From positions 1 through 39,910 of the forward strand of contig JAIEMM010000014.1 of the NCBI GenBank assembly GCA_019752125.1: a DNA stretch of 39,910 nucleotides, written 5' to 3'. Each line of letters starts with the position of its first letter. Within the stretch, counting starts at the first letter, position 1. Below are positions 1 through 39,910 of the stretch, piece by piece. The stretch is from Patescibacteria group bacterium. Its GTDB lineage: Bacteria > Patescibacteriota > Minisyncoccia > Phycocordibacterales > SBAW01. The notes below the pieces were generated by a model that had not been told where the DNA came from, made no database searches, and worked only from the letters and a program-made list of their open reading frames with translations. The translations under genes were made by a program, and so were the position numbers.

Positions 1-1
1 G

Positions 2-382
2 GCGCCACACGAGGAAATGCTTAAGTCTTTTGAGCCTGTCGGGACACGAACATTCGGATCAGAATTTGCATACTATCTCCGCGACCTTGAAGGCGCGTAC
101 GAGCGCATTGGACGTACACTTGATAACCTTCGTGGTTCGCTCACAGAGCTCCGCGAGACCAACAACTCCCTGCTTTCGACCAAACAAAATGAAATTATGA
201 AAACGTTTACCGTTATGGCGTTTATTTTTCTCCCTCTTTCGTTTATTGCCGGCCTTTTTGGTATGAACACCCAGCACAACCCCATCGTTGGGAACATCGG
301 TGACTTTTGGATTATCGTTGGTATTATGGTGGTCCTTGCGTGTTGTTTCGTCATTTATTTCAGACGCAAAGATTGGCTCTAA
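2..382 (+). CDS. corA: CorA-like Mg2+/Co2+ transporter, C-terminal part (5' truncated by window edge)
   Basis: Frame open to the window start; contains FIAGLFGMNTQHNP (GMN motif) followed by a last TM helix and basic tail. Confidence 0.85.
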   Translation, partial: APHEEMLKSFEPVGTRTFGSEFAYYLRDLEGAYERIGRTLDNLRGSLTELRETNNSLLSTKQNEIMKTFTVMAFIFLPLSFIAGLFGMNTQHNPIVGNIGDFWIIVGIMVVLACCFVIYFRRKDWL

Positions 383-394
383 ACAACAATAAAA

Positions 395-1852
395 ATGTTT
401 TCACTATTTAAACGGGTGTGGATGCAGAATCCGCCAACTGGCGGACTGCCGCCGCTCACCCTTCACAACACCCTCTCAGGAACCAAGGAAGAATTCCAGC
501 CGCTCAATCATATTGTGCGTATGTATAACTGCGGCCCTACCCCCTATGATGAACAGCATATCGGCAATTTGTTTGGACCTGTGCTCTTTAACGTACTCAG
601 ACGAACACTCGAGACATGGGGGTATAAGGTAAATCAAGTCACCAATATTACTGATTTCGGTCATCTCTCATCGGATGCAGACAATGGCGACGATAAAATG
701 ACGCTCGGTCTCAAACGTGAAGGAAAAGCGTTCACTATAGAAAATATGTTGGCTCTCGCAGAGAAATATGCTGACATCTACTTCCGTGATAACGCACAAT
801 TAGGTGTGGATTTGAAAAAAATCACCTTCCCTCGTGCAAGCCAATATATAAAAGAGGAAATTGCGCTTGTGCGTGCACTTGAAGAAAAAGGATACGCGTA
901 TGTTACTTCAGATGGTGTGTATTTTGATACAAAAAAATTTGTTGGATATGGAAAACTTGGAGGCCTAACAAACGATACAACAGAGTCACGTATTGAAGAA
1001 AACAGTGAAAAAAAGAACCCCCGCGACTTTGCTGTATGGAAATTCTCCACCGGAGGAGAAGACAAGCTCGGATGGGACAGTCCTTGGGGCAAAGGGTTCC
1101 CTGGCTGGCACATAGAATGCACGGCGATGATCTTTGCCTTGCTTGGAAAACAGACCGACATCCATACCGGCGGTATCGAACATATTCCCGTACATCACAA
1201 CAACGAGATTGCACAGGCAGAGGCCATCACAGGCAAACAATATGTACGCTACTGGCTCCATAACGCGCATATCACTATTGAAGGTAAAAAGATATCTAAA
1301 TCCCTCGGCAACACTGTGTATCTGCACAATATTGTTGATAAAGGCCTCAACCCTCTCGCGCTTCGTTACTGGTTTATGACTGGCCACTACCGAACGCCGA
1401 TGAACTTTACCTGGGATGCGCTCGAGGGCGCAGACGCTGCGCTCTCCCGCCTTACACGCGCATATTTAGAGATGAAAGACCTGCCTGCGCAGGCAGGAGG
1501 TAAAGCTGACGAAGAGTTTCTACAAAAATTCTACGCATGCATTGCAAACGACTTAGGTACCGCGCAAGCACTCGCACTTATCTGGGAAAATCTTTCGACT
1601 TTGAATAAAGCCACGCTTCGCGCTGCTGACCGTATTCTCGGACTCGGGCTTGCTGATGCGCGCCCTCCACAAAAACTCAAAGTATTAAAGCAGGAAGACC
1701 TGCCGGAAGAAGTAAAAGACATAGTGGTGCAGCGCGAAGAGGCTCGTACTAGCAAGGACTTCTCCAAGTCCGACCACCTCCGTGCCCGCCTTGACGAGCT
1801 CGGTTTTACAGTGATTGATAGTTCCGAGGGCCAGAAAATCACTAAAAAATAA
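395..1852 (+). CDS. cysS: Cysteinyl-tRNA synthetase
   Basis: MYNCGPTPYDEQHIGNL, GWHIECTAM, KISKSLGN motifs; full-length 485 aa. Confidence 0.95.
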   Translation: MFSLFKRVWMQNPPTGGLPPLTLHNTLSGTKEEFQPLNHIVRMYNCGPTPYDEQHIGNLFGPVLFNVLRRTLETWGYKVNQVTNITDFGHLSSDADNGDDKMTLGLKREGKAFTIENMLALAEKYADIYFRDNAQLGVDLKKITFPRASQYIKEEIALVRALEEKGYAYVTSDGVYFDTKKFVGYGKLGGLTNDTTESRIEENSEKKNPRDFAVWKFSTGGEDKLGWDSPWGKGFPGWHIECTAMIFALLGKQTDIHTGGIEHIPVHHNNEIAQAEAITGKQYVRYWLHNAHITIEGKKISKSLGNTVYLHNIVDKGLNPLALRYWFMTGHYRTPMNFTWDALEGADAALSRLTRAYLEMKDLPAQAGGKADEEFLQKFYACIANDLGTAQALALIWENLSTLNKATLRAADRILGLGLADARPPQKLKVLKQEDLPEEVKDIVVQREEARTSKDFSKSDHLRARLDELGFTVIDSSEGQKITKK

Positions 1853-1939
1853 GGCTATTTCAGAGCCTATAATTATGCACACGTTGTGTACAGGGTTATA
1901 TACCTAGGGACTTTCTCAAGACTCGATTAAGCTTAGATT

Positions 1940-3376
1940 ATGAGCGAGTCAAAGAATTATAAAAAAGGCGGTTCCAATTTTTCAAACCAATCTTCTTTTA
2001 AAGCAAAGCGGGACGGGCTACGCCTTCCTCCCCAAAACTTAGATTCTGAAAAAGCACTCTTAGGGGCGCTCATGATCCGCGCTGAAGCTATGCAAGAATC
2101 TACTGAGGTAATTTCAGATGCAGATGTTTTCTATAGCGAAAAACATCGCATCCTGTATCGTGCGATACTTGCCTTATATTCCAAGAGCGAACCTATCGAC
2201 GTTGAAACTGTTCGCTCAAAACTATCTGACCAAGGCGAACTTGAGACTATAGGTGGCGTGCAATATTTAGCAGAACTGGTGAGCGATGTGCCAGCAGCTT
2301 CCAACGCACGCCACTACGCTAACGAGATTCAGAAAAAATACTTGCTCCGCTCGTTGATAGACGCTGGCGAAGAGATCGCCGAATTAGGATATAACGAATC
2401 AGAAGATATCGACGAGACTCTCGACCAGGCAGAAAAGCGTGTATATGAAGTTACAGCTAGCCCTACCCTATCTAAATTCACCTCGCTTGGCGAAACACTT
2501 AAAGATGCGTGGGAGCGCTTAGAACACTTACAGGAGCACAAAGATGAAATGCGGGGTGTGCGTACTGGGTTCCGCGACTTGGACAATATGCTCGCAGGTC
2601 TGCAAAAATCTGATCTTATTATTTTGGCGGCACGCCCTTCCATGGGTAAGACCGCATTTGCCCTCGACATTGCTCGTCAAAGCGCTGTAAAACACGGTAC
2701 TACCGTTGGCATCTTCTCTTTGGAAATGAGCGCTCAGCAGCTTGTAGACCGTATGGTTTCCGCTGAAGCAAAAGTAAATTCATGGAATTTGCGTACAGGC
2801 CGCATCACTGACTCAGAAGACTTCGATCGTATCCGTGAAGCGTATGACCGCCTTTCACGTGCGCCAATTTTTATTGACGACCAGCCAGGCATGAACATTT
2901 TGAAAATGCGCGCAACTGCACGCCGCCTTAAACGCGAACACGGGCTTGGGCTCCTCATTGTGGACTACCTTCAGCTTATGGTGCCCACCAATACACGTTC
3001 TAGCGACAATATGGTGCAGCAGGTAACAGAAATCTCTCGCTCTCTCAAAATACTGGCCCGTGAAATGGATGTCCCTGTACTCGCACTCTCGCAGCTCTCT
3101 CGTGCCGTGGAACAGCGCGGCGGCAAACCTCGTCTCTCCGACCTTCGCGACTCAGGTTCTATCGAACAAGATGCCGACGTGGTTATGTTTATCCACCGCG
3201 ACGACAAAATGAACAAAGAAAGCGAGCGCCCTAACATTGCTGAAATATTGATTGAAAAGCACCGTAACGGCCCAGTGGGCGCAATCGAACTCTACTTCGA
3301 CGATAAGCGCACAACCTTCCTCACACTTGAAAAAACTGATTTTGGTGCCTTTTCTTCAAACAACGCGGATTTCTAG
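1940..3376 (+). CDS. dnaB: Replicative DNA helicase DnaB
   Basis: LPPQNLDSEKALLGALM N-domain; Walker A ARPSMGKT; SLEMSAQQLVDRM; LIVDYLQLM; SQLSRAVEQR. Confidence 0.96.
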   Translation: MSESKNYKKGGSNFSNQSSFKAKRDGLRLPPQNLDSEKALLGALMIRAEAMQESTEVISDADVFYSEKHRILYRAILALYSKSEPIDVETVRSKLSDQGELETIGGVQYLAELVSDVPAASNARHYANEIQKKYLLRSLIDAGEEIAELGYNESEDIDETLDQAEKRVYEVTASPTLSKFTSLGETLKDAWERLEHLQEHKDEMRGVRTGFRDLDNMLAGLQKSDLIILAARPSMGKTAFALDIARQSAVKHGTTVGIFSLEMSAQQLVDRMVSAEAKVNSWNLRTGRITDSEDFDRIREAYDRLSRAPIFIDDQPGMNILKMRATARRLKREHGLGLLIVDYLQLMVPTNTRSSDNMVQQVTEISRSLKILAREMDVPVLALSQLSRAVEQRGGKPRLSDLRDSGSIEQDADVVMFIHRDDKMNKESERPNIAEILIEKHRNGPVGAIELYFDDKRTTFLTLEKTDFGAFSSNNADF

Positions 3377-3405
3377 TATCTTCCTCGCTAGACTATAATT
3401 AGCTC

Positions 3406-4023
3406 GTGAACCCAATTGAGCGACTAACTGACCTCTTCAAAGAATTTCCTGGCATTGGTCCAAGGCAGGCACGACGGTTCGTGCAATTTCTGCTTAGCCA
3501 GCAGCCAGGATTCCGCGGCGATCTCTCCGAAGCAATAAAACATTTGGGTACTGAAACTGCGCAGTGCAAGTCTTGCCTACGTTGGTATGCAAAAGGTTCT
3601 GAACATAATGGACTATGTTCCATCTGCGGAAGCGCGTCACGCGACAAATCCATATTGTTTGTTGTGGAAAAAGACGCTGATATAGAAAATATTGAACACA
3701 GCGGCTTCCGTGGGCTTTACTTTGTATTAGGTGGCACTATTCCACTTGCCTCTGAATCGCCTGAAAAGCACGTGCGTCTGCGCGAAATGATTAAACGCGT
3801 AGAAGCAGATGCGTCTAATCTTCAGCTCACCGAGGTCATTTTAGGTCTTTCTGCGACAACTGAGGGAGACCACACCCGCCTTATCATCCAAGAGAAACTT
3901 CTACCAGTTTCTGAGGGTCTTAATTTTAAAATCTCATCTCTTGGCCGCGGCCTCTCCACCGGTTCTGAGCTGGAATATGCCGACCCAGACACCATCGCCA
4001 GCGCCCTTTCTTCTCGCCAGTAA
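3406..4023 (+). CDS. recR: Recombination protein RecR (GTG start)
   Basis: LFKEFPGIGPRQARRFVQFLL helix-hairpin-helix; CxxC...CxxC zinc finger; TOPRIM domain. Confidence 0.93.
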   Translation: MNPIERLTDLFKEFPGIGPRQARRFVQFLLSQQPGFRGDLSEAIKHLGTETAQCKSCLRWYAKGSEHNGLCSICGSASRDKSILFVVEKDADIENIEHSGFRGLYFVLGGTIPLASESPEKHVRLREMIKRVEADASNLQLTEVILGLSATTEGDHTRLIIQEKLLPVSEGLNFKISSLGRGLSTGSELEYADPDTIASALSSRQ

Positions 4024-4039
4024 TCCACATGTGGAATTT

Positions 4040-4068
4040 TTGACAAATTTGTTTTTACGGGGTATAAA
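4040..4068 (+). promoter_or_regulatory. Sigma70-type promoter for the 4104 small gene
   Basis: TTGACA (4040-4045), 17-bp spacer, TATAAA (4063-4068). Confidence 0.7.
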
Positions 4069-4103
4069 AATATCGGCAACGTACAAATAGGGAGAGACAG
4101 AAA

Positions 4104-4286
4104 ATGTCGGAAGAGAAAAAAGACACGGGCAAAGTCGCCCAGCCCCAACTGCTTCGTCATGGGATCGGAGCCCGTGTTCGACAGGTCGACGACGTGGATC
4201 CACATGGCGGGAGGTATTGGCCATTGGAGCCAAGCAACCCCGACCCTGAAGTTCACAACCCCCCAAACAAACACGGCATCGAGTAG
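4104..4286 (+). CDS. Small orphan protein (60 aa), Pro/His-rich
   Basis: Own consensus promoter, purine-rich GGGAGAGACAG upstream of ATG, terminator downstream; no family recognised. Confidence 0.55.
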   Translation: MSEEKKDTGKVAQPQLLRHGIGARVRQVDDVDPHGGRYWPLEPSNPDPEVHNPPNKHGIE

Positions 4287-4310
4287 CCTCGGTGCTGGTC
4301 GAATACAAAA

Positions 4311-4340
4311 GACCGCCCTTTCGGACGGTCTTCTTTTTTT
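4311..4340 (+). terminator. Rho-independent terminator
   Basis: gaccgccctttcggacggtc followed by ttcttttttt. Confidence 0.8.
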
Positions 4341-4343
4341 GTC

Positions 4344-4700
4344 TTATTTGATGCTTGAGATTTTTACCTCAAAGAATGGCTGCTTGTGGCCACGCTTCTT
4401 GTAGTAGTTGCTCTTCGCCTTGTACTTGATGACAGTAACTTTTGGTGCGCGAGAGATTTTAGAGATTTCAGCAGAGATAGTTGCACCCTTAATGAAAGGG
4501 GTGCCGATAGTGGTATCTGAGCCAGATTCAACCAAGAGGACATCACTGAAAGAGACCTTGTCTCCAACCTTGTGTTCACCTGCGAGCTTTTCGATCTTCA
4601 CGCTATCGCCTGCAGAAACCATATACTGTTTCCCGCCAGTCTGGAATATCGCAAATTCGCTTGTTTTTGCTGTTTTTTCAGCTTTTTCTTTGGTTGCCAT
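4344..4700 (-). CDS. rplU: 50S ribosomal protein L21
   Basis: FAIFQTGGKQYMVSAGDSVKIEKL ... KYKAKSNYYKKRGHKQPFFEVKISSI. Confidence 0.94.
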   Translation of the reverse strand: MATKEKAEKTAKTSEFAIFQTGGKQYMVSAGDSVKIEKLAGEHKVGDKVSFSDVLLVESGSDTTIGTPFIKGATISAEISKISRAPKVTVIKYKAKSNYYKKRGHKQPFFEVKISSIK

Positions 4701-4722
4701 AACGCGAACTACTATACCCTAC

Positions 4723-5052
4723 TTAGGCTTTTTCGACAACTACCGCTGTACCGTAGGCCAAAACCTCAGCCACACCGGCTGAAATTTCGTTGGCGTCATA
4801 GCGCATACCGATAATGGCATTAGCGCCCATGGCCTCTGCGTGCTCACAGAGGAGCTCGAAGGCATCTTCACGGCTCTTCTCGCAAAGTTCCGTAAAAAGC
4901 GAAATATTGCCACCGACAATGGTCTGTAGGCCAGCTCCTATTGAGCCAATAATAGAACGTGAGCGAACGATAATACCGCGCGCCACTCCTACGTTTTTCA
5001 CAATCTTGTATCCTGGCAGTTCAAGTCCCGTTGTAACCATGCTTTGTTCCAT
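4723..5052 (-). CDS. YbjQ/UPF0145 family protein
   Basis: [37 protein letters not shown]...[13 protein letters not shown] is typical of the YbjQ family. Confidence 0.85.
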
Positions 5053-5064
5053 ATATTCGATATA

Positions 5065-6147
5065 TTATTCTTTCCCTTCTAGTAATGGTTTATCCAACAC
5101 CGGCACATCTATAGCAATTTCTACCGACGCATCTATTTTAAGCACGTCCTTTTCTATCTTGCCCAATTCCTTGGTACCAGCATTGAAGTGGTTAACGGTT
5201 GTAGAAAGAGAAGCTCCCAACTTTTTGTAATAGTCTTGGTACGCATTGATGTGGCGGCCAAGCGCTTCAACATTTTTAGCAATATCCTTTGCCTGCGCCT
5301 CAATCTTGAATGCCTTGAAGCCGTACAACACTGACTGCAGATATGCGGCAAAGGTTGTGGGCGATACGATGATCACTTTCTTCTCGTTCTGCGCGTAATC
5401 CAACAGACTGCGAGTATTTACGGCGCCAATTCCATCATTCAACAGGTCGTAGTAGATGCTCTCAGCTGGAATATACATAAACGCGAATGGTAGTGTGCCA
5501 TCTTTAGGGCGCACATATTTGCTAGTCTCATCAATGCGTTTTTTAAGATCGCGCTTAAAGGCTTCTTCAAATTCGGCCCGGCGGATATCATCTTTTTCGT
5601 CGTGTATGCGGGTGTAGTTTTCCAGGGGGAATTTTGCATCAACTGGTATAAAGCCCTCTTTGGTACGAATTATTGCATCAACTGTTTCTCCACCTGGAAA
5701 TTCGTACTGCATAGCGTACGCGCCTGGCGGCAAGATGTTACTCATGACGAGTTCGAGGCTTGCCTCGCCCAAGTTGCCGCGCTGTTTTTGATTCTTGAGA
5801 ACTTTTTCCAAATTGCTGAGCTGCTCTGCAATAACGAAGACTTGTTTTGTAGATTCTTGCGTTTGGGTCACTCCCTTAACCACCTCAAGAAGCTGGTCTT
5901 GTACCTGTTTAGTGATGGTGCTCATAAGGCGCTGAGCCTGTTCAGATTGAGAGCTGGCCAGTTCTGACATACTGCGCGTCCCCTCCCCGAGCTTGAGGTC
6001 CATGGAGCGAGTTAGTTCAGCCAATTGGTTCTGCATAAGCATCAAACCTTGAGTATTTTCAGGCTCCTGTTTTTGCTGGCTGCGGAAATAGATAAAAAGC
6101 TGGAACCCCAGCACCGCCACAAGCAAAACAATCATAAGCCATTCCAT
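5065..6147 (-). CDS. rmuC: DNA recombination protein RmuC
   Basis: N-terminal TM, coiled coil, then RGNLGEASLELVMSNILPPGAY...VDAIIRTKEGFIPVDAKFPLENY. Confidence 0.92.
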   Translation of the reverse strand: MEWLMIVLLVAVLGFQLFIYFRSQQKQEPENTQGLMLMQNQLAELTRSMDLKLGEGTRSMSELASSQSEQAQRLMSTITKQVQDQLLEVVKGVTQTQESTKQVFVIAEQLSNLEKVLKNQKQRGNLGEASLELVMSNILPPGAYAMQYEFPGGETVDAIIRTKEGFIPVDAKFPLENYTRIHDEKDDIRRAEFEEAFKRDLKKRIDETSKYVRPKDGTLPFAFMYIPAESIYYDLLNDGIGAVNTRSLLDYAQNEKKVIIVSPTTFAAYLQSVLYGFKAFKIEAQAKDIAKNVEALGRHINAYQDYYKKLGASLSTTVNHFNAGTKELGKIEKDVLKIDASVEIAIDVPVLDKPLLEGKE

Positions 6148-6176
6148 AAAGGCATTTTAGCATGTAGACTAATTCC

Positions 6177-6629
6177 ATGACACAAAGTGAATTAAAGGAG
6201 CAGCTCAAGGACGCAATGCGCGCCAAAGACGCTGTTAAATTATCGGTTATTCGTGGGCTTATGTCGGCTATGACCAACGAGGCAGTTGCCAAGGGTAAGG
6301 GTCCGGACGGCATACTTACCGAGGAAGAGGCTCTTACGGTTGTTATGCGCGCAGCAAAGCAGCGCAAGGACTCTATCGAGCAGTTTGAAAAAGGCGGCCG
6401 CCCTGAACTCGCAGAAGGCGAAAAGGTTGAGCTCGCGTTTATCCAGACCATGCTTCCTGCACAGATGTCTCGCGAAGAGATTGTTGCAGCAGCTACTGCA
6501 AAGGCAGCAGAAATGGGCGTAACTGATAAATCTGGAGCAAACCAGTTTATGGGAGCCTTGATGAAGGACCTCAAAGGCAAAGCAGACGGCACTCTTGTAA
6601 AGGAAGTTGTCGACTCAATGTTTGCGTAA
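6177..6629 (+). CDS. yqeY: GatB/YqeY domain protein
   Basis: LKDAMRAKDAVKLSVIRGLMSAM...KQRKDSIEQFEKGGRPELAEGEKVEL. Confidence 0.93.
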   Translation: MTQSELKEQLKDAMRAKDAVKLSVIRGLMSAMTNEAVAKGKGPDGILTEEEALTVVMRAAKQRKDSIEQFEKGGRPELAEGEKVELAFIQTMLPAQMSREEIVAAATAKAAEMGVTDKSGANQFMGALMKDLKGKADGTLVKEVVDSMFA

Positions 6630-6652
6630 TCCTCGCTAGATTCGTTGACAAT

Positions 6653-6690
6653 GCAGGGAACAACCTCTACGGTAACGTAAGAGGTTGTTT
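6653..6690 (+). terminator. Terminator after yqeY (overlaps the candidate promoter of the next gene)
   Basis: aacaacctct...agaggttgtt stem followed by ttgtttt. Confidence 0.7.
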
Positions 6691-6716
6691 TGTTTTCCAA
6701 CCCTAAGGAGACCGCT

Positions 6717-7013
6717 ATGCCAGTGCGTCTAATCCTTGCAACAGCACTTCTCACACTGCTGTTCACGCCCTCCAGGGTGGAGAGCCGCGGAGACACGCAG
6801 TCTATGCGCTCGTTCCAGCCCGACATGCTCGAACTACGCAGCACTGAAAGTCTCTATTTCCTACTGAGAGCTCCTCCCCCACAAGAGTCACGGCCGTACT
6901 GGAGGCCCATCTCTCATATCCCAGGAGATGGAGAGTCGTGCGACCCCAGACCCTTCATGTCTCGAAGCGGCGTGATGATAAAACTCTGCGAACGGTGGGA
7001 GCTCACACGATAA
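6717..7013 (+). CDS. Small secreted or membrane-anchored orphan protein
   Basis: AAGGAG Shine-Dalgarno, hydrophobic N-terminus MPVRLILATALLTLLFTP, private terminator; start placed at 6717. Confidence 0.6.
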   Translation: MPVRLILATALLTLLFTPSRVESRGDTQSMRSFQPDMLELRSTESLYFLLRAPPPQESRPYWRPISHIPGDGESCDPRPFMSRSGVMIKLCERWELTR

Positions 7014-7016
7014 AAG

Positions 7017-7050
7017 CCGGAACGTCATTGCTTCCGGCCTTTTTCTTTTG
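7017..7050 (+). terminator. Rho-independent terminator
   Basis: gccggaacgtcattgcttccggc followed by ctttttctttt. Confidence 0.75.
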
Positions 7051-7179
7051 AACTTACAAAATCTCTCGAATTTTGCTATCATCGCATTGTCCGCAGTCGG
7101 CCCTATAATCTAGCGAAGCGAGAGAACAAAAGCTTACTTTTGATTCCGAGCGAGCGACGATTACATGGCCGACGCAGTC

Positions 7180-7251
7180 GGCCCTATCGTCTAACGGTTA
7201 GGACGGAAGCTTCTCAAGCTTTAAATCGGGGTTCGATTCCCCGTAGGGTCA
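7180..7251 (+). tRNA. tRNA-Glu(CUC)
   Basis: Acceptor GGCCCTA/TAGGGTC, D arm, anticodon loop TTCTCAA, T arm CGGGGTTCGATTCCCCG; CCA not encoded. Confidence 0.93.
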
Positions 7252-7253
7252 CA

Positions 7254-7298
7254 AAAAGCGACGAACACCTCCCCTGCGGGAGGTTTCGTGCTTTTTGT
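7254..7298 (+). terminator. Hairpin/terminator downstream of tRNA-Glu
   Basis: aaaaagc...cctcccctgcgggagg...gctttttg. Confidence 0.65.
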
Positions 7299-7400
7299 GA
7301 GGCCGGAGCGATGTTTTGCACTTGCAAAACCGCGAGGCGGGGGCTGCGTGCGAGTTTGCTGACGAGCAAACTCGACATGTGGCTCACGTATAAAAATAAA

Positions 7401-7420
7401 GACGATGCCGTAGCATCGTC
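7401..7420 (-). terminator. Terminator for the 7432-7980 minus-strand gene
   Basis: Perfect stem GACGATGC-CGTA-GCATCGTC followed on the minus strand by tttattttt. Confidence 0.7.
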
Positions 7421-7431
7421 CCGACTTAACC

Positions 7432-7980
7432 TTACCCAGGCTCTTGCCTGTGGTACTTCTTCTGGATGAATAGGTCCCGATGGAAGCCAACGGCCATGCC
7501 CTCAGCGTCCCTGAGATGCCTTTTTGCGCCGTTGCTGTACCAGAGCAACCAACCGATCATCTCGGGAGTGAAATTCGGCGTTCCGCCATAGGTTGGATTC
7601 AACACAGTCGAAAGATGTGGATGAATCCGACGCACCGTATCGATATGCCCCTGGCACATCTGTGAGAAATGTCGTCGGCGTAGAGTTGCACACTTCTGCT
7701 CGAGAAATTCGAGGTAACTCAGGTTCGGTGTCTCGACAACTCCCCCACCAGGAAGTATATCCTTGTAGACGCGAATCATGCCGTCGGGAATGTTGGGGCA
7801 GTCCGGGCAAGTTATGCCCACCGCCACCATCTCTTCCTCAATCGTCATACTCTTTGGAGCGGCTATCTTGAGCTGAGTTTCTTGCTGAACCTTATCTTCA
7901 GCATCGAAGCCGATAGACATAAGCCAGAAGGCGCTCAGCATTATGACGAGGAAATAGCCGAAATCATTATTGCGACCCAT
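7432..7980 (-). CDS. Orphan membrane-anchored protein with CPDC motif
   Basis: Strong SD (CAGGAGA) before ATG, N-terminal TM segment, own terminator; no family recognised. Confidence 0.65.
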   Translation of the reverse strand: MGRNNDFGYFLVIMLSAFWLMSIGFDAEDKVQQETQLKIAAPKSMTIEEEMVAVGITCPDCPNIPDGMIRVYKDILPGGGVVETPNLSYLEFLEQKCATLRRRHFSQMCQGHIDTVRRIHPHLSTVLNPTYGGTPNFTPEMIGWLLWYSNGAKRHLRDAEGMAVGFHRDLFIQKKYHRQEPG

Positions 7981-8064
7981 GAGAGTCTCCTGTGATGTTC
8001 AATTCATGGTTAAAATAACACGTTTTAGAATTATTTCATCTACCTAAATGTTATACTGACGAAC

Positions 8065-8442
8065 ATGGAAAAACCGATGAGCCAGAAAAAGTTCCAAGCC
8101 TCTGTGGCCGAAGGCTTTGCAAAAACTCAAGAATTCCAAACCTTCGCAGTAAAACGCTTTACAGAGATGGAAAAGTTCCAGACTTTCGCAGTCAAACGCC
8201 TTGCAGAAATGGAAAAATTCCAAGGGCTGGTATTGGAACAATTCACCCGTCTATGGGAAGAATTTTCTGCCTTAAAGACTGAAATGCGGGGAGGTTTCAA
8301 AGAACTCCACGCAAGGATTGACGGAGTAGAGACTGTACTTAACCCCCTATCTAAAGCCGTGGATACGGATTCGGAAAAAATACTTGATCACGACAAACGC
8401 CTTCTACGCGTTGAAAAGGTAGTTGGTATAAAGAAGGCCTGA
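8065..8442 (+). CDS. Coiled-coil protein with tandem ~14-aa repeats
   Basis: EFQTFAVKRFTEMEK/FQTFAVKRLAEMEK/FQGLVLEQF repeats; extended -10 TGTTATACT 7 nt before ATG. Confidence 0.7.
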   Translation: MEKPMSQKKFQASVAEGFAKTQEFQTFAVKRFTEMEKFQTFAVKRLAEMEKFQGLVLEQFTRLWEEFSALKTEMRGGFKELHARIDGVETVLNPLSKAVDTDSEKILDHDKRLLRVEKVVGIKKA

Positions 8443-8445
8443 AAA

Positions 8446-9765
8446 TCAACGTTTCTTCCAATCCCCTTCCTGACGGACCAACAGTCTTGGAGCAAGCTCT
8501 GGGTCTTTCATAAGATGTTCAACTGTTTTTTCCATGCGGATACTCTGAGAACCTTTTACAAGAACGCAATCTCCGGGCTGGAGCATTTCTGCAATTTCGT
8601 CCCCCGCCTTATCGGCATCTTCGTACTGGAAAATATTTCCATCAGCAAAACCGTTATCAAGCGCGCCATCAGCAATACCACGCGCGCGGAACCCCACTGT
8701 GCAAAGAATATCTACCTTGCCCGCAGCATAGGCTCCAAGTTTGCGGTGCTCTTCTACGGAGTGGCGACCAAGCTCGAGCATGTCACCAAGCATGGCAATT
8801 CTCCTACCCTTTGGCGCAACCAAGTTAAGCGCATCGATTGCCGCCTGTGCTGCCGCAGGCGAAGAGTTATATGTGTCATCAATAACAAGCGTGTCTTTGA
8901 TACCCTCTATCAAATGCATGCGTCCTCGCGGAGGTTCGTATGTTGAAATTCCGTGCGCGATAGCGTGCGAGTCTACGCCCACGACATGTCCCACAGCAGC
9001 CGCAGCAACTGCAGGCAACATCATATGACTGCCGACAGTCCCGACAATAGAGACAGGAATGTTGGTGTGCTCAATAGTAATCTTTCCTGCAACACCTACA
9101 GGCCATCCGCCAGCTGGCGGACCATCTCCACTTTCGCGTAACAGCGAGAACTCGCTCGCATGAACATCAGCACTATGTGAAAGACCGAAGGTTACTATCT
9201 TCGCGCCGTGTTTCTCTGCTTTTTTTACAAGAACATCTTTGCGAGCGTCGTCTGCATAGATAATCACCGTGCCCGCAGATGAAAGTGCGTTGATGAGTGA
9301 TGCTTTCTCTTGAACCACGGCTTCGGGCGAATCAAAAAATTCTACGTGCACTGGAACTTCCGGCAAACGTGTTATGACTGCAATGTCGACCGGTAACCAC
9401 GCAGCGAGCGAGCTAATGTCGCCCGGTCTGTCTGCACCCACCTCAAGCACAAGCCATTTTGGATATGTTGCGTTAGACAAAATAAGGAACAGGCCATCAA
9501 TGAGATTCTGGATCCAGTGCAGCGGATTATTCCATGCGTTTGGTACACCTAAAATAGTGAGCGGAAGTCCTATTTCGCTATTGAAACTCTTATCGCTTTT
9601 ACGCACATGATACGACTGCGCAAGGACTGCGTAGATTGCATCTTTTGTTGATGTCTTACCCACACTGCCCGTTATCGCAACGATATGTGGTTTGTATTTA
9701 CGAACAATAAGCCTGGCCTCGAGCGTGAGCAAAGAAACAATGCATCGTTTAAGTATGCTGCGCAT
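8446..9765 (-). CDS. murF: UDP-N-acetylmuramoyl-tripeptide--D-alanyl-D-alanine ligase
   Basis: AITGSVGKTSTKDAI P-loop; VIDDTYNSSPAAAQAAI; GSQSIRME near the C-terminus. Confidence 0.93.
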   Translation of the reverse strand: MRSILKRCIVSLLTLEARLIVRKYKPHIVAITGSVGKTSTKDAIYAVLAQSYHVRKSDKSFNSEIGLPLTILGVPNAWNNPLHWIQNLIDGLFLILSNATYPKWLVLEVGADRPGDISSLAAWLPVDIAVITRLPEVPVHVEFFDSPEAVVQEKASLINALSSAGTVIIYADDARKDVLVKKAEKHGAKIVTFGLSHSADVHASEFSLLRESGDGPPAGGWPVGVAGKITIEHTNIPVSIVGTVGSHMMLPAVAAAAVGHVVGVDSHAIAHGISTYEPPRGRMHLIEGIKDTLVIDDTYNSSPAAAQAAIDALNLVAPKGRRIAMLGDMLELGRHSVEEHRKLGAYAAGKVDILCTVGFRARGIADGALDNGFADGNIFQYEDADKAGDEIAEMLQPGDCVLVKGSQSIRMEKTVEHLMKDPELAPRLLVRQEGDWKKR

Positions 9766-9787
9766 AAAAATCTATAAGAATGAGACG

Positions 9788-11497
9788 TTATCTATCTGGC
9801 GGAACGTCGTAGTAGTTAATAAGGAATTGCACAATACGATGGAATGTTGTGCCCCATGTTTCTGAAGAATATTGCGCACCGACGGGTTGATACCCAAACA
9901 AGAAGATAATGTATTTTGCATTGTAAGAAGGGAAAAATCCGAAATAACTGTGCAGGTATCTGTCTCCATAGTAGCCTCCACCAGAGGGGTTCGCAATCTG
10001 AGCAGTCCCCGTCTTAGCGCCTACGCTGTAATGCTCAAATTGTAGGTTTTTGGTAAAAGCCTGATCTACCACACCTGTAAGCATACGCTGGATTGCCGTA
10101 GCGGTTTCAGGCTTTAACTGAGGGCCTACCTTTGGCCACTCCAGCTGTTTCGTGATGCCAGTTGTGTAGCGTATAGAGCGGGTAAGGTGCGGGGTCACCA
10201 AGTATCCCCCGTTTGCAAGCACCGCAAGGGCTCGGACCGTCTCTATAGGAGTCATCGCAATTCCCTGCCCAAAGGATGCCGTATCGTATTCAACTTGGCG
10301 TGGGCTTTTGAAGTTAGTAAAAATACCTGAGATCTCTGCCGGCAAATCGATGCCTGTCGTAGTTCCCATACCGTAATGATCTAGAAAATAATTGCGCATG
10401 GTGGTGGTACCCATCTTTGTTGCAACAAAGGATGCACCTACGTTGAGCGATTGCGAAAGGATTTGCTGCATCGGTATGACGCCGCGCGCTTTTAAGTCAA
10501 AGTTACAGATTTTCTTTTTATCTACAGTGATGCACCCTGTATCGTTATAGGTTGTATTTTCTGTGATTGCACCAGAGTCCAAACCTGCAGCCACTGTGAG
10601 AGGTTTTATGATAGATCCCATTTCATACACGTTCTGGACCATAGGGTTTGCATATATAAGAGGGTTTTCTTGTTTGCCAAAACTGTTCAGGTCAAACGTG
10701 GGCGAGAGTGCCATAGCATAAATCTCACCGTTTTGCGGATTCATAATAATGCCGCCGGCAAGCTGTGGATGCCACGCCTCCTGGTATTGTTTTAGTTCCT
10801 GCTCAAGCTGGCTTTGAACATTAGGGTCTATGGTCGTGATAATGTCTCCCTCCTGCTGCTCCCCTTGGATAAGCGACTTTACACTGCCAAACAGTTCCAC
10901 GAAGAAGTTCGTGTAGAGGTCGTCGCTCGTACGCTCAAGTGTCGTGTTGTAGTATCGCTCAAGACCATAACGTCCCGCTTGTGTATCGGAATTATTGTAT
11001 GCAACAAATCCAATCTCCTGGGCCGCCAATGAGCCACCCGGGTATTCGCGCCAACGGTCACTCTGGATAACGAGACCCGGAAGTTGTTTTGCTTGAAGTG
11101 CCGTACCGCTGTCATCAGATAGATGTTGCGCAAGCAACTGATACTGAGTCTTAGGCTTTGTTGCCTTTACCATGCACATATCACGATCAAGTTGGATAAC
11201 CTCTTGGAGCACCGCACATAACTCATTAGCGTCTGTGACCTTCGTTGGGTTTACAGCAATAGAAAATCCATCCTTGATTACTGCGGCAGCGATATTGGCA
11301 TTCTTCTTATCAGTAAAATAAATCGTACCGCGGTTAAGCAAAGGTGCCGCAGGTTGGATAAACTGTGCATCTGCACGAGTACGATACTCTCCACCACGCA
11401 TAATCTGCAGATAATAGAGACGCCCGATAACCACGAGCGCTACACCAATACACAAAACCGTGAGTATGCGTGAGCGTCCAAGGAAGCGTTTGTGCAT
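9788..11497 (-). CDS. ftsI: Penicillin-binding protein / FtsI-type transpeptidase
   Basis: MGSIIKPLTVAAG (SxxK), SQSLN (SxN), GAKTGTAQ (KTG); lies in the mraZ-rsmH-ftsL-ftsI-murF order. Confidence 0.9.
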   Translation of the reverse strand: MHKRFLGRSRILTVLCIGVALVVIGRLYYLQIMRGGEYRTRADAQFIQPAAPLLNRGTIYFTDKKNANIAAAVIKDGFSIAVNPTKVTDANELCAVLQEVIQLDRDMCMVKATKPKTQYQLLAQHLSDDSGTALQAKQLPGLVIQSDRWREYPGGSLAAQEIGFVAYNNSDTQAGRYGLERYYNTTLERTSDDLYTNFFVELFGSVKSLIQGEQQEGDIITTIDPNVQSQLEQELKQYQEAWHPQLAGGIIMNPQNGEIYAMALSPTFDLNSFGKQENPLIYANPMVQNVYEMGSIIKPLTVAAGLDSGAITENTTYNDTGCITVDKKKICNFDLKARGVIPMQQILSQSLNVGASFVATKMGTTTMRNYFLDHYGMGTTTGIDLPAEISGIFTNFKSPRQVEYDTASFGQGIAMTPIETVRALAVLANGGYLVTPHLTRSIRYTTGITKQLEWPKVGPQLKPETATAIQRMLTGVVDQAFTKNLQFEHYSVGAKTGTAQIANPSGGGYYGDRYLHSYFGFFPSYNAKYIIFLFGYQPVGAQYSSETWGTTFHRIVQFLINYYDVPPDR

Positions 11498-11501
11498 GAC
11501 C

Positions 11502-11822
11502 TTATTGTAACGAAAGAGGAGCGCGTGCGTCCTGTGCATAGACAGGCGTTACCTCGGCTGGATGTACGAACCCGCGTTCAGTTGCAAGGGAAGGGGTGAG
11601 CTGCTCCATATCGTGCAAATAACTCGTCTCGAGGGCACTTACCTCTACAGTAAGGCTATCGACGCTATCTCGTGCGGCAGTACGGCTTGCAGTGTGGCCG
11701 ACCGCCAGCATCAAAAAGACTATATAGAGGAAGACGGAAAGCGCACATATGCCAATAAGCGCTGCAATAGCTCGCGTGAGATAGAGCTGGTAGAGGTCGA
11801 GGCGTCGAGTGAGAGTAGTCAT
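11502..11822 (-). CDS. FtsL-like short membrane protein
   Basis: Single TM then short coiled-coil segment; positioned between rsmH and ftsI. Confidence 0.6.
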   Translation of the reverse strand: MTTLTRRLDLYQLYLTRAIAALIGICALSVFLYIVFLMLAVGHTASRTAARDSVDSLTVEVSALETSYLHDMEQLTPSLATERGFVHPAEVTPVYAQDARAPLSLQ

Positions 11823-11827
11823 AAAGT

Positions 11828-12802
11828 TTAAGAGGTTTTTTCGATCACGCGGAGTTTTGCACTGCGGGCTCGTGGATTATTGATAATTTCTGCTCGGTCA
11901 GGAATCAGTGGTTTTTTTACGATTAGCTTCCCTTCTTTCTTTGCAAACTCAGCGAACAGTCGTTTTACTGCACGGTCTTCAATGCTGTGGAACGTAATGA
12001 CTGCAATACGTCCACCAACACTAAGATGGCTCCATGCAGCCGTGAGCCCTGTGTTGATGACACCCAGTTCATCATTAACAGCCATGCGCATTGCCTGGAA
12101 CGTGCGTGTTGCAAAATGGATGCGCCCTTTGTGATATGGGCGAGGCGTACTGTCGCGAACAATTTCAACGAGTTCGAATGTTGTCTTGATGGGCTGTATT
12201 TCTCGACGCTCAATAACTGCTTTTGCGATACGGCGAGCAAAACGTTCCTCTCCATATCCATAGAACACGTTTGCGAGAGTTTCTTCATCCCATTCATTCA
12301 ACGCTTCGGCCGCAGTAAAACCTGACGCAGGCTTTTTGCCGTAGCTCATGTTAAGAGGTTCGTCTGTTAAAAATGAGAAACCACGGCCATCGCCAAGCTG
12401 CCCAGAATTCCATCCAAGATCAAACAACGCTTTATTGATTTCTTTGATTCCCTTCTTTGCAAGTACTTTTTCAAGTTCACTAAAATTTGCTTCAACAACT
12501 TCTGCGCGCTGGCCAAACTGTGCGAGACGTTCGCGCGCACGAACAACAGCAGCTGGGTCTGCATCAAGCGCAAGTACACGCGCTTTTGGCGAGTGTTTTA
12601 AAATCTCAAAGCTATGTCCCCCTTCACCGGCTGTTCCATCTACTACAAGTTCGCCAGCCTTGATATCCAAAAGCTCAAGTGACTCTTTTGGCATCACAGA
12701 GATGTGAGTCACATTCCCTAAATTCTGCTGGCGTGCAAAGCTACCCTCCTCTCGCGGGAGGCGGCTACGGATACCAGCAGAAGTTAAAGAAGGTGCGGTC
12801 AT
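11828..12802 (-). CDS. rsmH: 16S rRNA (cytosine-1402-N4)-methyltransferase
   Basis: HISVMPKESLELLDIKAGELVVDGTAGEGGHS; FDLGWNSGQLGDGRGFSF; FHSIEDRAVKRLF. Confidence 0.95.
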   Translation of the reverse strand: MTAPSLTSAGIRSRLPREEGSFARQQNLGNVTHISVMPKESLELLDIKAGELVVDGTAGEGGHSFEILKHSPKARVLALDADPAAVVRARERLAQFGQRAEVVEANFSELEKVLAKKGIKEINKALFDLGWNSGQLGDGRGFSFLTDEPLNMSYGKKPASGFTAAEALNEWDEETLANVFYGYGEERFARRIAKAVIERREIQPIKTTFELVEIVRDSTPRPYHKGRIHFATRTFQAMRMAVNDELGVINTGLTAAWSHLSVGGRIAVITFHSIEDRAVKRLFAEFAKKEGKLIVKKPLIPDRAEIINNPRARSAKLRVIEKTS

Positions 12803-12806
12803 ACAA

Positions 12807-13241
12807 TTACAAAATACCTAAATCACCAAGTTTTTCTGCCATTTGGTCTGCTCCCTTTTCAATGCGGTGTTTGTATTCTTCCCATGTCTTCTCGTTCCAG
12901 ATTTCAATACGGTCAGAAACACCAGCAAGCACAACGCGAGATTTTAAATCAGCAAAATCTTTCAAATAGTCCGGGACAAGGATGCGACCCGCATTGTCTA
13001 CTTCTGTTTCAACAGCTCCCGCCAAAATAAAACGGCTCATGCCGCGTGTGTCAGCCTGGCCAAACGGCAAACTTGAAAGTTTTTCAGCGATCTTCTCCCA
13101 CGACTTCTGCGGAAAAAGAAAGAGACACGCATCAAGCCCTCGCGTAATAACTACTTTCTTACCAACTTCCTTACGGAATTTCGCCGGCATCGATAGCCGT
13201 TTCTTTGCATCCAGAGTGTGTAGATATTCGCCGATTAACAT
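12807..13241 (-). CDS. mraZ: Transcriptional regulator MraZ
   Basis: MLIGEYLHTLDAKKRLSMPAKFRKEVGKKVVITRGLDACLFLFP; start set at the internal ATG (13241). Confidence 0.93.
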   Translation of the reverse strand: MLIGEYLHTLDAKKRLSMPAKFRKEVGKKVVITRGLDACLFLFPQKSWEKIAEKLSSLPFGQADTRGMSRFILAGAVETEVDNAGRILVPDYLKDFADLKSRVVLAGVSDRIEIWNEKTWEEYKHRIEKGADQMAEKLGDLGIL

Positions 13242-13254
13242 ACCACTATATGGG

Positions 13255-13295
13255 ATTATACCCCACTTCAACCCACAGTGCTCCACTCTTATCCA
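13255..13295 (-). promoter_or_regulatory. mraZ promoter with MraZ-box-like direct repeats
   Basis: Minus strand: TGGAT-AAGAG-TGGAG-CACTG-TGGGT-TGAAG-TGGGG-TATAAT; four TGGRN repeats at exact 10-bp period abutting the -10. Confidence 0.75.
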
Positions 13296-13352
13296 CAAAA
13301 ACAAAAACTCCCCCGAAGGGAGTCTTATGTATCTTGTGTGTTTTTAAAACGT

Positions 13353-13568
13353 TTAGAAACGAGAACCCATTTTGTCTTCTAGAATATCCATTCTTTCCTC
13401 AATTTCATCAAATCGGCCATGCATAAGGGCAAAACTCCTGCCGGTTATAATGGCCAGGCCTTCAATCTGGCCTTTTATAAACAATTCCAACGCATCAAAC
13501 CGCTTATCAATTGATTCAAAGCGATTATGTATGCTTGCGAAGTGACGGCGGAGTTCTGTATCTTCCAT
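13353..13568 (-). CDS. Small coiled-coil protein
   Basis: IHNRFESIDKRFDALELFIKGQIEGL...MHGRFDEIEERMDILEDKM heptads; extended -10 TGCTAAACT 6 nt before ATG. Confidence 0.6.
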   Translation of the reverse strand: MEDTELRRHFASIHNRFESIDKRFDALELFIKGQIEGLAIITGRSFALMHGRFDEIEERMDILEDKMGSRF

Positions 13569-13622
13569 GCGCACAGTTTAGCATTTTGGATGATGAAATT
13601 TTTCTAAAGTTTTTACTAGAAC

Positions 13623-15107
13623 CTATTTTTTAGGTCGAAGCAATGGAAATATCTGCGCCTCATGTACAGGTTTGTTTTCCAGAAAGGCAAAGAAACGCTC
13701 TGACACGCCAAAGCCGAAGGCTGGCGGCATACCGTATTCCATTGCATGGATATAATCTTCGTCGAGGCGTTGAGCCTCATCGTCGCCTTGGTCTCGTAGC
13801 TGTTGCTGATATTGGAAACGTTCAAGCTGATCTTGTGGATTATTTAGTTCGCTAAAACCTTTCCCTATTTCACTGCCAGCCAAAATAACTTGGAATCGCT
13901 CAACAACATCTGAATCAGGAGACGATCGTTTAGCGAGAGGCTCAAGATACACAGGTATACCGGTCAAAAAGGCTGGTCCAGAAATAGTTTTCCGTACTGT
14001 TTTCCACAATCCATCGACTGTACGAGGTATGTTTTGGCCACCAGGTTCGTATTGAATGTTGTGTTGCTGGCACAGCTCTATAAGATCTTCTTCTTGCACT
14101 TCTGTGCCGGTTTTCTCATATACGAGAGTAATTGGATCGAGACCAAAGCGTTTTTTAATCTCTTCTGAAAAATTAATTTCTTTCCACTCATCCGACAAAT
14201 CGAATGTGTGCTCACCTACTGTGAATTGCGTCTTCCCGTATACTTCTTTAGCCAAGGTGTGATACAAATCTCGTACAAATTTTTTACCCTTTTCCATATC
14301 ACTATACGCTTCATATGTTTCAAGCTGGGTATAGTCTTGAAGATGTTCTCTCGACTGACCTTCGTTACGGAAAATCCTACCTATTTCAAACACCTTCGGA
14401 AAACCAGCAACAAGTAAACGCTTCTGCCACAATTCACCTGCTGAAATACGTAGGTACACATCCATATCCAACGCATTGTGATGCGTAATAAACGGTCGCG
14501 CATCAGCACCACCTGGAGAATTTTCAAGTACGGGAGTTTCTACTTCCAAAAATCCTCGATCAAGTAAAAACGTTCGGATCGTCTGCCAGAATTTACCACG
14601 ACGAATGAACATATCGCGCAAATCCTCGTTAAGCAAAATATCCAAATATCGTTCGCGCAATTTCAGTTCCGGATCCTGAATACCGTACCATTCTGTCGGT
14701 AGCGGAGACAGTGATTTCGCAAGCATCTTCCACGAAATAACTTTGAGTGATTGCTGGCCTCGCTTCGTCAGATACGCACCGCCCTCTGCTTCGACAAAAT
14801 CACCTTGGTCGACCGCTTTTTCAAACAAATCAAAAGCCGCATCCCCAACCTCAGTCTTCTCAAAAACAAATTGGACACGAGCGGTGCCGTCGAACACATC
14901 AGCAAAGATGATGCCCCCTTGGCCACGCACAGACATCACACGGCCAGCGAGTGTCTTCTGGGCGGACGAACCTACGAGAGCTTCGAACTCTTTCAAAAAA
15001 TCTGCATTGGAAGAGGAGCGATCGGAAGCCACAGGATACGCTTCCATACCCGCATCTTGTAATAGCTGCAGCTTTCGCAATCGCTCTGAGCGCATTTCAT
15101 CGTACAT
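13623..15107 (-). CDS. lysS: Lysyl-tRNA synthetase (class II)
   Basis: RERYLDILLNEDLRDMFIRRGKFWQTIRTFLLDRGFLEVETPVL; RIFRNEGQSREHLQDYTQLE; motif 3 appears partly divergent. Confidence 0.92.
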   Translation of the reverse strand: MYDEMRSERLRKLQLLQDAGMEAYPVASDRSSSNADFLKEFEALVGSSAQKTLAGRVMSVRGQGGIIFADVFDGTARVQFVFEKTEVGDAAFDLFEKAVDQGDFVEAEGGAYLTKRGQQSLKVISWKMLAKSLSPLPTEWYGIQDPELKLRERYLDILLNEDLRDMFIRRGKFWQTIRTFLLDRGFLEVETPVLENSPGGADARPFITHHNALDMDVYLRISAGELWQKRLLVAGFPKVFEIGRIFRNEGQSREHLQDYTQLETYEAYSDMEKGKKFVRDLYHTLAKEVYGKTQFTVGEHTFDLSDEWKEINFSEEIKKRFGLDPITLVYEKTGTEVQEEDLIELCQQHNIQYEPGGQNIPRTVDGLWKTVRKTISGPAFLTGIPVYLEPLAKRSSPDSDVVERFQVILAGSEIGKGFSELNNPQDQLERFQYQQQLRDQGDDEAQRLDEDYIHAMEYGMPPAFGFGVSERFFAFLENKPVHEAQIFPLLRPKK

Positions 15108-15146
15108 GAAGACTATTGTAGCCTTATTTTTATATATCTTTCAGTC

Positions 15147-15175
15147 TTGACTTTATCTATTATTTGATGTACTAT
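15147..15175 (+). promoter_or_regulatory. Sigma70-type promoter
   Basis: TTGACT, 17-bp spacer, TACTAT. Confidence 0.65.
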
Positions 15176-15208
15176 AGATTCAAAGCTCATCAACAAAGGA
15201 GATGCGCC

Positions 15209-15538
15209 GTGAACTTGCAGAAAGTAAGTGCAGCCTTCGACAGCTTCCATGAATGGGTAGCTCGTAAGACAGGCTCCTATCTTGAAACAAAGACTGGGAA
15301 GCTCATTCTCTCCAGCCTGATCTTCCTCGGACCAATCATGTTCCTGCCAACCATCTACTTGGCATGGACCGCTGAAAACATCGAGGTACTGAGGACGCCG
15401 ACGTGGCTCACGAATACGGTGGTCAACTTTGCATTCTGGCTTTCGCTGGCACGCAAAGGAGACTGGCAGACTCGCCTGTCGATGATCATCTGGGTGATCC
15501 TGATGGCTGCGATCACTCTGGCCACATGGATCCGCTAA
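15209..15538 (+). CDS. Small orphan membrane protein (GTG start)
   Basis: AAAGGAG SD, three hydrophobic segments, private terminator. Confidence 0.65.
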   Translation: MNLQKVSAAFDSFHEWVARKTGSYLETKTGKLILSSLIFLGPIMFLPTIYLAWTAENIEVLRTPTWLTNTVVNFAFWLSLARKGDWQTRLSMIIWVILMAAITLATWIR

Positions 15539-15542
15539 ACAA

Positions 15543-15576
15543 AACCCCCGACCTATTGGCCGGGGGTTTCTTTTTA
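15543..15576 (+). terminator. Rho-independent terminator
   Basis: acccccgacctattggccgggggt followed by ttcttttt. Confidence 0.8.
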
Positions 15577-16035
15577 TTCAACTTTGAGGATTTTGTATTT
15601 CTGAGTTCCTTTTGGAGTGTGGAAGGAAAATTCGTCTCCTTTCTTTTTGCCAAGCAGTGCGTTGCCAAGTGGTGAATGGTAGGAAATTTTTCCTGCAAGC
15701 ATGTCAGCCTCTTCTGCGCCGACGATGATGTATGTATGCTTGTCGTCTGCGCCAACTTTTTGGACCGAGACAGTTGCGCCCATACCAACGATATCGCTCT
15801 TGCTACCGCGAACGATCTTCGCGTTCTTCATTATTGCTTCGAGTTTCTGAACACGCTCCTCTACCGCAGCCTGCATTTCGCGCGCTTCTTGGTATTCAGC
15901 ATTTTCAGACAAGTCACCGAGTGAGCGGGCGTACTCAAGCTGTTCCGCAACTTCTTTGCGGCGTGTTGTATGCAAGTACTCGAGCTCTTTCTTTAATTCT
16001 TCAAATTTTTCTTGTGAGATAAGTTCTTCAGCCAT
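15574..16035 (-). CDS. greA: Transcription elongation factor GreA
   Basis: ISQEKFEELKKELEYLHTTRRKEVAEQLEYARSLGDLSENAEYQEAREMQ; C-terminal SPLGNALLGKKKGDEFSF. Confidence 0.95.
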   Translation of the reverse strand: MAEELISQEKFEELKKELEYLHTTRRKEVAEQLEYARSLGDLSENAEYQEAREMQAAVEERVQKLEAIMKNAKIVRGSKSDIVGMGATVSVQKVGADDKHTYIIVGAEEADMLAGKISYHSPLGNALLGKKKGDEFSFHTPKGTQKYKILKVE

Positions 16036-16103
16036 ATATTTGGTACCAAAGTATAACCGGATAATGGCTTTAGTCAAAGCCTGCCCGCCTTGGGCGGGTA
16101 ACC

Positions 16104-17792
16104 CTACTTGAGATACTGTGGTGCGTTAGAATCCATCCACCTAAAGAAATCGTACATGACTGAAGCGCCACCAACAGGCGTCCCCGAGGGCATGCGCTCA
16201 AGCACCACAGCAAACGCATATTTTGGGTTATCGTATGGCCAAAAACCTATCATCCAGGCGTTCTGATATTCATTACGGACTCCTACTTCGGCAGTTCCTG
16301 TCTTTGCAGCAGCTTGGACGAAGGGGAAGTTAATGGCGGTAGCGATACCAGTCTTAACACCCTGTCGCATGCCTTCGCGCGACACCTGCAAGTTGTATGG
16401 ATCAATTGGAAGTCTTTCAACATTTTGCTTTGGCGCATGAGCCAACAACGTTGGGGTGAGCAAGTATCCGCCGTTTGCAATAGTCGCGGCTTCACGTACT
16501 GCCTGAAGTGGCGTCACCTGCATGCCATACTGACCAATGGCTGTGTGGTATGTGTTACCGACGCGCCACGTTGGGTCATCTGGGAAATTTTCTGCCTTCC
16601 ACGCAGGACTTGGAATAGTCCCCGTCTTATAGCTGAAACCTTTCAGTCCCGCATCTGACCCATACCCAAACATGCGGAAATATTTTTCTATGTTCGAAAT
16701 ACCAATGCCTGGCTGATTTTTAAAACCACCACCTACTTCATAAAAGAATACATCTGAGGACACCGCGATAGCATCGCGTACCGTAAGTACGCCGTTTACA
16801 CGCCAGTCTCTAAACACAGTCGGCTTGCTTGGGTTGTAGGGGTTTGGAATGCTGATCTGTCCTGTAGACACAATAGTTGTGTGTTCTGTTATGACACCCT
16901 CCTGAAGCGCTGCAGCGGCCATGATAGGTTTGATAATCGAGCCTGGTGAATAGAGACCATCTACAGCTCTGTCGAGAAACGGCTGATTCTTATTGTTGTT
17001 GTAGGAACGGATTGCTACTGTATCGCCTTGCTCCATCGCATTCGGCGAATATTCCGGGTAGCTTGTAAGTGCAAGTAATTCCCCTGTCCTGACATCCATA
17101 ACGATACCTGCACCACCGATGGCATGTGCTTCCTGGGCACGCTTTGCCAATACTTCATATAACCCACTTGTGACTTTTGCATCAATAGAAAGAGTGAGTT
17201 TGTCGCCAGACTGTGGTGGCTTTATTGTGCTTTCAGACACTACCGTGTCGCGCGCATCAGTTTCTGTAAGTTTCAAACCATTCTTTCCTCCGAGTGCGTC
17301 ATTAAATGCTTTCTCCGCACCATCCATACCAACAAATTCTGTGCGGTAATATGTGCCTCCCGCATCTTTTGCGGGAGGTTGCACAAAACCAATCACGTGC
17401 GCCAAGCCTGTCATGTCAGCATACACACGCCGTGCAAAATCATCGGCGACTGAATCGCGCTGATTGTATGCAAGAGGGACACCGTTTCGATCTTCAATAA
17501 TCCCGCGATCAGCAAAAATAGTCCTCTGTGCAAGTTGGTTATTTTTTGCACGTTGCGCGTAGGTACCGCCGTGTATGAGTTGGAGGTCGCTGGCCCGCAC
17601 AACGTATGCAATAAAAAGAAGCGCTATAAGCGTTGTCGCTACAACGATCGTACGATGCCCGAGCGGGCGTTCTATTCTTCCTTCAAATTGGTCGCGGTCG
17701 AAGTCGGCAACGTTTGATGCATCAATAAGAATTTCATCAGGATTTATTTCGGTAGTCCGTTTTGATTTTCTCCGTATACCAAAAAAACGCAT
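16104..17792 (-). CDS. mrdA: Penicillin-binding protein 2-like transpeptidase
   Basis: GSIIKPIMAAAA (SxxK), SSDVF (SxD), AAKTGTAE (KTG); adjacent to mre genes. Confidence 0.88.
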   Translation of the reverse strand: MRFFGIRRKSKRTTEINPDEILIDASNVADFDRDQFEGRIERPLGHRTIVVATTLIALLFIAYVVRASDLQLIHGGTYAQRAKNNQLAQRTIFADRGIIEDRNGVPLAYNQRDSVADDFARRVYADMTGLAHVIGFVQPPAKDAGGTYYRTEFVGMDGAEKAFNDALGGKNGLKLTETDARDTVVSESTIKPPQSGDKLTLSIDAKVTSGLYEVLAKRAQEAHAIGGAGIVMDVRTGELLALTSYPEYSPNAMEQGDTVAIRSYNNNKNQPFLDRAVDGLYSPGSIIKPIMAAAALQEGVITEHTTIVSTGQISIPNPYNPSKPTVFRDWRVNGVLTVRDAIAVSSDVFFYEVGGGFKNQPGIGISNIEKYFRMFGYGSDAGLKGFSYKTGTIPSPAWKAENFPDDPTWRVGNTYHTAIGQYGMQVTPLQAVREAATIANGGYLLTPTLLAHAPKQNVERLPIDPYNLQVSREGMRQGVKTGIATAINFPFVQAAAKTGTAEVGVRNEYQNAWMIGFWPYDNPKYAFAVVLERMPSGTPVGGASVMYDFFRWMDSNAPQYLK

Positions 17793-17810
17793 ACGGCCAT
17801 TTTAACAGGA

Positions 17811-18077
17811 CTAGCGTAAATGGCGAATAATGACACTTCGAACGACGCTGCTAAACAGTATTGCTACCGTGCATGGAAATATAAGTGAGTGCAGTAGACC
17901 GACGGGTGCGCCAAATACAAGGTCAGCACACAATGCAAGAAAGAGCGCGAGTACCCAGTATCCGTACAACAGTGCGATACACGGCGCGAGAAACATAAAA
18001 GGCCACCATGGCAGAAAAAAACCGAACATAAAGAGCGTGCATACACCTATGCGCACAGCCCACGTATTAGTGTGCAT
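17811..18077 (-). CDS. Short MreD-like membrane protein
   Basis: 88-aa multi-TM protein between mreC and mrdA; assignment is mainly positional. Confidence 0.5.
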   Translation of the reverse strand: MHTNTWAVRIGVCTLFMFGFFLPWWPFMFLAPCIALLYGYWVLALFLALCADLVFGAPVGLLHSLIFPCTVAILFSSVVRSVIIRHLR

Positions 18078-18876
18078 ACGAATTTTTTTCTATCTCAACA
18101 AAGCGTAGGGACACAAGGTCGACAGGCAAACGCGCATATAGTGTCACAAAGGATTGTTTCGGATCAAAAAGTACCGATGAAACAGTGCCCGCAAGCGCGC
18201 TTGCAACTCCAGGAAACACGATTGAGTTCCCCACTTTGACCGGAGTGCCAGCTGGCACTTGTCCAACGAATGAGCCGGAGCCTTGCCCTTGCATGCTGAC
18301 AGGAACTATCTGTGTCGTACTTGAAAGATGAAGAAGCGCATCGTACGTTTGTCCAGGCGCTGAAAATAGAATTACACGCGATGTGTGTCCATAGACTTCC
18401 CCAACCGTACCAATGCGCGTCGTGCCACCGGCTGAAACAAAGTCACCTGAGTGCACACCTTCAGTTTCTCCCGCATCTATGAGAAGTGTGTCGTACGGGA
18501 TTGCAGGTGGACGCATGAGAACACCAGCCAATATTCTTTCACCACTTGTCTGCGCAGGCAGGCGCCCCAAGCGATTTTTAAGTTCAATAGTTTCTTGATA
18601 TAGGGCGTTTCTGTCAGCAAGGAGGGCGGTTGTAGAAGCAAGTTCAGCGCGAAGACGTTGGTTGTCGGAGGAATCGAGCCCAACACGCGCGCGCTGAAGC
18701 GGCGACATGAGTGCCCATGCGGCAGACTCAATTTCACGATGCCAAAAAACTCCCGCGCCTAACAGGACCAGGCACACAATTGCAAATACAAACGAGCGGA
18801 ATGAAAACCAGCCGCCAGGTTTCCGTCCTGTGGAATATACTGAACGCGAACTAAAAGGATTAGAAGTCCTCGCCAT
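18067..18876 (-). CDS. mreC: Rod shape-determining protein MreC
   Basis: N-terminal TM, coiled coil, then GVHSGDFVSAGGTTRIGTVGEVYGHTSRVILFSAPGQ; next to mreB. Confidence 0.85.
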   Translation of the reverse strand: MARTSNPFSSRSVYSTGRKPGGWFSFRSFVFAIVCLVLLGAGVFWHREIESAAWALMSPLQRARVGLDSSDNQRLRAELASTTALLADRNALYQETIELKNRLGRLPAQTSGERILAGVLMRPPAIPYDTLLIDAGETEGVHSGDFVSAGGTTRIGTVGEVYGHTSRVILFSAPGQTYDALLHLSSTTQIVPVSMQGQGSGSFVGQVPAGTPVKVGNSIVFPGVASALAGTVSSVLFDPKQSFVTLYARLPVDLVSLRFVEIEKNSYAH

Positions 18877-19912
18877 ATTCAAGCAAGAGATCTTGGTATA
18901 AAGGGAGATTTTCCAAAATAACGCCCGTGCCACGCGCAACAGCCGTAAGAGGGTCGTCTGCAACTGTAACGGGAACTTTGAGCCATTGTGAGAGAAGTTG
19001 GTCTAAGCCTTTCAAAAGCGCTCCTCCGCCAACAAGCGTAATCCCGGAACGCATCACGTCGGAAAGAATTTCTGGCGGTGTTGTTTCGAGCACTTCGCGG
19101 ACGCTCTCAACAAGCGTATCTATAGACTGTGAAATTGCTTCGCGGATATCCTGGTCAGTAAGAATAATTTCGCGTGGCAACCCAGAAATAAGGTCGCGTC
19201 CACGAACGACTGCTTGCGACTCCTGTCCGCCCTCAATGACAGAACCTATCGCCATCTTTACCTCTTCCGCAGTTTTCTCGCCGATCAATATCTTAAATTC
19301 CGAGCGGACGTATGCAATGATGTCCTGATTGAGTTTGTCGCCTGCGCTACGCAAGTTTTTTGCGCGCACAATACCACCAAGCGAGAGCACGGCGATGTCG
19401 ACAGTTCCCCCACCAATATCAACAATCATGCTGCCCACGGCTTCTCGAATAGGCAGGCGCACACCAAGCGCCGCGGCAACAGGTTCTTCAACAATATGCA
19501 CTTCGCGCGCACCCGCGTTTTGCGCCGCATCTTTTACTGCACGCATCTCTACGTTGGTGATGCCAGCAGGCACACCAATGACAGCACGGGGCCCTAGCAT
19601 TTTGCGAGATACACCTTGTGCCTGGTTGATAAGGTACGCGATCATCTCCTCTGTTGCTTCGAAATCAGACACAACACCATCGACAAGCGGGCGCACTGCC
19701 GTTAAGTGGCCAGGCGTGCGGCCAAGCATATCGCGCGCAGCTTTTCCTACCGCTACCACCTGGTTTGTTTTTTGGTTTACGGCAACAACGGAAGGTTCGT
19801 TTACAACTATCCCCTTTCCGCGCATATATACGAGCGTATTGGCAGTTCCTAAGTCTATGCCAACATCATTCGATAATAGTGGGAATATTTTATTTTTTAG
19901 TCGTTCTATCAT
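18860..19912 (-). CDS. mreB: Rod shape-determining protein MreB (copy 1)
   Basis: NDVGIDLGTANTLVYMRGKGIVVNEPSVVAVN; IVDIGGGTVDIAVLSLGGIV; GGALLKGLDQLL. Confidence 0.96.
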   Translation of the reverse strand: MIERLKNKIFPLLSNDVGIDLGTANTLVYMRGKGIVVNEPSVVAVNQKTNQVVAVGKAARDMLGRTPGHLTAVRPLVDGVVSDFEATEEMIAYLINQAQGVSRKMLGPRAVIGVPAGITNVEMRAVKDAAQNAGAREVHIVEEPVAAALGVRLPIREAVGSMIVDIGGGTVDIAVLSLGGIVRAKNLRSAGDKLNQDIIAYVRSEFKILIGEKTAEEVKMAIGSVIEGGQESQAVVRGRDLISGLPREIILTDQDIREAISQSIDTLVESVREVLETTPPEILSDVMRSGITLVGGGALLKGLDQLLSQWLKVPVTVADDPLTAVARGTGVILENLPLYQDLLLEYGEDF

Positions 19913-19922
19913 GTTCTGTCAT

Positions 19923-19980
19923 GCGGCTTGCCGCGTGGACGCAGCCTTTACGCGGCTTGCCACGTGGGCGCAGCCTTTAC
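19923..19980 (+). repeat. 29-bp tandem duplication forming two hairpins
   Basis: GCGGCTTGCC(G/A)CGTGG(A/G)CGCAGCCTTTAC x2, between proS and mreB. Confidence 0.85.
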
Positions 19981-21224
19981 GTGGTCAGGTGTCCTATCAA
20001 TTCTGAAATGCTCTTATGCGACGTATGCCCTGAGGCTCTTTCTACACATTCAAACTTACCTGCGGCCAATGTCTTTTCTGACACGACGATGCGAAGCGGA
20101 ATGCCAAAGAGGTCGCTGTCGGCAAACTTTTCTCCCGCGCGCGCGTCACGGTCGTCCCAGAGCACTTCGATACCAGCTTCTGTAAGCTCACGGTACAACT
20201 CCGCTGCTTCTTTTTTCACCTCTTCGTTGTCGCTTGAAAGTTCAACCAAATGCACACGGAACGGCGCGATGCTTTCAGGCCACACAAGACCTTTGTCGTC
20301 AGCAAATTTTTCCACAGCAACACCCATCAAACGCGTAATACCAATACCGAAGCAGCCCATAATTGGATATTTCTTTTCACCGTTTGCATCCTGATAGGTA
20401 AGATCGAAATCTTTCGTATACTTTTGGCCGAGATCAAAAATATTGCCAACTTCTGAGGCTTTTGCGCGACTTAGTGTTCCGCTATTGCAACGGGTGCAGG
20501 TTTCGTTTTCTTTTGATTCTGCCACTTCAACGTTCACGCAGTACGAACATGTGTCGCAATACAAGATGTCATCTTCACCAGCGTCAGTAAGAACCATAAA
20601 CTCGTATGAGAGTTTCTTCGTAAAGCTGCCGCCAGAGGCTTCCGTTGCTTTTGCTACCAACCCGATACGGTCATAGACGCGCAGGTATGCGTCTTTTGCG
20701 AGTGCATAAAAGCGATCGAAGTCTTCCTGCGTATCGTGGAAGGAATACATATCCTTCATTGTGAATTCTCGTCCGCGCATAATGCCGCTTTTTGCGCGAA
20801 GTTCGTCACGATACTTCTGTCCGATCTGATATACAACAAGCGGAAGATCTTTGTATGAAGAAATATATTCTTTAGCGATTGGTGTAACAATCTCCTCTTC
20901 GCTCTGCCCTACGGTGTATTCTTTTTCAGTGCGGCTTTGGATTTTAAAAACAACATCAACGTTATCCCATGCGCCTGTCTGCTTCCACGGCTCGCTTGGA
21001 TGAAGCGTCGCCATGCGGATTTCTTGGCCGCCAATCTTATCCATCTCGTCGCGCACAATTGCTTCAATTTTTTCAAGCACGCGTTTTCCGAGCTGCAGAT
21101 ATGAGTACACGCCTGCCATTTCTTTATGAACAAAACCTGCACGAATGAGGAGCTGTGCATTCTTTGAAACCTCATCCTTTGGAGCTTCGCGGCGAGTCTT
21201 CGTAAATAGATGTGTTTGGCGCAT
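19977..21224 (-). CDS. proS: Prolyl-tRNA synthetase, compact form
   Basis: RGREFTMKDMYSFH; GDIFDLG-like VGNIFDLGQKYTKDF; MGCFGIGITRLMG; 415 aa, no INS domain. Confidence 0.94.
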   Translation of the reverse strand: MRQTHLFTKTRREAPKDEVSKNAQLLIRAGFVHKEMAGVYSYLQLGKRVLEKIEAIVRDEMDKIGGQEIRMATLHPSEPWKQTGAWDNVDVVFKIQSRTEKEYTVGQSEEEIVTPIAKEYISSYKDLPLVVYQIGQKYRDELRAKSGIMRGREFTMKDMYSFHDTQEDFDRFYALAKDAYLRVYDRIGLVAKATEASGGSFTKKLSYEFMVLTDAGEDDILYCDTCSYCVNVEVAESKENETCTRCNSGTLSRAKASEVGNIFDLGQKYTKDFDLTYQDANGEKKYPIMGCFGIGITRLMGVAVEKFADDKGLVWPESIAPFRVHLVELSSDNEEVKKEAAELYRELTEAGIEVLWDDRDARAGEKFADSDLFGIPLRIVVSEKTLAAGKFECVERASGHTSHKSISELIGHLTT

Positions 21225-21287
21225 AGTTCATTCATTCTACGGGGAAAGTACTCTTGTGGCAAAAGGCTTTTTTCGGCCCAGCCTTAC

Positions 21288-21316
21288 TTGACTTTAATAC
21301 TTTGTTGTGATACAAT
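21288..21316 (+). promoter_or_regulatory. Sigma70-type promoter for the CSD-fusion gene
   Basis: TTGACT, 17-bp spacer, TACAAT. Confidence 0.7.
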
Positions 21317-21417
21317 TGTACCAGATCAATCTATCGATCTTCGACAGTCGAAATCTAGTTTAAACCCGTCCAAACGGCCAAGCCGTAAGGACAAATTCTC
21401 TTGAAAGGGGAATGACA

Positions 21418-22434
21418 ATGAGCACGACCACTCTCGCCCGTCCGACCTGCAACGGCAACGGCGGCAAGAAGTTCAAGAAGCAGCGTTGGGGTCGCACCCA
21501 GCCGCTGCAGATGATGCAATGGGGGCATGACCTCCTCGGCTCGATCGAGATCGGCGTCGCCAACTTCAAGATGAGCCCCATCACCGCCCAGGTGGGTCCC
21601 AACAATTGGACCCGCATCTATCCCATGGACGGCGTTCGCCAACCCAAGGTGGTGCAGGTCCGCTTCACGGGCCAGCTCAACGACGGCGTCGCCCTGCTCT
21701 ACGCGCAGGGCACCAACGTGACCAACATGATGGGCGAGGACAAGTTCCCCGCCTTCAATGTTCCGGTCGCCTGGAAGGCCCGCACCGACGGCGATGATGT
21801 TCCCCACACGCGAGTGAAGGACATGGACAACATCGACCTCATCCTGATTCTGGACGACAAGATCTTCCAGCTCCAGGTGTCGGTCATCACCCGCAAGGAG
21901 AAGTTCTGGCTCTGCGCGCAGGAGACGCACGGCGGACAGGTCATCAAGACGACGGTCGAACGCGCCGCCGAGCTCGGCCTCACGCCGCACCAGGTTGGCG
22001 ACGACTTCTACATCGTCGCTCCCCTGTTCTCCGAGAACGCCTACCCCGGCGCCGACTACCTGAAGAACTTCAAGGACGTCGGTGGCGCGGCGGTCGAGCA
22101 CGTCGTCAACTTTGGCAAGGTCGTCGAGACCGAGTACGAGCCCGAGCAGTGGACGATGGCTTCGGAAGGCGCCGCTCTTCCCGAAGGCTGCAAGGCCGAG
22201 AACGGCTGGAAGATCGGCATGATCACCTGGTTCAATGTTGTTCTCGGTTGGGGGTTCGCCCTCGACCAGGATGGCAACACGGTGTTCGTCCACTTCCAGA
22301 GCGTCGTCGACGAGGACAAGCGGCCGATCGTCCTGGGTGAACACCCCGGCATTCTGCAGCCCATGAGCCCGGTCGCTTTCAAGACCAAGAAGGGCGACCA
22401 AGGTCTCCAGGCGACCATGACCTGCATCCTCTAG
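21418..22434 (+). CDS. Protein with large uncharacterised N-terminal region and C-terminal cold-shock-like domain
   Basis: C-terminus GMITWFNVVLGWGFALDQDGNTVFVHFQSV...PVAFKTKKGDQGLQATMT resembles the CSD; AAAGGGG SD; GC-rich codon usage. Confidence 0.8.
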   Translation: MSTTTLARPTCNGNGGKKFKKQRWGRTQPLQMMQWGHDLLGSIEIGVANFKMSPITAQVGPNNWTRIYPMDGVRQPKVVQVRFTGQLNDGVALLYAQGTNVTNMMGEDKFPAFNVPVAWKARTDGDDVPHTRVKDMDNIDLILILDDKIFQLQVSVITRKEKFWLCAQETHGGQVIKTTVERAAELGLTPHQVGDDFYIVAPLFSENAYPGADYLKNFKDVGGAAVEHVVNFGKVVETEYEPEQWTMASEGAALPEGCKAENGWKIGMITWFNVVLGWGFALDQDGNTVFVHFQSVVDEDKRPIVLGEHPGILQPMSPVAFKTKKGDQGLQATMTCIL

Positions 22435-22481
22435 CAGGAAGCGGACTAGATTTCGAACAGTGTACTTTGTTCGGCAGTTAG

Positions 22482-22520
22482 GCGCGGTATCTTCGGATGC
22501 TGCGTCTTTTTGTTTTATTT
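22482..22520 (+). terminator. Rho-independent terminator with UUCG loop
   Basis: gcgcggtatc-ttcg-gatgctgcgt followed by ctttttgtttt. Confidence 0.7.
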
Positions 22521-22540
22521 TCCTGGTATCATTATTTCAA

Positions 22541-24016
22541 ATGAAGAATTCCCGCTACTCCCCATCCGGGCAATGGAAGCAGCTTATACCTGACATTGAA
22601 GACGTGCTCAAAAAAATGGATGCGGCTCCAATACTCTCTGTAGGCATTACGCCCTACACCCGCATCATTCCCTCTTTCTTTTTAAATAACTACACCATCT
22701 ACGGCATCAAGCGTTCAAGCGACGTAGACATTATTGAACAGTACGCACCCATCACAGTGCTCGAAGACCGCCATAAGGCCATCGCACAAAAAGTGCATGG
22801 GACAAATTATCTTATTGGAAACCATGCGTTCCAGGCATATCTGAAATCTAGACGCGACCCGCCTATAGTGATGCTCACAACAACCGATATTAAAAGCACT
22901 AAGACGCTTGAAGATCTAGGCATTCGATGGATTGGCAACCCTGCCTCGGTTATGGAAAGTGTTAAGCTCAAGGGCGATTTCAGAGATTTAGTACAGAAGC
23001 TCGGTCTTCCTTCCCTGCCATCACATTTCTATAGACGTGAAGAATTTCTATCAGCTCCCTTTCAAAGTATTTACGACGCAGTTGGCGGCTCATTCGTAGT
23101 TCAGCGTGCAGACAAAGAAGTTGGAGGCAACGAAGGCACCTTCTTTATTCACGACGATGCAGATTTCCGCCGATGCCTTGCATCGCTCACTCCTGATACA
23201 AATTTCTCTCGCCTGCTTGTTACACGCTTTGTCGAGGGATATTCGGTTTCAATGTTGGGCTGCATAGTTCCGCAAGGAGTTCTTTCAGGGCCATTGCAGC
23301 TTCAACTTATAGACGTGCCTGAAAGTTTGCACGGCGTTGCGCCTCACGGCATTTTCTTTGGAAATGACATTGGCTTTTCTGATTGGAACGCAGAGGCTGA
23401 AGCAACTGCACAAAAAGTAATCGAGGGCATCGGTGCGCACATGCAGTCAGAAGGATATAAGGGTATCTTTGGCATCGACTTCCTCTACGATAAGAAGACT
23501 GGAGAGATCTTCCCTATTGAATGCAACCCTCGCTTTACTGGTTCGCTTGCCCTCTACTCTTTGATGCTTCTTGAAGCAGGAGTGCCGCCACTGGAATTTT
23601 TCCACCTGCTCTCGCTTCTTAACATCACCAGCTCGTTCGATTTCGATACGGTGAACCGCGCTCTTAAAGTCAGAAACCCTTGTTCACATATCGCCTTCTC
23701 GCCTCGAGGCATTACGTCTATGGAGCTTCCCCTGCTTGCGGGCGTGTACGAATATGACCCATCAAAGCCAGAGCAGCTTTGGTATGTGGGAAAAGGCATT
23801 TCACTTGCAGACCTCACAAACGACAATCAATTTCTTTTGGCCGACACGGTTCCTTCGCTTGGAGCATCAATAGAGCAGGCAGTGCCTCGACTCTTTAAAT
23901 TTATTTTTCCACGCAGCATTGCCCGCTCGTCATATTCAGTTGATGACCGGACGGCATTTTTGCTACGCCGCTTCTCTCAAGTTCTCTTGGACGCAGTGAA
24001 GGAAAAGACTTCTTAG
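22541..24016 (+). CDS. ATP-grasp domain protein
   Basis: SFVVQRADKEVGGNEGTFFI, YKGIFGIDFLYDKKTGEIFPIECNPRFTGS are ATP-grasp hallmarks; substrate unknown. Confidence 0.82.
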   Translation: MKNSRYSPSGQWKQLIPDIEDVLKKMDAAPILSVGITPYTRIIPSFFLNNYTIYGIKRSSDVDIIEQYAPITVLEDRHKAIAQKVHGTNYLIGNHAFQAYLKSRRDPPIVMLTTTDIKSTKTLEDLGIRWIGNPASVMESVKLKGDFRDLVQKLGLPSLPSHFYRREEFLSAPFQSIYDAVGGSFVVQRADKEVGGNEGTFFIHDDADFRRCLASLTPDTNFSRLLVTRFVEGYSVSMLGCIVPQGVLSGPLQLQLIDVPESLHGVAPHGIFFGNDIGFSDWNAEAEATAQKVIEGIGAHMQSEGYKGIFGIDFLYDKKTGEIFPIECNPRFTGSLALYSLMLLEAGVPPLEFFHLLSLLNITSSFDFDTVNRALKVRNPCSHIAFSPRGITSMELPLLAGVYEYDPSKPEQLWYVGKGISLADLTNDNQFLLADTVPSLGASIEQAVPRLFKFIFPRSIARSSYSVDDRTAFLLRRFSQVLLDAVKEKTS

Positions 24017-25224
24017 ATTGTTGGGTGCACCAGACGCACGACGTCGTGGTATGACGCGACAACCATCAAAAGGATTAGGAGTCCGAAGCTGACGAGCGTG
24101 AAGCCGTAGGCAATCTTTTTTGATATTGGGCGTTTTGTAATGCCTTCAATAATGATGAAGAGTAAGCGGCCACCGTCGAGGCCTGGGATTGGGAGTACGT
24201 TCAAGATCGCGAGGTTGATGGAGATAAGTGCCGTGAGAACAATAGTTTCAATAAACCCTGCCTTAACCGCATTGGAGCCAATGCTTGTGATACCAATGGG
24301 CCCACTGACCTGCGAAAAGTTTGCCTGCCCACGAACAATAGTTGAGAAGAATCCTACCAAACCCTGTGCGGTTTGCATGGTGATGTTTTTCCCAAGCACC
24401 GCGCCTTGTACAAGCGCGAGATGGATTGGGAGTTTAAGAACTCCAACGTCATCAAGTTCAACACCAACAACCTTCTTCCCTTCTACAAATCCCTCGGCAG
24501 GACGCGCGAGTGCTTGTATTGTTTTCCCAGCGCGAGTAACAGTAAAGCCAATGGTTTCATCTTGATGCACCCCAATAAAAGCACGAATCTGCTCTGCAGT
24601 TGCCTTAGGTTCTAGTTGGGAAGTACCTGTAATGACAGACTCGACAATGTCTCCCGACATCAGCCCTGCTTTATCTACTGGGGAGCCAGGCAACACGGCA
24701 ACAATAGTTGTCTGCGCATTTTGAACCACTCCAACTCCTTCATGTTGAACAGGCGTTTGAATGCCGTACACGTACCCGGCAGTAAGGAGCAGCCACGCGA
24801 GCACGAGGTTGAACACAATGCCTGCGACAATTACTGCGGCTTGAATCCATCTATTCTTTTTTGCAAAGGATGTTCCAGAGGCTGAAGCAGAAACAAGTTC
24901 GTCCGAAATGTACGCAGGCGCGTCGGCGCCGGAGGTAGGAGAATTTTTAGCAGAAAATTCTCCGCGTTGAGGCGAGCTTGGTTTCTGCGCAGGCTCAGTA
25001 TCACCATCCTCTCCAAAGATTCTTACAAAGCCGCCGAAAGGCAGCCAGTTAAGGGAATATTCTGTTCCTCTCCATTTGATTGCAAAAATACGAGGTGGGA
25101 AAAAGATGCCGAATTCATCAACACGGATACCAAATGCTTTTGCGACAATAAAGTGGCCAAACTCATGTGCCAAGATGAGGCACACGAGTATTAAGATAAA
25201 AATAAGTATTGTCATATTAGCCAA
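24013..25224 (-). CDS. rseP: RseP/site-2 protease family zinc metalloprotease with PDZ domain
   Basis: LAHEFGHFIVAKAFGIRVDEFGIFFPP; PDZ region; LNVLPIPGLDGGRLLF. Confidence 0.93.
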   Translation of the reverse strand: MANMTILIFILILVCLILAHEFGHFIVAKAFGIRVDEFGIFFPPRIFAIKWRGTEYSLNWLPFGGFVRIFGEDGDTEPAQKPSSPQRGEFSAKNSPTSGADAPAYISDELVSASASGTSFAKKNRWIQAAVIVAGIVFNLVLAWLLLTAGYVYGIQTPVQHEGVGVVQNAQTTIVAVLPGSPVDKAGLMSGDIVESVITGTSQLEPKATAEQIRAFIGVHQDETIGFTVTRAGKTIQALARPAEGFVEGKKVVGVELDDVGVLKLPIHLALVQGAVLGKNITMQTAQGLVGFFSTIVRGQANFSQVSGPIGITSIGSNAVKAGFIETIVLTALISINLAILNVLPIPGLDGGRLLFIIIEGITKRPISKKIAYGFTLVSFGLLILLMVVASYHDVVRLVHPTI

Positions 25225-25768
25225 TTATTTCTTTTTCCTTGCGAGCAAAAGCTTCGTCAAAGCGCGCATTAGCTGCATCTACTTTCTTTTGCATTTCGTC
25301 TTTGAAGCGGAATTTGTCATCTTCTGGAATTTCTCCATCGCGCTCTTTCTTCTGAATGTCAGACCATACCTCATCGCGCGCCTGGCGTAACTGGACACGG
25401 GCGTCCTCTATTTTTTCTTTTGCGAGTTTAACTAACTGCACACGTCTCTCGCCAGTAAGCTCTGGGAATATAACGCGGAGACCAGCATCATCGACAGTAA
25501 CAGAGAGACCAAGGTTTGCGTGGCCAATTTCTTTTTCTATCTCTTTTGCCATAGCTGGGTCAAACGGCTTAATGCGCAACGTACGCGCATCTTCTGCGCC
25601 TATTGTTGCAACATTATTTATTGGCACACGCATGCCGTAGCTCTCTACTTGGATACCATCCAAAATTGCGACAGTTGCACGGCCTGTACGTATGCCACCA
25701 AGCTCGCTCGCTGAATGTGCTTCTATTTCCTGAATTCGTGTATCGAAGGGTTTAAAATCGTATGCCAT
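25217..25768 (-). CDS. frr: Ribosome recycling factor
   Basis: GGIRTGRATVAILDGIQVESYGMRVPINNVATIGAEDARTLRIKPFDP; start set at 25768. Confidence 0.95.
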   Translation of the reverse strand: MAYDFKPFDTRIQEIEAHSASELGGIRTGRATVAILDGIQVESYGMRVPINNVATIGAEDARTLRIKPFDPAMAKEIEKEIGHANLGLSVTVDDAGLRVIFPELTGERRVQLVKLAKEKIEDARVQLRQARDEVWSDIQKKERDGEIPEDDKFRFKDEMQKKVDAANARFDEAFARKEKEIIG

Positions 25769-25802
25769 TGCGTAAGTATACCAGAGTGGAATTCCGTGTC
25801 GG

Positions 25803-26480
25803 TCAAACTCTAAATTTTTTTCCAGCTGGAGGGTAGATCTTAACAAGTGGATCCTTGGTTGTGTCGTATGGGCGGGCAGGTGCCACGTAGCGTCCGTAAT
25901 GGATAATGCGGTGCGTAATATGCGCCCATTCTTTCTTTGGAACAATCTGCATCAGATCTTTTTCAATACGAACCGCATCTTTATAGTCCGACAAGTCGTA
26001 GCGCTGCACAAAACGGATAACGTGCGTGTCTACTGTAATTCCATCAACCACGCCGTAGACAGTTGAAAGCACAATCGTTGCTGTTTTGCGCGCAACGCCA
26101 GGAAGTTTTAGGAGCTCCCCCATCGTGCTAGGGATTTTGCCCTTATATTCTTCTTTGATCATCTTTACTGCCCCAAGAATATTTTTTGCTTTATTTCGGT
26201 AAAAACCAGAGGCAAAAATATCTCGCTCAAATTCATTTCTCCCCTTCTGTGTTTTACCTGCATGAACATAATCCTCCAGAGTTCTGTATTTTTTGAACAG
26301 CTTCTCTGTAATGTTGTTAACGTTCTTGTCAGTAGACTGCGCCGAAAGCTGTACGGCGACGAGCAATTCGAGCGGATTTTTAAAATTCAATTCAATATCA
26401 ACTTCTGGAAACAATTTCTTAAGCGCTCGGTCGAGCTTTTGCATTCGAGCCTTTCGTTCCGCTAATTTCTTTGGGGTCAT
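25803..26480 (-). CDS. nth: Endonuclease III, lacking the 4Fe-4S cluster loop
   Basis: VAVQLSAQSTDKNVN; LLKLPGVARKTATIVLSTVYGVVDGITVDTHVIR; no C-terminal Cys quartet. Confidence 0.92.
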   Translation of the reverse strand: MTPKKLAERKARMQKLDRALKKLFPEVDIELNFKNPLELLVAVQLSAQSTDKNVNNITEKLFKKYRTLEDYVHAGKTQKGRNEFERDIFASGFYRNKAKNILGAVKMIKEEYKGKIPSTMGELLKLPGVARKTATIVLSTVYGVVDGITVDTHVIRFVQRYDLSDYKDAVRIEKDLMQIVPKKEWAHITHRIIHYGRYVAPARPYDTTKDPLVKIYPPAGKKFRV

Positions 26481-27208
26481 ATTTTTGGCAACGTTGCTGC
26501 AAAGTGCTCGAGAATCATCTTGAGCGATGGCGCACGGTCGGCGAGATACTGGCGGAAATGTGCAATATCAGTAAGACCATCCAAGATGTCCTGTTTTGAT
26601 TTATCAGATGCTTTTGACAGTCCCATATATAGGACCGCCTCTGTATTATTTAAAAATACTCGAGCCTGTTCCCGCGTATCTTCATCGTCATTCTTCAAAA
26701 ATGCTGTTACCCAAGCACTTCGTTTTGCATATGTAGAACCTAAGAACTCCGAAGCAGCGGTGGTCTCTGTAGCAGAAAGAAGCTCTGCCGAGCGTCCCCT
26801 ATTGCCCTGCAGGGAGGCAGGGCTTCTTTCTGCGAAAGTTTTCTTTGCAAATGCCTTATCCGGATAATCTAAAAATCGTGAACGAAGGGTCGGAATCACT
26901 ATTCCATGCGGCACAAGGACGACAAAAATAGCTCCCTCTCGAGGTTCTTCAAACAGTTTTAATAACGCCTGCTGAGCGTCACTTGCGATAGAAGAAATTC
27001 CTAATATAAACAATGAACGGCCGCTGACGCTCTTCAAGCTCGCCTGCTGAGCGAGCTCTCTCGCCTCATCAATACTAAATTTTTCCCATTGTTGTACTAA
27101 AACATCTGGGTTTTGCTCACGTTTAAAATCAAAACGCAAAGCTGCATCATCCGCCAGCTTTGGCAGAAGCGATACAGGCCCTTCATATACATATGCATGA
27201 TGCTGCAT
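26477..27208 (-). CDS. DNA polymerase III delta'-like protein
   Basis: SIDEARELAQQASLKSVSGRSLFILGISSIASDAQQALLKLFEEPREGAIFVVLVP; TLRSRF. Confidence 0.75.
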   Translation of the reverse strand: MQHHAYVYEGPVSLLPKLADDAALRFDFKREQNPDVLVQQWEKFSIDEARELAQQASLKSVSGRSLFILGISSIASDAQQALLKLFEEPREGAIFVVLVPHGIVIPTLRSRFLDYPDKAFAKKTFAERSPASLQGNRGRSAELLSATETTAASEFLGSTYAKRSAWVTAFLKNDDEDTREQARVFLNNTEAVLYMGLSKASDKSKQDILDGLTDIAHFRQYLADRAPSLKMILEHFAATLPKI

Positions 27209-27211
27209 GGT

Positions 27212-28225
27212 TTATCGCTTTGCGATGATGGCTTTTTTGTATGTCTCCAAGTGGTCGAGTGCGATGCCGGTGCCTCGAGCAACGCACAGTAGCGGCTCAT
27301 CAGCAACACGTGCCTTTACACCCGTGCGACGAAGTACAAGTTCTGGAAAATGGCGGAGCATGGAAGTTCCTCCTGTCATAATAATCCCACGATCAATAAT
27401 ATCGCTCGCAAGTTCTGGTGGAGTCTCCTGGAGCACATCGCGAATCGCTTTAATGATTTCTCGTAGTTCCTTCCCCATCGCTTTCACCAAGTCATTGGTC
27501 TTGAGCTCTGCACTGCGTGGCAAACCTGTAATAAAGTCACGGCCACGCACTGTCATAACAAGCTCTTCTTCCATAGGCACAGCTGAACCTACGCCGATCT
27601 TCACATCTTCAGCTGTCTTTTCACCAATACCTAAGTTGTATGTTCTCTTTATATAGTCTGCGATTGCATGGTCGAGTCTATCGCCACCACACTTAACAGA
27701 AGTAGAAGCAACAATGCCTCCAAGCGAAATCACCGCAACGTCGCATGTACCACCACCAATATCAACTACCATATTGCCGCGCGCTTCGTGGATTGGAATT
27801 CCTGCACCAATGGCCGCAAGTACGGACTCCTTCACCACATACGCATTCTTTGCTCCTGCTTTTATTGCCGCCTCAACAACCGCACGACGCTCTGTTGAAG
27901 TAACGCCAGTAGGCACGGAGACCATCACTTCCGGGCGGAAGAGTTGCATCTTGCCAAGTGCTTTTGAAATAAAATAACGAAGCATTGCCTGTGTAACGCG
28001 GTAGTCGGAAATAACTCCGTCTTTCATTGGGCGGTACGCAATAATCTCGCCCGGCGTGCGGCCGATCATTTCTTTTGCCTCGGCGCCCACTGCCAAAATA
28101 CGCTTATCAATTTCAGAAATCGCCACCACCGACGGTTCATTCAAAACAACTCCCTTCCCTGGCACATACACGAGTGTGTTTGCGGTGCCTAAATCGATTC
28201 CTAGTTTCGGCGTAAAGAATGCCAT
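27212..28225 (-). CDS. mreB: MreB/MreB-like (copy 2)
   Basis: LGIDLGTANTLVYVPGKGVVLNEPSVVAIS; VVDIGGGTCDVAVISLGGIV. Confidence 0.95.
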   Translation of the reverse strand: MAFFTPKLGIDLGTANTLVYVPGKGVVLNEPSVVAISEIDKRILAVGAEAKEMIGRTPGEIIAYRPMKDGVISDYRVTQAMLRYFISKALGKMQLFRPEVMVSVPTGVTSTERRAVVEAAIKAGAKNAYVVKESVLAAIGAGIPIHEARGNMVVDIGGGTCDVAVISLGGIVASTSVKCGGDRLDHAIADYIKRTYNLGIGEKTAEDVKIGVGSAVPMEEELVMTVRGRDFITGLPRSAELKTNDLVKAMGKELREIIKAIRDVLQETPPELASDIIDRGIIMTGGTSMLRHFPELVLRRTGVKARVADEPLLCVARGTGIALDHLETYKKAIIAKR

Positions 28226-28237
28226 TGCTTAGGCATT

Positions 28238-29515
28238 CTAATTCGTTTCTCGGCGAATGTTAAGGCCGAGCTTGGAAAGCCGTTCCTCTATATGCTCGTA
28301 CCCACGGTCTATGTGGTACACGTTGTCTATAGTTGAAGTGCCCTCAGCTATAGTGGCCGCCATAAGAAATGCGAGCCCTGCCCGAATGTCGGGACTCTTA
28401 AGTTCTGCAGCGTGGAGTGGAGTAGGGCCCTCTATATGAGCATGCTGCGCATCAAGCAATTCTATATGTGCACCCATGCGCACCAGGTCGACAGTATAGG
28501 CAAGCCTTCCCTTCCAAATTGTTTCAGTGAGCAAACTCATACCAGCAGCTTGAGTTAAGTAGACAACAAGCGGCGGTTGCAGGTCTGTTGCAAAACCAGG
28601 GTACTCAGTAGTGCGGACATCCATCGCCTTGGGCTCGCTACATCCAGCGACTTCAATAAAATCTTTTCCGACCTCTAACTGTACGCCCGAGCTTTGGAGC
28701 ATTTCGGTAAGTGCGCTGATATGTTCCGGTATGCAATGTGTGACGCGGACCTTCTCGCCAGCTAGCGCACCAAGGAGCACAAATGTTCCGGCCTCAATGC
28801 GGTCCGGTGGAGTGTTGTATGAAATTCCGTTTGCATGAAGCATATCGCCACCAACGATCGTCATAGTGTCAGTGCCTGCCCCTGTAATATGTGCACCACA
28901 TGCGTTGAGGAACAGCGCAAGGTCAGAAATTTCAGGCTCACGCGCAGCATTGTGCAGCACCGTCGTTCCCTCTGCCAAAATAGCAGCCATCATGAGCGTT
29001 TCAGTCGCTGTGACACTAATAGGTTCGAAATGTATATCTGCGCCCCTTAGTTTTTCCGCAACAACAGTGTATGAATCATTCTCAAGCACAACGGTCGCAC
29101 CAAGTTTAGTAAATCCATCTAAAAATAAGTTGATGGGTCGAGGGCCAATGACGTCGCCACCAGGGTGTGGGAAGGTTACTTTTCCAAAGCGCGCCAGCAG
29201 CGGACCAGCAAACACTATAGAGGCGCGTATTTTGCGGGCTAATTCATCAGGCAACTCAGATTTTGTAATGCTGTCTGTGTTTATAAGATATGTGTGAGCA
29301 TCTTTCTGTTCGACACGTGCACCCAACTCTTCCAAGATGGCACATTCTGAAGCCACGTCTTCTATCTGCGGGACATTGGTAAGAATGGCATCTCCTTCAA
29401 ATAAAATAGTTGAAGCAAGTCCTTTGAGGATTGCGTTCTTAGCGCCACCGACGCGTATTTCGCCGGAAAGTGTTTTTCTGCCACCCAACCCCTCAACAAC
29501 AAATCGCTCAGTCAT
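28238..29515 (-). CDS. murA: UDP-N-acetylglucosamine 1-carboxyvinyltransferase
   Basis: GAKNAILKGLASTIL; FPHPGGDVIGPRPINLFLDGFTKLGA (Asp at catalytic Cys position). Confidence 0.95.
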   Translation of the reverse strand: MTERFVVEGLGGRKTLSGEIRVGGAKNAILKGLASTILFEGDAILTNVPQIEDVASECAILEELGARVEQKDAHTYLINTDSITKSELPDELARKIRASIVFAGPLLARFGKVTFPHPGGDVIGPRPINLFLDGFTKLGATVVLENDSYTVVAEKLRGADIHFEPISVTATETLMMAAILAEGTTVLHNAAREPEISDLALFLNACGAHITGAGTDTMTIVGGDMLHANGISYNTPPDRIEAGTFVLLGALAGEKVRVTHCIPEHISALTEMLQSSGVQLEVGKDFIEVAGCSEPKAMDVRTTEYPGFATDLQPPLVVYLTQAAGMSLLTETIWKGRLAYTVDLVRMGAHIELLDAQHAHIEGPTPLHAAELKSPDIRAGLAFLMAATIAEGTSTIDNVYHIDRGYEHIEERLSKLGLNIRRETN

Positions 29516-29795
29516 TGGTTTGAGCTTTAGGTTTTACTTCCCACCAAAATTTCTTAGAGAACGCGCTTGGACCATTTCTTTTTTGAGCATCGTCACAGAC
29601 ACTTTTCAAAAAATACAGGTCCTTCGTGGGTATAGCGACTAGTACGCGGCCCATACGGCCCATGGTCATAGGCGCAAGCCCATCCTGCACTCGGCCCGCA
29701 TTTAACTTCTGCAGGAAATATTCCATCAGCTCACCGCGCTCAGTTATCTTTAACTTTTTTACAGGCTGTCGGATATGTGAACCGATGTGTTCCAT
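29508..29795 (-). CDS. Hypothetical protein upstream of murA
   Basis: 95-aa ORF; extended -10 TGCTATACT 6 nt before ATG; overlaps murA start. Confidence 0.65.
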   Translation of the reverse strand: MEHIGSHIRQPVKKLKITERGELMEYFLQKLNAGRVQDGLAPMTMGRMGRVLVAIPTKDLYFLKSVCDDAQKRNGPSAFSKKFWWEVKPKAQTND

Positions 29796-29894
29796 GCGCT
29801 AAGTATAGCAACAATCCTTTCACTAGCAGAAACTCTCCTTGACCACAAAAACGACTTAGGTTCTACTACTATACGGTTAACGCAGGGGGCGAGT

Positions 29895-30161
29895 ATGGAC
29901 CGACAGTTCATCGCACAGCTTAACGATTACCGAATCACGACTGCTGAAATCCTTTACTGGATGCCTGACCACAAGCACATTCTCCAAAGCTTTCTCTGGC
30001 AGGATCTAGACTTGGCGCCCAAGTTCCCTCAACTTTCAAAATTCCTCGATTTTTGGGCGAATAATCTTGATGGAAGGGTGCACAGAGTACGAGTTGCGAG
30101 TGCCCAGCTTATAAAACCCGCTGAGTTTGGATATGCGTCTGGGCTCTATCATCTCAACTAG
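29895..30161 (+). CDS. Usg-like family protein
   Basis: QLNDYRITTAEILYWMPDHKHILQSFLWQDLDLAPKFPQLSKFLDFWANNLDGRVHRVRVASAQLIKPAEF matches the remembered Usg consensus; start at 29895. Confidence 0.8.
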   Translation: MDRQFIAQLNDYRITTAEILYWMPDHKHILQSFLWQDLDLAPKFPQLSKFLDFWANNLDGRVHRVRVASAQLIKPAEFGYASGLYHLN

Positions 30162-30167
30162 ACCCTA

Positions 30168-30196
30168 CCCCGCAGCATGCTGCGGGGTTTTCTTTT
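30168..30196 (+). terminator. Rho-independent terminator
   Basis: ccccgcagcatgctgcgggg followed by ttttctttt. Confidence 0.85.
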
Positions 30197-30225
30197 CCTA
30201 AAAAATGTTGCATTATGCTGAATAC

Positions 30226-30804
30226 ATGAAGGATCCTGTAGTTCAAGAAGGTGCTCGCGTGCTTCGAGAAAAAGCCGCTCCCATCGCCCAGAAAGACATT
30301 GGCTCAAAGAAGCTCAATACTCTTATACAAAAGATGAAAGATGTGCTCGCCAAAGAAGAATTTGGCGTTGCTATTGCCGCACCCCAGGTTGGTGAAAGTC
30401 TTCGTCTTTTTGTCGTGGCAGAAAAAGCATTTAAGGACGAGGAAGAGACGGAGCAAAAAGTTTCTGAAAAAAGTCTGGAAGCGAAGCGGCCCGAGGACTT
30501 TTTGAAGAAATCTTTTGCGAAATCTCACCATCTGGTTTACATAAACCCAGAACTCACACGCCTCTCAAGAAAAAAACATAATATGTCAGAAGGCTGCCTT
30601 TCAGTGCGAGACGTATACGGCAGTGTGCCGCGCCACGAAAAAGCGAGCATCAAAGCCTTCGATGAGAACGGTAAACCTTTTACCTATCATGGCTCTGGCT
30701 TGATCGCACATATTTTCCAGCACGAAGTCGACCATCTAAACGGTATTCTATTTATAGACAAGGCTATATCATTGCAGGAAGAAACTGAAACTGACGATGA
30801 GTAA
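30226..30804 (+). CDS. def: Peptide deformylase
   Basis: GVAIAAPQVG, EGCLSV, QHEVDHLNGILF. Confidence 0.94.
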   Translation: MKDPVVQEGARVLREKAAPIAQKDIGSKKLNTLIQKMKDVLAKEEFGVAIAAPQVGESLRLFVVAEKAFKDEEETEQKVSEKSLEAKRPEDFLKKSFAKSHHLVYINPELTRLSRKKHNMSEGCLSVRDVYGSVPRHEKASIKAFDENGKPFTYHGSGLIAHIFQHEVDHLNGILFIDKAISLQEETETDDE

Positions 30805-31687
30805 CACAAAACCCCTATTCGCGTTTTTTGGAACGCCAAAATTTTCTGTCCATGTACTTGATGCTCTTGAACGTCACGGCATGCTCCCCGCTGTCGTCAT
30901 TACCGCACCTGATAGACCACAAGGACGCGGCCTCGTGCTCACCCCATCTCCTGCAAAGCAATGGGCGATAGAACGAGGTATCGACGTACTCACTCCTGAA
31001 AAATTAAAAGACGGTCCGTCAGCTGACGGATTGCTTGCAGAACTTCAAAATACTGAATGGGATGTGTTTGTTGTTGCAGCATACGCAAAACTTATTCCAA
31101 AAAATTTGTTGGACATGCCAAAGCATGGCTGTTTGAACGTCCACCCATCACTCCTTCCAAAATTCCGTGGCCCTTCCCCTGCGGCCTCAGCAATACTTGC
31201 AGATGAGCGTGCAACAGGTGTCACCATAATACAGATGGCAGAAAAGATGGATGCAGGGCCTATTGTTGCCCAAGCACGAATCGAACTCCTGCCTGCCCAG
31301 GAAGGTGAAGTTGATCCGTGGCCACCAAAAGGAAGCGAATTTGAAACCTTACTTGCAACTGAAGGTGGAAATTTACTTGCTGAAACAATCCCTCATTGGA
31401 TCTCGGGACAGATCGATGCAGAAGAGCAAGATGAATCTCAGGCAACATTTACACGAAAGTTTACTGATGCAGATTCTCTTATTGATCTGAATGGTGATCC
31501 TCGCGAACAGCTTTTGAAAATCCGAGCGTTCGACAAAAACCCACGAGCTCACTACATACAGAATGGCAAACGAGTGCTTATTACAGAAGCTGAGGTTGTA
31601 GATGGAGAGTTAAAAATCCTCAAAGTTATTCCGGAGGGTAAGAAGGAAATGTCCTATGCGGACTTTATCCGCACCCTTTCAAACTAG
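30797..31687 (+). CDS. fmt: Methionyl-tRNA formyltransferase
   Basis: FFGTPKFSVHVLDAL; NVHPSLLPKFRGPSPAASAIL; ATGVTIIQMAEKMDAGPIV. Confidence 0.95.
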   Translation: MSNTKPLFAFFGTPKFSVHVLDALERHGMLPAVVITAPDRPQGRGLVLTPSPAKQWAIERGIDVLTPEKLKDGPSADGLLAELQNTEWDVFVVAAYAKLIPKNLLDMPKHGCLNVHPSLLPKFRGPSPAASAILADERATGVTIIQMAEKMDAGPIVAQARIELLPAQEGEVDPWPPKGSEFETLLATEGGNLLAETIPHWISGQIDAEEQDESQATFTRKFTDADSLIDLNGDPREQLLKIRAFDKNPRAHYIQNGKRVLITEAEVVDGELKILKVIPEGKKEMSYADFIRTLSN

Positions 31688-31744
31688 CGTTTTTTTGCTA
31701 TATTAGAGCAGTATTCTTTGGCGTAGATGCTAGAGTATATATAT

Positions 31745-32037
31745 TCCGCGATAGCTCAATGGTAGAGCAGCTCCCTGTCGATAGGCAGCCTCCTGGAGGA
31801 ATCCAGGTTGCAAACGAGGTGAATTGTCTGGAAACCCTAGTCTCGTTTTGAGACGGGTAATCAGCAGCCAAGCCCCACTCTGGGGAAGGTTCAGAGACTA
31901 TTCCAAATGGAAGTAGTCCCGAATGTCGGGACGAAGCGCCTCGCACCGAGAACCGGTGATGATATAGTCCACGCCCTTAAGTAATTTAGGGATCACGTGT
32001 AAGGAGTTGGTTCCAGGTTCGAGTCCTGGTCGCGGAG
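31745..32037 (+). tRNA. tRNA-Asn(GUU), interrupted by a group I intron (exons 31745-31778 and 32000-32037)
   Basis: Spliced exons give a 72-nt cloverleaf: acceptor TCCGCGA/TCGCGGA, anticodon loop CTGTTAA, T arm CCAGGTTCGAGTCCTGG, discriminator G. Confidence 0.9.
31779..31999 (+). other. Group I self-splicing intron (~221 nt, no homing-endonuclease ORF)
   Basis: P1 CUGU^CGAUAGGCAG with U.G at 5'SS; P-like GAAUUGUCUGGAAACC; Q-like AAUCAGCAGCCAAGCC; R UUCAGAGACUA; S GAUAUAGUCC; P7 GACUA/UAGUC; terminal G. Confidence 0.9.
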
Positions 32038-32169
32038 CACTTTTTCTGACCATATTTTCCAAAGCTAATTTAGGTACCATAATTGGACATCAGAACTTTT
32101 TGTAGTGTTTGGATGACATTTTTAAATAAACTTGTATAGTGGCGTTGACCCCAACTTTGGAGGACGGTC

Positions 32170-32616
32170 GTGAACATTCTTGCAATCGCAGCAAAGCCCG
32201 AGAAGCGGGGTCCTATGGAACTCGTCGATTGGGCAACAGTTGAAGTTGCCAGTGGCATCGTCGGCGACTGCCGTGGCGTTGGCGGCCTCACCCACAAACG
32301 CCAGGTGACCATTCTGTCCCAGACACAGTGGGAGGAAGCCTACAGTGAACTGGGCACCCGGTTGCGCTGGACCGAGCGTCGAGCCAACCTGTACGTCGCC
32401 GGCATCGTCTTCGGTCCGCAGTACGTCGACAAGACGCTCGTCCTCGGAGAGGGCGTTCAGCTCAAAGTCACGGGCGAGACCGAACCCTGCAAGCGCATGG
32501 ACGAAGCCCACATGGGTCTGAAGCAGGCCCTGACGCCCAATTGGCGCGCTGGCGTCACTTGCCGCGTCATCGTCGGCGGTGTCATCCGCAAGGGCGATAC
32601 CATCACGGTCTACTGA
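32170..32616 (+). CDS. MOSC domain protein (GTG start)
   Basis: GIVGDCRGVGG..KRQVTILSQTQWEEA...RRANLYVAGI...VTGETEPCKRMDEAHMGLKQALTPNWRAGVTCRVI; GGAGGA SD. Confidence 0.82.
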   Translation: MNILAIAAKPEKRGPMELVDWATVEVASGIVGDCRGVGGLTHKRQVTILSQTQWEEAYSELGTRLRWTERRANLYVAGIVFGPQYVDKTLVLGEGVQLKVTGETEPCKRMDEAHMGLKQALTPNWRAGVTCRVIVGGVIRKGDTITVY

Positions 32617-32628
32617 AACGCGAAGCGG

Positions 32629-32657
32629 TCGCACCTCTGCTCAGCAAGTGCGACTTT
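32629..32657 (+). terminator. Rho-independent terminator
   Basis: gtcgcac...gtgcgac followed by ttttcctttt. Confidence 0.7.
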
Positions 32658-32774
32658 TCCTTTTACACAAACCCCAACCTTTGGATTTCTTTACTCACCT
32701 GCATCCACTCCATAGTTCTGAACGCGTCCAGCGAGTGGAGCAGACATTTTTAAATGGTGTGGTATTGTTCCGCT

Positions 32775-33752
32775 ATGCATAAAAAGGCGGGAATTATTAC
32801 TTTGGCAGCGGCGCTAATAATTCTTATTTTGCTTGGAGTAAGTACGTATATTTCTCCACGTCCCTTGTATCAAAATTCAGAATTAGAAATCTCATGTGAT
32901 AGCTTGCTGAACACGGCAACGTCAACCACGAACGTAACCATAACTGCACCTACCGCAGGGACGGTATTGCACGCAGATAAACCGACAAAGGTTTGTTGGG
33001 TAGTGCCACAAGTTATTGTAGATAGCGTGCCAGACGATTTTAAAATGTATGTTTTCTTGTACGTAATGAGATTAGATGCCGATGGAAAAGCTGTGGAAAC
33101 TGTTGGCGGGTTAGGTGATGGAAATATCGTAACTAGTTCATCGCAGTCAATCGCATGGAATATTCCTGCACAAATCACCAACGGCTCGCTTACTTCTGGC
33201 ACATTTATAATCAGAGCCCACCTACAACTAGAACCAAAGGATAACTCCCGTAGCTGTGTCCGTTCAGATGGTGCCGGTGGTTGTATGTCGAGTGAGGCTG
33301 ATATCGCAATCATGTCCAAATATTTAAAAATGAAAAGTGAAACTGGTCCGTTTATAATAGAAGCAAGCGATACGCTGAAGGATAATTATCCTCCCGTCAT
33401 AACCGAAGTAACCGGCCCCACAACTCTCCAGCTTGGTGAAGAAGGTGTCTGGCATCTGGTTGCCAAAGATGATACGGCAAAATCTCTTAGGTATGAGTGT
33501 AATGTTTCTCTTGCCAAAGAATTTCCTGCCGACAGAGATGGATTCCCATACATTGCGACTGTGAGTTCCGTTAATTTACCAACTCAAAACGCAGCACCAG
33601 GTACTAGCGTAACGTTCACATATACACCAGCAACGACAACGCCTGGCAAAACATTTTATGATCTCTCGTGTACGGTATTTGAAAAAGTGCCGGGCAATTC
33701 TGATTTTTCAAACGGACGAGGAAAAGGGCTCATGTTTGAAGTGACACCCTAA
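32775..33752 (+). CDS. Hypothetical secreted or membrane-anchored protein
   Basis: N-terminal TM GIITLAAALIILILLGV, Ser/Thr-rich beta-type extracellular region; extended -10 TGGTATTGT 6 nt before ATG. Confidence 0.75.
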   Translation: MHKKAGIITLAAALIILILLGVSTYISPRPLYQNSELEISCDSLLNTATSTTNVTITAPTAGTVLHADKPTKVCWVVPQVIVDSVPDDFKMYVFLYVMRLDADGKAVETVGGLGDGNIVTSSSQSIAWNIPAQITNGSLTSGTFIIRAHLQLEPKDNSRSCVRSDGAGGCMSSEADIAIMSKYLKMKSETGPFIIEASDTLKDNYPPVITEVTGPTTLQLGEEGVWHLVAKDDTAKSLRYECNVSLAKEFPADRDGFPYIATVSSVNLPTQNAAPGTSVTFTYTPATTTPGKTFYDLSCTVFEKVPGNSDFSNGRGKGLMFEVTP

Positions 33753-33792
33753 TCTAATACGTTCGAACATCCTCTATCAGCCGGGGCAAAAG

Positions 33793-33816
33793 AAAAGTCC
33801 CACCGAAGTGGGACCG
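33793..33816 (-). terminator. Terminator for the small minus-strand operon
   Basis: Minus strand: tcccacttcggtggga followed by cttttctttt. Confidence 0.75.
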
Positions 33817-33834
33817 ATGAGGTGAGAGTCTGGC

Positions 33835-33999
33835 CTATCGAGGCCCCTCGGAAATGATGCGTTTTGATCGCGCAATACCTCCAGAAAGATTCTGCCTGAA
33901 AGTCCGCGACACCATCTCCCCGTCGTAGTTGTCTGGAGACTTTGTACGACGTCGACGAACCGCACGAAGTCCTTTTCTGCTTGGCTTCTTCTTAGCCAT
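33835..33999 (-). CDS. Small basic protein (54 aa), missing from the supplied ORF track
   Basis: AGGAGG SD; MAKKKPSRKGLRAVRRRRTKSPDNYDGEMVSRTFRQNLSGGIARSKRIISEGPR. Confidence 0.65.
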   Translation of the reverse strand: MAKKKPSRKGLRAVRRRRTKSPDNYDGEMVSRTFRQNLSGGIARSKRIISEGPR

Positions 34000-34019
34000 G
34001 GAGTCCTCCTGGGGTTGGA

Positions 34020-34295
34020 TTAAGAAGTTTGATTTTCGGAGGGAGTGATGTCCATCAAGACTCGCGTGATTCCCTTCACTTGATTGGTAATCTTGGTGGA
34101 TATGAGACCAATTTGTTCATGTGACATCTCTGGGGGAAATCGAACGAAAACACATGGCCCAACTACACGGGCATCCCCTTGCACACCAACTGAATCTGGT
34201 CCGAGATCGGTAGCTACACAACCATAGCTTGAAACAATCTCGTTCACTTTTTGCAGGAGTTCCTGGTCTGGATGCGGCACGCGCACCTCAGGCAC
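34020..34295 (-). CDS. Hypothetical protein (91 aa, GTG start)
   Basis: Middle of a three-ORF minus-strand unit; no family recognised. Confidence 0.6.
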   Translation of the reverse strand: MPEVRVPHPDQELLQKVNEIVSSYGCVATDLGPDSVGVQGDARVVGPCVFVRFPPEMSHEQIGLISTKITNQVKGITRVLMDITPSENQTS

Positions 34296-34298
34296 CCT

Positions 34299-34385
34299 TC
34301 AACCACCGCCCTGAACGCAGACGGAAGATATTGGCTTCCAACGTTTGTTGGATTTATGCGAGCGCTTCGAATGGTATCTTGACAT
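34299..34385 (-). CDS. Micro-ORF (28 aa) MSRYHSKRSHKSNKRWKPISSVCVQGGG
   Basis: GAGAGGGG SD-like sequence before ATG; stop only a few nt before the GTG of the next ORF. Confidence 0.4.
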   Translation of the reverse strand: MSRYHSKRSHKSNKRWKPISSVCVQGGG

Positions 34386-34594
34386 GACCCCTCTCTTCCC
34401 TAGAGCAGCTAGTTTGATACTAGCAAATGCAAGCTGGAAGACCAGTAGTTCTAACGTCCTCTATCAGGCGGAGCATAGGTTGACTTTTTAATAAAATATT
34501 ATATTGTGTATGTGCACGATTTTCGTGCGTAACCCACCAGCTTGGAAAGAGGGATTCTACCGAGCCAACGCAACGGGATGTTGCAGGAGGTTTT

Positions 34595-35089
34595 GTGATG
34601 AGTACCTTACCCCTTATTGATCCCCAAAAACTCCGACGTGTCTATCAGGAGTTCCCTTGGCTTGAAGCATTGCTCAACAAGCGCGGCTTCAAGTATCAAG
34701 GGTTTGAACGGTTGATAACCGCATTCCGAGTGCAGCGTGTCGATACTGCATTGCTTGCACGTAGCCCTAAAGCACACATGTACAGCAACGACGCTACGGC
34801 TTATCTGGGCAAACACTCCGAGCGACTGTTTGTGCTCGATGCCGATGGAAGGCCCCTCGTGCAGGTCGGAATGATTCCCCACCCAATGCCTTTGTTGTTG
34901 CGTTGGTGGAGAAAGGCCATCATCCGTTTCAACAAATCTGAGACTTGCGAGCAGGCTCTCGCTCGAATCGGCGAAGGGGCGGCCCGTCGGGCACGCTTCA
35001 TAGTTTCACTCACGCCAGTGCAGGTTGGAGACAGTGGAACGGAAGGTCATGCGACTTTCCTCAACGACGTTGTTCTCTACAAGTTCTGA
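34595..35089 (+). CDS. Orphan protein of unknown function
   Basis: GCAGGAGG SD, TTGACT/TATTGT promoter at 34480-34507, private terminator. Confidence 0.7.
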   Translation: MMSTLPLIDPQKLRRVYQEFPWLEALLNKRGFKYQGFERLITAFRVQRVDTALLARSPKAHMYSNDATAYLGKHSERLFVLDADGRPLVQVGMIPHPMPLLLRWWRKAIIRFNKSETCEQALARIGEGAARRARFIVSLTPVQVGDSGTEGHATFLNDVVLYKF

Positions 35090-35107
35090 GTCCGCCACTT
35101 TTGAAGG

Positions 35108-35145
35108 CCGTCCCCTCCCACTTCGGAGTGGACGGTCTTTTTCTT
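35108..35145 (+). terminator. Rho-independent terminator
   Basis: ggccgtcccctcccacttcggagtggacggtc followed by tttttctttacc. Confidence 0.65.
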
Positions 35146-35257
35146 TACCTAACATGGGTTCTTACATCATCCATCCAGCGGAGCAAAATATCTCAACACA
35201 CTTTTTCGATTTTTATGGTACCTGACACATTCCCATTCCCGTGAGGGCGGTTTCTTT

Positions 35258-35650
35258 TTATTGTTGTACGTTGTACCAACTTTTTTGCCACGCCTGCATT
35301 TGCTGTATCTCAGTTGTTTGAGCAGAGATGATGTTCTGCGCCATCTGTTTGAGCTCAGGATGTTTAGCGTCTGTCAGCGCTGCTTTGGCCATAGAAACAG
35401 CCCCCTCATGATGAACAATCATTTCAGAGAGAAACGCTTTGTCAAAATCGTCACCCGTCTTACCTGAAAGACCGACCATCATGTCGTCCATGGCGTTACC
35501 CATCCCCATTCCGTTATCGTCCATCATCATGCCGTTAGACATCACGTGGCTACCCGTTTCAGCGGCCTGGTTTCCATGAGCGACATACCCCGCACCAAAC
35601 CCAATAATGAGAACGAGGAGCGCAATCACGAGTACATTATTTTTTTCCAT
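35258..35650 (-). CDS. DUF305 family protein
   Basis: N-terminal TM, Met-rich segment, DFDKAFLSEMIVHHEGAVSMAKAAL...HPELKQMAQNIISAQTTEIQQMQAW. Confidence 0.9.
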   Translation of the reverse strand: MEKNNVLVIALLVLIIGFGAGYVAHGNQAAETGSHVMSNGMMMDDNGMGMGNAMDDMMVGLSGKTGDDFDKAFLSEMIVHHEGAVSMAKAALTDAKHPELKQMAQNIISAQTTEIQQMQAWQKSWYNVQQ

Positions 35651-35711
35651 ATAGAAACTATACTCCCATGTACCTCAAAAAAGAACCATTTCCTGCTATA
35701 GTGGGTAGTAC

Positions 35712-36479
35712 ATGAATTATCTGGACGCAACAATACTAGGGGTTGTTGAAGGGCTGACAGAGTTTTTGCCTATCTCTTCGACAGGACATTTAATACTGAC
35801 CAGTCATGTGCTCAGGTTGGCAGAAACGGATTTTGTAAAAAGTTTTGAAATAGCAATTCAACTTGGTGCAACTTTTGCAGTTGTTGTACTTTTCTGGAGA
35901 TTGTTTTTAAACATAGAGGTGCTTAAAAAAACATTTGTTGCGTTCTTACCAACAGCCATCATAGGTCTTGCTCTGTATTCATTTGTGAAGACATATTTGC
36001 TCGGCAATGAATCAGTTGTTCTTGCAGCCCTTCTACTTGGCGGCATTGTTCTTATATGTTTCGAATATATACACAAGGAATCTCGAGAGGCTGTCGCGGA
36101 TATTGAGTCCATTTCTTACAAACAAGCATTTGGCGTAGGCTTCTTCCAAGCTATTGCGATTATCCCAGGAGTCTCTCGTTCTGCCGCATCCATATTGGGA
36201 GGCCTTTTGCTTGGCCTTAACCGCACCACGATAGTTCAATTTTCTTTTCTCGTTGCTGTACCAACTATGGCTGCAGCCACAGGGCTCGACTTACTCAAGA
36301 ACTATAAAACCTTTTCTGTAAGCGACGCGGGGCTGCTATGTGTCGGCTTTGTGACCGCTTTCGTCGTCGCATTACTGGTTATGCGTTTCTTTTTATCCTA
36401 CATACGTACGCGGACATTTATCCCGTTTGGTATATATCGTATAGCCATAGCCCTTCTTTTCTTCTTCGTCGTGTTGTAA
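35712..36479 (+). CDS. uppP: Undecaprenyl-diphosphatase
   Basis: GVVEGLTEFLPISSTGHLIL; PGVSRSAASILGGLLLGL. Confidence 0.95.
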   Translation: MNYLDATILGVVEGLTEFLPISSTGHLILTSHVLRLAETDFVKSFEIAIQLGATFAVVVLFWRLFLNIEVLKKTFVAFLPTAIIGLALYSFVKTYLLGNESVVLAALLLGGIVLICFEYIHKESREAVADIESISYKQAFGVGFFQAIAIIPGVSRSAASILGGLLLGLNRTTIVQFSFLVAVPTMAAATGLDLLKNYKTFSVSDAGLLCVGFVTAFVVALLVMRFFLSYIRTRTFIPFGIYRIAIALLFFFVVL

Positions 36480-36500
36480 ATCAAGGAATATACTTAGCGT

Positions 36501-36857
36501 ATGCCTGACAACGTATTACTAGCCCTTATTGCAGGCGTGGCCGTCGTCGGAATTCGTCTTGGTGTGTGGTGTATTCCTGAAGTGGATGTAAAGATGTTCC
36601 GCACCGTAATTCACCATTTTTGGTTTGGAATATTTTTTATGGTTCTCTCGTTTCCCCTCTCTGCCATTAACCATACGCTTGGAGTTGTGGCGCTGGGCGT
36701 AGGGCTTGGCCTCGCCGCAGACGAACTAGTGTTTATGCTACGTGGTGGTGGACGTGACAAACAGTATTGGACAGCACCCTCTATACTGGGCGCTCTTATC
36801 CTACTCGTATCAATCTTTTATTTCCAAACTAGTCTCGTGAGCTTTTTGTTTACTTAG
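36501..36857 (+). CDS. Hypothetical membrane protein
   Basis: Several hydrophobic segments; TATACT 6 nt before ATG. Confidence 0.65.
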   Translation: MPDNVLLALIAGVAVVGIRLGVWCIPEVDVKMFRTVIHHFWFGIFFMVLSFPLSAINHTLGVVALGVGLGLAADELVFMLRGGGRDKQYWTAPSILGALILLVSIFYFQTSLVSFLFT

Positions 36858-37255
36858 TGTATCCCAAACATTGAGGCTACCCAGAATGTAGCGACAGAGA
36901 CAGTGGCTGCTACTGTGGCGCCCCACATAAGGTCAACCATGCTGACCAAGAACGGCCAATCCTTGAGTGTCGAGAGGTTTGTAAGGTCGTATGTTGCGTA
37001 ACTAATAAACCCCAACAAGGCTCCAAACAAAAGTGCGTGCACCCATGAACCCTTTTCAACTGCGGGCTGGATAACAAAGATAACGAGGCCTGCAACAAAA
37101 ATGCAGTAGAAAATAATCGCTGCCGTCCAGTTGATGTCAGTTTTCATAAGCGCCCCTATCTGCTTGAGATAAAAACTTTTTGCAACCAACCCAAGCCATA
37201 GCATGTCGATTGCAAAAAACACAGGGAGCGCGATTGCGAAAAGTTTTATAAACAT
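36854..37255 (-). CDS. DUF2177 family membrane protein
   Basis: AIDMLWLGLVAKSFYLKQIGALM...LGFISYATYDLTNLSTLKDWP...VDLMWGATVAATVS. Confidence 0.88.
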   Translation of the reverse strand: MFIKLFAIALPVFFAIDMLWLGLVAKSFYLKQIGALMKTDINWTAAIIFYCIFVAGLVIFVIQPAVEKGSWVHALLFGALLGFISYATYDLTNLSTLKDWPFLVSMVDLMWGATVAATVSVATFWVASMFGIH

Positions 37256-37259
37256 ACAA

Positions 37260-37889
37260 TTATTTAATTTCTACCATTACTTCGTTTCTACTCATCCATG
37301 GCGGTGTCCAGGGCGCGTTGTAGCCAGCATACTGGGGCGCGCCCACAACCTCCACACCATCGCGAGAGAGTGACGAGAGTAGATTTTTTTGCATTTGTTG
37401 TATACGCGTGTCGCTCCTAAACCAAGAGAAGCGGAGCGCTGCCATTTTTTGAGCTGGAACCTCCACAATCTGCACCCGAGAGTCAGTCGGCACAGGAAGC
37501 GTGTCGAGCGTGTAGGAACGTGGCATGCCAAACGAGATTACGTGAGACTCTCCTTTGGTGGTGGCAAGTACAGGCGCGGTCATAGCAATTTTTTGTGACG
37601 ACGTACTTCGTTCTGTTACAGGAGCTGTCATTGCCACACGTTCTTTTTTTGCATTACCTCCAAATATATACCCAGCAACAATACGAAATCCTTCACTGAG
37701 GGCTTCATCATACGGACCTTGCACGGTTGTTTGCGCAACAATATGGGCCGGGTAATTCCGGATCTCATATCCATCAGCTTTCTTTTCAACAACATACGAC
37801 ATTTGCTCTACCCGCGACGAAAGATATCCCCAGAGAGTCCAAAGAACAAACATTACAGCAAGCACAGTAACAATAAGGAGATTGTTCAT
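37260..37889 (-). CDS. SOUL heme-binding family protein
   Basis: YVVEKKADGYEIRNYPAHIVAQTTV...RVAMTAPVTERSTSSQKIAMTAPVLA...PAQKMAALRFSW. Confidence 0.9.
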   Translation of the reverse strand: MNNLLIVTVLAVMFVLWTLWGYLSSRVEQMSYVVEKKADGYEIRNYPAHIVAQTTVQGPYDEALSEGFRIVAGYIFGGNAKKERVAMTAPVTERSTSSQKIAMTAPVLATTKGESHVISFGMPRSYTLDTLPVPTDSRVQIVEVPAQKMAALRFSWFRSDTRIQQMQKNLLSSLSRDGVEVVGAPQYAGYNAPWTPPWMSRNEVMVEIK

Positions 37890-37934
37890 TTATTAAGTGT
37901 ACCATAATGGCCTCTGCACGATATACTTCTTTAT

Positions 37935-38642
37935 ATGGAACTACGACGCGGCAATGAGGACTTAGAGAGGCTCAACCAAAGCCTCAACGACCCTCATGTA
38001 CTAAAGGCCTATAAAGGATCTTGTGATCATTACAAGGTATCGTTTCTACCCCACATTCTTGGATGCATACTCGTCTGGTGCGGAAATACAGTGTATGGAA
38101 AAGAGCCAACGTATCTAAAATTCCGCGCCGTAGAGGTCATTGCTCGTGTTCCGTACCATTCATGGTCATCTGCTGCTTTTACTCTCCTGACACTGTTTTA
38201 TTCAAATGAGCAAAAAGCAATGCGCCTTTCCACTATCACAAAGTATGCACGACTAGCTCAAGACAACGAGACTATGCACGTCGTTGTTATTTCTCAACTC
38301 GCTAAAGTCGAGGAACGAACTGGAGTTATCCGACACACACTTATTCCAATGATATTCGCCTTCTTTTATTTTTGGTGGTCGTACTTCCTATACCTTATCA
38401 ACCCTCGATACTCCTACGAGCTCAACTATATGTTCGAGAATCACGCATTTGAGCAATACAGCAGGTTTTTGGAGACGCGCGGTGAAGAGCTTAAGAAAAA
38501 ACTACTACACAGTGACTTCCTCACATGGTATGGTCGTCACCCACACACCCAATATAACTTTTTCCTTTCAGTCCGTAATGATGAAATAATTCATCGAAAC
38601 ACCTCGATCCACGAGATCCAGCACGGCGGTAAGGTATATTAA
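37935..38642 (+). CDS. Alternative-oxidase-like diiron protein
   Basis: AVEVIARVP (LET-like), DNETMH (NERMH-like), FENHAFEQYSRFL (LEEEA-like), RNDEIIHRN (RADEAHH-like); all six diiron ligands appear present. Confidence 0.8.
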   Translation: MELRRGNEDLERLNQSLNDPHVLKAYKGSCDHYKVSFLPHILGCILVWCGNTVYGKEPTYLKFRAVEVIARVPYHSWSSAAFTLLTLFYSNEQKAMRLSTITKYARLAQDNETMHVVVISQLAKVEERTGVIRHTLIPMIFAFFYFWWSYFLYLINPRYSYELNYMFENHAFEQYSRFLETRGEELKKKLLHSDFLTWYGRHPHTQYNFFLSVRNDEIIHRNTSIHEIQHGGKVY

Positions 38643-38643
38643 T

Positions 38644-38672
38644 TTGACAATGCGCATTGTGTATTGTACTTT
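38644..38672 (+). promoter_or_regulatory. Sigma70-type promoter
   Basis: TTGACA, 17-bp spacer, TACTTT. Confidence 0.65.
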
Positions 38673-38705
38673 TCTATCTGTAGTTCTCTAGCCCAAGAGG
38701 TTGAA

Positions 38706-39026
38706 TTGAAAAAGTACTTTGTGGCGCTGGCTGTGCTTGCTGTATATCTTGCAGGCAGCAGCGCTAGCGCTCAGACACCTACCCCTGAAGACCCAGCGGC
38801 ATCGCGCCTCATGCAAGCCCATATCGATGCCTTGTCGGCCTGCAACAAAAAAGGCAGGTCTCAGTTAGACATAGGGCGCTGTGAAGGAGTAGTGTTCGGT
38901 AGCCTGGAGGCGTACCTCCTCGCCGCTGGGCGGTGTCATGAAGACCGCAAAGACACAGACTGCTCTGAAGCAAGTCGCCTGAGGCCTTTTGTAACCCGAG
39001 TTCTCGAGGCTTTTGCCAAGCAGTGA
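38706..39026 (+). CDS. Small secreted orphan protein (TTG start)
   Basis: AAGAGG SD 5 nt before TTG; signal peptide MKKYFVALAVLAVYLAGSSASAQ. Confidence 0.65.
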   Translation: MKKYFVALAVLAVYLAGSSASAQTPTPEDPAASRLMQAHIDALSACNKKGRSQLDIGRCEGVVFGSLEAYLLAAGRCHEDRKDTDCSEASRLRPFVTRVLEAFAKQ

Positions 39027-39061
39027 ACACAGCCGCTCCTCCCCCGAGGTAGCGGTTTTTC

Positions 39062-39619
39062 TTATACTCTGCTCTTTATATACTTCAACATAGTTGCTGC
39101 GTCAGACACTTCAAAAGGGTCTTCTGGGTTGTTATCCATATACCCCTCCTCGATAAACATTTTTTCAATAATGCCGTCAACGACGAGCATGCTGTAGCGC
39201 CAACTTCGCATACCAAAACCCAAATTTTCTTTCTTTACCAGCATGCCCATAGCGCGAGTAAAATCAGCGTTGCCGTCTGGAAGCATGGTGACATGTTTGA
39301 TGCCAAGCTGCTTACCCCAATGAGACATGACGAACGGGTCATTGACGCTCAGACATATCACTTCGTCGATGCCAAGATTCTTAAACTCCTCATGTGCCCT
39401 GTCGTAACCAGGCGCATGCGTACTTGAGCATGTAGGGGTAAACGCGCCAGGAAGTGCAAAAAGTATTACCTTTCTACCACTAAAAATTTCTTCTGAGGTT
39501 CGTGTGCTCCACGCAAACGCCATATCCATACAGGTGTTTTCGCTTGCAGGGCTATGTGTATGGACTTTAAATTCAACATCAGGGACACGGCACGGCTCAC
39601 AGGCTGGATGGTTGTTCAT
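39062..39619 (-). CDS. Peroxiredoxin (Prx5/redoxin type)
   Basis: FALPGAFTPTCSSTHAPGYDRAHEEFKNLGIDEVICLSVNDPFVMSHWGKQLG. Confidence 0.93.
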   Translation of the reverse strand: MNNHPACEPCRVPDVEFKVHTHSPASENTCMDMAFAWSTRTSEEIFSGRKVILFALPGAFTPTCSSTHAPGYDRAHEEFKNLGIDEVICLSVNDPFVMSHWGKQLGIKHVTMLPDGNADFTRAMGMLVKKENLGFGMRSWRYSMLVVDGIIEKMFIEEGYMDNNPEDPFEVSDAATMLKYIKSRV

Positions 39620-39675
39620 ATATACACAGTGTATTCGATAATTCTTCGCTTCGAAAGAGGTGCTATTATTTTTGT

Positions 39676-39910
39676 ATGAAAATTCAAATACGAGGGCGTA
39701 TTTTTATGCTCCTTATGGCCTCATCTTTGTTCTTTGTGCCTTCAGCCTTCGCCTCTGCAACTTCAGCTTCAGTGCCATCAGTCACTCCAGCCACAACCAT
39801 ATTGAACGGCCAGACTGTGTATTTTAGCGTTCTGCCTTCAGGGTTTACGAACCCCACATATTCGCTTACTGATTCGTTCAGCGGATCGTCAGCCTCAAGC
39901 GCAAACATCG
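39676..39910 (+). CDS. Secreted protein, N-terminal part (runs off the window)
   Basis: MKIQIRGRIFMLLMASSLFFVPSAFASATSASV signal peptide, Ser/Thr-rich; extended -10 TGCTATTAT 6 nt before ATG; absent from supplied ORF track because it is open-ended. Confidence 0.65.
   Translation, partial: MKIQIRGRIFMLLMASSLFFVPSAFASATSASVPSVTPATTILNGQTVYFSVLPSGFTNPTYSLTDSFSGSSASSANI

What the first reader, a model, noticed from the sequence alone, without database searches (positions are those of the whole stretch)
3394..39678. Backbone genes appear leaderless: -10 box sits 6-9 nt before the start codon with no Shine-Dalgarno
Read directly: recR TATAAT-6nt-GTG (3394); rmuC TGCTAAAAT-6-ATG (6154, minus); 8065 gene TGTTATACT-7-ATG; 13568 gene TGCTAAACT-6-ATG (minus); lysS TACAAT-7-ATG (minus); mrdA TGTTAAAAT-6-ATG (minus); ATP-grasp TGGTATCAT-8-ATG; frr TGGTATACT-6-ATG (minus); 29795 gene TGCTATACT-6-ATG (minus); 32775 gene TGGTATTGT-6-ATG; DUF305 TATAGT-6-ATG (minus); uppP TGCTATAGT-9-ATG; 36501 gene TATACT-6-ATG; SOUL TGGTACACT-6-ATG (minus); AOX-like TATACT-7-ATG; 39676 gene TGCTATTAT-6-ATG. 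Many carry an extended -10 (TGN). Since bacterial transcription starts about 6-8 nt after the -10, these mRNAs should begin at or next to the start codon. The fixed spacing in many unrelated operon heads suggests leaderless translation is the default here.
Basis: partly seen in the sequence, partly recalled or inferred. Interest (0 to 1): 0.8.

Follow-up and report, generated by a model that had tools for sequence, protein, structure and literature searches.

The report
Leaderless genes, ribosome lacks anti-Shine-Dalgarno
In this uncultured ultra-small bacterium (an Adlerbacteria-like Patescibacterium) about a quarter to a third of genes carry a promoter placed so close to the start codon that the messenger should begin at the AUG itself, and the ribosomal RNA of the whole order has lost the sequence that bacteria normally use to find start codons, so the textbook way of starting protein synthesis seems to have been dropped by an entire lineage.

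Summary
All 16 listed -10 boxes are there at the stated spacing. On 440 kb of the 702-kb genome, de novo motif finding on 226 operon heads returns TAtAcT at 6-8 nt before the start (LL 113.5; shuffles 20-35, shifted windows 30-41). Extended TGn (32/75), a -35 at 16-18 bp, 92/97 ATG starts, conserved position in distant orthologues and divergent starts only 20-33 bp apart all mark real promoters. 'Default' is too strong: the excess is about 27-30% of heads and 23% of closely spaced downstream genes. There is no Shine-Dalgarno (SD) signal. The explanation lies outside the window: the organism's own 16S rRNA ends ...GGAACAAUUCAAAU instead of ...GGAUCACCUCC. All 15 same-order genomes with a readable tail, and 77 of 147 in the class, lack CTCC; other classes of the phylum almost all keep CCTCC. 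No replacement SD complementary to the new tail exists. Leaderless genes are known in other bacteria, and anti-SD loss was listed for single Wolfebacteria and Campbellbacteria genomes (PMC10783764). The order- and class-wide loss, joined to leaderless promoters, I found nowhere in the held literature. TSS mapping remains decisive.

The parts
3394..3399 (+). -10 TATAAT, 6 nt before recR GTG (3406)
6154..6159 (-). -10 TAAAAT (extended TGC), 6 nt before rmuC ATG (6147)
   Evidence: -10 also in Adlerbacteria orthologue
6165..6170 (+). -10 TAGACT, 6 nt before yqeY ATG (6177); overlapping divergent promoters, only 29 bp between the two starts
8052..8057 (+). -10 TATACT (extended), 7 nt before ATG 8065
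13575..13580 (-). -10 TAAACT (extended), 6 nt before ATG 13568
15115..15120 (-). -10 TACAAT, 7 nt before lysS ATG (15107); position kept in 6 of 8 relatives
17799..17804 (-). -10 TAAAAT (extended), 6 nt before mrdA ATG (17792); same spacing in 3 of 5 relatives
21234..21239 (-). -10 TAGAAT, 9 nt before proS ATG (21224); TATACT-7/7/8 in three relatives
22527..22532 (+). -10 TATCAT (extended), 8 nt before ATP-grasp ATG (22541)
25775..25780 (-). -10 TATACT (extended), 6 nt before frr ATG (25768)
29802..29807 (-). -10 TATACT (extended), 6 nt before ATG 29795
32763..32768 (+). -10 TATTGT (extended), 6 nt before ATG 32775
35657..35662 (-). -10 TATAGT, 6 nt before DUF305 ATG (35650)
35697..35702 (+). 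-10 TATAGT (extended), 9 nt before uppP ATG (35712); divergent from DUF305, 61 bp between starts
36489..36494 (+). -10 TATACT, 6 nt before ATG 36501
37896..37901 (-). -10 TACACT (extended), 6 nt before SOUL ATG (37889)
37922..37927 (+). -10 TATACT, 7 nt before AOX-like ATG (37935)
39628..39633 (-). -10 TACACT, 8 nt before ATG 39619
39664..39669 (+). -10 TATTAT (extended), 6 nt before ATG 39676

Best explanation
The boxes are real housekeeping-sigma -10 elements, often extended (TGn) and sometimes with a -35 at 16-18 bp. They are placed 6-9 nt before the start codon, so that RNA polymerase should start at or within about 3 nt of the A of AUG, giving leaderless or near-leaderless mRNAs for roughly a quarter to a third of genes (operon heads and many closely spaced downstream genes). 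Ribosomes must find these AUGs without base-pairing to a leader: the 16S rRNA has lost the anti-SD (its tail is GGAACAAUUCAAAU) and no SD signal is seen upstream of operon heads or of closely spaced genes. Probable route: a 5'-terminal AUG is recognised directly (70S or IF2-assisted, as in known leaderless systems). The remaining genes start by an unstructured, A-rich, non-SD route or by reinitiation. Shown: promoter motif, spacing, ATG preference, conservation, absence of SD and of anti-SD. Inferred: the TSS position, the ribosome mechanism, and the order of evolutionary events (SD use is already weak in most sampled Patescibacteria, so SD decline probably came before anti-SD erosion).
For: De novo EM on 226 heads finds TAtAcT with spacers 6 (0.39), 7 (0.22), 8 (0.10), LL 113.5, against 20.5-35.2 for 15 dinucleotide shuffles and 30-41 for shifted windows. 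TGn precedes 32 of 75 such boxes; TTGACA-like (at least 4/6) at 16-18 bp in 21 against about 2 per other spacing. Genes with TANNNT at 6-7 start with ATG in 92/97, others in 214/314, with starts chosen on coding signal alone; TATAMT at 6/7 precedes ATG 40 per 10,000 against 2-9 for GTG, TTG, CTG, ATA, ATT. In relatives the -10 stays 5-9 nt before the start in 16 of 25 orthologues of six genes (lysS, frr, mrdA, proS, rmuC, yqeY; protein identity 44-87%), roughly 12% expected (my count; background). 15 of 53 divergent pairs have under 60 bp between starts, e.g. 20 bp CAT-GAGTCTATTATACTGAACTG-ATG with a -10 for each gene. 16S tail: G000:C1:148593-148639 ends TGGAACAATTCAAATG. All 15 same-order genomes lack CTCC, as do all further same-genus and same-order 16S loci with a readable tail. 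No enrichment of SD or of motifs complementary to the new tail (0.92-1.11x), while the same test gives 3.55x in G268, which has CCTCC.
Against: No RNA data: the TSS is inferred from the -10. Only about 27-30% of heads show a strong box, and my home-made gene caller leaves many starts uncertain. Anti-SD loss and leaderless signal do not track strictly: G516, G399 and G348 lack CCTCC with little leaderless excess, while G389 and G460 keep CCTCC and show some. Pyrimidine at -1 does not separate genes with and without a box.
Confidence: 0.85

Rival explanations
1. The boxes are promoters but not for leaderless mRNAs: transcription starts further downstream and the true start codon is an internal one, or the boxes serve as AT-rich, unstructured ribosome-entry regions within a longer leader.
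For: TSS distance can vary by a few nt; A-rich non-SD initiation regions exist in other bacteria lacking SD use (PMC5397173).
Against: A specific TGNTATAMT consensus with a -35 at 16-18 bp is not mere AT-richness; ATG dependence; spacing conserved in orthologues whose N-termini align within a few codons; 20-33 bp divergent gaps leave no room for leaders.
Confidence: 0.1
2. Chance or selection bias: AT-rich upstream DNA read by eye in one rich window.
For: The window holds 8 of 51 genome hits of TGNTANNNT-6-ATG in 5.7% of the genome.
Against: De novo motif, shuffles, shifted windows and other codons as controls all reject it genome-wide.
Confidence: 0.02
3. The missing anti-SD is an artefact: an intron between h45 and the tail, a pseudogene, an assembly error, or an anti-SD supplied by another molecule.
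For: CPR 16S genes often hold insertions (own knowledge); own genome and G046 carry a separate ...CTGGATCACCTCC element about 330-430 nt downstream of the 16S.
Against: The AT-rich tail sits at the same place directly after an intact h45 in all 15 same-order genomes and dozens of families; no TCACCTCC within the downstream DNA held (up to about 1.5 kb) except in those two genomes, where the element was not found in the 296 other same-order genomes searched and lies beside a terminator of the opposite strand.
Confidence: 0.05

Closest known systems
Leaderless (TA-led / GeneMarkS-2 leaderless-type) bacteria: Actinobacteria, Deinococcus-Thermus (Zheng 2011 PMC3160421; Lomsadze 2018 as cited in PMC9581028)
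   Same: -10 box about 10 bp before the start, ATG starts, about 20-46% of genes, TG before the Pribnow box in some low-GC genomes.
   Different: In the model leaderless genera SD-led genes and a working anti-SD coexist (own knowledge); here SD signal and anti-SD are both gone. No Patescibacteria in those surveys as far as the held text shows.
[quoted passage not shown] single Candidatus Wolfebacteria and Campbellbacteria genomes, SR1, Peribacter, Flavobacteriia, Hodgkinia, Carsonella
   Same: 16S without CCUCC and very few SD genes; two of its entries appear to be Parcubacteria-type lineages like this one.
   Different: There a few single CPR genomes, and the section read ties leader loss only to archaea; here the loss is shown order-wide and in about half of the class, with graded erosion and start-proximal promoters.
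Bacteroidetes non-SD initiation (anti-SD sequestered by bS21/bS18/bS6)
   Same: SD motif absent upstream of genes.
   Different: There most species keep the anti-SD and hide it (own knowledge); here it is deleted from the 16S and promoters are start-proximal.

Membership tests
Bacterial leaderless-gene architecture | -10-like TANNNT about 6-9 nt upstream of the start, above chance genome-wide | tested here: met
Bacterial leaderless-gene architecture | AUG start strongly preferred in those genes | tested here: met
   92/97 against 214/314
Bacterial leaderless-gene architecture | at least about 20% of genes | tested here: met
   excess 27% of heads, 23% of closely spaced genes
Bacterial leaderless-gene architecture | TSS coincides with the start codon | not testable with these tools
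   needs 5'-end sequencing
SD-scarce, CCUCC-less organisms (PMC10783764 category iv) | 16S 3' tail lacks CCUCC in the organism and its relatives | tested here: met
SD-scarce, CCUCC-less organisms (PMC10783764 category iv) | no upstream motif pairing with the altered tail | tested here: met
   0.92x; positive control 3.55x in G268
Bacteroidetes-type anti-SD sequestration | anti-SD present in 16S but occluded | tested here: not met
   anti-SD absent
Canonical SD-led bacteria | SD enrichment upstream of starts | tested here: not met
   heads 11 obs/11.8 exp, internal 5/8.1; 1.11x for the canonical tail complement

The most novel reading that the evidence does not exclude
An entire bacterial order, and about half of the sampled genomes of its class (Parcubacteria lineage), has dismantled the SD/anti-SD system at both ends (mRNA and 16S rRNA) and begins translation through leaderless 5'-AUG recognition plus an SD-independent route. 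The class holds every stage from CCTCC through CTCC to fully AT-rich tails, i.e. a natural series of the loss.
Probability: 0.65. Interest if true: 0.82.

Novelty: new variant of a known kind. Interest (0 to 1): 0.72.

Why it matters
The anti-SD is among the most conserved sequences in bacteria. A large clade that has lost it, with sister lineages at intermediate stages, lets one ask directly how ribosomes choose start codons without SD pairing, whether SD decline precedes anti-SD loss, and what the 3' tail of 16S is otherwise needed for. Practically, gene finders that reward SD sites will mis-call starts in these genomes, SD-based expression vectors should gain nothing from their SD in them, and their genes will probably be poorly translated in E. 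coli without an added SD.

Tried and rejected
A first 16S search in the own genome missed the gene; the tail pattern found it, cut by a contig end. Gene-free spacing counts over all ATGs were too diluted by coding sequence to compare genomes. Era (which binds GAUCACCUCC) as a covariate: the hits above cut-off lie in long two-domain frames that look like Der, so Era seems absent in all 79 genomes whatever the tail, and is uninformative. bS21-like and S1-domain proteins are present in the own genome and in anti-SD-plus and -minus genomes alike. Pyrimidine at -1 as a TSS hallmark does not discriminate. Literature: no held paper joins leaderless with Patescibacteria, Parcubacteria or Saccharibacteria in substance; Amin 2018 (PMC6107228) finds its exceptions mainly in Bacteroidetes, Tenericutes and Proteobacteria and its main text has no mention of Parcubacteria or CPR. 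Tsurumaki 2022 (smaller CPR ribosomes) is not held and could not be checked.

Full report
Identity. The window lies in a 702-kb, 14-contig, about 99% complete genome, GC 0.48. Its LysS is 76% identical to Candidatus Adlerbacteria and 64% to Kaiserbacteria, so it is an Adlerbacteria-like Patescibacterium (Parcubacteria lineage).

Observation. All sixteen -10 boxes are present as described; three more occur upstream of yqeY, proS and the 39619(-) gene. Genome-wide, TGNTANNNT-N6-ATG occurs 51 times against 14 for the reversed control, and TATAMT-N6-ATG 48 against 6.

Statistics. I called genes on 440 kb with an in-frame hexamer model that takes no account of upstream signals and grouped them by neighbour. 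In 210 heads TANNNT peaks at spacer 6 (32 against about 4.9) and TGNTANNNT at spacers 6-8 (27 against 1.5). With starts re-called (226 heads, 199 of them ATG), expectation-maximisation started from random words returns TAtAcT with spacers 6, 7, 8 weighted 0.39, 0.22, 0.10; log-likelihood 113.5 against at most 35 in shuffles and at most 41 in shifted windows. Of 75 boxed heads, 32 carry TG one base upstream, and TTGACA-like hexamers peak at 16-18 bp. These are promoters, not AT-rich leaders.

Independent support for leaderlessness. (a) Boxed genes begin with ATG in 92 of 97 cases against 214 of 314 for the rest, with starts chosen only on coding signal; no other codon shows a comparable excess. 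(b) The -10 keeps its 5-9 nt distance to the start in 16 of 25 orthologues of lysS, frr, mrdA, proS, rmuC and yqeY in Adlerbacteria, Kaiserbacteria, Lloydbacteria and other loci, although most of the proteins are only 44-76% identical and the surrounding upstream DNA is largely unrelated. (c) Divergent genes are often 20-33 bp apart start to start with two back-to-back -10 boxes, e.g. CAT-GAGTCTATTATACTGAACTG-ATG (20 bp) and CAC-CTCTAGAGTATAATCCAAAC-ATG (20 bp); little but leaderless or near-leaderless transcripts fits there.

How common. With a fixed score threshold and upstream windows as null, the excess is 27% of heads (30% of heads with an unambiguous ATG) and 23% of genes less than 25 bp behind another gene; G055 and G195 of the same order give 20% of heads and 17-22% of closely spaced genes; other sampled Patescibacteria range from about 0 to 19% of heads. 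So leaderless initiation is widespread here, comparable with Actinobacteria (around 20%) and Deinococcus-Thermus (around 40%) in Zheng 2011, but 'default' is not shown.

Why there is no Shine-Dalgarno. SD 4-mers are not enriched in heads (11 against 11.8) or closely spaced genes (5 against 8.1). The own 16S gene, cut by the end of contig C1, ends GUAACAAGGCACGGGUAGCGGAAGCUGCUCGUGGAACAAUUCAAAU: helix 45 is intact but GAUCACCUCC is replaced by GAACAAUUCAA. The same-genus and same-order 16S loci with readable tails have an AT-rich tail of this kind. A tail survey over 231 genomes of the phylum shows CCTCC kept in nearly all readable tails outside the class. Within the class, 147 genomes with readable tails divide into 50 with CCTCC, 20 with only CTCC and 77 with neither, the last in 49 families; the own order is 15 of 15 without. 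There is no downstream TCACCTCC that an intron could join, apart from an odd element in two genomes. Upstream regions are not enriched in complements of the new tail (0.92x), while the same test detects SD in G268 with CCTCC (3.55x). The system is gone at both ends, not re-coded.

Mechanism. Shown: promoter geometry, ATG dependence, absence of SD and anti-SD. Inferred: polymerase starts at the AUG; the 5'-terminal AUG is taken up directly by the ribosome as in other leaderless systems; genes without a box rely on weak structure and A-rich context or reinitiation. An S1-domain protein (about 370 aa, below the rpsA cut-off) and a bS21-like protein are still encoded. Since most sampled Patescibacteria that keep CCTCC also show little SD enrichment, SD decline probably came before anti-SD erosion. 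Anti-SD loss and leaderless excess do not match one to one across the class, so leaderlessness is not the only possible permissive condition.

Known or new. Leaderless genes with start-proximal -10 are well known (PMC3160421, PMC5397173, PMC9581028). Anti-SD loss is known in Flavobacteriia, Mycoplasma and reduced symbionts and, for CPR, in single Wolfebacteria, Campbellbacteria, SR1 and Peribacter genomes (PMC10783764). I found no paper in the held library that reports the order- and class-wide loss, the graded series, or leaderless promoters in this lineage; subscription papers, preprints and supplements could not be checked.

Noticed in passing
window 31745-32038 (+): A group I intron (Rfam RF00028, 86.8 bits) of about 221 nt interrupts the anticodon loop of a tRNA-Thr(UGU) just downstream of fmt; ARAGORN finds the tRNA only with introns allowed.
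   Followed up: partly
G000:C1:148215-148308 (L260/L261) and L124 (G046): About 330-430 nt downstream of the 16S: ACAAGGTAGCCGTA...CTGGATCACCTCC, the two flanks of helix 45 of a typical non-CPR 16S (with anti-SD), h45 replaced by a variable hairpin-rich insert, next to a terminator of the opposite strand. The opposite-strand RNA would be antisense to the 16S 3' end of ordinary bacteria. Not found in the 296 other same-order genomes searched, nor in viral contigs. Unexplained.
   Followed up: partly
window 7980 (-) and 21412 (+): Two genes with SD-like leaders (caggagactctc-ATG; gaaaggggaATG) in a genome without anti-SD; perhaps recent arrivals.
   Followed up: no
G000, genes less than 25 bp behind a co-directional gene: About 23% have their own start-proximal -10, often inside the end of the preceding gene, so tight gene spacing does not mean one operon here.
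   Followed up: partly
G399:C1 (L230-L239): Tail ACAATTCTTTTA without CCTCC, yet purine SD-like 4-mers are enriched in heads (17 against 5) and tail complements 1.55x: possible shifted anti-SD.
   Followed up: no
G246:C6:263-309: A canonical non-CPR 16S 3' end on a second contig of a same-order genome, probably contamination of the bin.
   Followed up: no
79 Patescibacteria genomes: Long two-domain Der/EngA-like frames appear among the listed hits only outside the class of the window (list truncated), no clear Era anywhere: possible loss of Der in this class.
   Followed up: no
window 18860-19912 (-) and 27212-28225 (-): Two different MreB-like genes in one 40-kb stretch of a reduced genome.
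   Followed up: no
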